Shown here one piece after another: positions 1 through 64,000 of a stretch of 64,000 bases of DNA. This DNA is from Niallia circulans (GTDB lineage: Bacteria; Bacillota; Bacilli; Bacillales; Cytobacillaceae), in the NCBI RefSeq assembly GCF_003726095.1, contig NZ_CP026031.1, positions 2,542,001-2,606,000 of the forward strand, in the 5' to 3' direction. The notes beneath the pieces are model-generated. The model made no database searches. It had not been told where the DNA came from and worked only from the letters and a program-made list of their open reading frames with translations. The translations under genes were made by a program, and so were the position numbers. How positions within the stretch are numbered: the first letter of the stretch is position 1; each line of letters starts with the position of its first letter.

Positions 1-27
1 AATAAACGGCTGTCCCTTTTCGCTGCA

Positions 28-234
28 TTATTCTTCTGCGATTATCCTGATATATTCTCTTGGTTGAAAAGGAATCATCGTTTCATCAAAAAAAGGAGAG
101 TTTGTCTCTTCTATGAAAAGAAGTTCCTCCAGTGAATAAAACTCTCTTTTTTGGAAGTTGTCCAATAAAATTCCAACAAAAAGACCTAGAGAAAATAGAC
201 ATATGGAAATATAGACCTTTGTTTTTAAATGCAT
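28..234 (-). CDS. Small membrane-anchored protein, unknown function
   Basis: A 68-residue protein with one N-terminal hydrophobic segment (about residues 8-25) and an acidic, glutamate-rich tail, so probably a single-pass membrane protein. A GAGGTGG ribosome site lies 7 nt before the ATG, and a stop codon is present, so the gene is complete. It is divergent from mrpA. In B. subtilis a small gene (yufS) sits just upstream of mrpA; the position is similar but I cannot confirm homology from sequence. No function is proposed. Confidence 0.55.
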   Translation of the reverse strand: MHLKTKVYISICLFSLGLFVGILLDNFQKREFYSLEELLFIEETNSPFFDETMIPFQPREYIRIIAEE

Positions 235-460
235 GTATATACCACCTCACCATTAGTTTGAGCAAAAAGGTGGGTGTTTTACACAAAAAAATAAAAAAAT
301 TTTTCCTATTTTAGACCATGTTTCTACCTATTTAATAGAAAGGTTGATCCTTAACTTAATTTCTTGTTTCCTGTATGCAGAGCGTTTTTTTTTGCGTTAT
401 ACTTTAACATGTTCAGTCATTTTCAAGCGTTTATTTAGAAAAGATTAAGGAGGGGTTAAA

Positions 461-2851
461 TTGTCTATACTTCACTGGGTTGTACTTGCACCATTTTTAT
501 ACACCCTATTAATACCTATCACATTTAAATTTATGAAAAAAATACATACTGGATGGTTTGTTCTTCCACTTCCTTTGCTATTGTTTATTTATTTTTGCCG
601 AAACATTGGGACAACCTCAAATTTACATACAAAAGTAGAATCAATCCCATGGATTCCATCACTAGGAATTGATTTTGCCGTAAAATTAGACGGTCTCGGC
701 ATGCTATTTGCATTATTAATAACTGGAATCGGTTCTCTTGTTATTCTCTATTCCATTTATTATTTGGATAAAAACAAAGAGAAGGTCAATCATTTCTATG
801 TATATCTTCTATTATTCATGGGAGCAATGCTCGGTGTTGTCTTATCTGATAATCTCATTGTGCTTTATATGTTCTGGGAAATTACCAGTATTTCTTCGTT
901 TCTTTTAATAGGTTTTTGGAATAATCGAAGTAACTCGCGATATGGCGCAATCAAATCAATGGTTGTTACCGTATTTGGTGGTCTTTCCTTATTAGCAGGA
1001 ATTGTTCTACTTTACCTAATGACCGGATCCTTTACTATTTCAGAAATAATTACTTCTGTTCAACAAGATTCTATTATGTCTCATCCATTATTTATTTTAG
1101 GGATGATTTGTATCTTACTTGGTGCATTTACAAAATCTGCCCAATTTCCATTCCATATTTGGCTGCCTGATGCAATGGAAGCTCCAACACCTGTCAGCAG
1201 TTATTTGCATTCCGCTACAATGGTTAAAGCTGGTATATATCTTGTGGCCCGTTTAAGTCCTGTCTTTGCAGTGTCTGGTTATTGGCTGTGGATTGTATCA
1301 CTTGTCGGGATTGTTACTCTAATATATGGATCTTTTATGGCAATAAAACAAGTAGACTTAAAAGGTCTTCTAGCATACTCAACAATCAGTCAGCTCGGAA
1401 TGATTATGTCTTTACTAGGGATTGGAGCTGCTGGTGTCCACTATGACAATGAAAGTGTTTATTACATTGCCACAGCTGCTGCAATCTTCCATCTTGTCAA
1501 CCATGCAACCTTTAAAGGAAGTTTGTTTATGATGGTTGGAATTGTTGATCATGAAACTGGGACAAGAGATATTCGTCGTTTAGGCGGCCTGATGAAGATT
1601 ATGCCAATCACATTTGCTATCGCATTAATTGGCTCGCTGTCTATGGCTGGTATCCCGCCATTTAATGGATTTCTGAGCAAAGAGATGTTCTTTGCAAGTA
1701 TGTTAAATATTCTTGACTTCCAAATGTTTAACCTAGATACGTGGGGAGTTCTATTACCTGTCATTGCATGGGTCGGCAGTATCTTTACATTTGTTTATAG
1801 CATGATTCTTGTATTTAAGACTTTCACTGGAAAATACCAACCAGAAAAATTATCGGCTAAACCACATGAAGCACCAATGGGTATGCTTATTTCACCCATT
1901 ATCTTAGTATCCCTTGTTGTCATATTTGGATTATTTCCTGGGCTTCTAACCAATACCATTCTTTCTCCTGCTATTACATCTATTTATGGCGGAGGCGTTT
2001 ATGATCTGCATATCTATCACTGGCATGGATTTGAACCTGAGTTATTTATGACGATTGGGGTCATTGTGTTTGGAATAATTCTCTATTTAACTGTAGGAAA
2101 ATGGTCTGTTATCTATCAAGCCATTCCTGTTATTTGGAATCGAATATATGATTGGTTATTTGGCGAAACAGAAAATGGATTTAACAAGCTGACAAACAGA
2201 TATATGACAGGTTCCTTGCGTACCTATCTCATTTATATCTTTTCTTTCTTTATTCTAATCCTTTCTTACACTCTATTTATAAAGGATGGCTTTACAATAA
2301 ACACTTCCCGACTAGCACCAATTGGTGGATATGAAGTCGTGCTGTCGCTTGTTCTGGTGATTTCCACCATCGCTATATTATTCGCTAAATCTCGTTTGAC
2401 TTCTATTATTCTTTTAGGAGCAGTCGGATATACCGTATCATTATTTTACGTAGTATTTCGCGCACCTGATCTTGCTTTAACACAATTAGTTATTGAAACA
2501 GTTTCCGTTGCTTTATTCTTATTGTGTTTTTACCATTTACCTAGAAATGCTAGAAAAAAGGAAAGTATTCCTTTCAAATTATCCAATGCAATCATTTCTG
2601 TACTAGTTGGACTCGTAGTGATGATCATTGCGATTGCCTCCTATAGCACGAAACTATTCGATTCCATTTCTCAATTTTATGTGGAGAATACGTATACAAA
2701 AGCGGCAGGAGAAAACATGGTAAATGTTATCTTAGTGGATTTCAGGGGTTTTGATACACTTTTTGAAATTACAGTACTAGCTATTGCTGCTATTGGTATT
2801 TATTCGATGATCACTTTGAGAATGGGAGGAAAGAAAAATGAAAATAAATAA
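461..2851 (+). CDS. mrpA: Na+/H+ antiporter subunit A (MrpA)
   Basis: This 796-residue polytopic membrane protein is the largest subunit of the hetero-oligomeric Mrp (MNH) cation/proton antiporter used for alkaline pH and sodium resistance. The first ~500 residues resemble the NuoL/ND5 subunit of complex I, with the proton-antiporter type segment LPDAMEAPTPVSSYLHSATM near residues 237-256. The C-terminal ~180 residues carry the MrpA-specific domain found fused here in Bacillus. The start is TTG, with AAGGAGG 7 nt upstream. It is the first gene of a tight seven-gene operon and overlaps mrpB by 14 nt. Length agrees with the family (about 800 residues). Confidence 0.95.
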   Translation: MSILHWVVLAPFLYTLLIPITFKFMKKIHTGWFVLPLPLLLFIYFCRNIGTTSNLHTKVESIPWIPSLGIDFAVKLDGLGMLFALLITGIGSLVILYSIYYLDKNKEKVNHFYVYLLLFMGAMLGVVLSDNLIVLYMFWEITSISSFLLIGFWNNRSNSRYGAIKSMVVTVFGGLSLLAGIVLLYLMTGSFTISEIITSVQQDSIMSHPLFILGMICILLGAFTKSAQFPFHIWLPDAMEAPTPVSSYLHSATMVKAGIYLVARLSPVFAVSGYWLWIVSLVGIVTLIYGSFMAIKQVDLKGLLAYSTISQLGMIMSLLGIGAAGVHYDNESVYYIATAAAIFHLVNHATFKGSLFMMVGIVDHETGTRDIRRLGGLMKIMPITFAIALIGSLSMAGIPPFNGFLSKEMFFASMLNILDFQMFNLDTWGVLLPVIAWVGSIFTFVYSMILVFKTFTGKYQPEKLSAKPHEAPMGMLISPIILVSLVVIFGLFPGLLTNTILSPAITSIYGGGVYDLHIYHWHGFEPELFMTIGVIVFGIILYLTVGKWSVIYQAIPVIWNRIYDWLFGETENGFNKLTNRYMTGSLRTYLIYIFSFFILILSYTLFIKDGFTINTSRLAPIGGYEVVLSLVLVISTIAILFAKSRLTSIILLGAVGYTVSLFYVVFRAPDLALTQLVIETVSVALFLLCFYHLPRNARKKESIPFKLSNAIISVLVGLVVMIIAIASYSTKLFDSISQFYVENTYTKAAGENMVNVILVDFRGFDTLFEITVLAIAAIGIYSMITLRMGGKKNENK

Positions 2852-3263
2852 TTTAGTTTTACAAACCATTACAAAAGTCATTGTTTTTTTAATACTCCTC
2901 TATGCAGTTGATCTCTTTTTTGCTGGTCACTATACGCCAGGCGGAGGCTTTATCGGTGGATTAATGGCAAGTGGAGCAATAGTTCTATTGCTGATAGCTT
3001 ATGATTTAAAAGTAGTAAAGAAAATCTTTCCGGTTAATTTTATCTATGTTACTGCAATAGGATTGCTGATAAGCACTTTAACAGGAATGATTGGCGTATT
3101 AAATGACAAACCATTTTTAACGCACTTTTTTAATAAACATGCTCACTTGCCTTTATTAGGAGAAACGTCCCTTCACACTGCTGCACTGTTTGATCTTGGG
3201 GTTTTCTTAGTAGTAGTAGGAGTTACAATGACCATTATTCAAACGATTGGAGAGGATGACTAA
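2838..3263 (+). CDS. mrpB: Na+/H+ antiporter subunit B (MrpB)
   Basis: A 141-residue membrane protein with about four hydrophobic segments and the conserved loop GGHYTPGGGFIGGL-like stretch at residues 28-42 that marks the MnhB/MrpB family. It is an integral subunit of the Mrp antiporter complex in the cytoplasmic membrane. It starts inside the end of mrpA (14-nt overlap) with GGAGGAAAG just before its ATG, and its stop overlaps the start of mrpC, so translational coupling is likely. Confidence 0.94.
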   Translation: MKINNLVLQTITKVIVFLILLYAVDLFFAGHYTPGGGFIGGLMASGAIVLLLIAYDLKVVKKIFPVNFIYVTAIGLLISTLTGMIGVLNDKPFLTHFFNKHAHLPLLGETSLHTAALFDLGVFLVVVGVTMTIIQTIGEDD

Positions 3264-3601
3264 TGGAATTCTTAATGGCATTCATTATCGGCATTTTATT
3301 TATGTGTGCGACGTATTTAATTCTTTCTAAGAGTCTATTGCGCATTATTATCGGAACTGGCCTTCTTAGCCATGGGGTTCATTTACTAATATTAACGATG
3401 GGTGGCTTAAAGAAAGGTGCTGCGCCACTCTTAGGGCAGCATGCTGACAGTTATTCTGACCCGTTACCCCAAGCATTAATATTAACTGCGATTGTTATTA
3501 GCTTTGGTGTCACTTCCTTCTTATTAGTACTTGCCTACAGAACTTATCAAGAATTAGGGACTGATAATTTGGAGAAATTGAGAGGGAAAAAGCATGAGTA
3601 A
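3263..3601 (+). CDS. mrpC: Na+/H+ antiporter subunit C (MrpC)
   Basis: A 112-residue protein with three hydrophobic segments, homologous to the NuoK subunit of complex I. The PLPQALILTAIVISFG motif (residues 74-89) is characteristic. The start overlaps the mrpB stop by one base, behind a GGAGAGGA ribosome site, and the end overlaps mrpD by 8 nt. It works only as part of the Mrp complex. Confidence 0.94.
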   Translation: MEFLMAFIIGILFMCATYLILSKSLLRIIIGTGLLSHGVHLLILTMGGLKKGAAPLLGQHADSYSDPLPQALILTAIVISFGVTSFLLVLAYRTYQELGTDNLEKLRGKKHE

Positions 3602-5066
3602 CTTAATTCTATTTCCAATTTTAATTCCTTTACTCACAGGAATCATTTTGATTTTCTTTTATAAGAAGACCATCTTACAACGGATTATTTCCTTATTGAG
3701 CACTAGTGTTTCGATTATAATTGTGCTATTTATGATAGATAAAATCAAAAATGAGGGAATTCAAACAGTAAATTTAAGTAATTGGGATGCTCCGTTTGGG
3801 ATAACGATTGTAGCAGATATGGTATCAGCACTTCTTGTGTTAACAACAAATATAATCGCCTTTTGTTGTATCCTCTACTCCTTTAAGGGAATCGATAGAG
3901 AAAGAGAAAATTACTTTTATTACGCTATGATTCAATTTCTCTTAGTTGGTGTTATTGGTGCGTTTTCAACTGGCGATATCTTTAACTTGTTTGTATTTTT
4001 TGAAGTAATGTTAATGGCTTCCTATGTACTACTTGTTCTTGGAAATACAAAAATTCAATTAAGAGAAACAGTAAAATATATTATTGTAAATGTTGTCGCT
4101 TCCGCACTCTTCGTTATTGCCGTTGCCTATTTTTATTCTGTTGTTGGAACTTTAAACATGGCGTCTATTTCAGAGCGAATCAGTGAAGTGGGTGGATCAG
4201 GCATATTAACGGTCATAGCTGTCCTGTTCTTAATCGTCTTTGGATTAAAAGGGGCTCTCTTCCCGTTATTTTTCTGGCTTCCAGGATCTTATTATGCCGC
4301 TCCCATACCGATACTTGCATTATTTGGAGCGTTATTAACAAAAGTTGGAGTTTATTCGATTGCCCGGACGTACTCCCTCTTCTTCTATGAGGATTCTTAT
4401 GTCTTTACATTATTAGGCATCCTGTCTCTTCTAACCATTATTTTAGGAGCAATTGGAGCAATTGCCTATAATGATGTCAAAAAAATTATTATTTATAATA
4501 TCGTTACGGCAATTGGTGTTATCTTGTATGGATTCTCTATTTTTAATAGCACTTCCTTAAATGGAGCGATTTTCTACCTTTTACATGACATGATTATTAA
4601 AGGAGCGCTGTTTCTATTAATTGGAATCATGATTTATATTACTGGAACTAGCAATTTAAAATATATGAGTGGCTTGATGAAGAAATACCCTTTACTGACT
4701 TGGACCTTCTTTCTTGCCGCACTTAGCCTTGCAGGTATTCCGCCATTAAGTGGATTTATTGGTAAATTACTCATTATTCAAGGAGCCTTTGAAGAAAGGA
4801 ATTATATGGGAAGTTTTATTGTTGTGCTATCGAGTCTCCTCGTATTACTATCTGTTATCAAGATATTTGTTAAAGGTTTTTGGGGAGAGGAATCAGATAA
4901 TATTACTATAAAGTCTATAAAAACACTTTTACTACCCGGGTGTATACTAGTCCTTCTTTCCTGTCTAATCGGAATTGGCACAGAGATGATCTCACCATAT
5001 ATTTCACTCGCTGTTGAAAGTTTATTGCAACCGGAAAACTATATCCATGCCGTATTAAAGGAGTGA
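3594..5066 (+). CDS. mrpD: Na+/H+ antiporter subunit D (MrpD)
   Basis: A 490-residue polytopic protein homologous to the NuoM/NuoN antiporter-like subunits of complex I. Typical features include a glutamate in a membrane helix (FVFFEVMLMASYVLL, about residues 131-145), a central lysine helix (KGALFPLFFWLPGSYYAAP, from about residue 218) and LAGIPPLSGF near residue 381. With MrpA it forms the proposed proton path of the antiporter. It overlaps mrpC and ends just before mrpE, all in one operon. Confidence 0.95.
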   Translation: MSNLILFPILIPLLTGIILIFFYKKTILQRIISLLSTSVSIIIVLFMIDKIKNEGIQTVNLSNWDAPFGITIVADMVSALLVLTTNIIAFCCILYSFKGIDRERENYFYYAMIQFLLVGVIGAFSTGDIFNLFVFFEVMLMASYVLLVLGNTKIQLRETVKYIIVNVVASALFVIAVAYFYSVVGTLNMASISERISEVGGSGILTVIAVLFLIVFGLKGALFPLFFWLPGSYYAAPIPILALFGALLTKVGVYSIARTYSLFFYEDSYVFTLLGILSLLTIILGAIGAIAYNDVKKIIIYNIVTAIGVILYGFSIFNSTSLNGAIFYLLHDMIIKGALFLLIGIMIYITGTSNLKYMSGLMKKYPLLTWTFFLAALSLAGIPPLSGFIGKLLIIQGAFEERNYMGSFIVVLSSLLVLLSVIKIFVKGFWGEESDNITIKSIKTLLLPGCILVLLSCLIGIGTEMISPYISLAVESLLQPENYIHAVLKE

Positions 5067-5071
5067 TGACA

Positions 5072-5548
5072 ATGGCATTTCAATTATTATTAAATTTTGT
5101 AATCAGTTTTATTTGGATGTTTCTGAAAGGCTCCTTCGCTCCAGATACGTTTCTAATCGGGTTTATTATCGGATTGATTCTTATATTTATTACAAGAAGA
5201 TTTTTCTCCGATAAGTTTTATTTATATCGAGTTGTTTCTATATTTAAACTTTTAGGTATTTTTCTAAGAGAATTAGTACTTTCCAATATCGCTGTGTTAA
5301 AAATCATTCTTCGGCCAAGGTTAAAAGTAACGCCGGGTATTTTTGCCCTAGAAACCGATTTAAGGAAAGACTGGGAAATAACGATACTTTGTAATCTTAT
5401 CACGCTCACACCTGGAACGCTTGTAGTGGATATTTCAGAAGATAATAAAATCCTATATATTCATGCAATGGATATTAGCGATAAAGAGGCCGCTATCAGC
5501 AGTATTAAAAATAGCTTTGAAAAAGCCATACAAGAGGTGAGTATTTGA
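5072..5548 (+). CDS. mrpE: Na+/H+ antiporter subunit E (MrpE)
   Basis: A 158-residue protein with two to three N-terminal membrane segments and a soluble C-terminal domain carrying the family motif LTPGTLVVD (about residues 110-118). I chose the ATG at 5072 because AAGGAG lies 8 nt before it; an in-frame ATG three codons earlier sits too close to that site. This gives the usual family length. It overlaps mrpF by one base. Confidence 0.93.
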   Translation: MAFQLLLNFVISFIWMFLKGSFAPDTFLIGFIIGLILIFITRRFFSDKFYLYRVVSIFKLLGIFLRELVLSNIAVLKIILRPRLKVTPGIFALETDLRKDWEITILCNLITLTPGTLVVDISEDNKILYIHAMDISDKEAAISSIKNSFEKAIQEVSI

Positions 5549-5835
5549 TGTTCCAGACCATTATGCATATATCTTTATTTATTGTTTCTATCTCGACGAT
5601 TTTATTTATTTATCGAGTCGTAAAGGGACCTTCTACTCCCGATAGAGTAGTCGCTCTAGATGCTATCGGAATCAACCTTGTTGCGATTACTGCTATTTTA
5701 TCAATAGTGTTAAAAACTTCGGCCTTTTTGGAAGTTATTCTTCTCATTGGTATTTTAGCCTTTATTGGTACGGTAGCTTTTTCTAAGTATCTGGAGAAAG
5801 GAGTAATAATCGAAAATGACCGAGACAATCATTAG
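5548..5835 (+). CDS. mrpF: Na+/H+ antiporter subunit F (MrpF)
   Basis: A 95-residue three-helix membrane protein of the MnhF/MrpF family; the segment KGPSTPDRVVALDAIG near residues 26-41 is diagnostic and contains the conserved aspartates. The ATG at 5548 follows GAGGTGA by 7 nt and overlaps the mrpE stop (TGATG). A TTG three bases upstream is less well spaced. It is the sixth subunit of the operon and overlaps mrpG by 20 nt. Confidence 0.93.
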   Translation: MFQTIMHISLFIVSISTILFIYRVVKGPSTPDRVVALDAIGINLVAITAILSIVLKTSAFLEVILLIGILAFIGTVAFSKYLEKGVIIENDRDNH

Positions 5836-6178
5836 CATTATTATAGCCATTCTTATTCTCTTAGGATCCTTATTAAGTCTAGTTGCAAGCATTGGCGTAT
5901 TAAGATTACCAGATGTGTATACAAGAAGTCACGCAGCGTCTAAATCCGCAACGCTAGGAGTCATGTTTATCCTTCTTGGTGCTTGTCTCTATTTTTTTCA
6001 GTCGGAACAAATTTTTAATTCTCGTTTAATTCTTGCAATCGCCTTTATTTTCTTAACATCTCCAGTTGCGGGACAACTTATTATTCGCTCTGCTTATAAC
6101 AGAAAAATACCAATGGCAGATGAAACGATAAGAGATGATTTAAAAGAAGCGAGAGACGCTGCTGCGAAAAGCAAATAA
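5816..6178 (+). CDS. mrpG: Na+/H+ antiporter subunit G (MrpG)
   Basis: A 120-residue protein of the MnhG/MrpG family with three hydrophobic helices, the motif LRLPDVYTRSHAASKSATLG (about residues 30-49) and a charged cytoplasmic tail. It is the last subunit of the Mrp operon. Its ATG overlaps the end of mrpF, preceded by GGAGAAAGGAG. Only weak hairpins follow it, so the transcript might continue into the small gene at 6288. Confidence 0.93.
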   Translation: MTETIISIIIAILILLGSLLSLVASIGVLRLPDVYTRSHAASKSATLGVMFILLGACLYFFQSEQIFNSRLILAIAFIFLTSPVAGQLIIRSAYNRKIPMADETIRDDLKEARDAAAKSK

Positions 6179-6287
6179 AACCATCATTTCCCTGCAGACC
6201 CAATGTAATGCAGGATAAGCTTTCAAACAAAAGCAAATAATATTCCTGTCCTGTCATTGGACTAATACAGAACAGGAGTACAATAAA

Positions 6288-6470
6288 ATGAAAAATATAC
6301 GTGAAGGATTAATCCCTACTGTTCTTGGAACAGCCGTTACAACTGCCGGCATTGCCATGAAGAAAAATCGTAAAGTCGATTCCATGATTTCCAATACAGT
6401 CTTTGGATTTGGACTAGCACATGTCGTCTTAGGAACAATTGATCTAATCGAACACCGTAATAAGTTTTAG
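6288..6470 (+). CDS. Conserved small hydrophobic protein
   Basis: A 60-residue protein with two weakly hydrophobic segments rich in Gly, Ala and Val (about residues 10-22 and 38-52), separated by a basic stretch KKNRK. The ribosome site ACAGGAG precedes the ATG. It resembles a short protein found widely in Bacillaceae without known function, and I infer membrane association only from hydrophobicity. It lies 109 nt after mrpG on the same strand. Confidence 0.6.
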   Translation: MKNIREGLIPTVLGTAVTTAGIAMKKNRKVDSMISNTVFGFGLAHVVLGTIDLIEHRNKF

Positions 6471-6505
6471 TATTAAACAAAACATCTTAAAGTTCTGCAC
6501 ACTTT

Positions 6506-6558
6506 AAAGACTTGATATCCAAACAGGATCTTTTTTCCTTTTGTGATTTCAAGTCTTT
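6506..6558 (+). terminator. Rho-independent terminator
   Basis: Two 14-nt arms (6506-6519 and 6545-6558) are complementary at 13 positions and are followed by a T run. It lies 35 bp downstream of the small gene ending at 6470. Confidence 0.6.
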
Positions 6559-6631
6559 TTCTTATTCATAAATTCCCTTGATAAGGAATAGTATATAAGA
6601 AATAAGATTATGCATGAAAGGAATGGCTACT

Positions 6632-7012
6632 ATGTACCACGCTCGATATTATCATCGTAAAATCCCTACTTTAGCAGCATTCCACCCATATCTTCATTAT
6701 CCTCTCTATTTTCGAGAACTCCCAGAAGCGAATCCTTCTAAACTCATCGACTCTGCTAAGGATACCCTATCTTTATTGCCTGATGTAGAAACCTGTTTAA
6801 AAAAGTTAGCTAACTCTCCTGACTTTTCCAAAAATCTCATGAATGCCGCTCAATTATCTAAAACGGAAACAGTAGAGCAATTAATTAAGTCAATTGGTGT
6901 AAAAGAAACCCCTACAGTAGCCTATACTCCTGATGGGATCACATTAAATTTCGACCATAAAAATAAACCACCCTATTGCTGCTTCTTATCTGTTCAATTG
7001 AGATGGCGTTAG
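6632..7012 (+). CDS. YuzC-like protein, possibly spore-associated
   Basis: A 126-residue protein with a His/Tyr/Pro-rich N-terminus (MYHARYYHRKIP), a helical middle (DSAKDTLSLLPDVETCLKKL) and a C-terminal segment with PTVAYTPDGITLNF and a CC pair. This layout resembles the YuzC family of Bacillus, which I recall from memory and have not aligned. The ATG at 6632 was preferred over 6614 because AAAGGA lies 9 nt before it. YuzC genes occur close to this chromosomal neighbourhood in B. subtilis, which supports the assignment. Confidence 0.55.
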   Translation: MYHARYYHRKIPTLAAFHPYLHYPLYFRELPEANPSKLIDSAKDTLSLLPDVETCLKKLANSPDFSKNLMNAAQLSKTETVEQLIKSIGVKETPTVAYTPDGITLNFDHKNKPPYCCFLSVQLRWR

Positions 7013-7206
7013 CATTTTTAAATTGTTCATAAAAGATTATTTCAGGCGGTATATCATACTGCCTGAAATAATCCGATAAAGAATAAGTGAATTTTATTTT
7101 TCTTAAATGCTTTGTGTCAAGATTATAATCCTTGCAAGCATTGCTATATAATGAATTGTACCTTTTTACCAAAAACAGCTATTCTTCCATCCAGCTGATG
7201 AATTTT

Positions 7207-7416
7207 TTAGTAATAAGGATACGGTCCATATGGTCCCGGAGCAAACGGAGCTGGACCAAACGGAACAGGGCCGTATGGGACAGGACCATAAAATGGTCTT
7301 GGTCTAACTAAAGCTCCTCCTATTACTCCTCCTAATAAACCACCCACAAAGGGTGCTGCAAACCAGGCTCTTGAATCTTGTTGTGGATATTGATACTGAT
7401 AAGGGTATCCATACAT
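7207..7416 (-). CDS. Gly/Pro/Tyr-rich small protein
   Basis: A 69-residue protein with a Tyr/Gln-rich start (YGYPYQYQYPQQ), a Gly-rich hydrophobic centre (FVGGLLGGVIGGALV) and a C-terminal run of seven P-x-G or Y-G-P repeats. GGAGG lies 12 nt before the ATG. Such compositions are common in Bacillus coat-like or surface small proteins, but no specific family is recognised. The low-complexity tail suggests a structural or adhesive role, which is inference only. Confidence 0.6.
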   Translation of the reverse strand: MYGYPYQYQYPQQDSRAWFAAPFVGGLLGGVIGGALVRPRPFYGPVPYGPVPFGPAPFAPGPYGPYPYY

Positions 7417-7505
7417 TCTTCAACATTACCTCCACTCTCATTTTAGACTTATTTCTTTTCTCTATTTTCTATGCGAATGTCCCTCTTTTGGACTGGGCTA
7501 TCGCC

Positions 7506-7727
7506 TTATATAGCTAAATTTCTAGAAATAATAGTCCTCATTTTCGAAGGGTTTTTTTTGATAAATTCATGTTTTATTAAATAATTTAAATGTTTGTGTA
7601 CACTTGAAGGTGCTAATACTCCAATCTGATCCCCTATTTCTTTTTGGGTAGGCGGATAACCATTTGTACAAGAATAATCATAAATGTACCTTAAAATTTC
7701 TGTAATGGTATTTTTATCTAAAAACAT
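7506..7727 (-). CDS. LexA-type winged-helix protein lacking the peptidase domain
   Basis: A 73-residue protein that matches only the N-terminal DNA-binding domain of LexA: ILRYIYDYSCTNGYPPTQKEIG followed by SSVHKHLNYLIKHEFIKKNP. There is no Ala-Gly cleavage site and no Ser/Lys peptidase domain, so it cannot respond to RecA like true LexA. GGAG lies 8 nt before the ATG, which supports a real short gene. It is probably a transcriptional regulator acting in the cytoplasm on unknown targets. It sits at the left edge of an AT-rich accessory patch. Confidence 0.7.
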   Translation of the reverse strand: MFLDKNTITEILRYIYDYSCTNGYPPTQKEIGDQIGVLAPSSVHKHLNYLIKHEFIKKNPSKMRTIISRNLAI

Positions 7728-8269
7728 TAAACTAACTCCATTCTCTACTTATAATAATTGTGTAAAATTGCAAAAAAAATAATTCTATATACCTATGATG
7801 TGTGCAAAAATTAAAGCATTAATAAATATATATAAAATTAAACTGTTTCAAGAGTTATATTAATATTAACATAAATTTTTTTTAGAAATAATTGGTTTTA
7901 GATAAAATAAAGATGTGAAACTTTTATCTATTTCACTATCTGTTCTCACTGATTTATTATCCATTTATGCGTTGACAATTTTTTTGCTCAATTTTGATTA
8001 AACTCTGTTAAGGTATTTTGTTATAGAATTTAAAGAAGGTTATACCATTCTTAATTCCATTTACTATATACTATCCACTACTAAGCTATTTATTAACAAA
8101 AAAGAGATTTGGTTGGATTTTGATTTTGCTATTAAACTAAATAGAACTCTTCTTACTACGTTCATAGAATATACCGATTTATAGGATTAATAACAAGAAA
8201 AGTAAAAACCGTAACTTTTATACTGATATTTTAAATTATGGTACTCTACAGAAAATATGAAAGGAAAAT
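7728..8269. other. AT-rich intergenic stretch with one promoter-like site
   Basis: No gene is visible in these 542 bases. A TTGACA at 7972-7977 followed 17 nt later by TGATTA (7995-8000) is a weak rightward promoter candidate. The rest is AT-rich sequence without clear repeats. Confidence 0.4.
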
Positions 8270-8428
8270 GTGGGGCGTCCGTCTATGGGAGTTACTAAAA
8301 AGGTGTCTATAACCCTTCCTGACGATATATGGGGCAAAATAAAGAGCGATATTAAAGAGAGCGATTTAAAATCTATGTCTGCTTATTTTAGGGAATTAGC
8401 TTTGGCTCATTTTAAGGAAGAAACATGA
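8270..8428 (+). CDS. Ribbon-helix-helix (CopG-like) small DNA-binding protein
   Basis: A short gene of 52 codons. The product begins VGRPSMGVTKKVSITLPDDI (first residue Met in translation) and continues with WGKIKSDI and MSAYFRELA. This is the CopG/Arc pattern: a GRPxxG lead, a basic beta strand with alternating residues, then two helices. I prefer the GTG at 8270, 4 nt after AAAGGA, because it keeps the GRP motif; an ATG at 8285 is possible. It overlaps the next small gene through ATGA, an arrangement seen in antitoxin or plasmid-control pairs. Confidence 0.65.
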   Translation: MGRPSMGVTKKVSITLPDDIWGKIKSDIKESDLKSMSAYFRELALAHFKEET

Positions 8429-8691
8429 TGAGAAAATTAAAAATTTATATGAAAAATGGGGAATTTGTGATAGAGCATGTTAATTCGTTTGGACATAGTA
8501 CAAAGCGTTTCCTATCAGAAGAAGGCACAATGTAATATAAAAAAGAAAAGTTCTTTATTGACTACAAGAAATTAGATTGCAATTGTACAGTAAGGAGAAA
8601 TATATTCAGTGAAATATTAAAAATAAAAGAGAACAGCGTATTTGTCCTAAATCCTAAATTGAAACATATAATAGGAAGTATAGAATTTTAA
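8425..8691 (+). pseudogene. Small partner gene interrupted by an in-frame TAA
   Basis: The ATG at 8425 overlaps the stop of the ribbon-helix-helix gene (ATGA). Translation gives 36 residues (MMRKLKIYMKNGEFVIEHVN and on) and stops at TAA 8533-8535. The same frame then stays open for 51 more codons, through KEKFFIDYKKLD and LKHIIGSIEF, to a stop at 8689. The simplest reading is an 88-codon gene inactivated by a nonsense change such as CAA to TAA. The product is not recognised; position suggests the partner of the RHH protein. Confidence 0.5.
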
Positions 8692-9167
8692 AAAAAGAGA
8701 AAAAAATATCGAAAAAATAAATTAAACATTAGTTTAAATAAATAAACGAAAATGCTATTAAAAAATCTTTCTTACTAGTTCAACAAAATAGCCTAATTTA
8801 CATGGTTATTAGAAGATAAGAAGAAAGTTTTTACTATTATATATATTTAATTTAAACTTGTTAACTAAATTACTAGATTGGTTTATAAAAAATTAAATTG
8901 AAAGAAATTATAAGAAAAATTAAATTGAAAGAAATTATAAGAAAAATTAAAATAAGCAGAAGAGATATAACTTGCCTATGTTAATTGTCTTTAACGAATA
9001 ATACACTAACATATTTTTTTAAGTACTCAATTATAAAAGTTCTTCTAAGTAGATAAGTTTCTCTTTTTTGGTCGAAATTTCAAATTTATTCTTTCTATAA
9101 TGTGAGCGATCAAATACTTAACTAGCAAGTATAGACTTTCTCTATTAATTAATATGAAGGTGAAGAA
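8692..9167. other. AT-rich intergenic stretch
   Basis: No supported gene is seen in these 476 bases. They contain a short tandem repeat (8891-8951) and otherwise simple A/T-rich sequence. Confidence 0.4.
8891..8951. repeat. Tandem repeat, 27-bp unit
   Basis: Two identical 27-bp copies (8891-8917 and 8918-8944) are followed by the first 7 bases of a third. The unit begins AATTAAATTGAAAG. It is non-coding. Confidence 0.8.
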
Positions 9168-9758
9168 ATGAATAAAAGAATATACTTAAGTATCCCTTAT
9201 TCAGAAAAAGAAGAAGTTAAAAGCAATGGAGCAAAGTGGGATCCAAAATTGAAAAGTTGGTATATTCCAGAAGGGGTAAACCTAAATGACTTTCAAAAGT
9301 GGTATCTTACTATTAATGATATAAAAGCTAATGAATATTTTATAGCCGAAACTGTTATAGATTGTTGGAAATGCAAAAAGAGGATTCCGGTTTTTTCTAT
9401 TTTTCTAAATGAATACTATTCCTTAGATACTGAAGATTTAGAAAGAGATTGGGTATGGGATAAAATAGAGCAACCTTCATTTGTATCATATATTAGGTTT
9501 ATAGACAAACAGGCTGCCAAACACATGGAAAATATTTCTGAAGGTTATGTGAATATGGATTATACGAAGATGATGGGAAATGGGTATTTAATGAATCATT
9601 GTCCTTTTTGTGAAATGAAGCAAGGAGATTTTTCATTATTTGAGGATAATCCAGGGGTTGGATTCTGTGTTAGTACTCTAGAACAACTAAATAAAATGAA
9701 ATTTTATCAAATTAAAGAATCAATTACATTAAGCGGCCAAACATATATGAGTTTTTAA
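9168..9758 (+). CDS. DUF5710-domain protein with cysteine-pair zinc motifs
   Basis: A 196-residue protein. Residues 1-48 match the DUF5710 pattern: IYLSIPYSEKEEVKSNGAKW, then PKLKSWYIPEG. This small module is often fused to primase-like or nucleic-acid proteins of mobile elements. After it come CWKCKK (about residue 66) and CPFCEM (about residue 144), two CxxC pairs that could bind one zinc. GAAGGTG precedes the ATG. It is probably a cytoplasmic nucleic-acid-associated protein of unknown function. It stands alone on an AT-rich background, which suggests horizontal origin. Confidence 0.6.
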   Translation: MNKRIYLSIPYSEKEEVKSNGAKWDPKLKSWYIPEGVNLNDFQKWYLTINDIKANEYFIAETVIDCWKCKKRIPVFSIFLNEYYSLDTEDLERDWVWDKIEQPSFVSYIRFIDKQAAKHMENISEGYVNMDYTKMMGNGYLMNHCPFCEMKQGDFSLFEDNPGVGFCVSTLEQLNKMKFYQIKESITLSGQTYMSF

Positions 9759-10101
9759 GTAATAAAATAAAGATACGATGTTTTGAAGAAAGTTGCGAAG
9801 ATAAATAAGGAGTCAATAACATTTTTTAATCAAACTTTATTTCAAGGCTAAAATGGCATTTTAGAAAGAGATTGGACTCTCATTAAATGAGATAAAAAAC
9901 ACATTTCCATATTGAGGAAAGTGACTTTATCTTAAATAAATATATATATTTGAAAAAAATAACAATTTTGGTAGACGCATGACTATATTGGTATTAAAAT
10001 AGATTTATAGTATTTTCTCACCTCGAATCCCCATCCTTAAACAAGAATGAATATTTGAAACAGGTTCTCTTCTCCAAAAAACAAACTAGGGAGATGAGGA
10101 T
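9759..10101. other. Intergenic stretch upstream of the toxin-like gene
   Basis: No gene is seen in these 343 bases. The right end carries one arm of a 24-bp inverted repeat (10052-10075), whose partner lies beyond the next gene. Confidence 0.4.
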
Positions 10102-10923
10102 TTGAAAAAAATCGCACTAGCATTAGCATTAATGTTTGGTTTCTTGTTACTATCCACTCCAGCACTAGCCAATAATTCTAATGAAGTAAAAACTATCGAA
10201 GAATTGCATAATATGCTTTTGAATAAAGAATTAATAAGTCTAAATGATGATAAAAAACTGATTATCAGTCAAGATGCCAACAACTTAGAGATTGATTCAT
10301 CGCTATTTGATGATTATAAGAAGAGAATTGAATCAGCAAATTTCGCTGTTGGCGAAGGTATAGCTTGGTACGATGAGAATTTACAAATAACATTTTTACC
10401 CGATGAAGAAATTACCGAAAAGGTTTACCAGAATTATCAAATAGAGAAAAGCCTTGGTCTTTCTGGACCAATCTCTACTATGGCTACAGTTCTCGATGTA
10501 AAGACTATGATGGACAAAAATTACAGAGCTGTTAATAGTATCAATACTGTTGGTAGAGTAACCATAGCTAGAGCATATTGGGTTGGTAAGGTAAGAGAAG
10601 GTGGAGCATGGGATTACAAAGTTGTCAAGGGTTTTTCTCCTTGGTATAAAACTTTCTCAATGGTTTTACCGAACGGAAGTACTGAAACTCATAATAGTAA
10701 GTGGTTAGGTAATTACAACTACGGATATACAGGTAGGGTTGTTTTTAACAAAACAGTACTTTTGATTGGCGGAGATTTGGTTGGATTAGGAAAAAATCAG
10801 AAACCGGATGATGCTCAAGCGAAAGATGCAATTAGAAGGGGATATGATCACGCTAATTCATTTCAAAAAAAGTAAATTGTAATTTTTAAAATTTACTAAG
10901 GAGAAGAGAACCTGTTTGAAATG
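10052..10923. repeat. 24-bp inverted repeats bracketing the toxin-like gene
   Basis: The arm at 10052-10075 and the reverse complement of 10900-10923 agree at 22 of 24 positions. The 18-bp core AAACAGGTTCTCTTCTCC is exact. The arms bracket a single gene with only about 25 bp to spare on each side. They could be recombination sites, terminal repeats of a small mobile unit, or pairing elements in RNA. No recombinase gene lies between them. Confidence 0.8.
10102..10875 (+). CDS. Secreted protein with a toxin-44-like C-terminal domain
   Basis: A 257-residue protein. A clear signal peptide (residues 1-24, MKKIALALALMFGFLLLSTPALA then NN) predicts export. The first ~130 residues are acidic and of unknown fold. 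The C-terminal part has VREGGAWDYKVVKG followed by WLGNYNYGYTGRVVF. This resembles the bacterial toxin 44 (Ntox44) pattern of G-G-x-W-D-Y-K and G-N-x-x-Y-G-x-x-G, a predicted ribonuclease domain of polymorphic toxins. The resemblance is from memory and not aligned. The start is TTG, with GGGAGA 8 nt upstream. A membrane protein gene follows and might give immunity. Confidence 0.55.
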   Translation: MKKIALALALMFGFLLLSTPALANNSNEVKTIEELHNMLLNKELISLNDDKKLIISQDANNLEIDSSLFDDYKKRIESANFAVGEGIAWYDENLQITFLPDEEITEKVYQNYQIEKSLGLSGPISTMATVLDVKTMMDKNYRAVNSINTVGRVTIARAYWVGKVREGGAWDYKVVKGFSPWYKTFSMVLPNGSTETHNSKWLGNYNYGYTGRVVFNKTVLLIGGDLVGLGKNQKPDDAQAKDAIRRGYDHANSFQKK

Positions 10924-10986
10924 TTAATTAACATCGTTATTATAAAATCTTTAAGATTAAGATTGAGGAATTGGGAGTGAACTATA

Positions 10987-11493
10987 ATGAATGAAATATT
11001 ATATTTGGCCTTATTTCTATCATTTTTTATCATATCACTAGTATCTATAATTTTTCTTGTTGTCCTATTTGTAAAAATGGTTAAATGGAAAAAAGGGAAA
11101 TACCTATTCCCTCGAAAAACATTTTTCTTTACTCTTTCTTTTTTAGTAGTTACTGGCATTCTCTACTACAATCAATATTATAATTTGGATTATCTCCCGT
11201 CCGGAGAAATGAATACTAATATTGTATCGCCAAACGGTAAATACTCTATAAAAACTTATCATTTTACCGGTATTTATGGTGAGAATGCAAAAGCAGTCTT
11301 GGTTGATTTAAATAAGAATAAGGAAAAAACCATTTACTTTAATCGATTCGATTATGATCCATATGTGGAATGGGTAACGAACGACCAAGTAGTAATCGGT
11401 GAGGAGAAGTTAAATATCCATAAAGACACTTACGATTATAGACATGATCCAAACGCTCTTCGAGGGTTAACTCGGCAAAGATTAGAACATTAG
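10987..11493 (+). CDS. DUF5412-like membrane protein
   Basis: A 168-residue protein with two N-terminal membrane helices (about residues 5-30 and 45-62) separated by a basic KMVKWKKGK loop, then an extracytoplasmic domain. That domain has SPNGKYSIKTYHFTG, KAVLVDL and WVTNDQVVIGEEKLNIH, which fits the DUF5412 pattern known from Bacillus. GGGAG lies 9 nt before the ATG. Function is unknown. It directly follows the toxin-like gene on the same strand, so a role as its immunity protein is possible but not shown. Confidence 0.6.
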   Translation: MNEILYLALFLSFFIISLVSIIFLVVLFVKMVKWKKGKYLFPRKTFFFTLSFLVVTGILYYNQYYNLDYLPSGEMNTNIVSPNGKYSIKTYHFTGIYGENAKAVLVDLNKNKEKTIYFNRFDYDPYVEWVTNDQVVIGEEKLNIHKDTYDYRHDPNALRGLTRQRLEH

Positions 11494-11506
11494 AATTGTT
11501 ATTAAT

Positions 11507-11752
11507 TCATAAAAGAGAAGATGATATGTCTCTAGTTGGTGAAGTTCTAGGTTCCTCAATGATTACTGGAACCCAAGAATTATTTATTTTCTCCGTACTT
11601 TGATCTTTAATCTTTTTCTTCCAATATCCAAATTGCTGATAACTTATCCCATTGTCCTCACAACATTTAACTTGGGATTGACCACTAGATTTGTAGTCAG
11701 AAATTCTTTGTTCCCGTTTTTTTCGTAGTTCTAAATTATGGATTCTAGTCAT
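11507..11752 (-). pseudogene. Truncated IS66 accessory protein TnpA
   Basis: The 81-residue product has ELRKKREQRISDYKSSGQSQ, KCCEDNGISYQQFGYWKKKI, which is the helix-turn-helix pattern of the IS66 TnpA/InsA accessory protein (sequence pattern: SGLSQxxYCxxxxIxxxxFxYWxKK). Family members are usually around 110 or more residues; here the C-terminus is replaced by unrelated sequence ending SSSLL. TnpB and TnpC are absent, so the gene is non-functional in transposition. Confidence 0.65.
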
Positions 11753-11834
11753 GAAAAATCCTCCTCAAATATTTTTGAAGAGATTATTTCAAAATTTATG
11801 GTGTATGAACATGTGGGAAGAATATTACGCTTAC
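11507..11834 (-). mobile_element. IS66-family remnant (left end and truncated orfA)
   Basis: On the minus strand the segment begins at 11834 with GTAAGCG, the typical outer terminus of IS66 elements, followed about 80 bp later by a truncated accessory ORF. The transposase (tnpC) and tnpB are missing and no opposite terminus is seen, so this is a decayed fragment that cannot move by itself. Confidence 0.65.
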
Positions 11835-11838
11835 TATT

Positions 11839-11875
11839 AAACACACAATGCTAAACATTTTAGCATTGTGTGTTT
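11839..11875. terminator. Strong bidirectional hairpin terminator
   Basis: Perfect 17-bp arms (11839-11855 and 11859-11875) surround a 3-nt loop. T-rich sequence follows on the plus strand. It probably ends transcripts from the DUF5412 gene; the IS66 fragment lies between them. Confidence 0.75.
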
Positions 11876-11957
11876 TTAAATTTCTTAATACTCTTAAAAA
11901 AAATCGTAAAAAACCAAACTAACCCTACTAACGTTGCAATTAAAAAAATATATTCAT
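11860..11957 (-). pseudogene. Small membrane peptide gene with a one-base deficit
   Basis: A strong ribosome site (TAGGAGG, 7 nt spacing) precedes an ATG at 11957. The frame stops after MNIFF because a run of seven T is one base short. With one more base the product would be 32 residues, MNIFFLIATLVGLVWFFTIF followed by KSIKKFKNTQC: one hydrophobic helix and a basic tail, as in small type I toxins or regulatory peptides. The stop codon lies inside the hairpin terminator. It could be a decayed gene or an assembly error in the homopolymer. Confidence 0.35.
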
Positions 11958-12191
11958 TTGATTTCCTCCTATAATTTATATTCTTTCTTGCGACTATATA
12001 GCAGGGTCAATCTTATAATCTAATGTTATCCCCCAGAAATAAGCTTGACCTAATTTTATAAATAAATAAATGCTTTTTTGTTGATAAAAAAGGCAGGATA
12101 GGCATAGGTAATTCCATTAATTTATTCACGCTTAGGTCATTGCTTGTCTATACTATATGGAATAGATGTCGCAGGAGGAATGGTAAAGAAA

Positions 12192-12959
12192 ATGAATTCA
12201 CTTTTTGATTTCACGAATAAGACGGCAATTATCTCAGGGGGGAGTCGAGGGTTAGGAGAACAAATGGCTAAAACACTAGGTGAAGCTGGAGCTAATATTG
12301 TCATTTGTTCCAGAAACTTAGAACAGTGTACAAAAACTGCTGCTAAATTACAAGATAAAGGGATAAAGGTATTAGCCCTTCCATGCGATGTATCCAAAAA
12401 AGAGGATATAGACCATGTTATTAGTCAAACAATCGCCAAATTCCAAACAATAGATATCTTAATTAATAACAGCGGAACTTCCTGGATGGCACCTTTTCTT
12501 GATTATCCCGAAGAGAAATGGGATAAAGTACTGGATGTTAATCTCAAAGGCTCTTTTTTATTTTCACAGGCAGCTGCAAAAAAAATGGTAGAACAAAAAA
12601 AGGGAAAAATAATTAATATTTCTTCTGTTACTGCATTTAACGGAACTCCGCCACACTTATTAGATGCAATCGCGTATAACACTAGTAAAGGGGCACTCAT
12701 TACATTAACCAAAGAATTAGCTATTAAGTTAGCTCGATATAATATCCAAGTAAATGCGATTGCGCCAGGATTTTTCCCTACAAGTATTACGACTAGCTTA
12801 GAAGATTATAAAAAACAAATTACTGCTGGAATTCCAGCAAGGCGCTTAGGGGAATTAAGTGATTTAGATGGAATTATTCTGCTCTTGGCTGGAGAATCTT
12901 CCAATTATATCACTGGACAAACAATTGCCATTGATGGTGGACTTTCCTCCAGTTTATAA
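12192..12959 (+). CDS. Short-chain dehydrogenase/reductase next to PHA genes
   Basis: A 255-residue classical SDR. It has the nucleotide-binding motif SGGSRGLGEQ (about residues 15-24), NNSG, a catalytic Ser in INISSV, and the YNTSK catalytic Tyr/Lys pair. It ends with a typical TGQTIAIDGG motif. By position ahead of phaR-phaC it may act as an acetoacetyl-CoA reductase supplying (R)-3-hydroxybutyryl-CoA (PhaB role). However, the sequence is only generally FabG/gluconate-dehydrogenase-like, so no symbol is given. AGGAGG lies 13 nt before the chosen ATG; a closer ATG at 12180 would be only one base from it. Confidence 0.8.
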   Translation: MNSLFDFTNKTAIISGGSRGLGEQMAKTLGEAGANIVICSRNLEQCTKTAAKLQDKGIKVLALPCDVSKKEDIDHVISQTIAKFQTIDILINNSGTSWMAPFLDYPEEKWDKVLDVNLKGSFLFSQAAAKKMVEQKKGKIINISSVTAFNGTPPHLLDAIAYNTSKGALITLTKELAIKLARYNIQVNAIAPGFFPTSITTSLEDYKKQITAGIPARRLGELSDLDGIILLLAGESSNYITGQTIAIDGGLSSSL

Positions 12960-13024
12960 AAAAGTGAGTCTTTAAATAGACTTTAGGATGTTCACTAAAA
13001 AAGAAAAGAAAGAGGGATAGGAAA

Positions 13025-13522
13025 ATGGCACACGTTACAATCGATTTTTATGAGTTATTAAAGAAAGGTGGAACATTATTACAATATCAGTTAAATAACC
13101 GTATTAAAAAAAGCTTAAATCAAATGTCCATCATTGATTTCACGACTTCAAAAACAAATCCATTAACAAACAAAATAGATCGAATTCAAACCTATACAGA
13201 GCAATTAAGTAATTATATGAATCTACCTACTAAAACAGACCTTGCAAATGCAACCCAATTAATTCTTCAATCAGAAGAAAAAATCGATAATCTTGATGAT
13301 CAGTTATTTGAATTAACGACAATGATGAAAGAAGTCAAACAATTAATAGAACAACTAAACATGAATCCTTCTGATGATTACTCTAATCAATTGACAACTA
13401 TTATTACTGAACAAGAACAACGTATTTCCACACTTCAAAATGAATTGACACAAGCAAAACAACAATTGGATTCACAAAAAGACGAACTCAGCTTTTCTAC
13501 TTTTTCCAATCAGGCGATATAA
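13025..13522 (+). CDS. phaR: PHA synthase subunit PhaR (divergent)
   Basis: A 165-residue, mostly helical and Gln-rich protein. The stretch YMNLPTKTDLANATQLILQS with EEKIDNLDDQL (about residues 58-90) corresponds to the conserved segment of Bacillus PhaR, the partner that class IV PhaC needs for activity on the surface of polyhydroxyalkanoate granules. The C-terminal third is a coiled coil. It is shorter and more divergent than the usual ~200-residue PhaR at its N-terminus. The gene sits directly ahead of phaC with only 1 base between them, which strongly supports the call. Confidence 0.75.
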   Translation: MAHVTIDFYELLKKGGTLLQYQLNNRIKKSLNQMSIIDFTTSKTNPLTNKIDRIQTYTEQLSNYMNLPTKTDLANATQLILQSEEKIDNLDDQLFELTTMMKEVKQLIEQLNMNPSDDYSNQLTTIITEQEQRISTLQNELTQAKQQLDSQKDELSFSTFSNQAI

Positions 13523-13523
13523 T

Positions 13524-14537
13524 ATGGCAAAAAAAAGTATAGCTAAATTTATTCATACCTTATCGTACGATCCTGCCGTTGGACAGTCAGAAAAATATGC
13601 CATCTGGAAAAAAAACAAAGCAACTTTATGGTATTACCCTTCTAAAGAAAGAAAATATAAAGAGTCGATTTTCCTTATTTATTCGATCGTAAATAAACCA
13701 TATATTCTTGATTTAGGTCCCTCCATGAGTTTAATTGAGGCATTTAATAACGCAGGGTATGATACGTATTTAATTGATTTTGGAATCCCTGCATATGAAG
13801 ATCGTCATTTAACCATTGATGATTATATAACAAAGTATATTCAACCAGGTTTTAAACGAGCGATGCGACATGCTAATTCCGATTCCTTTACTGTCATTGG
13901 TTTTTGTTTAGGAGGAACACTTGCCAGCATATTTGCCGCATTAGATAATCGTTATATTAAAAACTTAATTCTTGCCGTGTCTCCAATTAATTTTTCCGAT
14001 TTTCCGGACTATGATAAGTGGCTGAATGCCCTTCGCGAAAATGAACTGCACCTTGAGGAATTAATCGATAAAATGGGAATTGTTCCTCCTGAATCGGTTA
14101 AATATGGTACTAGGTTACTTGTTGCTCCCCTGTCATTCAGTCATTATTTAGCACTTTTGAATCGTTCTGGCGAAGATAAATACTCGGAAAAATGGGCAAG
14201 AATGAACAAATGGACACTTGATCATATCCCTGTAGCTGGTGCAACATTTAAACAACTTATGAATGACTATGTCAGGGACAATAAGATGATTGAGGGTGGA
14301 TTAACAATCAACGGGGAAGAGGTTGATTTGGCGAACATTCACTCTAATTTACTCGTATTTTCCACCAAGAATGATCCACTTGTTCCAAGTTCTCTCTGCG
14401 AACCAATTATGGATCTTGTTTCAAGTCAAGATAAATCCTTTGTTTTATTTGAGGGCGGGCATGCTGGTCTCGTTGCGAGTTCCCATATGCCAGAACCAAT
14501 GGAAAAGTGGCTGCAAGCGCACAGCACCCCCTTATAA
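13524..14537 (+). CDS. phaC: Class IV polyhydroxyalkanoate synthase PhaC
   Basis: A 337-residue alpha/beta-hydrolase fold enzyme that polymerises (R)-3-hydroxyacyl-CoA into PHA. The nucleophile is cysteine in the lipase-like box GFCLGG (Cys128). The other triad residues are Asp284 (TKNDPLVP) and His313 (GGHAGLV). Bacillus class IV PhaC proteins are usually near 360 residues, so this one is slightly short at the N-terminus. The ribosome site is weak, which suggests translational coupling to phaR. A strong terminator follows. Confidence 0.88.
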   Translation: MAKKSIAKFIHTLSYDPAVGQSEKYAIWKKNKATLWYYPSKERKYKESIFLIYSIVNKPYILDLGPSMSLIEAFNNAGYDTYLIDFGIPAYEDRHLTIDDYITKYIQPGFKRAMRHANSDSFTVIGFCLGGTLASIFAALDNRYIKNLILAVSPINFSDFPDYDKWLNALRENELHLEELIDKMGIVPPESVKYGTRLLVAPLSFSHYLALLNRSGEDKYSEKWARMNKWTLDHIPVAGATFKQLMNDYVRDNKMIEGGLTINGEEVDLANIHSNLLVFSTKNDPLVPSSLCEPIMDLVSSQDKSFVLFEGGHAGLVASSHMPEPMEKWLQAHSTPL

Positions 14538-14584
14538 AAAATTACAGACCCCATCAAATTAATAAAATGGGGTCTGTAATTTTT
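14536..14584. terminator. Bidirectional terminator between phaC and pepA
   Basis: Perfect 18-bp arms (14536-14553 and 14567-14584) carry a GC-rich centre, an A run on one side and a T run on the other. It serves the convergent phaC and pepA genes. Confidence 0.9.
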
Positions 14585-14608
14585 TATATTATATTTTAAT
14601 AAAACTTT

Positions 14609-16111
14609 CTACTTTGTACTTTCAAATCTTTCCACAAACAATGCTAATGTTCTAGTCATAGCGCCTGTTCCGCCTGGATTTCCTAAATCAGTAGCTTTAC
14701 TTTGGGTAGACGTTCCAGCAATATCCAAATGCACCCATGGTGTTTCCTCTGCAAATTCGCCGATAAAGGCCCCACCCATAATTGCATGACCAGCGGCACC
14801 TGGTGAATTATTTAAATCTGCAATCGGACTATTGCGCACTAATTTCTTATGACTCTCGAAAATAGGCAGTCTCCACATTTGTTCCCCTGCTTCATAGGAA
14901 GCTTCTAACACTTGTTCAAATAAAGATTCATTATTTGTCATTGCACCTGTCGTTTCCATTCCTAAAGCAGTAATTACTCCACCTGTAAGGGTTGCAACAT
15001 CTACAAGGTAGTCAGCGCCATGATGTTTTGCGTAAGTTACTGCATCTGCTAAAACTAAGCGACCTTCTGCATCTGTATTTAATACCTCAATTGTTTTTCC
15101 ACTCATTGATGTGATAACATCATCTGGTTTAAACGCATTACCACTTATCATATTATCAGTAGATGGAATAACTGCAACGACATTTTGTTCTGGTCTCAAT
15201 TCTCCAATAATCTCCATTGCTCCAAGAACTGCTGCCGCACCGCCCATATCCGTTTTCATACCGACAATACCTGTTTTTGGCTTAATAGAATAGCCACCTG
15301 TATCAAACGTAATCCCTTTTCCGACTAAGCCGATGACATCTTCCCAGTTATCTTTTCCCTGGTATTTCAGCACAATCATTTTAGGAGGCTCTGTCGAACC
15401 TTGGTTCACAGCAAGCATTGCCCCCATACCAAGCTTTAACATATCTTCTCTCTCTAATATTTCTGCCTCAAAGCCATATTTTTCTGCTAATTCTAGTGCA
15501 TAATTAGCTAGATCTGCTGCTTTTAACATATTTCCTGGCAAGTTAACTAGCGTACGTGCAGAATTTGTCGCCTGTCCGTATACATACCCTACTGTTAGCG
15601 ATGACAAAACTTCCTCTTGCTCTGCATGGCTATAAACCGTAATTTCTGTAATCTTTTTTTCTGGTTCATTTGATTTTTGTTTATAACCTGAAAACTCATA
15701 GGTAGCAAGACCAAACGCTTCACTGCATGCATGAGCAACATCTTGTGCATCATTTTCCTCTGATATAAAGGAATCTAAGTATACAGCTGTTTCCACCCAC
15801 TTTTCACTAGTAATACGTTTGAAAGTTGCTCCAAAGATTGCTTTTAACTCATCAAAGGAAAGTTCTTTCTTTTTTCCTAATCCAACAAAAATAATTCTTT
15901 TTGCTCCAATTTTTCCAAAAGTATGTATCACCGTAACGGACTTTTTCTTTGCTGAAATATCTCCATCTTTTACTAAACTGTTTAATTCTCCTTCAAACTG
16001 TTCGTCTAGTAATTGCAGCTGACCTTCTAATTTAATAGACTTATCAAATAATCCAATAATAATACTTTCATGATTATTTTGAAAATCCCATTCTTTCTGA
16101 TATGAAAACAT
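14609..16111 (-). CDS. pepA: Leucyl aminopeptidase (M17 family)
   Basis: A 500-residue cytosolic metallo-aminopeptidase that removes N-terminal residues from peptides. The M17 signature [10 protein letters not shown] is present (about residues 344-353), with [16 protein letters not shown] and [10 protein letters not shown] metal and active-site segments upstream. The ATG at 16111 was chosen because GGAGG lies 8 nt before it; an ATG five codons upstream has no spacing for that site. The gene corresponds to yuiE in B. subtilis, also beside yuiD. Confidence 0.93.
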
Positions 16112-16579
16112 AATCAATTCCTCCATTCTATTTCTTCTTCTATTATAACGAATTTATTTATCATTTCGTATATCTAATTAAATTTACATCATTCAATTCT
16201 AAATGATAAAGCTGCATTCCTAAAGATGAGCTATAATTTATTTTGAAAAACAACTTTCTTATAATAGATACCAAAATATAAAAAGTTTTTTCGAATTTAA
16301 GTAGAAAGCTCGATATTTGGTTATGTTATAATAAGATAAGTGGAAAAGCAAAGTGAGCATTGAAAATTGCTCTCACCCATTTAAAAATGAATCGCATTTT
16401 GTTTTTCCATGGCTTTGAAAGCAAATAACACAGAATAAAATTCATTTTTACCCTATATCTAACTCCACTGTCTACCTCCTTATTTCCATTAATTCTCCTT
16501 ATATGAAAGATTAATAATGCGTTAAATAAGGTATACATACTAAAAGTACATATTTTTCACAGAATGATGAGGTGTTTTT
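16112..16579. promoter_or_regulatory. Intergenic region with an extended -10 promoter and structured leader for yuiD
   Basis: TGTTATAAT at 16324-16332 is a good extended -10 element pointing right. The predicted transcript then contains a short hairpin (16353-16359 with 16368-16376) and a longer one with 11-bp exact arms (16382-16392 and 16440-16450), well ahead of the yuiD start at 16580. No known riboswitch class is recognised. The left part should also hold the pepA promoter, which I cannot pinpoint. Confidence 0.4.
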
Positions 16580-17056
16580 ATGGAACTACTAGCTAACTTT
16601 CCTTTACTTGCAAGTTTGGCTGCAATCTTTTTTGCGCAATTTGTCAAAGTGCCAATCACTTATTTTGTTACAAAAAAAATTGACTGGTCTTTGTTAACAA
16701 GTACAGGAGGAATGCCAAGTTCTCACTCAGCAGCTGTAACTGCTCTGTCTACTGGTGTGGCTCTGCAAACAGGCTTTGATTCACCGATCTTTGCGGTTGC
16801 TGCTATTTTTGCGATAATCACAATGTTTGATGCTACAGGTGTTAGAAGACAGGCAGGAGAACAAGCAATTGTTTTAAATCGCTTAGTAAACGATTTTAAT
16901 AAGTTTTTAAATGATGCAAAAGGGTGGCAAAACAAACCAGAACAGGAAAAAAGAAAAGAATTAAAGGAATTGTTAGGACATAAACCGATAGAAGTATTTT
17001 TTGGTGGACTAACCGGAATTGTATTGACGCTTGTTTTACATATGCTAATTTATTAA
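16580..17056 (+). CDS. yuiD: Divergent PAP2-family membrane protein (YuiD)
   Basis: A 158-residue membrane protein of the DUF212 / divergent PAP2 family. The motif GGMPSSHSAAVTAL (about residues 41-54) and MFDATGVRRQAGEQA (about residues 82-96) match the phosphatase-like core, with four hydrophobic segments. The substrate is unknown; a lipid or small phospho-compound phosphatase activity is inferred from family resemblance. GAGGTG precedes the ATG. Adjacency to pepA and yuiC matches B. subtilis. Confidence 0.9.
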   Translation: MELLANFPLLASLAAIFFAQFVKVPITYFVTKKIDWSLLTSTGGMPSSHSAAVTALSTGVALQTGFDSPIFAVAAIFAIITMFDATGVRRQAGEQAIVLNRLVNDFNKFLNDAKGWQNKPEQEKRKELKELLGHKPIEVFFGGLTGIVLTLVLHMLIY

Positions 17057-17131
17057 CCTTCCCTTTATGAATAAATCCAAATAAAAACTGTTTAAGCTAT
17101 TCAAAAGCAGTTATATTTATTCTAAAAAAAG

Positions 17132-17192
17132 AAGGATATCCTAAAAATCAACTAACAATTTTTTGTTAGGACTTTGATTTTAGGATATCCTT
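17132..17192. terminator. Bidirectional terminator between yuiD and yuiC
   Basis: Long arms around AAGGATATCCTAAAA (17132 on) and its complement (ending 17192), with an inner CTAACAA/TTGTTAG stem, are flanked by an A run and a T run. The genes are convergent. Confidence 0.85.
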
Positions 17193-17216
17193 TTTACTTG
17201 TTAATTAAGTATGTAA

Positions 17217-17924
17217 TTATTTGTTTTCTGCTTTTGTATACTGTTGACGGAATACTTGCATAGATTCTTCTTCATTTAATGCACTTAACGTTTCTTCTGT
17301 TAGTTTGCCTTTACCCATTTCCACTATGTATACATCTATTGTTTTCTTGCCCCATTGACTATATACATCTTGTACGGTTTCATAGTATAAATCTAATCTA
17401 TTGCCATTAATGGCTGAACCAGTATCGGCGACAACCCCAAATCCATAATCAGGGATAAAAAGAATAGTTCCAATTGGAAATACACTAGTATCAGCAGCAA
17501 TGGTACTATATAAATCTCTTTTTACTTTTACGCCTGAATAAGTAATACCGAATTGTGGATGGCCTGGATTCTTGCCAGTTGACTCATATCCAGCTGTATA
17601 GCCTGTTGCGATCACTCGCTTTGTCGGATATTGTGACCAATCTTTCATATTTTCTAGTGAAGGTGGTTTACCTGCAACCTCTTTACTGGATGAAATTTGT
17701 GTTTTTTCCGCCAATGCCTTTTTAAAGCTTTTTAATGCTACACTCATTTGCTTTATTGTATGATCAATATGATCTGGATTCTTACTTACCTGAGCATGTT
17801 CGTTAGTACTTAAATTTATCGAACTCGCCTTAACACCTGAAATCGATTGGAACGTGGTTAGTAGTGCTGCCATAAAAAGTAGAACCATTCCTACTCTTCT
17901 AAAAAACTTTTTATAAAAATTCAT
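17217..17924 (-). CDS. yuiC: 3D-domain exported protein (YuiC)
   Basis: A 235-residue protein with an N-terminal membrane or signal segment (about residues 8-28). Its C-terminal 3D domain (named for three Asp residues, related to lytic transglycosylase MltA) contains [33 protein letters not shown] and [17 protein letters not shown]. Such proteins are tied to cell-wall cleavage, and some to resuscitation from dormancy. The ATG at 17924 was chosen with GGAGG 10 nt upstream. The middle region (residues 35-95) is low-complexity. Enzymatic activity is inferred, not shown. Confidence 0.85.
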
Positions 17925-18196
17925 ATTTTTCACTCCTCCCAAAACTATTCATTTCCCATATTCAAAGAATTTATTCATAAAAAGGTAAAAACCAGAACTT
18001 TCCCCCTAGTAAAATACCAAAAAAATACAAAAAAATATCGATTAAAAGCTTCTAATCGATAATTTTTACATTATTTTTCTGAATTATACCATTACCAATA
18101 AAAGTTAAAAATTGAAAATTTTATATTTTATAAAATTTATGAGTAGGATGGTGGCCTAGATATCTTTCAAAATTGGAAGATTTAAAAAGTGAGAAA

Positions 18197-18217
18197 TCAT
18201 AATCATTATGATATGAT
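18197..18217 (+). promoter_or_regulatory. Fur/Zur/PerR-like 7-1-7 box and -10 of yumC
   Basis: TCATAATCATTATGA (18197-18211) is an exact 7-1-7 palindrome touching the -10 candidate TATGAT (18212-18217), 40 bp before yumC. It differs by two symmetric positions from each of the consensus boxes for Fur (TGATAATnATTATCA), PerR and Zur, so the regulator cannot be chosen from sequence. Confidence 0.55.
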
Positions 18218-18257
18218 AGCTTGTAGAATTGATCTTTATTAGGAGGGTTTAGGAAAA

Positions 18258-19250
18258 TTGGAAGAAAATCAAACCATTTATGATATTACTGTTATCGGTG
18301 GTGGACCTGTAGGCATGTTCACTGCTTTTTATGGAGGGATGAGACAAGCAACCGTTAAAATTATTGAGAGTCTCCCTACCCTTGGCGGTCAGCTTACAGC
18401 ACTTTATCCCGAAAAATATATATATGACATTGCTGGATTTCCAAAAATTCGTGCTCAAGAGTTAGTCGATAATTTAGAAGAGCAAATGAAAAAATTTGAA
18501 CAGTCTATCGTACTAGAACAAGCTGTTCAAACAGTGGAGAAACAAGGTGATGGTATATTCAAAATTACTACTGATAAAGAAGTCCATTACTCCAAAACTA
18601 TTATTATTACAGCTGGAAACGGAGCTTTCCAACCTCGTAAATTAGAGTTGGAGCAAGCGAAAGAATATGAAGGAAAAAATCTTCATTACTTTATCAATGA
18701 CTTAAATCAGTTTGCAGGGAAAAGGGTAATGGTATTTGGTGGTGGAGATTCTGCTGTTGACTGGGCATTAATGCTAGAGCCTATAGCTGATACTGTTTAT
18801 TTAGCACATAGACGTGATAAATTCCGTGCCCATGAACATAGTGTAGAAAACCTTAAAAATTCAAAAGTAAACATTAAAACTCCATATATTCCTTCAGAAT
18901 TAGTAGGAGATGAGGAAATCAAACAAGTGATTCTTGAAAATGTAACAACACAGGAAAAAGAAATTATTGATGTAGATGCAGTCATTGTAAACTATGGATT
19001 TGTTTCTTCTTTAGGCCCAATTAAGGAATGGGGCTTTGATATTCAAAAGAACTCTATTGTTGTTAACAGCAAAATGGAGACAAATATTCCAGGTATCTAT
19101 GCAGCTGGAGACATATGCACATATGATGGAAAAGTGAAATTAATAGCGACAGGATTCGGAGAAGCCCCTACAGCTGTCAATAACGCTAAAACATATATGG
19201 ATCCAAAAGCTCGCGTACAGCCTCTTCACAGTACTTCTTTGTTTAAATAG
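18258..19250 (+). CDS. yumC: Ferredoxin/flavodoxin-NADP+ reductase, thioredoxin reductase-like (YumC)
   Basis: A 330-residue flavoprotein of the type 2 FNR family, which passes electrons from NADPH to ferredoxin or flavodoxin. FAD binding: [10 protein letters not shown] (residues 12-21). NADPH binding: [13 protein letters not shown] near residue 158. A C-terminal [13 protein letters not shown] motif is present. There is no CxxC redox pair, which separates it from thioredoxin reductase. The start is TTG, with AGGAGGG 10 nt upstream. In the island-free arrangement it would face the hesB gene tail-to-tail across one terminator. Both genes relate to Fe-S and iron metabolism. Confidence 0.93.
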
Positions 19251-19404
19251 ACGTTTCTAAAGACTAATGATAATCTTTTGTTTTCTTTAAATGTTTTGAA
19301 AAACAACTGATTACATTCAGTCTTTTTTTAATGAAACAAAAACACCGCTGCGTCATGAAGACCAATAAGGTGTTCATGACGCAGCGGTATTCAAATTTTA
19401 AACC
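19251..19404. other. yumC to island junction
   Basis: This stretch holds the downstream region of yumC and the ancestral hesB terminator (19344-19388). No gene is present. Confidence 0.5.
19344..19388 (-). terminator. Ancestral hesB terminator, left behind by the island
   Basis: Exact 16-bp arms (19344-19359 and 19373-19388; ACCGCTGCGTCATGAA and its complement) are followed on the minus strand by T-rich sequence. It lies just beyond the old 3' end of the hesB gene copy at 19411. The intact hesB is now 15.6 kb away and no longer has it. Confidence 0.85.
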
Positions 19405-19528
19405 TTGTTCTTAACACTCCTCAGGTGTTCCAGCCACTTTTGCTGTACGGAAAGAAGACCCGCAGCCACATGAAGCAATCGCATTAGGATTGTCGATGGT
19501 GAATCCTCCGCCCATTAGGGATTGCTTG
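19405..19528 (-). repeat. Left attachment repeat (hesB 3' fragment)
   Basis: Identical over 124 bp to 35007-35130. It encodes codons 84-121 of the HesB-like protein on the minus strand, including the stop at 19411-19413, but lacks the rest of the gene. This is the original chromosomal 3' end displaced by integration. Confidence 0.95.
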
Positions 19529-19729
19529 AGAATGTTGTTATATCAATGTTTGTAGTTGTTTTTAGGGATTATGAATTGCAATCATGATTGTTGATTGCAA
19601 TCCTATATGATTGTTAATGTCGATAACTGGATTATAACCAAAGTTTTACTTTTAAACAAGAAATACCATCTTGCCATTTTCATACTGATTATCAAATTAC
19701 CTTTTTGACAAAAAAACAATTATTTACTA
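19529..19729. promoter_or_regulatory. Left-end region with possible recombinase arm sites
   Basis: The segment contains a GATTGCAATC palindrome (19593-19602), a second ATTGCAATC (19575-19583) and GATTGTTAAT (19609-19618). The last also occurs near the right end (34924-34933). Such repeats are typical of integrase or excisionase binding sites; no binding is shown. Confidence 0.4.
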
Positions 19730-21163
19730 TTACAACTTTGAGATATCAATAAAAGGGGTACTTAATCTCTTCTTAACTTCTGAAATCAAATCGTCGACTT
19801 CTTCTTTTGTCTCAAAGCGTCGATACTCAAATGCATAATCAAATTTCGTAGGATTGCTTTTATAAGGATTGATTCTCCAATTAATGTCATTTAGTAAATT
19901 ACTGATTACTTTTGGATTAAGTGAAATTAGTTCTTCAAATAAAGAATCATATTCACTAAGCACATAACTAATAATGTCTATCTGTTTTGAATACTTATTT
20001 GAGTAGAAATCCTCAACAGAGTGCTGCTCTTCAAGAAAAGTAATCTTTAGTATTTCTTTTTTTTCATACAATTCTAGTATAATATTATGATTGGTCGTCT
20101 TTCTTTCTTCCATCTTTAGTATTTCTTCTCCGAAATTCTGAAGTTTTACTGCATATTTTTCATATTTGGTAACAAACTCCTCTTCTGATAGCTCGTAAAC
20201 ATCATACTTGATATCTTCTCTATTTGCCTTCATAAAGGACCACATATAACTTGAAAAATTCTCCCCATACTTTTTTTCAAGAAATTCTTTTTTACTTCTC
20301 GCTCTAACTTGAAGCTCATCCTCCCATTTTTGTTGTTTTTTCTTCTCAAATTTTCTAATCATAGTATCAAACCTAATATTACTTCCATTAATGATTTCTG
20401 TATAGGTCATTGAGCTATACTTAAACTCTTCGTTGTATAAGAACTTTATATCAGTTAATTTACAAGAATGCTCTAATGGGGAATGAAATTTATACTCTTG
20501 TGGAGGAAATTTTCGACCATACCTATCTTCACCCCTAATATCTTCATACCGAAATGAAAAATCAATAGTAACTTCAAGATTATCTAATTTTAAGTAATAG
20601 CAAAAACCTGTTGTATTAAAAATTGTTTCTACAGGGTCTTTACGACGTCGAGCTTTTTGGATATATAAGTCTTTTGAATTAGAATACAATAGAAATACAT
20701 CTGCATCAAGAATCCAAAAATCTTGTATATTTGCTGCTCTATATAGATTGTGCCTATCTAACCAATCTTTTGAGGATAGTGAGCTATGTTGAAATTCAAA
20801 AGCCCATACTGACCCTTTTAGTTTTCCAGAGGTGTGAGTTACTAATATATCAGCAATTTGATGGGTTTCTGGAATATATACTTCCAAATCTACTTTGGCA
20901 TTCGGAAATCGACTTATCAGCCATTTGTATAAAATGTCTTTACCTTGCAAATGCTGTTTCGTCTCCTTTTCATAATTTGTAACAACACATTCAGCTTTAG
21001 GAAGATGAGAAAAATATGCACCTTTTATTGGTCCATTATTATATCTTACCTTTTTAAGACAGTTTGGACACAATAACTCACCATTCCTTGATAATACTCT
21101 AGTTGCTTCATCCTCGCATTCTGACGCAAATATGCTCTTCCCCTCAGTCACACATCTTATCAT
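19730..21163 (-). CDS. CoiA-like competence-family nuclease homologue
   Basis: A 477-residue protein. The N-terminus has CPNCLKKVRYNNGPIKGAYF SHLP-type zinc and His features (LLCPNCLKK, FSHLP) as in CoiA. It is followed by a PD-(D/E)XK-like core: VDLEVYIPETHQIADILV (Asp) and WAFEFQHSSLS (Glu, Gln). The C-terminal half is charged and helical with no recognised domain. CoiA acts in DNA processing during transformation; here the gene lies in a mobile island, so a DNA-targeting or defence role is equally possible. The ATG at 21163 has GGAG 10 nt upstream. It is the leftmost island gene. Confidence 0.7.
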   Translation of the reverse strand: MIRCVTEGKSIFASECEDEATRVLSRNGELLCPNCLKKVRYNNGPIKGAYFSHLPKAECVVTNYEKETKQHLQGKDILYKWLISRFPNAKVDLEVYIPETHQIADILVTHTSGKLKGSVWAFEFQHSSLSSKDWLDRHNLYRAANIQDFWILDADVFLLYSNSKDLYIQKARRRKDPVETIFNTTGFCYYLKLDNLEVTIDFSFRYEDIRGEDRYGRKFPPQEYKFHSPLEHSCKLTDIKFLYNEEFKYSSMTYTEIINGSNIRFDTMIRKFEKKKQQKWEDELQVRARSKKEFLEKKYGENFSSYMWSFMKANREDIKYDVYELSEEEFVTKYEKYAVKLQNFGEEILKMEERKTTNHNIILELYEKKEILKITFLEEQHSVEDFYSNKYSKQIDIISYVLSEYDSLFEELISLNPKVISNLLNDINWRINPYKSNPTKFDYAFEYRRFETKEEVDDLISEVKKRLSTPFIDISKL

Positions 21164-21336
21164 ATAAAATTCACTCCACACTTTTATTTTTGAGCATAAT
21201 TCACCTATAATCTCCTAATATAAATAAGGATGCCTAGATTTCGTTATGAATGAGTCCTTTGTTGCTTTTAGTAATTATTTCGTTATATCCTCTTGTTTTA
21301 ATTAGTCTCCATGTGTTAACCGATTGAATTTTAGCT

Positions 21337-22431
21337 TTAATTATTTAGACGTTGTTTTAACCATCTATATATATTGGCAATATTAACCTCAAACCCTTTG
21401 CCCTCTAACTTTGTTAATGACATAGCTCCTCCAAATATTTCTTCTTTATCCTCTTCTTCTTGTGAAATTGATTCAGCGATAAGAGACGTTTGAAGAATTG
21501 AAGCATCCAATAACCTTTTTTGTTGGTCTATCATGATTTGTTGTTGTCCAATAGTTTGAGACTGCAGTTGTATAGTAGCATTTAGAAGCATTATTTGACT
21601 TTTAAAGTGCTGGACATTAGCCATTAACTGTTGATTTTGGGGTTCGCTAGGATAGTTCATATATGCCATATCATTTAATATTGAGGGCAACTGCAAATAT
21701 AATTCTAATGCTTCTTGAATACTCGATAATGCTATTTCCCTTGAGTCAGGCACTACTGTAAAAAGTACGCTACCAGCTTCATGGGTTATTTCTGTAGTAG
21801 CTTTAACACCTATATCTTTCAAGAATTCTGCAAAATAAATAAGATATTGTTCACAGGGAACACGAACATGTTTTGGGAAATCAAAGATAGTGGTTAGCAT
21901 ACCTTCTTTATTATCATTTAAGAGCTGAACTATCGCATTTTCCATCATTCTATTTACTAAAGTTAAGTAGTTATCTATATTATCTTGATTGGCATCAGCT
22001 GCACATATAAAATCTACTTGAAATCCATCTATATCAGCAATCCAACTACTTCCACTACTACCAAGTGCCCATTTTCTCAACTTACTTAGTAACTCTTCTG
22101 CACTAAAAATATTCTTCCATTTCTCTATATCCCATGAAAAATCAATAGAAAGTATAAATTCTTCTTCTATCTTTTCCTTATGTAAGTAGATATTTTGTTT
22201 AAACCCCAACTTCCAAGGAGATGAAATCTTAATTGATACCATATCTTCTTCTTCAAGTTCAAGCCTAATATCTCTAAATGGAGTTCTTGTTATTACTGCT
22301 GCTACTTGGTTCGAAAGTACATTAAAAGTAAACTCGTTCGGATAGTTAAGAATCTTCACTTTATCCCTATCAATAGCTTCTTCATCAACTACTAAATAAG
22401 GTTCATTTTGATGAAATATTGTTTTTATCAT
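21337..22431 (-). CDS. Unknown 364-residue protein with a coiled-coil C-terminus
   Basis: I do not recognise this family. Residues 1-100 look beta-rich (LELEEEDMVSIKISSPWKLG). Residues 100-250 are mixed, with GSSGSSWIADIDGFQVDFIC. Residues ~270-320 form a Gln-rich helix likely to be a coiled coil (QLQSQTIGQQQIMIDQQKRL). The tail is helical, ending IYRWLKQRLNN. No membrane segment or catalytic motif is evident. AAGGAG precedes the ATG. It starts 9 nt after the serine recombinase gene, so the two are almost surely co-transcribed. Confidence 0.75.
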   Translation of the reverse strand: MIKTIFHQNEPYLVVDEEAIDRDKVKILNYPNEFTFNVLSNQVAAVITRTPFRDIRLELEEEDMVSIKISSPWKLGFKQNIYLHKEKIEEEFILSIDFSWDIEKWKNIFSAEELLSKLRKWALGSSGSSWIADIDGFQVDFICAADANQDNIDNYLTLVNRMMENAIVQLLNDNKEGMLTTIFDFPKHVRVPCEQYLIYFAEFLKDIGVKATTEITHEAGSVLFTVVPDSREIALSSIQEALELYLQLPSILNDMAYMNYPSEPQNQQLMANVQHFKSQIMLLNATIQLQSQTIGQQQIMIDQQKRLLDASILQTSLIAESISQEEEDKEEIFGGAMSLTKLEGKGFEVNIANIYRWLKQRLNN

Positions 22432-22440
22432 ATTTGCTCC

Positions 22441-23031
22441 TTATAATTGTTCTTTTATAGCCCTATATATTGTCGCTCTACTAATACCAGTTATTGCTTC
22501 AATGTCTTTTACTGTCTTTATTTTTGCTCCTTCATTGTTTCTGCTATTAAATAACTCTAAAGCATGCTTTAATTTAGCGTTTTTCTCTGTATATTTCTTT
22601 GGTCGTCCTTTGTATACTCCTCTCTTCTTAGCTTCTTCAATCCCCTCGATTTGTCTTTCTCTAATCAAATCTGCTTCGAATTCAGCTATGCCAGATAAAA
22701 CAGTAACCATCAGCTTTCCAATTGCTGTTCCTGTATCTAACTTATCTCCCCCCATATTCAATACTATAAGCGAGACACCTTTACTTTTTATGTAGTCAAT
22801 AGTATCCAAAGCATCCTTAGTACTCCTCGCAAATCGGTCTAACTTGGTTACAACAATTGTGTCTCCATCCTTTACTGTCTCTAAGAGTAGTTTAAACTGC
22901 TCTCTATTTTCTGTCTTTCTTCCACTAACCTTTTCTTTAAAAATAGACTCACATTCAGCTTCTTGCAGTTGCTTAATTTGTGCTGTTAAATGTTGACCTG
23001 AAGATGACACACGTGCATAGCCATATTTCAT
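22441..23031 (-). CDS. Serine recombinase (resolvase/invertase family)
   Basis: A 196-residue small serine recombinase. The catalytic serine lies in YGYARVSSSGQ (about residues 3-13). The active-site Arg motif is TKLDRFARST, and GKLMVTVLSGIAEFEADLIR forms the long dimer helix E. A C-terminal helix-turn-helix ends in ITGISRATIYRAIKE. It catalyses site-specific strand exchange such as resolution or inversion. The ATG at 23031 follows GAGGTGGG by 7 nt; longer starts lack a ribosome site. Its target site may be the 300-bp gap upstream. It is distinct from the island's tyrosine integrase. Confidence 0.9.
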   Translation of the reverse strand: MKYGYARVSSSGQHLTAQIKQLQEAECESIFKEKVSGRKTENREQFKLLLETVKDGDTIVVTKLDRFARSTKDALDTIDYIKSKGVSLIVLNMGGDKLDTGTAIGKLMVTVLSGIAEFEADLIRERQIEGIEEAKKRGVYKGRPKKYTEKNAKLKHALELFNSRNNEGAKIKTVKDIEAITGISRATIYRAIKEQL

Positions 23032-23242
23032 ATTCCCACCTCTTTTTTGATACATGTATATGAGACATCGTTAGAACAATTATATCAATCTATCATTTTT
23101 GTATCAATACGGTGTAGTCAAATGATACACAACAACCTACTACAATAGTCCAATAAGAATGTCGTAATTCTAATACGAATTATATTTATTGAAAGTTCCA
23201 TTAAATATAATAAACGTTTATATCAATTGAACCCATAAAATC

Positions 23243-23277
23243 ATCAAAGAGACACCCAATAGAGGTGCCTCTTTGAT
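23243..23277. terminator. Terminator downstream of the HNH gene
   Basis: Hairpin with arms around ATCAAAGAGRCAC (23243 on, ending 23277), 12 of 13 paired, in the gap between the minus-strand HNH gene and the recombinase gene. Confidence 0.65.
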
Positions 23278-23330
23278 TTATTATCATATAACAAACAATC
23301 CGTTGTATCTTTTTTTCATTTTTTTAATTG

Positions 23331-24251
23331 TCAATTTTTAAAAATATTTTTTCTATGCCAAGTGAAATATTCCTTATTTTCAGGAAAGATAGACACCTTA
23401 GTTTCTTCAACTAATACGTAAATTTCATATTCTTCTTTACTTATTTTAGAAGAGATAAGTAAATTTCCTCTTTTATCTAGGGAGATAAGGCCTTTATCAT
23501 AAAGTGCATCATGATTACAGCAAAGTAATAACCCATTATACGGATCTAACCGTTCTTCATTTGTGCTATCTTTCCAAGGTTTTGAATGGCTTGCTCTTAA
23601 TACCTCGGGTAGTTTAATACCACATAATGCACACTGACCTTTCCATAATGGAAACATACCATTCCTAAATTTTTGCTGCCCCAATCTAATTTTTGTTTTC
23701 ATTACTGATTCTGTTTCAACTATTATTGGAATTAAGGGATTATGTTCAGTTCTTCTAACAGCATCAATCGATAATTCTAGCTGTTCCTCATTTACTTGAT
23801 AAATGTTCAATTCACTAATCATTTCAAGAAGTTTTATAGCTAGTTCTTCATTACATGGATATAAATATCCTTGATTCCCATTACCATCCTCCTGAAAAGG
23901 TGAATATTTAACTGGCAATAATGGCTTTATTTCATTAAACCTTTGACGTATATTAATCGGCTCATCTAATTGGTGATATTCTAAATTCACTAAATAACCC
24001 TCATTACTCCACTTACTCAGTCCGTTCAAACTTTGGGGTTTACTTTCTTCTTTACAGTTGTCACTCGCTATACTAATAGCAACAATGTTCCCCTTTACAT
24101 AATGAAACACTCTATCCCCTTTTTTCACTTCTTTCATACGCTTCCATGAATGCGGTACTTTCTGACCTTTATCTTTCTGTGGAGACCAAATAATTCCTAA
24201 ATCTTTTTCTTCCTGATATGTGTGTCCTTGCATAACTATAAAGTTGCTCAT
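23331..24251 (-). CDS. PUA/EVE-like plus HNH endonuclease, candidate modification-dependent restriction enzyme
   Basis: A 306-residue protein with two parts. The N-terminal ~70 residues (FIVMQGHTYQEEKDLGIIWS, WKRMKEVKKGDRVFHYVKGN) look like an EVE/PUA-type module that reads modified bases. The C-terminal HNH nuclease has CALC (207-210), His222 (ASHSKPW), Asn239 (PYNG), CCNH (244-247) and DKGLISLD. EVE-HNH fusions are known as type IV, modification-dependent endonucleases, so defence against phages with modified cytosine is the likely role. No methyltransferase gene is adjacent, which fits. The ATG at 24251 follows AGGGGG by about 8 nt. It lies downstream of the controller-like gene, behind a terminator. 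Confidence 0.75.
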   Translation of the reverse strand: MSNFIVMQGHTYQEEKDLGIIWSPQKDKGQKVPHSWKRMKEVKKGDRVFHYVKGNIVAISIASDNCKEESKPQSLNGLSKWSNEGYLVNLEYHQLDEPINIRQRFNEIKPLLPVKYSPFQEDGNGNQGYLYPCNEELAIKLLEMISELNIYQVNEEQLELSIDAVRRTEHNPLIPIIVETESVMKTKIRLGQQKFRNGMFPLWKGQCALCGIKLPEVLRASHSKPWKDSTNEERLDPYNGLLLCCNHDALYDKGLISLDKRGNLLISSKISKEEYEIYVLVEETKVSIFPENKEYFTWHRKNIFKN

Positions 24252-24411
24252 AAAACTTCCCCCTAATAAGACATTACTCTTTTCTATATACATTTCTTAA
24301 ATAATCTAATTGCCCCTTTTTTCTCCTATTAATAAATAAAAATACGATGCTACTAGGTATATTAATATTAACTTAACATATCAAAAGAACAAGGTTAAAC
24401 CATAAAATAAA

Positions 24412-24451
24412 AAGTCCCTATGCCACAGAATTAAATTGTGACTGGAGACTT
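24412..24451 (-). terminator. Terminator after the controller-like gene
   Basis: Imperfect hairpin: AAGTC and CACA on one side, TGTG and GACTT on the other. On the minus strand it is followed by TTTTTATTTT. It lies only 3 bp beyond the stop of the XRE gene and ahead of the HNH gene. Confidence 0.6.
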
Positions 24452-24453
24452 CC

Positions 24454-24711
24454 TTAATATGTATCTCTTTTTATTAAGTAATTTCTATATTCTTTTTCCA
24501 GTTCTGCTACGAACTCAGATGGCTTAATATCTAAAGCCTCAGCTAATAAAAATATGGTTGTAATAGATGGTTGCTTTATATTTCTCTCTAACATGCTTAT
24601 ATATGTTCTATCTAAACCTGTTCTACCAGCTATTTCCTCTTGCGATAAACCCCTATCTTTTCTAATTAACTTTAATACATTTCCAATCATAATTGCCTTA
24701 ATTTCCTTCAA
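24454..24711 (-). CDS. XRE-family regulator resembling restriction controller (C) proteins
   Basis: An 85-residue helix-turn-helix protein. The stretch LKLIRKDRGLSQEEIAGRTG followed by LDRTYISMLERNIKQPS and LLAEALDIKPSEF matches C-protein regulators of restriction-modification systems very closely. The start is taken as TTG 24711 because AAAAAGGAG lies 7 nt upstream; ATG 24690 is an internal alternative. The gene is divergent from a lipoprotein gene across a symmetric operator (24764-24819), which it probably binds. It precedes an HNH nuclease gene in the same direction. Confidence 0.85.
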   Translation of the reverse strand: MKEIKAIMIGNVLKLIRKDRGLSQEEIAGRTGLDRTYISMLERNIKQPSITTIFLLAEALDIKPSEFVAELEKEYRNYLIKRDTY

Positions 24712-24763
24712 GAGAAATCTCCTTTTTAGACAATTACACAATTTAAAAACCTTGCACTCCACG

Positions 24764-24819
24764 TACTATAGTCTACAAACCATTTATTATTTGTTATAAT
24801 AAAATTGTAGACTATAGTA
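24764..24819. promoter_or_regulatory. Symmetric operator with divergent overlapping promoters
   Basis: Exact 15-bp inverted arms TACTATAGTCTACAA (24764-24778) and the complement (24805-24819) sit 41 bp apart centre to centre, about four helical turns. Each arm contains the palindrome ACTATAGT, close to the C-box half-site pattern GACTnnnAGTC, and a TCTACA that can serve as a -35. Rightward, TATAAT (24795-24800) follows 17 bp after TCTACA (24772-24777). Leftward, the mirror -35 is at 24807-24812 with a weak AT-rich -10. Confidence 0.75.
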
Positions 24820-24905
24820 TTAGTTCAAAAGAAGGGAAGGTGCTGTATTAAAACTACTATCAGTATGAATACTTATAAATAAAAAATTATCTAGAGGTGC
24901 AATTA

Positions 24906-25742
24906 ATGAAAAAGCCATCATATTTTATTATCTTTCTACTCATCTTTTTACTTGCGGGATGTGGCAAAGAAGCTAAGTTTGAAAAGGCAATCGAATTTTT
25001 AAAAGAAAATAACTGGGAAGAGGCTAACGAAATCCTATCGAAACTCCCTTCTGATTATAAAGAGACATTGTTATTAAAACACTATGCTAATGGACAATTA
25101 TTTTATAGTAAATCGAAGGATAAAGAACAAAATTTTGCTAAGAATATTGACGAACTTAATATGGATTTATCAACTAATTATAATGGAGAATTCAGAGAAG
25201 ATATTAATAATTTGATAGAAGAAATGACTGAGAAACAAGAAGTTTATGACAAAAAAATATCAGAAAAGAATTTAAAAGAAGCAATTGAATTAGTACATAA
25301 AGAGGATTTTGAATCTAGTTTGGAAAAAATCAATCAACTAACTCATATTAAAAATACTTCAAGCGCAAAAAATTATATTCAAGCTAGAATAGAATTTGAT
25401 AAGGACTCTCCAGATATTAATAAATATTTATTATATTTATCAAAAATTAGTTCTAATTATGATGGAATACTAGAGAAAGAAATTCATTCATATATAGAAA
25501 ATCATACTATTGGCTGGAAAGAAATCAAGGAATACGCAGAAAATGTAAAATTTCTAGAAGAGAACATAATAGAACGTCCCTCATTACAGATGACTTCGGA
25601 TGAAGTAAGAAATTCTACATGGGGAGAACCCATGGATATTAACAAAACAACTACAAGTAGTGGTATTCATGAGCAATGGGTTTATTACGGCAATCGGTAC
25701 ATATATCTAGATAACGGTATAGTCACTGCTATACAAGAATAA
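24906..25742 (+). CDS. Lipoprotein with helical repeats and an OmlA/SmpA-like C-terminus
   Basis: A 278-residue lipoprotein. The signal peptide ends in the lipobox LLAGC, so the cysteine near residue 19 would be lipidated and the protein held on the outer face of the membrane. Residues 25-190 are helical and charged, with two similar EKAIEFLKENNWEEANEIL-type units. The last ~55 residues (MTSDEVRNSTWGEPMDINKT, EQWVYYGNRYIYLDNG) resemble OmlA/SmpA-type folds. GAGG lies 8 nt before ATG 24906. It is divergent from the controller-like gene and probably under the same operator. The following GIY-YIG gene is 22 nt away. Confidence 0.75.
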   Translation: MKKPSYFIIFLLIFLLAGCGKEAKFEKAIEFLKENNWEEANEILSKLPSDYKETLLLKHYANGQLFYSKSKDKEQNFAKNIDELNMDLSTNYNGEFREDINNLIEEMTEKQEVYDKKISEKNLKEAIELVHKEDFESSLEKINQLTHIKNTSSAKNYIQARIEFDKDSPDINKYLLYLSKISSNYDGILEKEIHSYIENHTIGWKEIKEYAENVKFLEENIIERPSLQMTSDEVRNSTWGEPMDINKTTTSSGIHEQWVYYGNRYIYLDNGIVTAIQE

Positions 25743-25764
25743 TTTACTGGAAGGAGTGTTTTTT

Positions 25765-26586
25765 TTGTTACCTAAAGAATATAGCAGAATGAATAAATAC
25801 AGATATTTTTTTAAAAAAGCTAATCCTGATTTAAAATTTTTACTATATCATAACTATTTTGACGACTTTATCAACAATGAATCTCCCATTCACACTACAA
25901 ATTTTAATGATTTAAAAATCGATATATTTAAAGGTAGTTTTTCTAATTTATACAGCATCTCATTATCGTTAAATTGCTATATAACTAGCTCATCGAAGAA
26001 ATGCAATGCATATTTCGCATCAGTCCACTTTAACTACACTGATTTTAATATTAGAGGAAAAAAAGTATTTCAATGGATTCCGCGTGTTGATTGGTTTAAG
26101 CAAGATGCGCATTTTGGTTATAGTCGGACAGAACAATATCCAATAAACAACGGTAATTTATTAGCATTAGTAGAAGAAGCATTAGAGCATAATAAGAAGA
26201 TAGATTACAGATATAAAAATTTAAATAATGAAAAATGCCAAACGATACCTGAAATGTATCCTAGCAATCCAGCCTTTATCTACCTAATCGAATGCCAAAA
26301 TAAAATAAAAATAGGTAGAAGCGTTGAACCAAATCGACGTCTTTCACAAATTGCATGTAATACACCTTCTGAAACAAAGTTAATAGCTACTATATATTGT
26401 GAATTTGCTGATATAGTAGATGAATTGCTAAAGAATCATTTTAAATATCTTAACCACAGAGGTGAGTGGTTTTCGTTAACAATGGATGATATAAAAAGAA
26501 TATTAACAAAAAACCTTCCCTATCCTATAAGTCAATTTTTAGGAGAGGTAACAATATATAATAAAATCTCCTCCCAAACAAACTAA
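25765..26586 (+). CDS. Protein with a C-terminal GIY-YIG-like nuclease domain (T5orf172/MUG113 type)
   Basis: A 273-residue protein. The N-terminal ~165 residues are not recognised. The C-terminal ~85 residues read FIYLIECQNKIKIGRSVEPN RRL, then TPSETKLIATIYC and HRGEWFSLTMDDIKRIL. The IYLI...IKIGRS...RR pattern and the late Glu in GEWF are characteristic of the T5orf172/MUG113 branch of GIY-YIG nucleases, found in phages and their parasites. The start is TTG with AAGGAG 8 nt upstream; a GTG at 25756 overlaps that site. It is co-transcribed with the lipoprotein gene. Confidence 0.75.
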   Translation: MLPKEYSRMNKYRYFFKKANPDLKFLLYHNYFDDFINNESPIHTTNFNDLKIDIFKGSFSNLYSISLSLNCYITSSSKKCNAYFASVHFNYTDFNIRGKKVFQWIPRVDWFKQDAHFGYSRTEQYPINNGNLLALVEEALEHNKKIDYRYKNLNNEKCQTIPEMYPSNPAFIYLIECQNKIKIGRSVEPNRRLSQIACNTPSETKLIATIYCEFADIVDELLKNHFKYLNHRGEWFSLTMDDIKRILTKNLPYPISQFLGEVTIYNKISSQTN

Positions 26587-26735
26587 CTTTTGAGCAAATA
26601 ATATATAGTTTTATATTAATAGGAAACTCTGTACTGTTTTTTCATCCATTTTAGCAAACTTGTTGTTTCTTCATTTTTAGAGTGTCCTTGCCATTGTGTA
26701 CTAGACACAAATATTGCTAAATAGTAAAATAATAA

Positions 26736-26767
26736 GAACACCTAGTAATGGCTGTTACTAAGTGTTC
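26736..26767. terminator. Hairpin, probable terminator
   Basis: Arms 26736-26748 and 26755-26767 pair at 12 of 13 positions. The hairpin lies downstream of the GIY-YIG gene. Confidence 0.5.
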
Positions 26768-26827
26768 TCTGCAACACATTTAGTAAGACCAATAGTGTCT
26801 ATATTCAACTGAATTAATCATCAGAAG

Positions 26828-26870
26828 AAGAAGAACCATTGTCTGTTTGTGAGTCAGAGTGGTTCTTCTT
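26828..26870. terminator. Bidirectional terminator
   Basis: Exact 11-bp arms AAGAAGAACCA (26828-26838) and complement (26860-26870), followed by a T-rich run, lie 28 bp before the end of the convergent small membrane gene. Confidence 0.7.
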
Positions 26871-26897
26871 TCTTTTGATTAAAGACAGTATTCTCGT

Positions 26898-27107
26898 TTA
26901 GAAAAGTCTATCGGCTAAAAAAGCAATTAAGAATATAAATCCTACCGCTCCTAATACACCCATTATTCTGGACACCAACCCTCTTGGGATTTTCAGCAAT
27001 AATAACCTTCCAATTACGATTGCCGCTAACAGTACTCCAAAGAATGCTAAACCTAGCGTTAAAGCCATTTTATTTAAATATGAGTTATCTATTGATGAAA
27101 AAGTCAA
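26898..27107 (-). CDS. Small two-helix membrane protein
   Basis: A 69-residue protein with two hydrophobic helices (about residues 17-38 and 48-66) joined by KIPRGLVSR. No family is recognised. The start at TTG 27107 has only a weak AGGT upstream; an internal ATG at 27068 has none, so the start is uncertain. Composition is typical of a real membrane protein. It could be an accessory or immunity factor of the island. Confidence 0.5.
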   Translation of the reverse strand: MTFSSIDNSYLNKMALTLGLAFFGVLLAAIVIGRLLLLKIPRGLVSRIMGVLGAVGFIFLIAFLADRLF

Positions 27108-27223
27108 TCATACACTACCTATATTCCTTTCTTGTTTGGTTGTAATTAATACTATTTTCTGTAAGTACTACTTACTTATTTATAAAAATCAATCGCTGGA
27201 AATTAAAACAACGAGCTACTGAA

Positions 27224-28129
27224 TCAGTTCATTCTTACCCCATAAGCTAACAGCTTTTTTGGTAGAATATCATCAAGATTTTTTATATCTGCATCTTGTA
27301 TTTCTATCAGATTAAAACCATTTTCTTTATAGATTTCTAATTTTCGTTCTTTTCTTTGCTTGTATTTAGCATCGTTTTCTAGTCCCCAGTATTCAATATA
27401 TACTCTTCCAGATGGTAAATAAAAGTCACAATACGCCTCTTGTTCAATTGGCAACTTTCTTTCATAAGCATGAACGATTCCGTACATGTATAACCAATTG
27501 TCAATTAAAACTTCTGCTCTAGAACGTACATAATGACCATCCATTGTCCTATATGTTGCTTCAAATTTATCCCTAAATGTTATACTATGATGATTAACAT
27601 TATTAGTTTCTACCTGAGTTTCATTTTTTTTACTCTCATTCGTACCTATTGCTTCTATAGCCTCAAGAACTGCCTTGTGGGTTAATATTGATTTCTTCCA
27701 ATTGACGAAAGGAATACCAGTTCTATCATACTTTAACTGTTTACCTCCATTTTTTTCACCTAGTAAAGTAACTATCCATCCATTTCCTTCCTTCTCTATA
27801 AATCCTAGTTCTGCAAAGATAGGGTTTATTTTATTTCTGCTTATACCAAAATGAGAACTTATTGTAGTAGCATTTATATAAGTTTCATCATTGGTTGATT
27901 TAATTAATATTTCTTCTATCCTTTCGACATCCCAAGCTATGTACTCTCCCGCTTTAAAATGCTTTTTAATTATTCCACCAATACTCTCTCCTTTTTTAGT
28001 TAACATCCAATTCTCTTCCTCTTTTTCTACCAGTTCTTTTTCCAGCAATATATTAAACATTTCTTTTACTGATTTCTTATGTTTAGTTGCTAACTTCGAA
28101 GTAGATAAATATGCTACTTTAGTTTCCAA
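27224..28129 (-). CDS. Winged-helix protein with a C-terminal PD-(D/E)XK/Vsr-like nuclease domain
   Basis: A 301-residue protein. Residues 1-60 and ~70-130 look like two winged-helix-type domains (LSTSKLATKHKKSVKEMFNI, TTISSHFGISRNKINPIFAE). The C-terminal ~110 residues hold RSRAEVLIDNWLYMYG, EAYCDFYLPSGRVYIEYWG and KLEIYKENGFNLIEIQDADI. This E...D-x-x-x-x-E-x-W arrangement fits the Vsr-like/PD-(D/E)XK nuclease fold found in defence and mobile-element proteins. The start is TTG with TTGGAGG upstream. It stands alone between terminator-like regions. Target specificity is unknown. Confidence 0.65.
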   Translation of the reverse strand: METKVAYLSTSKLATKHKKSVKEMFNILLEKELVEKEEENWMLTKKGESIGGIIKKHFKAGEYIAWDVERIEEILIKSTNDETYINATTISSHFGISRNKINPIFAELGFIEKEGNGWIVTLLGEKNGGKQLKYDRTGIPFVNWKKSILTHKAVLEAIEAIGTNESKKNETQVETNNVNHHSITFRDKFEATYRTMDGHYVRSRAEVLIDNWLYMYGIVHAYERKLPIEQEAYCDFYLPSGRVYIEYWGLENDAKYKQRKERKLEIYKENGFNLIEIQDADIKNLDDILPKKLLAYGVRMN

Positions 28130-28285
28130 TGTAAAAAACCTCCAACTTGTTCTATTAGTTTAATAGTACTAGTTCGAAGGTCTTATAATCAATATAAATT
28201 TAGATTTTTTGGATAATGATATAAATAAAAATGTTCACTTTCAAAAAGTAAATTATGCATCGAATTAGCACTTTTAAAGCTTAAT

Positions 28286-29002
28286 CTATTTAATCAATAA
28301 TTGCATGACTGGAGCAAGCAATTCTTTCATACCAACACCTGTAGAAACAATGGCATTAAGCTTATCTAAAAGGGAATATGTTTTTTTCATAGGTGTCTCG
28401 TTTGCTATAGAAGAAATTTTTTCGTGGTTTATCATTAACGAACCTAAAGTTCTTTCCAATGCATCTCTTATACTTTGAATCCCACCAACTTTATAAGAAG
28501 ATAATGCTTCCCTAATTGAAGTTAAGTTTCTGAACAAGAGAGATTGGATATCTTTAGGTAAATTAGAACTAACAATACTGTCCATTAAATTATCTACTTC
28601 TATTATGAGTGATTTTACTTCTTCAAGATTAGCCTCTGGATAATTAAATCTTTCATCTTTATTCATATCTCTTGCAATATATTTTAGTACAGATACAGTC
28701 TCACTATCTATATTATTAACAAATCGTTCCATATTTCCATCAGTATCGACGTAACCCAATGCTCGTTCTATCTTTTCAATAAACTTATAGTCTTCTTCAT
28801 CATAATCATTATTTTCCATAAACACTTTAGTCTTCGCCAAATTATCTATTATTATCGATATTGAAGTTAACAAACCTATAGTATCGTCTTTGTCAATATC
28901 CAAAACGCTCCCCCAAGTATCCCTATATTTAGACTGTCTTGTAAGTGGTTGCTGATTTACTTCTTTTAGTATTTCGTATAGCATATACGCTGGACTCTTC
29001 AT
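28286..29002 (-). CDS. Unknown helical 238-residue protein
   Basis: Not recognised. It is almost entirely helical and acidic, without Cys-pairs, membrane segments or obvious catalytic motifs. Examples are DKDDTIGLLTSISIIIDNLA and IREALSSYKVGGIQSIRDAL. GGAG lies 11 nt before the ATG. The next upstream gene (29082-29342) is on the same strand, 79 nt away, so the two may form a unit. Confidence 0.65.
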   Translation of the reverse strand: MKSPAYMLYEILKEVNQQPLTRQSKYRDTWGSVLDIDKDDTIGLLTSISIIIDNLAKTKVFMENNDYDEEDYKFIEKIERALGYVDTDGNMERFVNNIDSETVSVLKYIARDMNKDERFNYPEANLEEVKSLIIEVDNLMDSIVSSNLPKDIQSLLFRNLTSIREALSSYKVGGIQSIRDALERTLGSLMINHEKISSIANETPMKKTYSLLDKLNAIVSTGVGMKELLAPVMQLLIK

Positions 29003-29081
29003 CTGGCTTTTAACTCCACCTTTCCATTTTATAGAGTTATTTTACCATATTAATACATATAATGAACAACTTACTAACTAA

Positions 29082-29342
29082 TTAAAGATTATCAACTTTC
29101 TCTTCTACCAGCTTCTCATCTTCCATTAATACAAGAACTGGCTTGTCAAATGCATAACTTAACCAACCTACTGTAGTTTCTAAATCATTATAGCTTTCCC
29201 ACTCCAGTTGTGTATGCCCACTATCAACCCATCCCATAATACTACCATCGTCCCCGTAGTGAACTACAATAATTTTATGCTTAAAAACTTCCTCTTCATC
29301 AATGATTGTTTTATATTTCATCACTCGGTAGTTCCAAATCAT
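29082..29342 (-). CDS. Unknown 86-residue acidic protein
   Basis: Not recognised. It has a beta-rich first half (WNYRVMKYKTIIDEEEVFKH, KIIVVHYGDDGSIMGW) and a helix-plus-strand second half ending in a Glu-rich tail. AAGGTG precedes the ATG by 7 nt. The small size, acidity and place ahead of the 238-residue gene would suit an inhibitor or immunity protein, but this is only inference. Confidence 0.6.
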   Translation of the reverse strand: MIWNYRVMKYKTIIDEEEVFKHKIIVVHYGDDGSIMGWVDSGHTQLEWESYNDLETTVGWLSYAFDKPVLVLMEDEKLVEEKVDNL

Positions 29343-29677
29343 AATGACACCTTCTTTTATTCTCCATATAGTTTCTTGTCAATAAACCAACTTTCGCCAG
29401 CAAATCATTGGTTAGAAACAACTTTAATCTTATGTTACTGTTCTTAACTCTTTATTTACCAGAGTTTTAATACGAATATTTATCTAGCTACTCTGAATAA
29501 AATGTATGTTTTATTTAGCTAAAAAACCATATTAAGCGTATAAATATATACAAGCCAATCTTGAAGCTCTTAACTCTAAAAATGACCTAGAAAAAACACA
29601 CTAAAAATTGTCAACTTATTGATTTTTACAAAAGTTTCTCTAACGATTCAATTAGCATTTGTTATTGATTAATAAAA
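29343..29677. other. AT-rich intergenic stretch, nothing recognised
   Basis: No gene, repeat or clear hairpin is seen in these 335 bases. The part near 29343-29400 should hold the promoter of the leftward gene. Confidence 0.4.
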
Positions 29678-29884
29678 TCATTTACCAAACCATTTTTTAA
29701 TCCATTCACGCAGCACTGGATTAAATTTAATATTTAATAACCAAGCAAGTATAAGCAACAATACATTCAAGGTTGAAGAAAAGTGCTTAATTAATACTAA
29801 ATAAGCAAGTTCCATATACGTAAATCCTACTAGGCAAGATATATTCAGAATACAGACATAATATATAAACTTTATTGGGTTCAT
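29678..29884 (-). CDS. Small membrane protein
   Basis: A 68-residue protein with two to three hydrophobic stretches (FIYYVCILNISCLVGFTYME; LVLIKHFSSTLNVLLLILAW) and a basic C-terminus (REWIKKWFGK). GGGGAG lies 5 nt before the ATG. A small, basic-tailed two-helix protein of this type could be a holin-like or toxin-like protein, but no family is recognised. Confidence 0.55.
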   Translation of the reverse strand: MNPIKFIYYVCILNISCLVGFTYMELAYLVLIKHFSSTLNVLLLILAWLLNIKFNPVLREWIKKWFGK

Positions 29885-29948
29885 TAATGCTCCCCTTCTA
29901 ACCTATCCTCTATTTTTCCTCTATACTACAGAAAAAAATTGTAAAAAA

Positions 29949-29968
29949 GTAGAGGGAATTCCCTCTAC
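29949..29968 (-). terminator. Leftward terminator, perfect 20-bp palindrome
   Basis: GTAGAGGGAATTCCCTCTAC is fully self-complementary. On the minus strand TTTTTT follows directly. It would end a leftward transcript coming from the helicase-like gene and the hairpin cluster. Confidence 0.75.
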
Positions 29969-30040
29969 CAATGTAGAATAATTATTATATCAGGAAAAAA
30001 ATAAGTGCTAGATAAAATAGTATTGTTTATTTTTTACTAT

Positions 30041-30120
30041 GTCCCTCTTCGAGGGACTTGCACTCACAAAACTGGCGTGTTGTGAGTGTCTTTTTAAAAG
30101 CTTCGCTTTTAAAAAGCAAG
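30041..30120. other. Three tandem perfect hairpins (structured RNA or origin candidate)
   Basis: In 80 bp there are three exact hairpins: 30041-30047/30051-30057 (7 bp), 30061-30069/30080-30088 (9 bp) and 30090-30101/30105-30116 (12 bp). CTTGC (30057-30061) can also pair with GCAAG (30116-30120), although that overlaps bases of neighbouring stems. The cluster lies 165 bp beyond the 3' end of the helicase-like gene and 73 bp before the leftward terminator. No known RNA family is recognised. Confidence 0.7.
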
Positions 30121-30284
30121 CCGATTCACTATAGACTTACTGATTTCTTCCAATTATATAACTAATTAATTTATTTATTTTAGTCCTATCTCTTATTCTT
30201 ACTTTTTTTCTTTAAGGAAAAATTTTTTTATATCAACTTTTTTCTATCTAAATAATTTGGGCTTAGTACGTTCTTCATCCTAAG

Positions 30285-31595
30285 TTATAAATTCCAATCA
30301 CTTGGTGATTCCGAAGAGATAACTTCTTGAGGAACTTCTTCAAAGCAATAACTATTTAAATATTGTTGAAATAATTGCCTCATACGTTTACTAGGTATAT
30401 AGATATCAATTGATTCCCCATCCCTAATAGCACTTCTCCAAATCCACTGTATCATCTCTGATAGCGCCCAAGTATCTTCATCTATGCTTATACCATATTG
30501 TTTAAAAAACATCTTCTCTACAGGATTAATATATCTGTTTACTAAGTACGCAAGTTTACGCTTATCCCTAAATTGATTTGTAGCTCTCAAAGTCATTGAG
30601 ATGAATGAACTTACATAACCATGTGGAGCAACTTTTAACATTAACTTTCCTTTTTTATTTTTTCCTTTTGCGCCTTGTATGGTAGTCCATAACACTTCAT
30701 TAGCTTTGACCCTTAAAATATTCATAAAGTAGTTTCTAGTATTATTTTTTAAAGTATTAATAGCATTTTTATATTCTCTATTCTCGAACCAGCTTTTGGA
30801 AAGACTATTTCTCCTATCTCCTACATCATTGAGTTTCCCCTCATAGATATTTATTAGGCTTCTCAGCTCCTCTTTATCTACATCAATCCTACAATCGTAA
30901 GGTACTAACTCATATCTTGCTTCTTCTTCAATAACAGACAAATACTTATATTTTATTCCATGTAAATCATAATACGATTTTTGAATTTGCCCTTTAAACA
31001 GATATGTAAGAACAAAAACATGCTGAAAATATGAAAAAATCTCGCATGGAAAATTCCATATGAGTGCTGAGTTATCACAATACATAAGATTACCCGATAA
31101 TGCCATTTGCTTTATTTTATTATACTTGGTATCAAAGTGGGATGTTTCTGGATTCCATTCAATATATTTTATCCCTCTGTCTTTCTCAACAATTTTTATA
31201 GCTCTGGCATCTTCCAATAGCTTTAAATCATCTTTTCTTAGAGGTATTTGTTCTATAACGTTTAATACCTCATCTAAAATTAATATATAACCATTTATAC
31301 GAATTAGCTCTCTAGTTTCCTCATTAGCAAGCTGAAACAGAGCATGTGTGGTACATATATCTTTTCCTTCTCCTAATAGCCTATGTAAGTCTTCTAACTT
31401 TGTTTTTTCATTTGAAGCAAATGGGTCATAAAAACTTCTATTTCTCACTGATTCCTTAATTCTTGTTACTTGTTCTAAGAAAGGTGTTACATATATAAAC
31501 TTATGTGGGAATACTGGTGCTTCATTCATATACTGTATTGCCCAAGACGATTTCCCTCTCCCACAAGGTGCATCAATAATATTTATTGTTGTCAT
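30285..31595 (-). CDS. Helicase-like P-loop ATPase, possible replication protein of the island
   Basis: A 436-residue protein. The Walker A motif APCGRGKSS lies near residues 9-17, a DEAD-type Walker B is LILDEVLNVIE, and a possible motif III-like strand is HVFVLTYLFKG. The C-terminal half has VAPHGYVSSFISMTLRATNQ and MIQWIWRSAIRDGESIDIYI PSKRMR. The final segment is reminiscent of motif VI of phage-type superfamily 2 helicases. Phage satellites and plasmids often carry such a protein for replication. ATG 31595 was chosen with AAGGAG 10 nt upstream. It lies between two structured non-coding regions. Confidence 0.65.
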   Translation of the reverse strand: MTTINIIDAPCGRGKSSWAIQYMNEAPVFPHKFIYVTPFLEQVTRIKESVRNRSFYDPFASNEKTKLEDLHRLLGEGKDICTTHALFQLANEETRELIRINGYILILDEVLNVIEQIPLRKDDLKLLEDARAIKIVEKDRGIKYIEWNPETSHFDTKYNKIKQMALSGNLMYCDNSALIWNFPCEIFSYFQHVFVLTYLFKGQIQKSYYDLHGIKYKYLSVIEEEARYELVPYDCRIDVDKEELRSLINIYEGKLNDVGDRRNSLSKSWFENREYKNAINTLKNNTRNYFMNILRVKANEVLWTTIQGAKGKNKKGKLMLKVAPHGYVSSFISMTLRATNQFRDKRKLAYLVNRYINPVEKMFFKQYGISIDEDTWALSEMIQWIWRSAIRDGESIDIYIPSKRMRQLFQQYLNSYCFEEVPQEVISSESPSDWNL

Positions 31596-31760
31596 TATTA
31601 TCATTCTCCTTATATCTCTTAATAGGACAGCTTTTAGCTAACTAATCGCTCTACTTCACTTATAAATGTGATAATAAGCAGAAAAATTATATATTTTTGT
31701 CCAATCTAATTGAGGACTTTTTAATACACATCCTAAACATCAGTAAAATCCTTCCTATTT

Positions 31761-31906
31761 TCTAAAAACCCACCTTTTATGACATACCCTTATAAATAGT
31801 ATCTTTTAACTATTAAACTCCTTACTGTTAATAGTCATAAAATTAGAGTATCATCGAATAGGAAATTCTATTTATATAGGTACGTCATAAAAGGTGGGTT
31901 TTTAGA
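31761..31906. repeat. Large cruciform-type inverted repeat
   Basis: Exact 23-bp arms (31761-31783 and 31884-31906; core AAAAACCCACCTTTTATGAC) enclose further nested complementarities: TATAAATAG with CTATTTATA, and ACTATTAA with TTAATAGT. The whole can fold into one branched structure of about 146 nt. It sits about 165 bp upstream of the helicase-like gene start. Confidence 0.8.
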
Positions 31907-31933
31907 CAAAAGAATAGTTTTTAATTAAAGAAA

Positions 31934-31955
31934 GAGCAGAGACAAGTCTCTACTC
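31934..31955 (+). terminator. Hairpin with T run
   Basis: GAGcAGAGAC and GTCTCTaCTC pair with one mismatch, followed by GATTTTT. It is directed rightward, so it could end a short transcript from the inverted-repeat region. Confidence 0.55.
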
Positions 31956-32355
31956 GATTTTTCCTAGTATTCTTAGCAGTTCATATTTGACACTATTTAA
32001 TATTTGGTTTATGTGATTTATATCTATTATTCTCCGAAGGCTTCTCTAGGGCATTTATTTGCGTTTAATCACAACATATTGTAGCACTTCACTTCCATCA
32101 GATTATCAGTAAATCTCTTCTTATGTCCTAAAACATAATAATCTTCTAACACATCCCATAAAACAGTTTATTTTGTAATTAACTTTTTTCCAATCCATTA
32201 GTAACTGTAATGATTACAAAGATTCAATTTAAATAAATGATAAAATAATGATATCTATTTAAAAGCATTCATTATTTTCAGCCAAAACTACTTAACATCT
32301 TAAGTTCCAAACACTTTATGGTTAAGGGAATTATTAAGAAGAAAGCGGTGAAGTA

Positions 32356-32571
32356 ATGTTAGATAAGTTTATTACCAGCGGTTTAAGTCTACGAAGAAAG
32401 TATAAAATAGTTAGAGAGGCTCAAAGAATTAAGCTTAAAACAATAGCAAATGAAATAAAAGTATCCGTCCCTATGTTATCAATGTACGAGAACGAATTAG
32501 TTAATTTAAGCAGAGACAAGGAATTAATGTATAGAAAAATAATAATAAACGGATCTGGTTCTCAAAAATAG
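32356..32571 (+). CDS. Small XRE-type helix-turn-helix protein
   Basis: A 71-residue protein whose stretch LKTIANEIKVSVPMLSMYEN corresponds to the recognition helices of XRE/Cro-type regulators (IA..I.VS..MLS.YE). The basic first 25 residues and lack of an effector domain suggest a simple DNA-binding switch. GGTGA lies a few bases before the ATG. It is on the opposite strand from the helicase-like gene, as expected for an element control gene. Confidence 0.65.
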   Translation: MLDKFITSGLSLRRKYKIVREAQRIKLKTIANEIKVSVPMLSMYENELVNLSRDKELMYRKIIINGSGSQK

Positions 32572-32830
32572 TTTTAACTTGAATCGTAGTTATATATATT
32601 AGGATTTTCCATCTGGATATTTTCTTATTAAATATCGTTTTTAATAAAATAGATAAAATTGTAAACTATCCCCTTATTAATTTTATATTTGGCTGTTCTC
32701 GTAAATATTGTTGCTTTTTGTTATTAGATTTTTAAAATTTAATTGAAGTTTTTAATGGAAAACTCTCCCTTTATGCACTTTAATCTGTTAATATGAGAAT
32801 GTACGTTCTTGTTAAGGGGGATAAAATAAG

Positions 32831-33400
32831 ATGTTAAAAAACGATGAAGATGTAATAAATCTAATCCAAAGCGATGAAAAAATGATGAAGATTATAAAGA
32901 TTGCAAGCACACTTAATTTGCCTGATTGGTGGATATGTGCAGGATTTGTGCGTTCAAAAATCTGGGACACATTGCACAGTTTTAACGAAAGAACAGAGAC
33001 CCCAGATGTTGATGTAATATATTTTGATGACAAAAACATCGATGAGAATTTTGAAAAGGAATTAGAGAAAAAATTGATAAAACTTATGCCTAATATACCT
33101 TGGTCTGTGAAAAATGAAGCAAGAATGCACATCATTAATAATCTTCCTTCCTATACTTCTTCTGAAGATGCTATTTCAAAGTTTCCAGAAACTGCGACAG
33201 CTTTAGGAGTAACGCTCGACAAGGAAAATAATTTAATTCTTACTGCTCCTTGGGGATTAGATGATGCTATCAATTTAGAGTTGAAACCGACCCCCTATTT
33301 TACTGAAACAAAAGAACTTGCTGTAATTTACGAGGAGCGGATTATAAAGAAGAATTGGAAGTCTATTTGGCATAAGATAAAAGTCCATCATATTAATTGA
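32831..33400 (+). CDS. Nucleotidyltransferase family protein (NTP_transf_6 / DUF925 type)
   Basis: A 189-residue protein. WWICAGFVRSKIWDTLHSF (about residues 36-54) followed by TPDVDVIYFDD gives the G-x-x-R and D-x-D pattern of this nucleotidyltransferase family. WSVKNEARMHI and PWGLDDAINLELKPTP are also characteristic. The usual length is about 190 residues, so it is complete. Substrate unknown; relatives occur widely as single genes in bacterial chromosomes. AAGGGGG lies about 10 nt before the ATG. Near-LexA-box sequence lies just upstream. Presence in an island with nucleases makes a defence or tRNA-modifying role possible. Confidence 0.8.
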   Translation: MLKNDEDVINLIQSDEKMMKIIKIASTLNLPDWWICAGFVRSKIWDTLHSFNERTETPDVDVIYFDDKNIDENFEKELEKKLIKLMPNIPWSVKNEARMHIINNLPSYTSSEDAISKFPETATALGVTLDKENNLILTAPWGLDDAINLELKPTPYFTETKELAVIYEERIIKKNWKSIWHKIKVHHIN

Positions 33401-33807
33401 TTACGAACTTGCTATACAGCGAATAATCATCATACTTTTAAACCTACTAAAAAAAAATAGTTAATATAAGAAGAATAATGACCTATGAAAAATACAATAA
33501 AGAATACGGTATTTATTTAGGACCAGAAAATATGGTAGAAAACAACTTAGAAATTGTCCTCCCCTTCTAGGAATGAAAATTTGATTCCATTCGTATCGCA
33601 AAAATAAAAAAGAAAAATTTTTCTGTCTAGAAGTATTTAGACGTTTCCAAAATAGCTCTATATTCTATTAACTGTAAAATACCCTCCCCCGATATAAACA
33701 GTAATGTTCGTACTTGGAATAGAAAGAAAAGGAAAAGAGATACAATAAACAATCTATTGCTTCACTTTTCCTTCTTAGGTATTACATTTAATGATTAAAA
33801 ATAAACT
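33401..33807. other. Gene-free stretch between nucleotidyltransferase and integrase
   Basis: Nothing convincing is seen apart from the hairpin 33729-33773. A 30-codon ATG frame near 33479 lacks a good ribosome site and was not called. Confidence 0.4.
33729..33773 (-). terminator. Probable integrase terminator
   Basis: AAGGAAAAG (33729-33737) pairs with CTTTTCCTT (33765-33773), with T-rich sequence beyond it on the minus strand, 35 bp downstream of the integrase stop. Confidence 0.5.
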
Positions 33808-34839
33808 TTATAGCTTCTTTCGAACGATATTCATCACTGGAGAGAACTCATCATGACTTTTCCTTAGGTCATCCGTATCCATCTGAATATACCTTCTCAT
33901 AGTTCGAATATCCGACCATCCACCCATTTTTTGAAGTGTAAATGCATCACAGCCATTCAGTGTCATGTTCTTGGCCCATGTATGCCTATATACGTGAGCT
34001 GTTACCTTTTTTCCCTTTATGCCAGCCTTATCAGCATAATACTTTAAACGCTTGTTAAAGTTATTCTGTCCCAACGGCTCTCCATAGGAAGAAAGAAAGA
34101 TTCTATCTGTGGTGAAGTGCTTTTTATTTTCACTAACTAATTGTATCAATAACTTTACTGTATGTGCTGAAATAGGCACAATACGAGGTTTTCTGTTCTT
34201 GTTCTTTTCACCAGCAAGTGTAATAAACCTAGTTTGAAAGTCTACATTTCCAATTCGTAAGCTTAAAAGTTCATTTGCTCTAATGCCGCTATCTAAAAGT
34301 AAAATCATAGCTACATAGTCCCTATAACCTACATAATCTCTTTGATTAGGCTGTCTAAGTACTTCTTTTACCTCTTCATCGGTAAAACAATTTGTTAGGT
34401 CTATGTCTTGTCGTAACTGTTTTACATTTGTCATAGGATTCACTTCTATTAAGTCCTCTCGCTCCAAGTAATTAAACATTGCCCTATATACCCTCAAACG
34501 AATATTAATCGTCGTATCAGACAATCCTATTCCTTGCTCACTTTTAATATATTTGTGTCCATCATACTTAGGGGCATCATGTTTCAGATAGTTAATGTAG
34601 TCTCTAAAAATTTGTGGTGATAACTCGTCTACAGATTCTATCTCGTAGTTTTTGTAAAGCCAAGTAACGAAGTAATTCCAATCTTTCTTATAATCCTTTA
34701 AGGTTCTCTGTCTTAGCCCTTCAGCACTCTTACCTGCAACAACTAGGTCTATTGCCTGCTCCATTGTTATTTTTGGGTATTCCTTTTGATTAGCCATTTT
34801 TCCTACTGGCTTCTTCCTAACTCTCTTATTTAATGACAT
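33808..34839 (-). CDS. Tyrosine recombinase (phage-type integrase) of the island
   Basis: A 343-residue integrase. The N-terminal SAM-like core-binding domain covers about residues 25-135 (LRQRTLKDYKKDWNYFVTWL). The catalytic domain has Arg187 (DSGIRANEL), a Lys in the GEKNKNRKP turn, His282-x-x-Arg285 (HVYRHTWA), Trp308 in GGWSD in place of the usual second His, and the nucleophile Tyr317 (RRYIQ). All catalytic positions are intact, so it is probably active. GAGGAGG lies 7 nt before the ATG. It is 167 bp from the right attachment repeat and is expected to recombine within the 124-bp repeat. Confidence 0.95.
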   Translation of the reverse strand: MSLNKRVRKKPVGKMANQKEYPKITMEQAIDLVVAGKSAEGLRQRTLKDYKKDWNYFVTWLYKNYEIESVDELSPQIFRDYINYLKHDAPKYDGHKYIKSEQGIGLSDTTINIRLRVYRAMFNYLEREDLIEVNPMTNVKQLRQDIDLTNCFTDEEVKEVLRQPNQRDYVGYRDYVAMILLLDSGIRANELLSLRIGNVDFQTRFITLAGEKNKNRKPRIVPISAHTVKLLIQLVSENKKHFTTDRIFLSSYGEPLGQNNFNKRLKYYADKAGIKGKKVTAHVYRHTWAKNMTLNGCDAFTLQKMGGWSDIRTMRRYIQMDTDDLRKSHDEFSPVMNIVRKKL

Positions 34840-35006
34840 AAAAAATCCTCCTCAATAGTTATGTTTTCGACATTAACTAATCGAGAAGGCTCGTAATCCA
34901 CAACCCCGATTCCGCATAATTGGGATTGTTAATACACATTTTCTAGATTGTGTACACTCAGATTTTGTGCGTAATCCACAATCCCACTACATTATTATTC
35001 AGCTCT
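34840..35006. promoter_or_regulatory. Right-end region with repeated arm-type sites
   Basis: CGTAATCCACAA occurs twice (34892-34903 and 34970-34981), and GGGATTGTTAAT (34922-34933) overlaps an inverted version and shares GATTGTTAAT with the left end. This pattern fits integrase arm-binding sites. The integrase promoter must also lie here. Confidence 0.5.
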
Positions 35007-35130
35007 TTGTTCTTAACACTCCTCAGGTGTTCCAGCCACTTTTGCTGTACGGAAAGAAGACCCGCAGCCACATGAAGCAATCGCATTAGGATTGTCGATG
35101 GTGAATCCTCCGCCCATTAGGGATTGCTTG
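35007..35130 (-). repeat. Right attachment repeat
   Basis: Exact copy of 19405-19528. It forms the last 38 codons of the intact hesB gene, so integration replaced the gene's 3' end with an identical version carried by the element. Confidence 0.95.
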
Positions 35131-35378
35131 TAATCAATTTTTGTTCCTTTTAAAATAGGACCATCGTTTTGATCAACTAACACACGAATGCCATATTGCT
35201 CAAAAAGTTGATCGTTTTCTTCTTTATCTGGTGAGAAGCCCATTCCATAAGATAAACCACTGCAGCCTCCACCTTTTACGGCAACTCTTAAATAGGAACC
35301 TTCTTCATCGTTCGCCTTCATCATTTCTTTTATTTGAAGAGCAGCGGCTTCTGTTATGTGTACAATTTCTTCTGTCAC
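35013..35378 (-). CDS. yutM: HesB/IscA-family iron-sulfur cluster carrier (YutM-like)
   Basis: A 121-residue A-type Fe-S carrier that passes clusters to apo-proteins. The three conserved cysteines are Cys39 (GGCSG), Cys103 and Cys105 (SCGCGSSF). The start is GTG with AAAGGAG 8 nt upstream. Codons 84-121, including both C-terminal cysteines, lie inside the island attachment repeat, yet the protein is complete. It keeps its own promoter side but has lost the native terminator, now at 19344. The symbol follows B. subtilis gene order near yumC. Confidence 0.9.
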   Translation of the reverse strand: MTEEIVHITEAAALQIKEMMKANDEEGSYLRVAVKGGGCSGLSYGMGFSPDKEENDQLFEQYGIRVLVDQNDGPILKGTKIDYKQSLMGGGFTIDNPNAIASCGCGSSFRTAKVAGTPEEC

Positions 35379-35694
35379 TGTTCATTCTCCTTTCGTCCTA
35401 TTATTACTTCTTATTATATTATATACCGCTAATCAAAACTACTCAACTAAAGGGATCTGTGTAAAAGATGGGAACAAAACAGGTCTATTTGACAATCTGT
35501 ACTAACATTCTTCAAGTATTTTTCGATTAGAACATTACTATCGTTTGCTGTTCCCACTTTAAAGAGATTTCTTAACATAATATAGACTTTTCACCTATCT
35601 GTAAAATTTTTATAGGGAATATTACTCACAATAAGGTATAATAAAATATATAAACATCTAGCCTTTTTACCTAACAACAAAGGGAGTGAGAAAT
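35379..35694. promoter_or_regulatory. Divergent promoter region of hesB and the DUF2225 gene
   Basis: No gene is present. TATAAT at 35637-35642 is the likely -10 for the rightward gene. AT-rich sequence near 35400-35430 should serve hesB. No operator is recognised. Confidence 0.45.
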
Positions 35695-36381
35695 TTGAAC
35701 AAAATCGAACCGTTATTTGATAAGCAATGTACCTGTTTGCTTTGTCAAACTAAATTTACAACAAAAAAATTACGTTCAAGATTTGTCAAATTGAAACATT
35801 TAGATACAGATTTCTTTCCTGTCTATGCTGAGCATAATCCACTCCTTTATTATATAAATGTCTGCCCTGCTTGCGGGTTTTCTTTTAGTGATGATACGGT
35901 TTCTTATTTTTCTCCAGAAAGTAAAAAGATACTAATCGAAAAAGTATGTTCCCACTGGATTCCACATTCCTTTGGAGAAGAACGTAACATAGAGGATAGT
36001 ATTAAAACGTATAAATTAGCTGCTTATTGCGCTTCTTTACGGAAGGATAAGCATATTATCCTTGCAGGACTCCACCTACGGATTGCATGGCATTATCGTA
36101 TGTTAAATAATCAAGAACAAGAGAAGCGTTTTATATCCCTTGCATTAGCAGAATATGAAACTTCCTATTCTGTTGGTGACTATCAGGGAACTCCTGTTTC
36201 AGAATTAAGAACCATTTATTTAATAGCAGATCTTTCCAAGCGGACTGATAATCTTGAAAAAGCTACAAAATTTTATTCAAAAGTAATTGAGCAGCAGAGT
36301 AGAACAGTGGAAACACAAATTGTAAAGCTAGCTAAAGAAAGCTGGCAGGAATTAAGAGACAGTCAAAAAACCTTCATCTAA
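35695..36381 (+). CDS. DUF2225 family protein
   Basis: A 228-residue protein. The N-terminus has CTCLLCQTKF and CPACGFSF cysteine pairs, likely a zinc site. The rest is a helical, TPR-like region (KTYKLAAYCASLRKDKHIIL; ATKFYSKVIEQQS). This is the DUF2225 arrangement seen across Bacilli; function unknown. The start is TTG with AGGGAG 8 nt upstream; a GTG at 35686 overlaps that site. It is flanked by a strong shared terminator. Confidence 0.85.
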   Translation: MNKIEPLFDKQCTCLLCQTKFTTKKLRSRFVKLKHLDTDFFPVYAEHNPLLYYINVCPACGFSFSDDTVSYFSPESKKILIEKVCSHWIPHSFGEERNIEDSIKTYKLAAYCASLRKDKHIILAGLHLRIAWHYRMLNNQEQEKRFISLALAEYETSYSVGDYQGTPVSELRTIYLIADLSKRTDNLEKATKFYSKVIEQQSRTVETQIVKLAKESWQELRDSQKTFI

Positions 36382-36435
36382 AAACCGCTTATATCAGTGA
36401 ATAAAATTTTTTATCACACTGATATAAGCGGTTTT
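36381..36435. terminator. Bidirectional terminator
   Basis: Exact 19-bp arms (36381-36399 and 36417-36435) with A and T tails lie between convergent genes; one arm overlaps the yuzB stop. Confidence 0.9.
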
Positions 36436-36670
36436 ATGATGGATTCTCCTTCAAATGCTGATAGATATTTTCAACAAGCTCTTTTGTATCTTTCCCTTTT
36501 ACTACTTCACCATCTATCAACGCAAATAACGAATCCCCGCATTGCCCACAATAACTCAAACAACCATAGTCAATCACATCTAAAGAATCATCCTGTTCAA
36601 GGCATTCTTTCGCTTCATATGCGCCTGATGCTAGGTTACTCGCACAAAATTCAATTAGCGGTTTAAACAA
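36434..36670 (-). CDS. yuzB: YuzB family protein (DUF1450)
   Basis: A 78-residue protein with the family pattern FKPLIEFCASNLASGAYEAK, LDVIDYGCLSYCGQCGDSLF ALIDGEVV. The C-x-x-Y-C-x-x-C cluster suggests a metal or Fe-S site. The start is TTG 36670, chosen because GGAGG lies 8 nt upstream and this gives the family length (about 79). Function is unknown. It is divergent from yutJ, as in related Bacilli. Confidence 0.88.
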   Translation of the reverse strand: MFKPLIEFCASNLASGAYEAKECLEQDDSLDVIDYGCLSYCGQCGDSLFALIDGEVVKGKDTKELVENIYQHLKENPS

Positions 36671-36895
36671 ACACCTCACCTCCCTCTGAATTATACAGGT
36701 TTTTCTTGGTGGTGAACGCAAAAATTGTCTAATCTCATACTTCCTTTCTTATCTGTAAAGGGGAAAGTCATTTTCCTTCTATAATGAAGAATAAACAATC
36801 CTAACCTTTTAATATACTCTAAAAGGAGAAGATCCAAATTTACGAACTAATTTTTAAAGAATAGATATTCTCATGAGTACACTAAGGGGGAAAAA

Positions 36896-37969
36896 ATGAA
36901 AAAATTAATAATATTAGGCGGCGGTTATGGTGGTATGCGTGTTTTATCCTCTATCATACCTCATTTACCATATAACTTTATGGTCATATTAATAGATAAG
37001 GTCCCATTTCATTTTCTAAAAACCGAATATTATGCTCTTGCAGCTGGCACTGTACTGGATAAAAGCCTACAAATCCCTTTTCCTAAACACCCTCAAGTAA
37101 GCATGATACAAGCAGAAGTGGAAAAAATTGATTTGGAAAACAATAAAGTTTGGTTGGCGGGGAGAAATCCGATCGATTATGATGATTTGATTATTGGACT
37201 TGGCTGTGAGGATAATTATCACCAAGTCGAGGGAGCTAAAGAAAACACTCATAGTATTCAAACCATCAATAAATCTAAACGAACACATAAGCATCTCCAT
37301 AGCTTGCCTCAAGGGGCAAAGGTAGCGATTATTGGCGGCGGCTTAAGCGGTGTTGAATTAGCAGCAGAATTAGCTGAAAGTAGCAGCCTGCAAATAACAC
37401 TATTGGATCGTGGAAATACCATATTATCTTCTTATCCTAAAAAAGTAAGAAACTATGTAGAACGATGGTTTACAGATAAAAAGGTTAATCTTATCAAAAA
37501 TAGCAACATTACTTGTATAAAAAAAAATACAGTTTATAATCATGGAAGCCCCCACCATTATGACTGTATTATTTGGACAGCTGGCATTCAACCAAATAAA
37601 ATTGTGCGAGAACTTGACGTGGAAAAAGATAAAAAAGGACGCATTATCTTATCCAAGCATCACCATCTTCCTGATAATGAGCATGTTTTCGTAGTTGGTG
37701 ATTGCGCAAGCCTTTCTCATCCCCCCAGTGCACAGCTTGCAGAAGGACAGGCAGAACAAATTGCTTTTGTTTTAATATCTCGATGGCAAGGAAAAGTACT
37801 ACCCAATTATATGCCGCCAATCAAGCTGAAAGGAGTCTTAGGATCATTAGGGAAAAAAGCCGGTTTCGGCCTTATTGCCAAGACTGCTTTAACAGGAAGA
37901 ATTCCACGCTTAATTAAACATGGAGTGTTATGGAAAGATAAAAATAATAAAAATAAAATTAATCACTAG
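36896..37969 (+). CDS. yutJ: NADH dehydrogenase-like flavoprotein (YutJ)
   Basis: A 357-residue type II NADH dehydrogenase-like enzyme. FAD-binding ILGGGYGGMR (residues 5-14), NADH-binding AIIGGGLSGVELAAEL (about residues 143-158) and the second FAD motif VFVVGDCASLSHPPSAQLAE (about residues 263-282). NDH-2 proteins transfer electrons from NADH to quinones without proton pumping. The length fits YutJ (about 355) better than the longer YumB. GGGGG precedes the ATG. Placement between yuzB and yuzD supports the name. Confidence 0.82.
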   Translation: MKKLIILGGGYGGMRVLSSIIPHLPYNFMVILIDKVPFHFLKTEYYALAAGTVLDKSLQIPFPKHPQVSMIQAEVEKIDLENNKVWLAGRNPIDYDDLIIGLGCEDNYHQVEGAKENTHSIQTINKSKRTHKHLHSLPQGAKVAIIGGGLSGVELAAELAESSSLQITLLDRGNTILSSYPKKVRNYVERWFTDKKVNLIKNSNITCIKKNTVYNHGSPHHYDCIIWTAGIQPNKIVRELDVEKDKKGRIILSKHHHLPDNEHVFVVGDCASLSHPPSAQLAEGQAEQIAFVLISRWQGKVLPNYMPPIKLKGVLGSLGKKAGFGLIAKTALTGRIPRLIKHGVLWKDKNNKNKINH

Positions 37970-38174
37970 TAAAAGAAAATGAGCATGTCATAAATATTCC
38001 AGCTTTAGATAACGCCGGACAACAGAAAACTACCAATAACATTTCCTATTGATTTTGTATGGATAACAAGAGTTATAGTTATCCTTCTAGACTGAATATA
38101 CTTCCTATTCGATCGATAGTGATGTGTATTCAGTCTACTCCCTTATTACTTAAGGAATGAATACACTTTAACCA

Positions 38175-38498
38175 TTAAGCACTAGTATAGCCGTATTTCT
38201 CAAATTCCGCATAAATTTTCTTCAACTTCGGATTACCTTCGCCTACAATCTCTCCCTCAATTACTACTACTGGATAGAATAAATCTTCCTCTATAATTTT
38301 CTGACAGAATTTATTTTTATCTTCCGTATAATTTGCTTGAAAAATATCATAATATTTAATCTGAAAAGTCTGCTCTGGAAATTTTCTACTTAATGCAGCT
38401 TGGAGCCATTCATATGTGTCCTTAGAAGATGGCAGGTTAACACAGCTTGCACAAATTTGTTCTGCACCATAAATACTAACTTCAATTTCCTTTTTCAA
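38175..38498 (-). CDS. yuzD: YuzD family thioredoxin-fold-like protein (DUF1462)
   Basis: A 107-residue protein: EVSIYGAEQICASCVNLPSS with a C-x-x-C pair, FQIKYYDIF and a cis-Pro-like YPVVVIEGEIVGEG. This is a glutaredoxin/thioredoxin-like layout of the YuzD family. The start is TTG 38498, with GGAGGA 8 nt upstream. It is divergent from the NifU-like gene and near other Fe-S genes, so a redox role is plausible. Confidence 0.85.
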   Translation of the reverse strand: MKKEIEVSIYGAEQICASCVNLPSSKDTYEWLQAALSRKFPEQTFQIKYYDIFQANYTEDKNKFCQKIIEEDLFYPVVVIEGEIVGEGNPKLKKIYAEFEKYGYTSA

Positions 38499-38665
38499 AT
38501 AAACTCTCCTCCATTGGATAGACAAGCTTGCCTATCCTTTATTTTTCCATAATTATAGGGTTTTTATTATATATCCATTTTTTGTTTATTTAATTCGTGT
38601 TTCTTGATTATAGATTTTTCATCCTAATGTGATTATAATAAATAATAGGAAAGGAGTCGATATGT

Positions 38666-38902
38666 ATGCAAGAAGTGGAAATGAAAGAACAAGTACAAGA
38701 AGTACTAGATAAATTACGTCCATTCCTTTTAAGAGATGGTGGAGACTGTGAATTAGTGGATGTAGAGGATGGCATTGTAAAACTACGCTTGTTAGGTGCT
38801 TGCGGAAGCTGCCCAAGTTCTACTATTACTTTAAAAGCTGGTATTGAACGTGCGTTATTAGAGGAAGTACCAGGCGTTTATGAAGTGGAACAAGTATTTT
38901 AA
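38666..38902 (+). CDS. yutI: NifU-like Fe-S scaffold/carrier (YutI)
   Basis: A 78-residue protein equal to the C-terminal NifU (Nfu) domain. [20 protein letters not shown] is followed by [15 protein letters not shown], whose C-x-x-C binds a [4Fe-4S] cluster between two subunits. AAGGAG lies upstream of the ATG. It works with the SUF machinery (sufB begins at the other end of this window) and possibly with the HesB-like carrier. A clean terminator follows. Confidence 0.92.
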
Positions 38903-38920
38903 TTTTTTATGAGAAAATAC

Positions 38921-38950
38921 AGAAAGAGGATGCAATCGCATCCTCTTTCT
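38921..38950. terminator. Bidirectional terminator between yutI and thrB
   Basis: Exact 13-bp arms (38921-38933 and 38938-38950) with a 4-nt loop and a T run at the end. The genes are convergent. Confidence 0.9.
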
Positions 38951-38953
38951 TTT

Positions 38954-39874
38954 TTATTTAACTTCTGTTGCAAGTGCTCCGGAGCAAGTACTCCCTTTCT
39001 TGTCTATTTCCAAGGGGAGGAAACGCATATCAGGTAATTTCACTGCTAATCCATCTATTAACGTATTCATTTTTCCAGGTTCTACAAAACATAACACTGT
39101 CGGTCCCGCTCCACTTAAAGCCACTCCATAAGCACCTAGATCGCAAGCATGCTCTTCTATGATCTCTAAGTGCGGTACTAACTCTTTCCGATATGGCTGA
39201 TGATACTTGTCTTTTTTCATCATTTTTCCTGCAAGTTTGCTATTGCCTGTAAGCAGTGCTGCAACTAATAGATTAGATATTGCACCTGCTGAAACAGCTT
39301 CAGCAAAAGAAAGAGAGTTCGGTAAAACTCCTCGAGAAGACTTTGTTAATAGCTCTTCTTCTGGAATCACTGCTAGTACTTCCAAGTCTATCGAATGAAT
39401 AATTTCTGCATCTACTTCTTCTCCTAATTGACAACCAACAACTAATCCTCCGAAAATACTTGCCCCAACATTATCTGGATGCCCCTCCATTTTGGAGGCA
39501 ATTGCAAATTTCTGTTGTTTAGTCAGTTGTAAATTACCGACTTGATCTGCTAGTTCAATTCCTGCCACAATAGCGGAGGCACTAGATCCTAGTCCTCTTG
39601 CTAAAGGAATATTACTATCCACTTTTATTTGACATGGAGGAAGAATAGTATGAAATGATTCCGCCACCTCGATCGCTGTTTTAATAATGAAATTACTTTC
39701 ATCACTAGGAAATTCCTTCAATTCCTCTGTTAACGGAATAACCTCCCAACAGTCACTTTGAACAACTTCCAATGATAAATATAAATTTAATGCTAGTCCA
39801 ATACTATCAAAGCCTGGCCCGAGATTAGCAGTACTCGCTGGGACTTTAATTAGCAGCATCTCTCCTTCGTTCAT
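38954..39874 (-). CDS. thrB: Homoserine kinase
   Basis: A 306-residue GHMP-family kinase that phosphorylates homoserine with ATP, the step before threonine synthase. [18 protein letters not shown] is at the N-terminus, the ATP-loop [16 protein letters not shown] near residue 90, and [12 protein letters not shown] near the C-terminus. It is the last gene of hom-thrC-thrB; its ATG overlaps the thrC stop by 4 nt. GGGAG lies 10 nt upstream. Confidence 0.95.
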
Positions 39875-40932
39875 ATATGAACGACTCCCTTAATGTGATT
39901 AGCTACTGCTTTTTCATCATTAGGCAGTACTACTGGCTTAATTGGACTTACATCGATCGCTGTATTCGGATCTTTCAAGCCATTTCCTGTAAGAATCGCT
40001 ACTATTCTACTTCCTTTAGGAATTTTTCCATTTTGAATATGCTTATAAACACCGGCAATCGATGCACAAGAACCTGGCTCAGCAAATACCCCTTCTTTTG
40101 CAGCAATTGTACGATATGCAGCAATAATCTCTTCATCTGTTACTTCATCAATAATTCCCTTGGACTCTTCTTGTGCTTGAACAGCCAGCTGCCAGCTAGC
40201 AGGGTTACCAATTCGAATGGCAGTAGCAATTGTTTCTGGATTCTCAAATACGCGATTATGAACAATCGCTGCTGCTCCAGCCGCCTCAAAGCCATGGATT
40301 TTCGGTAGTCCAGTCTGCTTTTTTTCGTGATATTCTTTAAAGCCTTTCCAATATGCACTAATATTTCCGGCATTACCAACAGGAATTGCCAATATATCTG
40401 GCGCTTCTCCTAATTGGTCACAGACTTCAAAAGCAGCTGTTTTTTGTCCTTCTAAACGATACGGATTCACTGAATTAACAAGTGCAACGGGTTCTGTTTC
40501 ACTAATTTTTCGTACCATTTGTAATGCTTGATCGAAATTCCCTTCAATCGCAATAATCTCAGCACCATACATAACGGCTTGTGCCAATTTTCCCATCGCA
40601 ATTTTTCCTTCTGGTATAACGACAATACAGCGCATCCCTGCACGTGTAGCATAGGCAGCAGCTGCAGCTGACGTATTTCCTGTAGAGGCACAAATAACGG
40701 TAGAGTTTCCCTCTTCCTTTGCTTTAGCTACAGCCATGACCATTCCTCTATCTTTAAAGGAGCCAGTTGGATTAGTTCCTTCCGTTTTGACAAATAGCTC
40801 GACGCCCCATTCCTCAGACAACTTTTCCAGCTTAATTAAAGGAGTGTTTCCTTCATTTAGTGTTAACATTGGTGTCGATTCATTTATTGGTAAATATTCT
40901 TTATATTCTTCTAAAAGACCCTTCCATCTCAT
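39871..40932 (-). CDS. thrC: Threonine synthase
   Basis: A 353-residue PLP enzyme that converts O-phosphohomoserine to threonine. TGSFKDRGM (about residues 56-64) contains the PLP lysine, [14 protein letters not shown] follows, and [12 protein letters not shown] is the phosphate loop. Length fits the short Bacillus-type family. The ATG overlaps the hom stop by one base and the end overlaps thrB, so translation is coupled. Confidence 0.95.
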
Positions 40933-42230
40933 TACTTTGTTCCTCCTTCAACTCGATAAGAACTTTTAACTGTTCGAACAGATGATAAGTCCCTTAATTC
41001 TAATAAAATATTCTCATAGTTTAATAAAGACGCATGGTGTGTTACTAAGACTATTTCTGCCAATCCTTTTTCCTTTACTGGTAACTGGAGGATTTTCTCA
41101 AAGCTGACTCCATGCTGGGAGAAGATGGATGTAATTTCTGCAAATACTCCAACCTCATCCACTACTTGCAGACGTAAGAAATATTTAGAAAACATTTCGT
41201 CTGGCTCTTTTAGCTTCTTTTTAAATTGTGGAGCAATTGCACCTTTTCCATTAACGCCCAAGCGCATATTTTTCAAAACATTAACTAGATCCGATACAAC
41301 GGCTGTTGCAGTTGGTAAGCTTCCGGCACCAGGACCATAAAACATCGTTTCTCCTACCGCTTCTCCATATACATACACAGCATTATACTCATTATTAACA
41401 GCTGCCAATGGATGGCTGTCGACAATAAAAGTAGGCTGGACACTAACTTCTACTTTTTCTTCCTGCCTTTGAGCAATGCCAATGAGTTTCATTGTATATC
41501 CTAACTGCTTTCCATACTGTATATCGTCATCTGTTACATTCGTTATGCCTTGTACCTTTACATCTTCCAAGCCAATATTCATTGAAAAGCCTAATGTTGC
41601 CAAAATAGTCATTTTTCTTGCTGCATCCAGCCCTTCGACATCAGAAGTGGGATCACTTTCCGCAAAACCTAATGCTTGCGCTTCTAATAGAACATCCTCA
41701 TACGGTCTTTGCTGTTGACTCATCTTTGTTAAAATAAAATTAGTTGTCCCGTTCACAATTCCCATTAATTTAATGATACGGTCAGAAGCTAACCCGTCTA
41801 CTAAACCTCTTAGAATAGGAATTCCTCCAGCAACACTTGCCTCATAAAATAAATCACAATTATTTTGGGAAGCAGCTTGCAATAGCTCTGCTCCATGTAC
41901 TGCCATTAAATCCTTGTTTGCCGTTACTACTTGTTTTTTATTTTTTAAGGCTTTTAACAGGATGTTCCTTGTCTCTTCAATCCCACCCATTACTTCTATT
42001 ACCACATCTATTTCAGGATCATCTAATATATCATTAGCCTCAACTGTTAAATGAATATCATCTGTAATCTCTACTTCTCGTTCTTTCTTTACATTCTTGA
42101 CGAGAATTTTTTTTACCTTCACTGGACAGCCGACTTGATGCATAATTTTATCTTGATGATTCTCAATAATTTTTACAACGCCCGATCCAACAGTTCCTAA
42201 TCCGAGTAGTCCAATTGAGATTGCCTCCAT
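40932..42230 (-). CDS. hom: Homoserine dehydrogenase
   Basis: A 432-residue enzyme that reduces aspartate semialdehyde to homoserine with NAD(P)H. The nucleotide motif [15 protein letters not shown] is at residues 7-21, the catalytic region [14 protein letters not shown] follows near residue 157, and the C-terminal ~80 residues form an ACT domain ([20 protein letters not shown]) used for feedback control by threonine. GGGAGG precedes the ATG. No T-box leader is visible upstream. Confidence 0.95.
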
Positions 42231-42651
42231 CTGTTTACCTCCCGTTGATGTTCTTTTTACGAGAACAACTGTCTTTATATAGTAGACATTATAGTGTTTG
42301 ATTCCTTTTTTTACAAGGGGTGTTTAAACATTCTTTTAAAATTTTTATGAATAAGAATACTTCTCCCTTTTAAAAAGAATAACTGTGCTCGTTTACTTAA
42401 TGAATCCATTATATAGGAAGAAGCTATAATTCCAAAAGGAAAATTATAAATTTTATGTATATTTAGATTTTTCAAGAAAGTGAATCAACAAAGCGCTCGG
42501 CGCTCACTCCATGGAAAACATACTGTATTCAAAAAAAAAACCTAACAATATACGAAATTCTCATGAATATCTCCATATAATTGTTAGGATTTTTCTTTGT
42601 TTTGAACACTTATATCCTGACTATTTATGCTTTCCGCTTTAAACCAATTAT
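42231..42651. other. Intergenic region of hom and yutH
   Basis: No gene is present. It contains the hom promoter region and the yutH terminator (42541-42588). I see no riboswitch or T-box. Confidence 0.5.
42541..42588. terminator. Terminator downstream of yutH
   Basis: CCTAACAAT (42541-42549) pairs with ATTGTTAGG (42580-42588), with an A run on the left and a T run on the right. On the minus strand the A run becomes the T tail of yutH. Confidence 0.75.
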
Positions 42652-43653
42652 TTACAACCAGGAAACAATTGGGATTTTCAATGTTTTAACTGCCACTTCT
42701 GTGTTGTCAAAAAATTCTTTCAAAAATAATTCTAAATCTCTCGACTGACTAAGCATTTTCTTTAACCGTTCTTCTAGAAATAGACGGTCTGCCTCCTGTA
42801 TAGCTGAATAATAATTTTCGATACATTCCACATAATGAATGGGAAATAAAAGCCTTGCATATATTAATCTCCATGCAAAAGAACTTAGAGGCATAACGCT
42901 TTGATACTCCTCATAAAACGTCTTCACTTCTCGATGATATGTTTTGATATTTCGAAAATATCGATCTCTTGTCCATTCAGCAAGATCTCTTCCACAATGA
43001 TCAAATACCCAATCAAATGGATTTTTAATATAATATTCCCCTGCCCATGTGTCTTTTGTAAAACGGTTATAACAAATCGTTCCGCTATCTACAGCAGTTG
43101 GATCATCATCTAGCTCTGTATCGACAAGATACTGAATGGCATTTTCAGCAATTCCCATATAATATGGAAAAGATTCTAAAAATAATTGATCGAATTCACT
43201 TTCTGGCTGTTTATATAACATACTGTTCCAAAAACCCTCCAATTGTCCCAACCTTTGTTCCCACATGCTCTTCCACTGCCCCATTCTACTTATTTTTTGG
43301 ACACCAAATGGTACAGTTCTGCCTCTAAAATGAAACTTCCCCAGTTTCCTCCCTAATTTCCGAGACTGAAAGGGACGTAGTCGATCATTCAAAAGCACAC
43401 AATAAAGTTGCTCATTCATTTCAGTATGTTTGTTTCCTTCTTTTGACTCTAATAACATGCTGACATGTTTATCTCCAATCTGATAGATATGTGCAGCAAT
43501 TTGATCTCTTTCTGTTAGTTCTTCTTCCTCTATATTTCCAACTGGAACAATGGTATAGAGTTTTCCTTTGCTTATACAAGCTTCATAATGACCGACTCTT
43601 GTTTCTTCTTCTACATCAATTCCATACTTTGTAGATAAGATTTTCTTAATCAA
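42652..43653 (-). CDS. yutH: Spore coat-associated kinase-like protein (YutH)
   Basis: A 333-residue protein of the CotS/YutH family, which has a distant kinase-like fold and is deposited on spores. FDQLFLESFPYYMG and YNRFTKDTWAGEYYIKNPFD WVFDHCGRDLAEWTRDRYFR are typical. The start is TTG with GAGGAGG 8 nt upstream. It presumably depends on a mother-cell sigma factor, but no promoter was verified. It supports a spore-forming host. Confidence 0.85.
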   Translation of the reverse strand: MIKKILSTKYGIDVEEETRVGHYEACISKGKLYTIVPVGNIEEEELTERDQIAAHIYQIGDKHVSMLLESKEGNKHTEMNEQLYCVLLNDRLRPFQSRKLGRKLGKFHFRGRTVPFGVQKISRMGQWKSMWEQRLGQLEGFWNSMLYKQPESEFDQLFLESFPYYMGIAENAIQYLVDTELDDDPTAVDSGTICYNRFTKDTWAGEYYIKNPFDWVFDHCGRDLAEWTRDRYFRNIKTYHREVKTFYEEYQSVMPLSSFAWRLIYARLLFPIHYVECIENYYSAIQEADRLFLEERLKKMLSQSRDLELFLKEFFDNTEVAVKTLKIPIVSWL

Positions 43654-43845
43654 TGTCTTTTCCTCCTCGTTTTTCTCTCTGTTAGAAGTATATGAGAAGG
43701 AATGTTAAAACTTGTTAAGAGGATTCAATTAATGAATTGCCCCAATTATGGAAACAATAGCTGTTAGGAACATTTAGCAGCCATCATGCATATAATAATA
43801 AACACTGTGAATACATAGTGAATAATTAAAGAAAAGGTGAAGTTC

Positions 43846-44337
43846 ATGTCATTAAAGGACCTAACAGAAAAAACAGCCAGAAAGTGGCTACATGAACGTG
43901 GAGTCGATATTGAAGACATAGCGAAGCTTGTTTATCTCTTACAAGAGAAATATCATAAAGATTTACAAATGGAGGACTGTATTCATAATGTTGAACGTGT
44001 TCTTTCGAAAAGAGAGGTTCAAAATGCCGTTATCACAGGGATACAATTAGATGTACTCGCCGAAAAAAAACTACTGGAATCTCCCCTTCAAGAAATTGTC
44101 GAAACAGATGAAGGGCTTTATGGAGTAGATGAAGTGCTTGCTTTTTCGATTGTAAACGTGTATGGTTCCATCGGATTTACTAATTATGGCTATGTAGATA
44201 AATTGAAACCAGGCATTTTACAAAGGTTAAATGATAAGAGTACTGGTGAATGTCATACCTTTTTAGACGATATTGTCGGTGCTATTGCAGCAGCAGCTTC
44301 AAGTAGACTAGCTCACCGTGCTAAAGGGGAAGAATAA
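43846..44337 (+). CDS. yutG: Phosphatidylglycerophosphatase A-related protein (YutG)
   Basis: A 163-residue protein of the PgpA-like family. EIVETDEGLYGVDEVLAFSI VNVYGSIGFTNYGYVDKLKP and the C-terminal HTFLDDIVGAIAAAASSRLA are family features. Bacillus YutG lacks the membrane helices of E. coli PgpA and is soluble; its substrate is uncertain. ATG 43846 follows AAGGTG. It is convergent with yutF. Confidence 0.85.
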   Translation: MSLKDLTEKTARKWLHERGVDIEDIAKLVYLLQEKYHKDLQMEDCIHNVERVLSKREVQNAVITGIQLDVLAEKKLLESPLQEIVETDEGLYGVDEVLAFSIVNVYGSIGFTNYGYVDKLKPGILQRLNDKSTGECHTFLDDIVGAIAAAASSRLAHRAKGEE

Positions 44338-44352
44338 GTCACCATGTAAAAA

Positions 44353-44391
44353 AGGACCTTTCCCACGCTTTAAACAGTGGTGAATCGTCCT
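44353..44391 (-). terminator. Probable yutF terminator
   Basis: AGGAC (44353-44357) pairs with GTCCT (44387-44391), with an inner CCAC/GTGG stem, followed by T6 on the minus strand. Confidence 0.5.
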
Positions 44392-44410
44392 CTTTTTATG
44401 TCCTTATTTT

Positions 44411-45187
44411 TTATTTTTTTATATCCCAGTCACTTAAGCTGTCGACCGTGTAGGTTGGCTTAACAGAATAGCCGCTTAGTTGCTCTTTCGTTGTAACTCC
44501 TGTATGCACGAGAAGCGTATCCATCTTTGCATTAATGCCTGCCATAATATCCGTTTGATAATTATCGCCAACCATCAAGACATCCTTCTTCGGCAAGTCC
44601 AATAATTTGATTGCTTGATTCACAATAATTGATTCTGGTTTACCAACAACAACAGGCTGCCGCTGAGTACTTACCGAAATAACAGAAGTTAAGGCACCAT
44701 TTCCAGGTAATAATCCTCGCTCACTTGGCAAAGCCGTATCTCCATTTGTAATGACAAATTGTGAGCCATTTCGGACTGCTAAGCATGCTACTGTAAGTTT
44801 TTCATAGGTAATCTGTTGATCAAGTCCAGCGACTACATAATCAACATTTTCTGAATCCTCAGCTAACTTCAAGTCTTTTTCTTCTAGTGCTTGCTGAAGT
44901 CCTTTTTCCCCAATCATAAACACATTTGCTCCAGGGGATTTTTCAGCAATATAATTGGCAGAAGCCATAGCGGAAGTAAATACTTCACTCGCTTTTGCCG
45001 GTATTTGAAACTCCCGTAGCTTTTGTGCCACTTGTTCTGGTGTTTTTGTTGAATTATTGGTCACATATAAATAGGGAATTTGTGCAGCAATCAATCGCTT
45101 AACAAATTCAGCTGCCTCTTCAATTACCTCTGTTCCCCGATACATGGTTCCATCTAAATCTATTAAATATCCTTTATACGCTTTCAT
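44411..45187 (-). CDS. yutF: HAD-family phosphatase (YutF, NagD type)
   Basis: A 258-residue HAD enzyme of the NagD/p-nitrophenylphosphatase group. Nucleophile motif LIDLDGTMYRG (residues 8-18), YVTNNST, KPESIIVNQAIK with the conserved Lys, and VGDNYQTDIMAG with the metal-binding Asp. It probably dephosphorylates sugar phosphates or nucleotides in the cytoplasm. AAAGGA precedes the ATG. Confidence 0.9.
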   Translation of the reverse strand: MKAYKGYLIDLDGTMYRGTEVIEEAAEFVKRLIAAQIPYLYVTNNSTKTPEQVAQKLREFQIPAKASEVFTSAMASANYIAEKSPGANVFMIGEKGLQQALEEKDLKLAEDSENVDYVVAGLDQQITYEKLTVACLAVRNGSQFVITNGDTALPSERGLLPGNGALTSVISVSTQRQPVVVGKPESIIVNQAIKLLDLPKKDVLMVGDNYQTDIMAGINAKMDTLLVHTGVTTKEQLSGYSVKPTYTVDSLSDWDIKK

Positions 45188-45306
45188 TTAGAAAAATCCT
45201 TTCCATGCTATGTATTAATTCAGGAACTATTTTAAAAAGCACGTTGTTTTTTCTAAGTATGAAACTTATTCATTATTTGATCAAAAACAATTCCTTTAAA
45301 AATCAT

Positions 45307-45744
45307 CTAATTTCTAAATGCAGAAACAGGTCCTAACTCATGAATTAAATATTCTTTTACAGATGGGGCAAAGGCTTTTATAGAGAGCAGCTTCGCTTCA
45401 AATACTGCAATCAATCCCTTATGATCAATATTGGTATACTGATGTACAAGCTGTTTGCGCCAAAGAATGAGTTCCTTTATGTCATTTCCTATTTCCATAG
45501 TAATCACTTTTTCATCAATAAGTATATCAACAATATCGTCATAACTGCCCGGATCTCTCATAATAAAACCATCAATCATACTATTTCCAACATCCAAGAT
45601 GACTTCAATCATCATATGTGTCAATCTTTCAAGTGCCACTTTCTCAAGAAATGTATTCCACGTTTCTTGCGTTTCAAACTGATTAATGAGCTCGTGGTAA
45701 TAGTTTAACTGTTCTTCTATTTTTTCTCGGTCCACAAAATACAT
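45307..45744 (-). CDS. yutE: DUF86/HepT-like protein (YutE)
   Basis: A 145-residue helical protein. WRKQLVHQYTNID (about residues 104-116) fits the R-x(4-6)-H motif of HepT-like RNases, but there is no adjacent MNT antitoxin gene and the gene is syntenic with chromosomal yutE, so a toxin role is unlikely. ATG 45744 follows AAGGAG by 9 nt. It is close to the EAL gene on the same strand (22 nt), which may be co-transcribed. Confidence 0.85.
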   Translation of the reverse strand: MYFVDREKIEEQLNYYHELINQFETQETWNTFLEKVALERLTHMMIEVILDVGNSMIDGFIMRDPGSYDDIVDILIDEKVITMEIGNDIKELILWRKQLVHQYTNIDHKGLIAVFEAKLLSIKAFAPSVKEYLIHELGPVSAFRN

Positions 45745-45766
45745 ATTCCCTAACTCCTTCCGCATA

Positions 45767-47062
45767 CTATGAGATTTGTAAATGATTACTAAGACTAGTA
45801 GGCTTGGCGTAAAAATATCCTTGAGCTAAATCCACTTTATTTTTTGATAAAATAGAGGCTTCCTCTGCATTTTCAATCCCTTCTGCCACCACAACGGATC
45901 CCACTTCTTTTGCAATAAGAAGAAGTCCTTGTAGCATCGATTCCTTTACGGAATTTTTATCAATATTCTGGATTACAGAACGGTCAATCTTAATAATATC
46001 TGGCATGATTTCACTGATGGAATTCAGACTAGCATAACCCGCGCCAGTATCATCAACTGCAATTAAAAAACCAAGCATTCTTAATACTTTTAGATTATTA
46101 GCAAAATGCTCTAACCCTTCAAATGAATCTCTTTCGGTAATTTCAATTGTTATTTTTTTCGGGGAAATTTCTTTATACCTACGAATTACGCTCTTTATAT
46201 CTTTAATAAATCTTTGGTTGCCGATTGTGACAGGTGTAAAGTTAATAAAGATATTGTGCCTCCATTTTGTTTGCTGAATTTGTTCAAAGGCCTTTTCAAG
46301 AACAATCATTTCAAGATCATACAAAAACTTCGTTTGCCTTGCTAAAGAGAAAAGTTGAAGCGGGTTTTCTAACGGTGTTCCTTCAGGTCCTCTTGTCAGC
46401 ATTTCACAAGCGTGAATTTTATTTGTCTCTACATCCATAATTGGTTGTGCCAGTAATCGAATGCTTTTGTTTGCCACTATATTCCCCAAAGTATAGACTA
46501 ATTTATTGAATTCCGGATCAGATCTTTTATGTGCCATTGCAAGGGCTAATTCATATGCAGTTTGAATAGCATCAGAAAGATAGGTATATTTATTCTCAAT
46601 AAACATGTATCCTGTGCTGAATACAGGCGGAATGCTCCCAATTTTACGAAAGTCATTTTCTACATTATGTATAATATCTTTAATTAATCCATCTAGCACT
46701 GGTAAACATTCGGATCCTTGTTCCCATTTCATAAACATAGTTAAACCGTTCGGATTATAATCATGAATCGCAATGATTTCATTAGAAGCTTTTAATTGTA
46801 TCGTTTTGCCAAATGATTTTTTTAGCAATCGAATATATTGCAAAAAATCATTTGCTTCTAATTGCTGCTTTATTCTATGTAAATTCGATATATCCAATAC
46901 AATAACAGCTACCTCATATCCTCTTATCATCGCTTTTTGGACTTGATGAATAATAGGGTCTCGTATTACAAATGATGGAGGAAAATACTTAATAAGTTCT
47001 GTCGGAAGAAGTAACTTTCCCCAATTAAATAACCTTGAACAGATATTCTCTTGATATTTCAT
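45767..47062 (-). CDS. EAL-domain protein with a degenerate GGDEF-like N-terminus
   Basis: A 431-residue soluble protein. Residues ~30-180 look like a GGDEF-type fold without a GGDEF motif. Residues ~190-425 form an EAL phosphodiesterase domain. The metal and catalytic positions are present: CEMLTRG (Glu), NFTP (Asn), EITERD (Glu), VDDTGAGYA (Asp-Asp), IIKID (Lys), VAEGIE (Glu) and QGYFYAKP. It probably hydrolyses cyclic di-GMP. GAGAGG precedes the ATG. An HD-GYP gene lies 3.2 kb away, so two c-di-GMP hydrolases occur in this window. Confidence 0.88.
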   Translation of the reverse strand: MKYQENICSRLFNWGKLLLPTELIKYFPPSFVIRDPIIHQVQKAMIRGYEVAVIVLDISNLHRIKQQLEANDFLQYIRLLKKSFGKTIQLKASNEIIAIHDYNPNGLTMFMKWEQGSECLPVLDGLIKDIIHNVENDFRKIGSIPPVFSTGYMFIENKYTYLSDAIQTAYELALAMAHKRSDPEFNKLVYTLGNIVANKSIRLLAQPIMDVETNKIHACEMLTRGPEGTPLENPLQLFSLARQTKFLYDLEMIVLEKAFEQIQQTKWRHNIFINFTPVTIGNQRFIKDIKSVIRRYKEISPKKITIEITERDSFEGLEHFANNLKVLRMLGFLIAVDDTGAGYASLNSISEIMPDIIKIDRSVIQNIDKNSVKESMLQGLLLIAKEVGSVVVAEGIENAEEASILSKNKVDLAQGYFYAKPTSLSNHLQIS

Positions 47063-47369
47063 AGCCCCATTCCTCTCAAAATGCCAACTTTTTCTGTCAT
47101 TAAAGCAAATTAATTCTCTATAGATGGCCTTTTCCTTACTTCTATTGCTACAAGACTTACAATTAGATGCAAAAAGCGCATTGGGAATTCAAATGGTAAA
47201 GAAAAACATTCATGGCTTTGCTTAAGAAACTGAGTTAGATGGCTTACTTATACATATTAAAGACAAGTAAATTAACAAAACAGTTTCTCCATTCGCCAAG
47301 CCAGTCCATTTCTTGTTTTCTTTCTGAATGGAAGCTCCTTCTTCAAGATCAAACTAAAGGATAACCTTA
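47063..47369. other. Intergenic stretch, nothing recognised
   Basis: No gene, clear hairpin or repeat is seen in these 307 bases between yutD and the EAL gene. Confidence 0.4.
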
Positions 47370-47642
47370 TTATTTTGTTTTTTTTACGACAAAATAGGCA
47401 CAGCCAAAATTACAATATTCATATAAATATTCCGTTAATGTGCTTATTTTCGTATCAAAACTTGATTTTTGATTATGATCATCAAAAAAGCCACGTAATC
47501 TTAATTGTCCATAACCCCAATCTCCGACAATATAATCGTATTTCGTTAATATGTCACTATATCTATTTTTAAATGCTTCTTCATTAAAACCTGATTTTCT
47601 TTCTTCAATCAGTTCATAACAATGGTTATTAATACAAACCAA
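47370..47642 (-). CDS. yutD: YutD family protein (DUF1027)
   Basis: A 90-residue protein with the strongly conserved segment NRYSDILTKYDYIVGDWGYG, then LRLRGFFDDHNQKSSFDTKI and YLYEYCNFGCAYFVVKK. The start is TTG 47642 because GAGGTG lies just upstream and homologues begin at this point; the frame is open 25 codons further but no ribosome site is seen there. Function is unknown. Confidence 0.85.
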   Translation of the reverse strand: MVCINNHCYELIEERKSGFNEEAFKNRYSDILTKYDYIVGDWGYGQLRLRGFFDDHNQKSSFDTKISTLTEYLYEYCNFGCAYFVVKKTK

Positions 47643-47918
47643 TCGTATCACCTCAAAACCTGTATATATTTCCTTAATGTAAAACTTCCATCCGTGCAGC
47701 TTGCATTTTAACTTCACTGATGATTAGTTGAATTATTTGGATCTTAGATAAATAGTCCAATTATAACATTACTCACTATCATTATAACCTTAGCAAAGAT
47801 ATTTACATAGCACTAACAATAAAATCTTCCTATAAAATACAGAATTTTTATTTTATACTGTTAAATCCCTTTTGAATACGGGCTAATATTCTTAATTAAT
47901 TCTGCATGAATAAAAAAA

Positions 47919-47968
47919 CTCAAACCATTATACGAAATATTTTTAGTATTTCCGTATAATAGTCTGAG
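47919..47968 (-). terminator. Probable lipA terminator
   Basis: Long imperfect hairpin (CTCAAACCATTATACG with its complement ending at 47968). On the minus strand it runs into a T7 stretch. It is 43 bp after the lipA stop. Confidence 0.65.
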
Positions 47969-48011
47969 CTTACCTTCAGTGGAAAACTTATCCCTTTAGC
48001 CTTATTCTTAT

Positions 48012-48929
48012 TTATGCTTCTTTTGCATGTTCAGCCATTTGCTGATTTTTTTTCGCTTCGTTTACTTGCTCATCTGCGTGATATGAAGAACGAACTAATG
48101 GACCTGCTTCACAATGGCTAAATCCTTTACTTAAAGCGATCTCCTTTAGCTCTTTAAATTCATCTGGATGATAATATTTTTGTACTTTTAAATGTTTGAC
48201 AGTTGGTTGTAAATATTGGCCAATAGTCATAATATCCACATTATTTGCTCTAAGATCATCCATTGTGGCGATAATTTCTTCTTTCGTTTCGCCTAAGCCA
48301 ACCATAATACTAGACTTAGTAGGAATATTAGGCTGCATCTCTTTTGCTCTTCGTAAAAACTCAAGAGAACGATGATATTTTGCTCTTGCACGGACTCTAG
48401 GGGTCAATCTTTCTACAGTTTCAATATTATGGTTCAAGATATCTGGTTTAGCATCCATTAATAATCGTAGGTTTTCTTCTACTCCTCCCATATCGGATGG
48501 TAATACTTCAATGCTGGTAAATGGATTTTTTCTGCGAATAGCACGAACAGTTTCTGCAAATACAGCTGCTCCGCCGTCTTTTAAGTCATCTCTTGCAACA
48601 GCAGTAATAACCACATGCTTTAAGTTCATTGCAAACACAGAATCAGCAACTCTTTCTGGCTCTTGCCAATCTAATTCAGTCGGTAATCCTGTTTTAACTG
48701 CACAAAAACGACAGGCTCTTGTACAAATAGCTCCTAAAATCATAAATGTAGCTGTTCTTCTAACTGCCCAACATTCATGAATATTTGGACATTTTGCTTC
48801 CTCACAGACTGTATGGAGCTGCTTTTCCTTCATCATTTTTTTCAAACCTGTATAATTTTCATTCGTATTCAATTTAATTTTTAACCATTCAGGTTTGCGC
48901 AAATATTCTTGTTTTTTTTCTGACACCAC
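48012..48929 (-). CDS. lipA: Lipoyl synthase
   Basis: A 305-residue radical-SAM enzyme that inserts two sulfur atoms into protein-bound octanoate. The auxiliary cluster cysteines are in [13 protein letters not shown], the SAM cluster in [10 protein letters not shown], and RSSYHADE is the C-terminal serine motif. An ATG two codons upstream directly abuts AGGAG, so I place the start at the GTG at 48929; GTG 48926 is equally possible. It is divergent from yunA. Confidence 0.93.
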
Positions 48930-49178
48930 ATTCATCTCCTAGTAAAATAATTTTCATCATTTTTACTTAAAAAACAGTATTGTATAACAGCTATTCCTCA
49001 AATTTTTTTGTATGTTATACACAGTAAAAGGATTGTCTCTTCTTCATTTGTCACTTTAACATAATGGAAATGCCTCTACAAGTTATTCATTTAAAATGAT
49101 TACCATTAATTGATAATTATTTTTTTTGATATAAGTCACAAAATATAACGACAGAATAAGAAGGGAGGGACTAATCTT

Positions 49179-50170
49179 TTGCACAGGTTAATATTTATAA
49201 TCATTATTCTTATGTTTTTACTACCTAACACTGTCACATTTGCTAATGAAAAAATGACTGACCCATACACAAAAAGGATGGAACTTTATAAAAAAATAGA
49301 AGCATTATATCAAATTCCTTGGTATTATATAGCTGCTGTCGATCAATATGAGCGTAACATTCGCTCCTCAAGAAAAGATATCCCTAAGGCAAAGGGATAC
49401 ACTGGGATTTATTTTACGAAGGAAGAATGGGCTGGTATTATTAATCCCAATCCAGAGGATAATAACCCTTTAACCATTCCTTTATTTGGAGGCCTTGGTG
49501 CTGACGGTGATGGAGATGGAAAAGCAGATAGATTTAATGATGAAGATATCCTTTCCGCATTCTCCAATTATATAAGTCAATATGGCATTGATGAGGATAA
49601 CTTTAAAATCGGATTATGGAACTACTATAAAAGGGATAAAACTGTTAGTATCATAATGGGAAAAGCAGCCATTTACAACCACTTTGGTAGATTAAATTTA
49701 GATGATCATGCCTTTCCTCTGCCCTTAAGAAGTGATCATAGCTATCGCAGTACTTGGGGGACGCCCGTGGCTGGGGAGGAAAAAGAATTCATGAAGGCAC
49801 AGATATTTTTGCGGACTATGGAGTCCCTGTAAAAGCGACTTCCTATGGGATTGTAGAAATGAAAGGCTGGAATAATTACGGCGGATGGCGAATCGGAATA
49901 AGAGATATTAATAATAATTATCATTATTTTGCTCATTTAAATGGATTCTCAAAAGAGATTCAGGCTGGAATGGTCGTAGAGCCAGGGATGATTATTGGTG
50001 GAGTTGGAAGTTCAGGGTATGGACCACCAGGAACTTCTGGAAAATTCCCTCCTCATCTACATTATGGTATCTATAAAGATAACGGCTATACAGAATGGTC
50101 CTATGATCCGTACGCACACTTACGATTATGGGAAAGACAAGAAAAGATAAAATCAAGAAAGAAAAAATAA
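49179..50170 (+). pseudogene. yunA: lytH/yunA (L-Ala-D-Glu peptidase) split by a one-base frameshift
   Basis: The first frame (49179-49832) gives a signal peptide and the ~190-residue N-terminal domain up to SYRSTWG. The second frame (about 49754-50170) continues with GDARGWGGKRIHEGTDIFAD, WRIGIRDINNNYHYFAHLNG and PPHLHYGIY, the M23 peptidase domain with HEGTD and HLHYG zinc ligands. Both halves match one ~330-residue LytH-type protein that trims peptidoglycan stem peptides in spores. A run of five G at 49756-49760 would need six to restore frame. This is either a genuine inactivation or a homopolymer error. GGGAGGG precedes the TTG start. Confidence 0.85.
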
Positions 50171-50181
50171 ATTACTTACTT

Positions 50182-50215
50182 GGCGATAAGGATATATAGC
50201 TCCATTCTTATCGCC
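50182..50215. terminator. Bidirectional terminator
   Basis: Exact 9-bp arms GGCGATAAG (50182-50190) and complement (50207-50215) lie between convergent yunA and the HD-GYP gene. Confidence 0.6.
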
Positions 50216-50222
50216 TATATGT

Positions 50223-51317
50223 TCACAAAGGATTTTGGAGGGAATCACATTGCGTTATGACAATTGAGAGATCTTCCTTTAAATTCAAGTCATATGGAGG
50301 AATTTCTTTCCCCTCTCTTTCCACAATTCGTACAATTGGTCTTTCATTCATTCCCTTATTTTGTTTACATACAATCCCTTTTTCTCCATTGCTTAGCATA
50401 ACACTTAATCCATTAGGATAAAGGACTATCGCTCTTCTAAATGCTTCGACAATTTTCGCATCATATAGATAGCCTGAACCCGTATATAAAATCTCTAATG
50501 CTTCATGTGGTAATAATGCATCATGGTAGACGCGATTGGATGTAATGGCATCAAAAACATCTGCTACAGCAATAATTTTTCCAAACAAATGAATATCTTT
50601 TGCTTCTATGCCTCTCGGATAACCAGACCCATTTAAGCGCTCATGATGCTGGTAGGCACAATGACTAACAAGTAAAGGCAGTGTCTCCACTTTTCTTAGC
50701 ATCTCAAAGCCTGCTTCTGCATGACTTTTTATAATTTCAAATTCTTCTGCCGTTAACGATCCTGGTTTGAGGAGAATTTCTAACGGAACCTTCATTTTAC
50801 CAATATCATGTAAAATAGCCCCAAGCCCTAGGATTTCCATCTGCTTCGGCGGAAGTTTTAACTCTAAACCTAATGCTAACGTATAAATAGTCACATTTAA
50901 GCTATGCGAAAAAATATAATTATCATATAGATAAACATCCGACATAACGGAAGAAAGATGTTCATGATTTTTTAATTCCAATAGTACTTTTTCAACCAAT
51001 TTCTTAAAAATAGGTGTATTCTTCTCCATCACCATCGAAATATCATCAGCATCTGCACTTTTTATCATATCAAAACTTTTCTCAATAGTTTGCATCGCTT
51101 CCATCTTAACTTGCTCAGATATGGCATCATTCACTTTAATATCCTTTGTATGTTTATCTTCTAAATAAACATAGCTAATACCAAAGTCAAGCAGCCTTTT
51201 AATCATCTTTTTCTCTAATCTTATCCCACTATTTATTAACACTCTTCCGCGATCATTTAATATAGGCTTAGCTAAGATTGCACCTTCTTTTATATTCTTT
51301 GTCCCAACTAGTCTCAT
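50223..51317 (-). CDS. HD-GYP domain cyclic-di-GMP phosphodiesterase
   Basis: A 364-residue soluble protein. The N-terminal ~70 residues (GAILAKPILNDRGRVLINSG) form a small sensor-like domain common to this group. The HD-GYP domain spans residues ~120-300 with ILHDIGKMKVP (HD motif), HHERLNGSGYPRGI (GYP motif) and DVFDAITSNRVYHDAL. It probably hydrolyses c-di-GMP. AGGAG precedes the ATG. In B. subtilis yunB occupies this slot, so this is a local difference. Confidence 0.9.
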   Translation of the reverse strand: MRLVGTKNIKEGAILAKPILNDRGRVLINSGIRLEKKMIKRLLDFGISYVYLEDKHTKDIKVNDAISEQVKMEAMQTIEKSFDMIKSADADDISMVMEKNTPIFKKLVEKVLLELKNHEHLSSVMSDVYLYDNYIFSHSLNVTIYTLALGLELKLPPKQMEILGLGAILHDIGKMKVPLEILLKPGSLTAEEFEIIKSHAEAGFEMLRKVETLPLLVSHCAYQHHERLNGSGYPRGIEAKDIHLFGKIIAVADVFDAITSNRVYHDALLPHEALEILYTGSGYLYDAKIVEAFRRAIVLYPNGLSVMLSNGEKGIVCKQNKGMNERPIVRIVEREGKEIPPYDLNLKEDLSIVITQCDSLQNPL

Positions 51318-51454
51318 GCTTTAATAGCTCCTAATAATTTATATAGTATCTATTATATCGTACTTTTGCTTTTGTTTCTTTATACCTATAAAAGAAAAGT
51401 TAAATTTTAAAAAATAGTCCAAATGCAGGGATATTTATTTCCTTCACTTCCAAA

Positions 51455-51508
51455 AAAGAAGGTTTAACGAAAAGGGGCAATACCCCTCTAATTCGTTAAA
51501 CCTTCTTT
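51455..51508 (-). terminator. yunC terminator
   Basis: Exact 17-bp arms (51455-51471 and 51492-51508), inner GGGG/CCCC stem, and a T run on the minus strand. Confidence 0.85.
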
Positions 51509-51521
51509 ATCTCTTTATCCT

Positions 51522-51824
51522 TTATACCATTTTCAATAATGCTTCTCTTCCAATCATCCCTTTATGAATTCCATATGCTTCTGCTTCCATTGTCACAGAC
51601 TCTAATGGTGCATTTAGCAGTTGTTCAATCGTTTTCACACCAACAGCTCTGCCTGCGATGATTTTCCGGTCTTTCAGCTTATCATTTAACAATGCCACAT
51701 CTAAGGCACCGCACATGATATAGCCTTTATCATTTTTCACAGCAAGCAAAGTAGTTTTAGGCAATAATACCGAGACCGCAATAAAAGTATGTCCATTGAT
51801 ATCAACAGGATACACATCAATCAT
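51522..51824 (-). CDS. yunC: YunC family protein (DUF1805)
   Basis: A 100-residue protein with VLLPKTTLLAVKNDKGYIMC GALDV and AGRAVGVKTIEQLLNAPLES, the DUF1805 fold. Function unknown. It is followed by its own terminator. The ribosome site is not well placed, so the start is slightly uncertain. Confidence 0.88.
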   Translation of the reverse strand: MIDVYPVDINGHTFIAVSVLLPKTTLLAVKNDKGYIMCGALDVALLNDKLKDRKIIAGRAVGVKTIEQLLNAPLESVTMEAEAYGIHKGMIGREALLKMV

Positions 51825-51926
51825 AATACTCTGTGCTCACTCCTCTCTGTCCCTTCCTAATAAGTATATTCAAGAGAGGAGAAATCGGTGTTTTCTTCTT
51901 TATTTAAGAAATGAAAAAATTGCCTC

Positions 51927-53285
51927 TTACGCTTTTATCCTATTTTGTAAAGTGTCAGCAAGAATATTACGCATAAATTCAGGAAGAAAATAGTCTTTCT
52001 TTGTTGCACGATAAATAGCTGGAAAAAAATTACCGAATGTAAACATATCAGGTACTGTGACAACATAATTCTGATCTGCCTGTATTTCCTTTGCATTTAT
52101 ATAGTACTGCTCTCTTTCTCCGATTATCTCATGCGTAATTCCTGCTGCAATCATTTTCCCCATTAAAGTTCCCCGGAATCCAAGGCCCTTGACAGGCATT
52201 GTCTCCCACTTGTCGGATCTCATTTCAAGTATTATTTCTTTCAATTCCGCTCCAGTTAATGTCACATTACATGGATTAATCGGATGTGGACAAATCGATA
52301 ATAAATCAAAGAAAGTGATATCCCCTGCTTGCAATCCATCTAAAATTAAGCCCTCATTTACTATTGCGCAATCCGATTGACACCACGAAATTAATTTTTC
52401 GCAGAGCATTTCTGCTAGCGCTTCTCTAGATAAATACTCATCAATCGTCGCTGCCTTTTCTGATAAAGCTAATTTCCCTTGCTGGTAATAATTTTCCACA
52501 ATGGCTTCTTCTTTATTTGCAATCGGCAACTTACTTGTTTCATATAATATGGCTTTTTTATCAATTATTTTTTTGGAAGCATTGACCTTTAATTCAATAT
52601 GACCTAGATAATAACCATACTTACCAGCAGCACCTTGAAGATTATTATTAATTATTTTTCCTTGATGGAAAATATGATGGGTATGTGCACCAAGAATCAC
52701 ATCTATTTCTGGATAATTAGCTGCAATCATCTCATCGTCATTTATCCCTAAATGGGAAAGCAATACAATAATATCAACTTTTCCTCTGACTTTTTCTAAT
52801 TGCTTAGATAATTCTTCTATTGGATCTGTCAATTTCCATCCTAAAAGCTCATATAACTTTTCAAAATAGGCCGTAATACCGATAACACCAATTTTTGTTC
52901 CTTTAGCTGTCTTAAATATTTGAAGAGGAATTGCCCAATCAGGACGTTCCCCATTATGTTTGTAGAGATTAGCAACAATTACATCGAATTTTGCTTCATC
53001 ATATAAATGATCTAATCCTTCATAAGACAATGTAATTCCTTCATTATTCCCAATTGTCACTGCATCATAGTGTTCTTCATTTAACAGCTGTGTGTTAATT
53101 CTACCTTTAGTTGCTTCCGTATAAGGATGAGACAAATCTAAATGGTCACCTATATCAAATAAATAAACAGCTTCGCCAGCCTCTTTATGCCATTTTTTTC
53201 TTTCACGCAGCAATTCATAAATTCTTGGCCAATTTTCAAAATGGCTATGTAAATCATTAGTATGATATATATGGATGACTTCCAT
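51927..53285 (-). CDS. yunD: Metallophosphatase/5'-nucleotidase family protein (YunD)
   Basis: A 452-residue two-domain protein of the 5'-nucleotidase family. The N-terminal metallophosphoesterase has HTNDLHSHFENW (residues 7-18), FDIGDHLD, GNNEG, LLSHLG and GAHTHHIF metal motifs. The C-terminal domain includes IVNEGLILDGLQAGDITFFD. No signal peptide is seen, so it is cytoplasmic. It probably acts on nucleotides or nucleotide sugars. GGAAGG precedes the ATG. Confidence 0.9.
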   Translation of the reverse strand: MEVIHIYHTNDLHSHFENWPRIYELLRERKKWHKEAGEAVYLFDIGDHLDLSHPYTEATKGRINTQLLNEEHYDAVTIGNNEGITLSYEGLDHLYDEAKFDVIVANLYKHNGERPDWAIPLQIFKTAKGTKIGVIGITAYFEKLYELLGWKLTDPIEELSKQLEKVRGKVDIIVLLSHLGINDDEMIAANYPEIDVILGAHTHHIFHQGKIINNNLQGAAGKYGYYLGHIELKVNASKKIIDKKAILYETSKLPIANKEEAIVENYYQQGKLALSEKAATIDEYLSREALAEMLCEKLISWCQSDCAIVNEGLILDGLQAGDITFFDLLSICPHPINPCNVTLTGAELKEIILEMRSDKWETMPVKGLGFRGTLMGKMIAAGITHEIIGEREQYYINAKEIQADQNYVVTVPDMFTFGNFFPAIYRATKKDYFLPEFMRNILADTLQNRIKA

Positions 53286-53371
53286 CTTCTCGCCTTCCTT
53301 ATTTGTATTTTCTCTTTTTTAGACAATTATCTATTCTATAGCAGAAATATTCTTCTTCACTCTTCTGCCAG

Positions 53372-54217
53372 TTAAAATAAATCCAATTGTCTTGGAGCTA
53401 AATCCGTATATTCTATTTTTAATAAATCAATCATTTCTCTTGCGTTGTCAGCCGCATCTCCACCAGAATTATTATTAAAGAGCACATAAATATTTTTACA
53501 TTGCTTTTCAAGCAGGCGAATATTTTCAGCCCACTCACTTAATTCTGCTGTATTATACCGATATAAATAGCGAACTTCTCGCCAATTTGGATTATTATTT
53601 TGCTGCCACCCGTAATAATTTCTTCCATGAAGCCGAATGAGCACTTTATCTTCGCCAACCGCTTCTAGAACTGTAGGAATTGAAACCGGCATTACTTGAG
53701 GCTCATCACAAATACTATGTATCCAATTCTCTTCCTTCATAAACTGAAGGGTACTTGCTCGATATTTGGAATCAAACCATGATTGATGTCTAAATTCAAG
53801 TGCACAAGGAATATCTTCCATCCTTTTTCTACATGCTCTTAAGTATTGGACATTATCCTTTGTACAATCAAACCAAGGAGGAAATTGGAATAAAACCATC
53901 GCTAATTTGCCACTTTTTCTATACGGAACTAAGGAATCGATAAATGCAGCAAACATTTCACCATTCGAGGAAAAAGGAATATCTCCACGGTTATGTCCTG
54001 TCATTCCTTGAAATGCCTTTACGATAAATTGAAAAGAGTCAGGTGTTTTCTTTACCCAAGACTCCGCGTTCCGGACTGGCTGCACAGCATAAAAAGAAGC
54101 ATCCACTTCCACAGTAGGAAAATAACCGGCATATTCCATTAACTTATTTTGTGATGAAGTATTTTTTCCATAAAGACTCGGATGGTCTCCCCAGCCTGTT
54201 AATCCAATATGAATCAA
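53372..54217 (-). CDS. yunF: DUF72 family protein (YunF)
   Basis: A 281-residue TIM-barrel-like protein of DUF72: IHIGLTGWGDHPSLY at the start, FPTVEVDASFYAVQP, LVPYRKSGKLAMVLFQFPPW and LRLHGRNYYGWQ. Function unknown. The start is TTG 54217 behind AGAGGTG; a GTG three codons upstream overlaps the ribosome site. Confidence 0.88.
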   Translation of the reverse strand: MIHIGLTGWGDHPSLYGKNTSSQNKLMEYAGYFPTVEVDASFYAVQPVRNAESWVKKTPDSFQFIVKAFQGMTGHNRGDIPFSSNGEMFAAFIDSLVPYRKSGKLAMVLFQFPPWFDCTKDNVQYLRACRKRMEDIPCALEFRHQSWFDSKYRASTLQFMKEENWIHSICDEPQVMPVSIPTVLEAVGEDKVLIRLHGRNYYGWQQNNNPNWREVRYLYRYNTAELSEWAENIRLLEKQCKNIYVLFNNNSGGDAADNAREMIDLLKIEYTDLAPRQLDLF

Positions 54218-54365
54218 TAAAATCACCTCTATTACATTGTTTTTCTCAAAGCAATACTTACATAGAGAAAAACACTAACTTCATTTCCAAGAATATAACT
54301 GTTTTTTTATTTCTTATATTAATTATCATATCATAATCACCATAAATAACTAAGTTAAAAGAAAA

Positions 54366-54407
54366 AGAGGTTCCACTAAATCAGTCACCCGATTTAGTGG
54401 AACCTCT
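54366..54407. terminator. Terminator, probably for the kdg/kdu operon
   Basis: Exact 17-bp arms (54366-54382 and 54391-54407) with A/T tails, between kduD and yunF. Confidence 0.8.
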
Positions 54408-54503
54408 AAGATAAATTTAAAACATGTACAGATACTTTCAGCTATTGAACTAGTAAAAATATCATTTCTTTATTGATTGAAATAGCACGATTGCTTATCC
54501 TTC

Positions 54504-55307
54504 TTAAGGCTGTTTACCAATATATGCCAGTATACCACCATCTACATAGAGAATATGACCATTCACGAAGTTCGATGCTTCAGATGCTAAAAATACAGCT
54601 GAACCAGCTAGGTCTTCAGGATTTCCCCAACGGGCTGCAGGCGTTTTCCCTATAATAAACTGATCAAATGGATGACGGGATCCGTCTGCTTGCTTTTCGC
54701 GTAATGGGGCAGTTTGTGGTGTAGCGATATAACCTGGCCCGATTCCATTACATTGAATATTGTACTCTCCATATTCAGAAGCGATATTTTTTGTCAGCAT
54801 CTTTAGCCCACCTTTAGCAGCAGCATATGCACTGACTGTTTCCCTGCCTAATTCACTCATCATGGAGCAGATATTGATGATCTTACCGCCGCCATTCTGA
54901 ATCATACCAGGTATAACTGCTTTGGAAACAATAAATGGTCCATTCAAATCTACATCTACTACCTGACGGAAATCTTCTACAGACATTTCTACCATTGGTA
55001 CACGCTTGATAATCCCAGCATTGTTAACTAAAATATCAATGGGACCAACCTCTTCTTTAATTTGTACAACCGCAGCTTGCACGGCCTGTTCGTCTGTAAC
55101 ATCAAATACATAGCCTTTTGCTTCGATTCCTGCTTCTTGATAACTTTGAAGTGCTTGGTCGACAGATTCTTGGTTTAAGGAATTAAACACGATTTTCGCA
55201 CCTGCTTTTGATAAAGCGCTTGCGATTTCAAAACCAATTCCATATATTGCACCTGTAACTAAGGCTACTTTTCCATCAATGCGGAATTTATCCATCGTGA
55301 ATGCCAT
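54504..55307 (-). CDS. kduD: 2-dehydro-3-deoxy-D-gluconate 5-dehydrogenase (KduD)
   Basis: A 267-residue SDR with TGAIYGIG (nucleotide site), NNAG, the catalytic Ser in ICSMMS and YAAAK. In the pectin/uronate pathway it interconverts 2,5-diketo-3-deoxygluconate and KDG. The SDR family alone does not fix the substrate; adjacency to kduI, kdgK and kdgA does. GGAGAG precedes the ATG. It is the last gene of the operon. Confidence 0.88.
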   Translation of the reverse strand: MAFTMDKFRIDGKVALVTGAIYGIGFEIASALSKAGAKIVFNSLNQESVDQALQSYQEAGIEAKGYVFDVTDEQAVQAAVVQIKEEVGPIDILVNNAGIIKRVPMVEMSVEDFRQVVDVDLNGPFIVSKAVIPGMIQNGGGKIINICSMMSELGRETVSAYAAAKGGLKMLTKNIASEYGEYNIQCNGIGPGYIATPQTAPLREKQADGSRHPFDQFIIGKTPAARWGNPEDLAGSAVFLASEASNFVNGHILYVDGGILAYIGKQP

Positions 55308-55321
55308 TGCTTTCTCTCCTC

Positions 55322-56161
55322 TTATTTCAATTTATCCATTGGTATCATATCCATATCGGTATAAGTGATATTTTCGCCACACATTGCCCAGATAAAAGAA
55401 TAATTGCTGGTACCAACCCCAGAATGAATAGACCAGCTCGGTGAAATAGCAGCTTGTTCGCTGCTCATAACTAAATGCTTTGTTTCATCAGGTTTCCCCA
55501 TCATATGGAAAATACGTGTATCTTCTTCCATATCAAAGTAAACATATGCTTCCATGCGTCTTTCATGTGTATGAGAAGGCATTGTATTCCATGCACTTCC
55601 AGGCTCTAAGATAGTATAGCCCATTTGCAATTGGCAGCTTTCACATACATTTGGATGTATGTATTGATAAATTTTACGCTGATTTAATGTTAAGGCTTCT
55701 CCAGTTTCCATTGGTTTAATGTGATCAATACTAATTTTTACATTTGGATATTTATGATGTGCTGGTACGGAGCTAATATAAAATTTAGCCGGATTGTTTG
55801 GATCCTCGGAAGAAAAAACAACATGACGTGTTTCTTTGCCAATATAGTATCCATCTTGTTTTTTCATTTCTTCTTTTTCTCCGTCGATTTCGATATAACC
55901 CGGACCACCGATATTAATAACTCCCAGCTCACGGCGTTCCAAGAAATATTCCACACCCAATTGCTTATCCAAAATGATTTCTAAGGATTTATCGGTCGGC
56001 GTAACTCCGCCAAAAATCATACGGTCGTTATGTGTATACGTTAAACTAATTTCCCCTGGCACAAACACCTTTTCTACTAAAAATTCTTTTCTCAATTGTT
56101 CTGTAGAGTAATGACGAATATCCTCTGGGCTATGTGTATAACGAGTTTCCATGTTTTGCAT
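55322..56161 (-). CDS. kduI: 5-dehydro-4-deoxy-D-glucuronate isomerase (KduI)
   Basis: A 279-residue cupin-fold isomerase that converts 5-keto-4-deoxyuronate to 2,5-diketo-3-deoxygluconate. PSHTHERRMEAYVYFDME provides zinc ligands, and IHSGVGTSNYSFIWAMCGEN is near the C-terminus. Length matches the family (about 278). It sits 14 nt before kduD in one operon. Confidence 0.95.
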   Translation of the reverse strand: MQNMETRYTHSPEDIRHYSTEQLRKEFLVEKVFVPGEISLTYTHNDRMIFGGVTPTDKSLEIILDKQLGVEYFLERRELGVINIGGPGYIEIDGEKEEMKKQDGYYIGKETRHVVFSSEDPNNPAKFYISSVPAHHKYPNVKISIDHIKPMETGEALTLNQRKIYQYIHPNVCESCQLQMGYTILEPGSAWNTMPSHTHERRMEAYVYFDMEEDTRIFHMMGKPDETKHLVMSSEQAAISPSWSIHSGVGTSNYSFIWAMCGENITYTDMDMIPMDKLK

Positions 56162-56173
56162 TTTTCTACACTC

Positions 56174-57178
56174 CTATCGATTTATTTTTCCAGAGCCAGC
56201 TAGTAAAAAGCTGTTGACTTCTGGTTCGCTAAATTGATTACAATCACCATGAATTGTATGTTTCAAAGCGGATGCAGCTGTCGCAAAGTCAATCATTTCC
56301 TGTGGACTTTTTTGGGCTAGTATTCCATGCAGAACTCCACCGGAAAAAGCATCACCTGCTCCTACCCTATCAACGATTGGATTAATTACATGATTTTGAG
56401 ATTCATAGTAGTGATCATCCATCCATAATGTTCCTATTAATTCATTGCAACTAGCAGATACCACCGTTCTTTTTGTGGAATATAAAACAGAGATAGCAGG
56501 AAATTTCTTCTGTATTTCTTGATAGTAGTAAACTAATTCATTCTCCTGTTCAGTTGCCTCCGGAATTCCTAACAAATAGAGAGCATCAAGCATGCCAGCT
56601 GAACAGTAATCTACCAGTGGCAATATTTCAGAAATTGTCTCACCTGCTTCTTTCTGAGACCATAATTTTCCTCGATAATTAATATCAAAACTGATTTTAC
56701 AGCCAGCCTCTTTTGCGGCTTCTATGAGTGAAATGGTTGTTTTTTTCCAACTTGAGGATAACGCAGGTGTAATTCCTGAAATATGAAAGATATCTACGTT
56801 ATTAAACAGTTCTTCTTTTTCCCATTCACTTTCTGTCATTTCGGCAAAGCTTGAACCTGCACGATCATAAATGACATTGGCTGCTCGTTCACCAATTCCA
56901 GCCTCCACATAATAAGTGCCTAACCTAGATCCTCCTTTTAAGAGAAAGTTAGTATGAACACCATAACGATTTAAATGCTTTACTACACCTTCTCCTAAGC
57001 CATTGTCTGGAATTTTACTAGCAAAGTAGACATCGTGACCAAAATTGGCAAGTGAAATAGCGACATTGGCTTCACCCCCGCCATAATGTGCACAAAAATT
57101 ATCAGCCTGGGCAATTCGCACACCAGAATCAGTGGATAGACGAAGCATGATTTCACCTAAAGTAACTACCCTTCCCAT
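56174..57178 (-). CDS. kdgK: 2-keto-3-deoxygluconate kinase
   Basis: A 334-residue PfkB-family sugar kinase. LGEIMLRLS and GGGEANVAISLANFG are at the N-terminus and DRVGAGDAFSGGVLHG (catalytic Asp) near residue 254. It phosphorylates KDG to KDPG. It is separated from kdgA by 2 nt. Confidence 0.93.
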   Translation of the reverse strand: MGRVVTLGEIMLRLSTDSGVRIAQADNFCAHYGGGEANVAISLANFGHDVYFASKIPDNGLGEGVVKHLNRYGVHTNFLLKGGSRLGTYYVEAGIGERAANVIYDRAGSSFAEMTESEWEKEELFNNVDIFHISGITPALSSSWKKTTISLIEAAKEAGCKISFDINYRGKLWSQKEAGETISEILPLVDYCSAGMLDALYLLGIPEATEQENELVYYYQEIQKKFPAISVLYSTKRTVVSASCNELIGTLWMDDHYYESQNHVINPIVDRVGAGDAFSGGVLHGILAQKSPQEMIDFATAASALKHTIHGDCNQFSEPEVNSFLLAGSGKINR

Positions 57179-57180
57179 AT

Positions 57181-57828
57181 TTATGCTCCTTTTATTTGAT
57201 GAAATTTCTCCATATATTGACTAGCAATCTCTGTAACTTTCGTAAAATCTCCCTTTGCTACAGGCGCTAATAGATTTCCTCCTACGCCAACTGCTACTAC
57301 TCCTGCTTTAAACCAGTCTTCCATATTTTCTAAGCTTACTCCACCTGTCGGCATAATATTAACTTCAGGCATTGGCGCTTTAAAAGCGGATACAATACTT
57401 GGCCCATAGGCGCTGCCTGGGAACAGTTTGATAATATCTACTCCTGCCTTTAATGCCTCTTTCATTTCTGTTATCGTTAAGCATCCTGGAAGATAGGGAG
57501 TTTGATAAAGATTACATAGTTCTGCTGTCTCTCTATCAAAGTTTGGGCTGACAATATACTCTGCCCCAGCCATGATAGCTAAACGAGCAGTTACTACATC
57601 TAACACCGTACCTGCCCCTATTACAATATTAGAATCATTCTGATACAACTCTACTAATTCACTAATGGCTTTATCAGCATTAGGAACCGTAAAAGTTAAT
57701 TCGATTCCCTTCATGCCACCTTGAACCACTGCATTACTTGCCTTTACTGCCTCTTCCTTGCTGTTCCCGCGGACTACTGCAATCACCCCAGCACTCTTTA
57801 AGCGCCGTAACGTTTCAACTCGTTTCAT
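57181..57828 (-). CDS. kdgA: KDPG/KHG aldolase
   Basis: A 215-residue class I aldolase that splits KDPG into pyruvate and glyceraldehyde-3-phosphate. GIELTF contains the catalytic Glu, GAGTVLD and VDIIKLFPGS the Schiff-base Lys, and MPTGGV the phosphate site. The start at 57828 fits the family length. Upstream in-frame codons run into the promoter, so a longer form is unlikely. It is the first gene of the kdgA-kdgK-kduI-kduD operon. Confidence 0.93.
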   Translation of the reverse strand: MKRVETLRRLKSAGVIAVVRGNSKEEAVKASNAVVQGGMKGIELTFTVPNADKAISELVELYQNDSNIVIGAGTVLDVVTARLAIMAGAEYIVSPNFDRETAELCNLYQTPYLPGCLTITEMKEALKAGVDIIKLFPGSAYGPSIVSAFKAPMPEVNIMPTGGVSLENMEDWFKAGVVAVGVGGNLLAPVAKGDFTKVTEIASQYMEKFHQIKGA

Positions 57829-57885
57829 CTCTACCACTCTTTTCTTATTTAGAAATACAATTTTATTATTAAGAAACTTATCTTG

Positions 57886-57923
57886 ATTATACATACTTTT
57901 TTGAAAAATGTAAACGCTAATCA
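57886..57923 (-). promoter_or_regulatory. kdg operon promoter with a cre-like site over the -35
   Basis: On the minus strand TTTACA (57909-57914) and TATAAT (57886-57891) are spaced by 17 bp. ATGTAAACGCTAATCA (57908-57923, plus strand) covers the -35 and matches the CcpA cre consensus with one extra or changed base near the end. Carbon catabolite repression is expected. Confidence 0.65.
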
Positions 57924-57949
57924 TTAAATAAAAAAATCGCCGAAACGAT

Positions 57950-58708
57950 TTAATGAGTCACAACTTGCATTATCTCATTTTTCGTTTCGACGATAGCCTT
58001 TATTATTTGTTTTTTAAATTCTTCTGTAAGCCGATATTTCGGCATGCTTACACTAAATGCTCCAATGATTTTTCCATCTTTTTTTAAAGATGCTCCAATA
58101 CAGAAGATATCCTTTTCCATTTCTTCGTCATCAAAAGCAATCCCAGTCTCTCCCACTTTCTGTAATTCTGATGCAAGCTTTAAAGAATTGGTTATCGTAT
58201 GCTCTGTAAATGGAACTAAAGGAGTTGTTTTTAGGTAATTTAAATATTCTTCTTCTTCCAGCTCTGCAAGGACCGCCTTCCCCATTGCTGAACTGTACAA
58301 GGGCCTTGTTATCCCAACCCTTGAAGACATTCTTATTGTCTGATGTTTAGCCTCTAGCTTGTTTACATATAAAATTTCATTATCCACAAGTACACCTAAA
58401 TGAATGGTTTCATCAATTAACTTTTGCAGTTTTTCTAAATAAGGCAATGTCAGCTCTACTAAGTCCAGCTGATCCACACCTTGATTGGCATATCGAATAA
58501 GTTTAGATCCTAATCGATAATTTTTATTTTTATCTCTACTAACAAAGCCAATTAACAATAAAGTGTCCAATATTTTCAAAGTAGTTGAAGTTGTCATCTC
58601 TGTGTTTTGAGCAATGTTCTGCAATGTTTGATTAGGATTTTCTGAGAGATAATCCATAATTTTTGCAGCTCTTAATAGAACAGTCCCATAAGGTTTTGTT
58701 TTCTCCAT
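57950..58708 (-). CDS. kdgR: IclR-family regulator, probably of the kdg/kdu genes
   Basis: A 252-residue IclR regulator: winged HTH (LSENPNQTLQNIAQNTEMTT STTLKILDTL, about residues 20-50), then an effector-binding domain with RPLYSSAMGKAVLAEL and IGAFSVSMPKYRLTEEF. It lies directly upstream of kdgA, which suggests control of uronate catabolism. Many Bacillus KdgR proteins belong to LacI instead, so the name is by function and position only. Confidence 0.75.
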   Translation of the reverse strand: MEKTKPYGTVLLRAAKIMDYLSENPNQTLQNIAQNTEMTTSTTLKILDTLLLIGFVSRDKNKNYRLGSKLIRYANQGVDQLDLVELTLPYLEKLQKLIDETIHLGVLVDNEILYVNKLEAKHQTIRMSSRVGITRPLYSSAMGKAVLAELEEEEYLNYLKTTPLVPFTEHTITNSLKLASELQKVGETGIAFDDEEMEKDIFCIGASLKKDGKIIGAFSVSMPKYRLTEEFKKQIIKAIVETKNEIMQVVTH

Positions 58709-58839
58709 TATACACCCTCTTTTCCAATAAAGAAATTATATACGAAAAGAGGAGAAATGAAAAGTCTTCTCTTCCTAAAATCATATTTAGAATTCACTTC
58801 TTGTCATTTTTATCAAAACAGATTGGTTCTATCTCCCAT

Positions 58840-59637
58840 CTATAAAAGAGATAACAGTTGAATGATTGTTCTCATTACACCATCTTCTTCATTTGAGCGA
58901 GTGATGAAATTAGCTGTCTCTTTTAATTCCTTTACGGCATTCCGAACAGCAAAACTATATATACTGCGACTCATAAGTTCTATGTCATTATAGCTATCGC
59001 CAAATGCCATTGTTTCTTCAGGGGTAACATTTAATAATTGTTGCAAATGCTCGACTGTTGTCCCTTTATGAACATTTACATTGGCTATATCAATCCAAGC
59101 TGCCTCAGATGCTACAATATAAGCAGATTCAAAAAAGGATGATAATTTTTCTCTTGTTTCAAAACATTTAAGCTCTGAATCATGAATTGTTATCTTTACG
59201 AAATCTTCTGTTATTTCTTTAAAGTCTGATACCTTTCTCACTTGTGTATAAGATTTTCTTACAATAGCAGCTTCTTCCGGGATAACGCTATCCTTTATAA
59301 CTGCACCACTTCTCGTACAAGCAATAATAGTATGATTTAGACTTATTTCCTCTAGCAACTGAATAATCGCTTGACCCAATTCATTGCTTATCAGCGATTC
59401 ATAAACAAATTTACCATTATGCTTGATGCGGGTGGCGCTATCCCCTAGAATCCACATATCTTTCGCATCTTCACCAAATAATTCTTCAACCCGTTCACAT
59501 TGCTTACCAGTAACAGGAGCAAAAGCTACTCCCTTTTCTTTCATTAGATTCTTTACTTCTTTGAACAATTCTCGGTCAAAATCCCCATTATTATTTAAAA
59601 ATGTTCCATCCATGTCTGTCAGCACTAATTTAATCAT
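58840..59637 (-). CDS. Cof-type HAD hydrolase
   Basis: A 265-residue HAD phosphatase with LTDMDGTFLNN (nucleophile Asp), APVTGKQCERVEELFG and FGDSYNDIELMSRS (metal site). A C2-type cap lies in the middle. Likely substrates are sugar phosphates. It is the last gene of the ROK-controlled operon, 24 nt after the acetyltransferase gene. Confidence 0.85.
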   Translation of the reverse strand: MIKLVLTDMDGTFLNNNGDFDRELFKEVKNLMKEKGVAFAPVTGKQCERVEELFGEDAKDMWILGDSATRIKHNGKFVYESLISNELGQAIIQLLEEISLNHTIIACTRSGAVIKDSVIPEEAAIVRKSYTQVRKVSDFKEITEDFVKITIHDSELKCFETREKLSSFFESAYIVASEAAWIDIANVNVHKGTTVEHLQQLLNVTPEETMAFGDSYNDIELMSRSIYSFAVRNAVKELKETANFITRSNEEDGVMRTIIQLLSLL

Positions 59638-59661
59638 TCGCTTTCCTCCAACTCTCCTATT

Positions 59662-60222
59662 CTACTCAACTATTTTTTTAAGAATTCTTGCTGGATTTCC
59701 ACCAATAACAACATTATTTGGTACGTCCTTTGTTACAACTGCACCAGATGCAACCACCACATTATTTCCAATGCTTACCCCTGGATTGATAACTGCTCTT
59801 CCTCCCATCCAGACATTATTTCCGATATTCACCGGTTTTCCGTACTCAATTCCTGCTATTCTTTCTTGAGCATTTAAAGGATGTGTCGCTGTATAAATAT
59901 GTACTCCCGGGGCGATGAAGCAATTATCCCCAATTCTAATCTCACAAACATCCAAAAACACACAATCAAAATTAGCAAAGAAGTTTTCCCCTACATGGAT
60001 GTTATATCCATAGTCACAACGAAAGGTTGGTTCTATGAATATATTAGTTCCTGTGGAACCAAATAATTGTTTTAATAGGACGGACCGTATATTGTCTTCT
60101 GTTTCAATGGATTCGTTAAATATTCTTGTTAGCTTTCGCGCATTATTTCGATCCTTCATTAATTCTGGATCTGCTGGATTATAGAAGTCTCCATTTACCA
60201 TTTTTTCTTTTTCTGTTTTCAC
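59662..60222 (-). CDS. Maltose/galactoside O-acetyltransferase-type protein
   Basis: A 186-residue left-handed beta-helix acetyltransferase of the LacA/Maa group. [20 protein letters not shown] at the N-terminus is typical of maltose acetyltransferase. Hexapeptide repeats run through [11 protein letters not shown] (catalytic His), [20 protein letters not shown] and [11 protein letters not shown]. It would transfer acetyl from acetyl-CoA to a sugar. The start is taken as GTG 60222 behind AAGGG. Confidence 0.85.
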
Positions 60223-60245
60223 TTTTTTGTTCCCTTCTATCCGCA

Positions 60246-60626
60246 TTAGACCGTCAACTCTATAAGATTTCCTTCTGGATCTTCTATCACACTTTCATAA
60301 TAGCCGTCCCCTGTTAGACGAGGCCCATTAACTAGCAGAAAGCCATCCTTTTGTAATCGTTCCGTCAGTTGATTAACTGCTTCTTTGCTTCCTAATGAAA
60401 TAGCAATATGCGCCCAGCCAACTCTATCATCTGAATCAGACTTATCTATCCCCGCTTTACGCATAAGTTCTAAGCGAGCTCCCTCCTTGAACGATATAAA
60501 ATAGGATTCAAATTTCTTTTCTATATTTTGATACTTCGAATTTGCTGTCCCTTCAAAATAGGTCGTATAAAATGTCTTCATTCCTTCTAAATCTTTCACC
60601 CAGATTGCAACATGTTCTATTTTCAT
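60246..60626 (-). CDS. VOC/glyoxalase-family protein
   Basis: A 126-residue vicinal-oxygen-chelate protein. [24 protein letters not shown], then WAHIAISLG and [18 protein letters not shown] give metal ligands His, His and Glu in the glyoxalase I layout. It resembles lactoylglutathione lyase-like proteins; the substrate is unknown. AAGGAG precedes the ATG. It is inside the ROK operon. Confidence 0.85.
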
Positions 60627-60653
60627 GTTCCTGTCACTCCTTCTTTAATTAAC

Positions 60654-61877
60654 TTAACTCACACTCGCGGTATCCTTTTTTATCTCTCTTATATGCAATA
60701 CTCCATTTAACCTTTCCGATCCCCATAGCATCATGGCAATAAAACCTGCAATAACAAAAGGGAAAATTCCTATTGTTGATTTTGCTGCAGCATATCCGAG
60801 AATGGGAGGAAGAAAGGTACTGCCTGTATAGGCAATAGCCATTTGATACCCCATTATGGTTTGGGAATGCTTCTGTCCAAAACGTAGTGGTGTTTCATGC
60901 AGCATACATGGAAATATCGGTGCTAAACCTAAACCAATCATAATAAAGCCTGCCAGTGAAAAAAGAACAGGGAATGGCAAAAATAATAGAATGGCCCCAA
61001 CTAACGCAATTATTTGTCCCCATCTTATCAATCTTTGATTACTCATTTTTAATGTAATAAAGCCTGTAATAAATCTTCCAATGGTTATTCCTGCATAAAA
61101 CACGGAAACCCATTTGGCTGCTACATCTATCGATAAATTTTTAACATTTACGAGGAAGCTGCTTCCCCAAAGCCCAACTGCTGCTTCCGCCCCGCAGTAA
61201 AATAAAAATGCAAGTAAAGCTAGCTTAACCCCTCTTATTTGCCAAGGTTTTTGATTTTCCAAATATGCTTCATCCAATGTACTAGTGGACTCTTCTATTT
61301 TATTTTCGTGCACCTGTTTAGGGACTTTTTCTATCTTTTTCCATAAGGGAAGTGTGAAAAGCAAAATGACAACTAGAATAAATTGAATGCTTGCGATGGC
61401 AAAATAACCACTTCGCCAAGAATTATCTCTAGATATAAACTGAGCCACAATAATTGGTCCAAGCGTAGCTCCAACTCCCCAAAAACAATGAAGCCAGCTC
61501 ATATGATGCGCCTTGTAATGGCTTGCTACATAGTTGTTTAAACCTGTATCTACAGCACCTGCACCTAAGCCCAGCGGGATGGCAAAAATGAACAGCCATA
61601 CAATCGATGGTGCGAAATGAAACCCTAATAGAGCTCCCGCTGTCATAAAGCAGCTTACAAATGTAACCATTCCAGTTCCAAATTTTTTCAGCACCGTACC
61701 GCTAATAAAGCTGGATATGATCGTCCCCCCTGCAATTGTCATAAAAAGTACTCCTGCAGTTTCAAGGGGTGCCTTAAATTCCACTTGCATTAAAGACCAT
61801 GACACTCCCAATAAAGAATCTGGCAAACCTAAACTGATAAAAGCCAAATAGATGATTACTAAAAAAAATGTCGCCAA
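60654..61877 (-). CDS. Major facilitator superfamily transporter
   Basis: A 407-residue protein with 12 predicted membrane helices and a central cytoplasmic loop (residues ~190-215, charged). FISLGLPDSLLGVSWSLMQV near the start and the FucP-like general layout point to a sugar or related solute transporter. The start is TTG with GGGGG 7 nt upstream. It follows the ROK gene by 33 nt, so the substrate is probably the inducer of that regulator. Confidence 0.85.
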   Translation of the reverse strand: MATFFLVIIYLAFISLGLPDSLLGVSWSLMQVEFKAPLETAGVLFMTIAGGTIISSFISGTVLKKFGTGMVTFVSCFMTAGALLGFHFAPSIVWLFIFAIPLGLGAGAVDTGLNNYVASHYKAHHMSWLHCFWGVGATLGPIIVAQFISRDNSWRSGYFAIASIQFILVVILLFTLPLWKKIEKVPKQVHENKIEESTSTLDEAYLENQKPWQIRGVKLALLAFLFYCGAEAAVGLWGSSFLVNVKNLSIDVAAKWVSVFYAGITIGRFITGFITLKMSNQRLIRWGQIIALVGAILLFLPFPVLFSLAGFIMIGLGLAPIFPCMLHETPLRFGQKHSQTIMGYQMAIAYTGSTFLPPILGYAAAKSTIGIFPFVIAGFIAMMLWGSERLNGVLHIREIKKDTASVS

Positions 61878-61910
61878 TAGTTAACCCCCACTCTGTAAGC
61901 ATTTTGCAAA

Positions 61911-62936
61911 CTATTCATTTGTTTTACTACTTATTCCTGTAATGATTAAATCGAGTCCAAGTCGTTGTAATCCATATAAATAATCTTGCTTCCAGTCACT
62001 CATTCTAAATTCAGGAAGATGTTCTGCCGGAATATAGGTGGAGCTTTGTTGTTTGATATGGTTGATTGTGGTTTGAGTGACTTCATCATTACAGAAAATA
62101 ACCGCATGCGGGTTAATAATTGCCACAAAGGAAGCAATTAGTCTACTTATGGCATCAACTTCATCTTCCTTTGAAAAGAATACTTTTCCATTTGTAAAGG
62201 TCTGTCCAAAGTTTCGGTTATTATATTGCGGTACAAAGGATACTTCCCCTGCAAAATTAGTACTCCCTCGTACAATCTTTCCATTTACGATAATTCCAGC
62301 TCCTGGACCATTTTGGCCAGAATAGAGATAAACAAGTGATTTATCGTTCTTTTTCTCCTGCTGATCTTGATAACCTAATACTGCTGCATTCATATCATTT
62401 TCAATGACCACGGGGATCGAAAAATAATTTTCTAAGTATCCCTTTAAATCAAAATCATGAAGATATTCATAATCAGGACTGTAAATGATTCGTCCATTAT
62501 CAACCGAACCAGGCACACCAATAGAAATAGAGCTAATCTTTGGATATTGCATTTGTAACGCTTCCACATACTCGATCAGTAATTTTACATTGTCATCCTT
62601 TAACGCACTGGAAATTTTACCAGTCTCCTTCTCTTCTCCCAGGCAGTTAAACACAATATAATTGGTTTCGGTCTTCTCTAAAAAAATGGCTAACCCTAAC
62701 ATATATTCAGGATTATATGTATACCGCTTTGCTCGTCTGCCGCCACTCGAATCATCTAAACCCGCTGACAGTAATTCTCCATCCTCTTCCATCTGTGCCG
62801 TAAATTTGCTAATAGTAGGAAAACTAATTCCTAATTTATCACTCAGCTCCACCTTCGTAGCACTTCCATTGGCTAAAAGAAATTGACGAATATTTTGCTG
62901 GATAATAATTTTCATAGATTTGGGAGTTGCATCCAC
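61911..62936 (-). CDS. ROK-family transcriptional repressor (NagC/XylR type)
   Basis: A 341-residue protein. N-terminal winged HTH: LANGSATKVELSDKLGISFP TISKF. C-terminal ROK sugar-binding domain with ISIGVPGSV, ENDMNAAVLGY and YSGQNGPGAGIIVNGKIVRG. The usual Cys-rich zinc motif of ROK proteins (CGCxGC) is not seen; NNRNFGQTF occurs there instead, so sugar binding may differ. The start is GTG with GGAGG 8 nt upstream. It heads an operon with an MFS transporter and probably represses itself at the twin operators. Confidence 0.88.
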   Translation of the reverse strand: MDATPKSMKIIIQQNIRQFLLANGSATKVELSDKLGISFPTISKFTAQMEEDGELLSAGLDDSSGGRRAKRYTYNPEYMLGLAIFLEKTETNYIVFNCLGEEKETGKISSALKDDNVKLLIEYVEALQMQYPKISSISIGVPGSVDNGRIIYSPDYEYLHDFDLKGYLENYFSIPVVIENDMNAAVLGYQDQQEKKNDKSLVYLYSGQNGPGAGIIVNGKIVRGSTNFAGEVSFVPQYNNRNFGQTFTNGKVFFSKEDEVDAISRLIASFVAIINPHAVIFCNDEVTQTTINHIKQQSSTYIPAEHLPEFRMSDWKQDYLYGLQRLGLDLIITGISSKTNE

Positions 62937-62959
62937 TTTATTCCCCTCCTTTCGATTCA

Positions 62960-63020
62960 ACTTATTAAAGATATTTAATAAGTGAACAAAATAAAACTTA
63001 TTAAACTACTTTAATAAGTT
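62960..63020 (-). promoter_or_regulatory. Twin palindromic operators upstream of the ROK gene
   Basis: Two sites with the form ACTTATTAAAnnnnTTTAATAAGT lie at 62960-62983 and 62996-63019 (the second extends one base each side). Each has 10-bp exact arms and a 4-nt spacer, and the centres are 36 bp apart. They lie 24 bp and more before the GTG start, the expected place for autoregulation. Confidence 0.8.
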
Positions 63021-63109
63021 CTTGAGGCTAATATAACACACTACTTTTGGGAATGCAATATAGTTTTTATGCAGCTAAAAACGTTTTCTTCCTAACAAAA
63101 ATAAAAAAA

Positions 63110-63130
63110 GACGAACCTCAATGGTTCGCC
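63110..63130 (-). terminator. suf operon terminator
   Basis: CGAACC/GGTTCG hairpin with a 5-nt loop, followed on the minus strand by TTTTTTTATTTTTG, directly after the sufB stop. Confidence 0.85.
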
Positions 63131-63146
63131 TTCTTAACTGGATATA

Positions 63147-64000
63147 TTAACCGATAGAGCCTTCCATTTCGAACTTGATCAAACGGTTCATCTCTACTGC
63201 ATATTCCATTGGTAATTCTTTTGTAAATGGCTCGATAAAGCCCATTACGATCATTTCTGTTGCTTCTTCTTCTGAAATACCTCTACTCATTAAGTAGAAT
63301 AATTGTTCTTCTGATACTTTTGAAACTTTTGCTTCGTGCTCTAATGAAATATTATCATTTAAAATTTCATTATAAGGAATTGTATCAGAAGTAGATTTAT
63401 TATCCATAATTAATGTATCGCATTCGATATTAGAACGAGCACCGTCTGCTTTACGTCCAAAGTGAACGATACCGCGATATGTTACTTTTCCGCCTTGTTT
63501 CGAAATAGACTTAGAAACAATTGTAGATGATGTATTTGGAGCTAAGTGAAGCATTTTTGCTCCAGCATCTTGGTGTTGTCCCTTACCAGCAAGAGCGATA
63601 GATAACGTCATTCCTCTTGCTCCCTCACCTCTTAAGATGACAGCAGGGTATTTCATTGTTAATTTAGAACCAATATTTCCATCGATCCATTCCATGGTAG
63701 CATTCGCATCACAAACTGCACGCTTTGTTACTAGATTGTATACATTGTTTGCCCAGTTTTGAATCGTTGTATAACGGCAATATGCATCTTTTTTTATAAT
63801 GATTTCAACAACCGCACTATGAAGAGAGTTCGTAGTATAAACTGGTGCTGTACAACCTTCTACATAATGTACACTTGCGCCCTCATCCACGATGATTAAC
63901 GTTCTTTCAAATTGTCCCATATTTTCAGAGTTAATACGGAAATATGCTTGTAATGGTGTGTCTACTTTAATTCCTTTTGGAACATAAATGAAAGATCCAC
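63147..64000 (-). CDS. sufB: Fe-S cluster assembly scaffold SufB (3' part, cut by the window edge)
   Basis: About 284 C-terminal codons are present. The frame stays open to base 64000 with [20 protein letters not shown] upstream of the [20 protein letters not shown] segment. Other SufB motifs: [26 protein letters not shown], a Cys in [12 protein letters not shown], and [15 protein letters not shown]. SufB forms the scaffold with SufC and SufD and uses SufU/SufS sulfur in Bacillus. The remaining 5' part lies outside the window. Confidence 0.95.

Follow-up and report, generated by a model that had tools for sequence, protein, structure and literature searches.

What placed 15.6 kb of DNA between a yumC-like gene and hesB in Niallia circulans, and how might an integrase gene directly behind a housekeeping gene stay silent? 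These questions were addressed in a window of 64,000 nucleotides (contig NZ_CP026031.1, positions 2,542,001 to 2,606,000), the whole stretch of DNA analysed, to which all coordinates below refer. The answer developed here, a hesB island combined with an RNA switch on its integrase, is held as a whole with moderate confidence.

Boundaries of the Island and Empty Sites

The segment is bounded by a 124-nt direct repeat whose two copies, 19405–19528 and 35007–35130, are 100% identical and spaced 15,602 nt apart. This pair is the sole direct-repeat family within 18500–36000, and the 124-bp sequence has no third match anywhere in the 5.18-Mb genome; the exact repeat and the 15.6-kb extent given in the original prediction therefore stand. 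The left host flank is a reductase gene (18258..19250, plus strand; Pyr_redox_2, 7.5e-32), which we take to be yumC from gene order. In one relative, G012, whose site is empty, the two island flanks lie in collinear order and abut at the repeat. Among the 12 genomes of the genus with a hesB match, yumC directly adjoins hesB, i.e., the site is empty, in seven; the other five are the window's genome and G004, which hold the element, G003, with other genes in between, and G006 and G010, with no yumC nearby. Since the G012 flanks meet at the repeat and yumC and hesB are adjacent in these seven genomes, a chance origin of the repeat is excluded. The original prediction had proposed an integrative island and a comparison of relatives with and without the insertion, and both kinds of site are indeed found.

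The left repeat copy, collinear with the G012 empty site up to 19528, is attL (19405..19528, minus strand) and, judging from that site, is the host's own hesB 3′ end, displaced. The right copy, joined to hesB, is attR (35007..35130, minus strand); the exact repeat and the empty-site comparison indicate that the part lying 3′ of the crossover comes from the element. An inverted repeat at 19344..19388, also present at the G012 empty site, is interpreted as the terminator native to hesB, from which the island now apparently separates it; the terminator scan made no call at this repeat. Mere duplication of the hesB end in tandem, without any mobile element, would be in keeping with two copies that are identical and share their differences from the G012 site, but it is contradicted by the empty sites, by the recurrence of this integrase at hesB in many genera, and by displaced hesB ends in 21 of the 23 genomes of the named loci described below. 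It was rejected on the empty sites and the relatives, and we give it next to no weight.

The hesB Target and the Crossover

The target gene, hesB (35013..35378, minus strand), encodes a yutM-like HesB/IscA Fe-S protein (TIGR00049, 1.5e-35; Fe-S_biosyn, 6.2e-19) that matches solved IscA/SufA chains. The right repeat copy is the 3′ end of the gene, holds its last 38 codons including those for CGCG, and completes an intact hesB of 121 codons, the gene being rebuilt by the element's 3′ end. This agrees with the earlier claims that the hesB 3′ end is the attachment site, restored on integration, and that the repeat encodes the last 38 residues with the C-terminal cysteines. Intersecting the identical runs (−3 to +1) across 17 copy pairs places the crossover at 35071..35075 (minus strand), a Ser codon plus the first two bases of the first Cys codon of CxC. 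We infer that exchange occurs at this Cys codon, a position that later mutation could shift. Comparison shows that integration swaps the host's hesB 3′ end for that of the element and displaces the host's.

An Fe-S gene in place of a tRNA gene had been considered an unusual target. That view is not sustained, as non-tRNA integration sites are common: in the TIGER/Islander resource, 43.4% of about 1.75 million islands lie within protein-coding sequence (PMC12424338). A literature search returned nothing linking yutM with an integration site or prophage, and the hesB passages in the excerpts obtained from the hesB/prophage literature are not about attachment.

The Integrase and Its Cargo

The tyrosine integrase gene, int (33808..34839, minus strand; Phage_integrase, 9.8e-34), lies 173 bp past the hesB stop and runs in the same direction. 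Its reading frame is intact, in line with the predicted recombinase just inside one repeat copy, and R187, H282, R285, W308, and Y317, presumably its catalytic residues, are invariant in alignment A1. The comparison with the nearest integrase relatives and their att sites, also proposed at the outset, ties this clade to hesB: in the order sample, integrases with 45% identity or more adjoin the gene in 15 of 16 cases, the remaining one being a contig end, and those at most 43% identical in 0 of 12. The 23 named loci comprise 20 with a whole hesB, one with only the hesB end, and two cut by contig ends. A viral contig search gave three loci, and tblastn against phages and plasmids found nothing at or above 60% identity. 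The integrase tree is not relied on because few of its branches (4/21) are strongly supported. No excisionase was recognised. It is nearly certain, judging from these comparisons, that the segment is an integrative island whose site-specific tyrosine integrase belongs to a Bacillales clade dedicated to the hesB 3′ end.

The cargo encodes, on the minus strand unless marked, a CoiA-like nuclease protein (19730..21181; CoiA_nuc, 2.4e-19), a 364-aa protein with no Pfam, PADLOC, PHROG, or NCBIfam match (21337..22431), a small serine recombinase (22441..23055; Resolvase, 8.2e-43), an HNH restriction-type protein (23331..24293; HNH_2, 2.2e-11; PADLOC HNH, 1.5e-26), an HTH regulator like restriction control proteins (24454..24762; HTH_3, 6.3e-17; PADLOC Control_protein, 1.4e-12), a MUG113/T5orf172-domain protein (25756..26586, plus strand; 1.8e-12), a candidate phage-defence protein (27224..28129; PADLOC PDC-S69, 4.1e-98), a DEAD/DEAH-type helicase-like protein of a phage-associated family (30285..31604; phrog_2467, 4.1e-70; homologues named DEAD/DEAH box helicase), and a nucleotidyltransferase (32831..33400, plus strand; NTP_transf_6, 6.4e-59). 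The PDC-S69 and HNH profile matches suggest that this cargo is partly defence-like. The Pfam matches of the 14 island proteins scanned, small ORFs being left out, include no relaxase, and a PHROG scan of 10 proteins (nine cargo proteins and the integrase) gave no head, tail, or terminase family and one protein of a phage-associated family.

The same integrase clade carries prophages and other elements into hesB, with cargo mostly unrelated between elements, and shows hesB to be a site common to prophages and defence islands in Bacillales. Since these prophages and defence islands have little in common beyond their ends, the special tie between defence cargo and iron-sulfur biology that had been suggested is rejected; the cargo is exchangeable between elements.

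A Hairpin Ahead of int

Read-through from hesB was first favoured as the source of int expression, as the scan had placed no terminator on the hesB strand in the gap before int; this view was dropped once folding revealed a hairpin there. This hairpin (34847..34889, minus strand; −20.2 kcal/mol) pairs the int ribosome site (34847–34853), is followed by a T-rich stretch up to the ATG, and is the proposed lock and terminator. A ribosome site paired in a hairpin, with a U run next, is predicted in 27 of 27 elements examined (z −4.1 to −9.9); under a stricter terminator rule, the hairpin was called in just 4 of 17. As a sequence-only alignment of the 27 hairpins yielded seven consensus pairs and no more, energies and structure-anchored counts were used. 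Arm-like repeats of the GGRTTGTGGATTAC type between hesB and int (34890..35006, minus strand), aligned across elements, are proposed to form the P′ arm of attP, with putative integrase arm sites.

The Far End and Its Complementarity

At the opposite end of the island lies an outward-facing promoter-like box (19631..19659, minus strand; TTGTTT, 17 nt, TATAAT), the proposed circle promoter. The box keeps its position in 15 of 17 elements and in four of five further ends, the pattern being derived from the same alignment in which it was counted. The −35 is weak, matching at three to five of six positions in the 15 tested, and a general promoter scan of 19250–19800 found no promoter, which counts against a circle promoter. 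The DNA at 19468–19672 is conserved in near relatives, and arm-like repeats within it (19529..19625, minus strand), aligned across elements, are the proposed P arm of attP.

The roughly 40 bases after the box are complementary to the 5′ arm of the int hairpin, strongly so in 26 of 27 elements, of which some are close relatives and six had ends placed by eye. In the window, the proposed unlocking leader (19592..19628, minus strand) is predicted to pair with the 5′ arm and the bases before it (34862..34898, minus strand) in a duplex of −28.6 kcal/mol, with 0 of 200 shuffles as good; the P. piscarius duplex is weak, 9 of 200 shuffles being as good. Across elements, leaders give −28.8 kcal/mol with their own arms against −15.6 kcal/mol with crossed ones, and none of 20,000 permutations was as good (a 16-element version was also run). 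The complementarity begins 1–17 nt after the −10 box and spans the arm hiding the ribosome site. The proposed switch RNA has no Rfam match.

In attP the two stretches form inverted repeats that, in the window clade, overlap the arm-like repeats, as would be expected of a pure DNA feature in which RNA has no role, either inverted arm-binding sites for the integrase or attP folded as a single strand. We consider this reading unlikely, since the complementarity is element-specific whereas the arm-like repeats resemble one another throughout the clade, and since it starts so close to the −10 box and covers the very arm that hides the ribosome site.

A Proposed RNA Switch

The far-end box and leader and the int hairpin are joined in the circle only. 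We think it fairly probable that they form an RNA switch letting integrase be made mainly while the element is a free circle. In the integrated state, hesB mRNA would enter the element, and the hairpin just before int would terminate the transcript and hide the int ribosome site; int would therefore be off and hesB would keep a terminator, while the far-end promoter would fire outward. In the circular state, transcription from this promoter would cross attP and enter int, and the leading ~40 nt of the RNA would capture the 5′ arm as it emerges, so that the hairpin would fail to form, integrase would be made, and the circle would reinsert. The predicted hairpin, the promoter-like box, and the element-specific complementarity can be read from the sequence, and from them we infer transcription, termination, unlocking, and excision.

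The supply of integrase for excision has no account in this model, which was counted against the switch. It would be accounted for if the far-end RNA acted in trans in the integrated state, opening the int leader of the hesB read-through RNA; integrated elements carry the box at their far end, and the RNA made from it could bind the hairpin's 5′ arm here too. The hairpin would, however, need to be caught while forming, and we regard action in trans as quite improbable.

The switch in cis was examined further. A preset held-out test of leader–arm pairing was positive in five of six cases; the miss, G371, was assigned the wrong −10. The held-out set numbered 12, and the preset procedure was unable to place the other six: G317 had no −10 matching the pattern, neither end was placed in G507, an int start was lacking in P. 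pinihumi and AFS073361, and decay affected G561 and P. spartinae. The last two were dropped; the other four were placed by eye afterwards, as were G371 and, from the first set, P. piscarius. In folds computed for RNA that still lacks the 3′ arm, the leader pairs with the 5′ arm at a mean P of 0.77, and 15 of the 16 elements reach 0.5 or more. Once the circle transcript is complete, equilibrium folding leaves the ribosome site largely paired (mean freed 0.13, with 5 of 16 at 0.2 or higher and the window at 0.04), and the switch must therefore be kinetic.

Beyond hesB, 17 outgroup integrases were tried; seven had no recognisable start, and the hairpin is predicted in 6 of the other 10. Five of these six, relatives at tRNA sites, were scanned for a matching leader (L014, on a short contig, was left out), and three fit, with a small margin over the next site (0.3 to 2.5 kcal/mol); two tRNA-Sec relatives do not fit. 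In the two positive controls, the true site came first for the window and third for ISL37. We lean slightly toward the wider view that a Bacillales clade of phage and island integrases carries a split, circle-sensing RNA switch, at hesB or tRNA targets, that allows integrase only after excision.

If true, these elements sense their own integration state by RNA, a short leader reporting the rebuilt attP and releasing integrase. This would provide a compact circle-only expression module and explain how int is silent directly behind a housekeeping gene that retains a terminator. The signature of an int hairpin and a matching far-end leader would also help to locate island far ends without a reference genome.

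Comparison with Known Systems

Islands of the TIGER/Islander resource in protein-coding genes resemble this one in having a tyrosine integrase by one att copy, a duplicated target end, and a rebuilt gene (PMC12424338). The islands in dusA, trmE, and yicC are likewise reported to have an integrase beside an att copy and a target gene end that is duplicated and rebuilt. Here, in contrast, the target is hesB, its 3′ end is apparently swapped at a cluster-binding Cys codon, and a split RNA switch is proposed.

In ICEclc of Pseudomonas, the parts of the reports available describe an outward promoter at the other end that precedes intB13 after excision (PMC2704930), and a promoter of int itself, Pint, when integrated (PMC4063739). 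The outward-facing arrangement resembles the one proposed for the box here, which would lie ahead of int in the circle; ICEclc differs in that int also has Pint in the integrated state, and those parts mention no RNA lock or unlocking leader. In the sib retroregulation of lambda, an RNA hairpin near attP acts on mRNA stability and, as in our proposal, ties int expression to the integration state. The sib hairpin lies behind int, whereas the present one lies before int and would be countered by a leader encoded at the far end. In transcription attenuators and antiterminators, two partners compete for one arm of a hairpin that precedes a U run. At the level of sequence and energy, the present elements likewise combine a terminator-like hairpin with a strand that competes for one hairpin arm, but the competing strand would be joined in cis solely through DNA recombination.

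Repeat, Target Gene, and Empty Site

The island lies between two copies of a 124-bp repeat, at 19405–19528 (left) and 35007–35130 (right). As the original prediction held, this repeat is exact, and it gave two matches genome-wide. The right copy forms the end of an intact HesB/IscA-type gene (yutM-like hesB, 35013–35378, minus strand), and the gene for the island's tyrosine integrase (int, 33808–34839, minus strand) starts 173 bp past the hesB stop, in the same direction. The left, displaced copy is an isolated hesB end fragment. On its outer side is an inverted repeat, which we read as the probable native hesB terminator; the terminator scan did not call it.

A search for relatives with and without the insertion at this site had been proposed, and both kinds were found. 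In the relative G012, whose HesB protein is identical to that of the window, hesB is adjacent to yumC, the reductase gene of the left host flank, and both window flanks align to this empty site, one to each side of the repeat. Within a genus sample of 13 genomes, 12 of which have a hesB match, yumC lies directly beside hesB in seven of the 12, and two carry the element (the window genome and G004). No yumC was found near hesB in G006 and G010, and other genes lie between the two in G003. A small serine recombinase, another source of variation at the locus, occurs in this interval of G003, accompanied by what is presumably a SulP-like transporter, and in N. nealsonii between yumC and hesB or the displaced end.

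Integrase Clade and Probable Crossover Point

A family search of 193 genomes gave the integrase at E ≤ 1e-100 in seven; within the genus sample of 13, it was confined to the window genome and G004. In a search of 61 genomes, four relatives at 65–93% identity were all beside hesB, and none of the 15 weaker loci fetched had hesB within its flanks, which reached about 1.5 kb at most. Comparison with the nearest relatives, as originally proposed, bears out the site preference. Of 28 integrase matches (E ≤ 1e-70) across 397 genomes sampled from the order, 16 have at least 45% identity: hesB lies beside int for 15 of these, the remaining one being at a contig end, vs. 0/12 at 43% or less.

The named loci (n = 23) cover Niallia, Bacillus, Gracilibacillus, Viridibacillus, Ureibacillus, Priestia, Cytobacillus, Fictibacillus, Paenibacillus, and others. 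A whole hesB is upstream of int in 20 of them, two more end at contig ends, and P. spartinae, with a broken int, has only the hesB end. A second hesB end fragment was present in 21 of the 23 genomes and shared a contig with hesB and int in 16, giving 17 complete elements including the window, with 7.8–40.6 kb between copies. In G561, a truncated integrase lies beside hesB and a diverged hesB end is found about 1.4 kb off; this locus is a decayed remnant in which the int hairpin described below has been retained.

Differences between the repeat copies in several pairs bracket the exchange. With positions numbered from the first base of the CGCG motif's first Cys codon, the copies are identical from −3 to +19 in R. 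arthrocnemi, −39 to +1 in U. sinduriensis, −33 to +16 in CHD6a, and −34 to +7 in S. massiliensis. The identical runs of 17 copy pairs intersect at −3 to +1, placing the probable crossover at 35071–35075, a bracket that mutation after integration could shift. Downstream of it, the HesB tail of the working gene is the element's version, as is visible in ISL37 and CHD6a.

Cargo

Elements at this site differ widely in content. ISL37 (terminase, portal, head, tape measure) and the U. xyleni element (terminase, portal, head) are of prophage type. The 15-kb U. aquaedulcis element encodes a terminase, a portal, and a protease-capsid fusion, and its scanned proteins include no tail gene product; we take the element to resemble a capsid-forming phage satellite. 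Those of F. enclensis and P. aestuarii (17–20 kb) have tape-measure or tail proteins; of the few proteins scanned, none was of head or terminase type. Among selected proteins of clade islands, candidate or known-type defence genes were PDC-S28, PDC-M36A, PDC-S73, PDC-S15, HEC-06, PbeA/mREase_IV-like, and Mrr; the window cargo matches PDC-S69 and an HNH restriction-type protein.

The int end and 94–202 bp of the far end, i.e., the end away from int, are common to the window and all six near relatives. Little else is shared: CHD6a has an HNH gene in common with the window, and some of the six give weaker matches to the recombinase or helicase. The ends and int therefore serve as a chassis whose cargo can be exchanged. 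About 10.8 kb inside the V. arvi element, a second far end survives as a remnant with box and leader (see below), cut just past the hesB-end start, a sign of accretion and of tandem insertion and deletion. Non-coding island DNA at 31744–31923 holds two 59-nt arms, 83% complementary, with 62 nt between them.

Complementary Elements at the Two Ends

Aligned far ends share an outward-facing promoter-like box (TTTGGGTA..AT), about 110–150 bp inside the displaced copy and followed by arm-like repeats. The pattern, drawn from this same alignment, occurs there in 15 of 17 elements, against an expectation of 0.14 over 17 windows of 60 bp, and in four of five ends outside the alignment, the miss being the decayed P. 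spartinae. Its −35 is weak (3–5 of 6 matches), and a general promoter scan of the window called nothing at the box. In the circle, the box would point across the joined ends (attP) into int. A promoter rule between hesB and int fits 3/17 elements, the window not among them.

In all 16 elements with a recognised start, the 60 nt before int form a long hairpin (34847–34889 in the window) in which the ribosome site is paired; a T-rich stretch comes after it. In the enlarged set, such a hairpin is present in 27/27 (z −4.1 to −9.9). At given stem positions the base pairs differ from element to element; as this count was anchored on each fold, it is biased towards pairing. A plain terminator rule, allowing no bulges, accepted only 4/17, and alignment by sequence only gave just seven consensus pairs. 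Rfam gave no match in the hairpin stretch and none at gathering scores in 16000–38500.

The roughly 40 nt that follow the far-end −10 (the leader, 19592–19628 in the window) are complementary to the 5′ arm of the hairpin and the preceding bases. For the first 16 elements, the mean duplex energy was −29.3 kcal/mol for leader and arm of the same element vs. −16.2 kcal/mol for crossed pairs, and the own arm was the best partner in ten. On 12 held-out elements, two of them decayed, a procedure set beforehand returned both ends for six. Five of these were positive, with z from −3.2 to −7.1; the sixth was missed via a wrong −10. Ends or starts were placed by eye in five held-out elements and in P. 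piscarius of the first set. Over all 27 (own −28.8, crossed −15.6), 0/20,000 permutations were as good, the effective number being below 27 because some elements are close relatives. At most 1/200 shuffles were as good in 26 of the 27, and 9/200 in P. piscarius. G507, with a 46%-identical integrase and placed by eye, fits too. At the sequence level, these comparisons demonstrate the anatomy and an element-specific complementarity.

Ten of 17 outgroup integrases, related and not beside hesB, could be evaluated, and six have the hairpin. In five of these, the DNA downstream of int was scanned for the site pairing best with the hairpin arm. The top site lay 93 bp before the independently located far att copy in G316 (tRNA-Val), 76 bp in G017 (tRNA-Ala), and 128 bp in G453 (tRNA-Arg), but was ahead of the next site by only 0.3, 2.5, and 0.6 kcal/mol, respectively. 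The scan gave no such site in G031 and G551 (tRNA-Sec by eye); G551 has N runs and showed no repeat. Several tRNA-Sec 3′ end copies lie downstream of the G031 integrase, possibly an island array at one tRNA gene.

Proposed Switch and Comparison with Known Systems

We infer the expression states of the two forms as follows. In the integrated state, the hairpin would halt hesB transcripts and keep int silent; in the circle, RNA from the outward promoter would start with the leader as an unlocking strand. In RNA truncated ahead of the 3′ arm, the leader is predicted to hold the 5′ arm with a mean P of 0.77 (≥0.5 in 15/16). In finished circle RNA at equilibrium, the hairpin mostly wins, the ribosome site being free at 0.13 on average (0.04 in the window) vs. 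0.002 in read-through RNA; on this modelling, such a switch must therefore be kinetic. That the far-end RNA acts in trans is a live alternative to action within the circle transcript. The kinetic switch leaves the source of integrase for excision unexplained.

A target outside tRNA genes had been considered unusual, which is not borne out: protein-coding targets are common, holding 43.4% of islands (PMC12424338). hesB/yutM was not found as an attachment site in a literature search of partial coverage, and the main text of the Integrase-On-Demand paper (PMC12884075) is without hesB, IscA, or Fe-S terms. The proposed outward promoter has a parallel in ICEclc, for which a promoter is likewise described as pointing across attP into int (PMC2704930).
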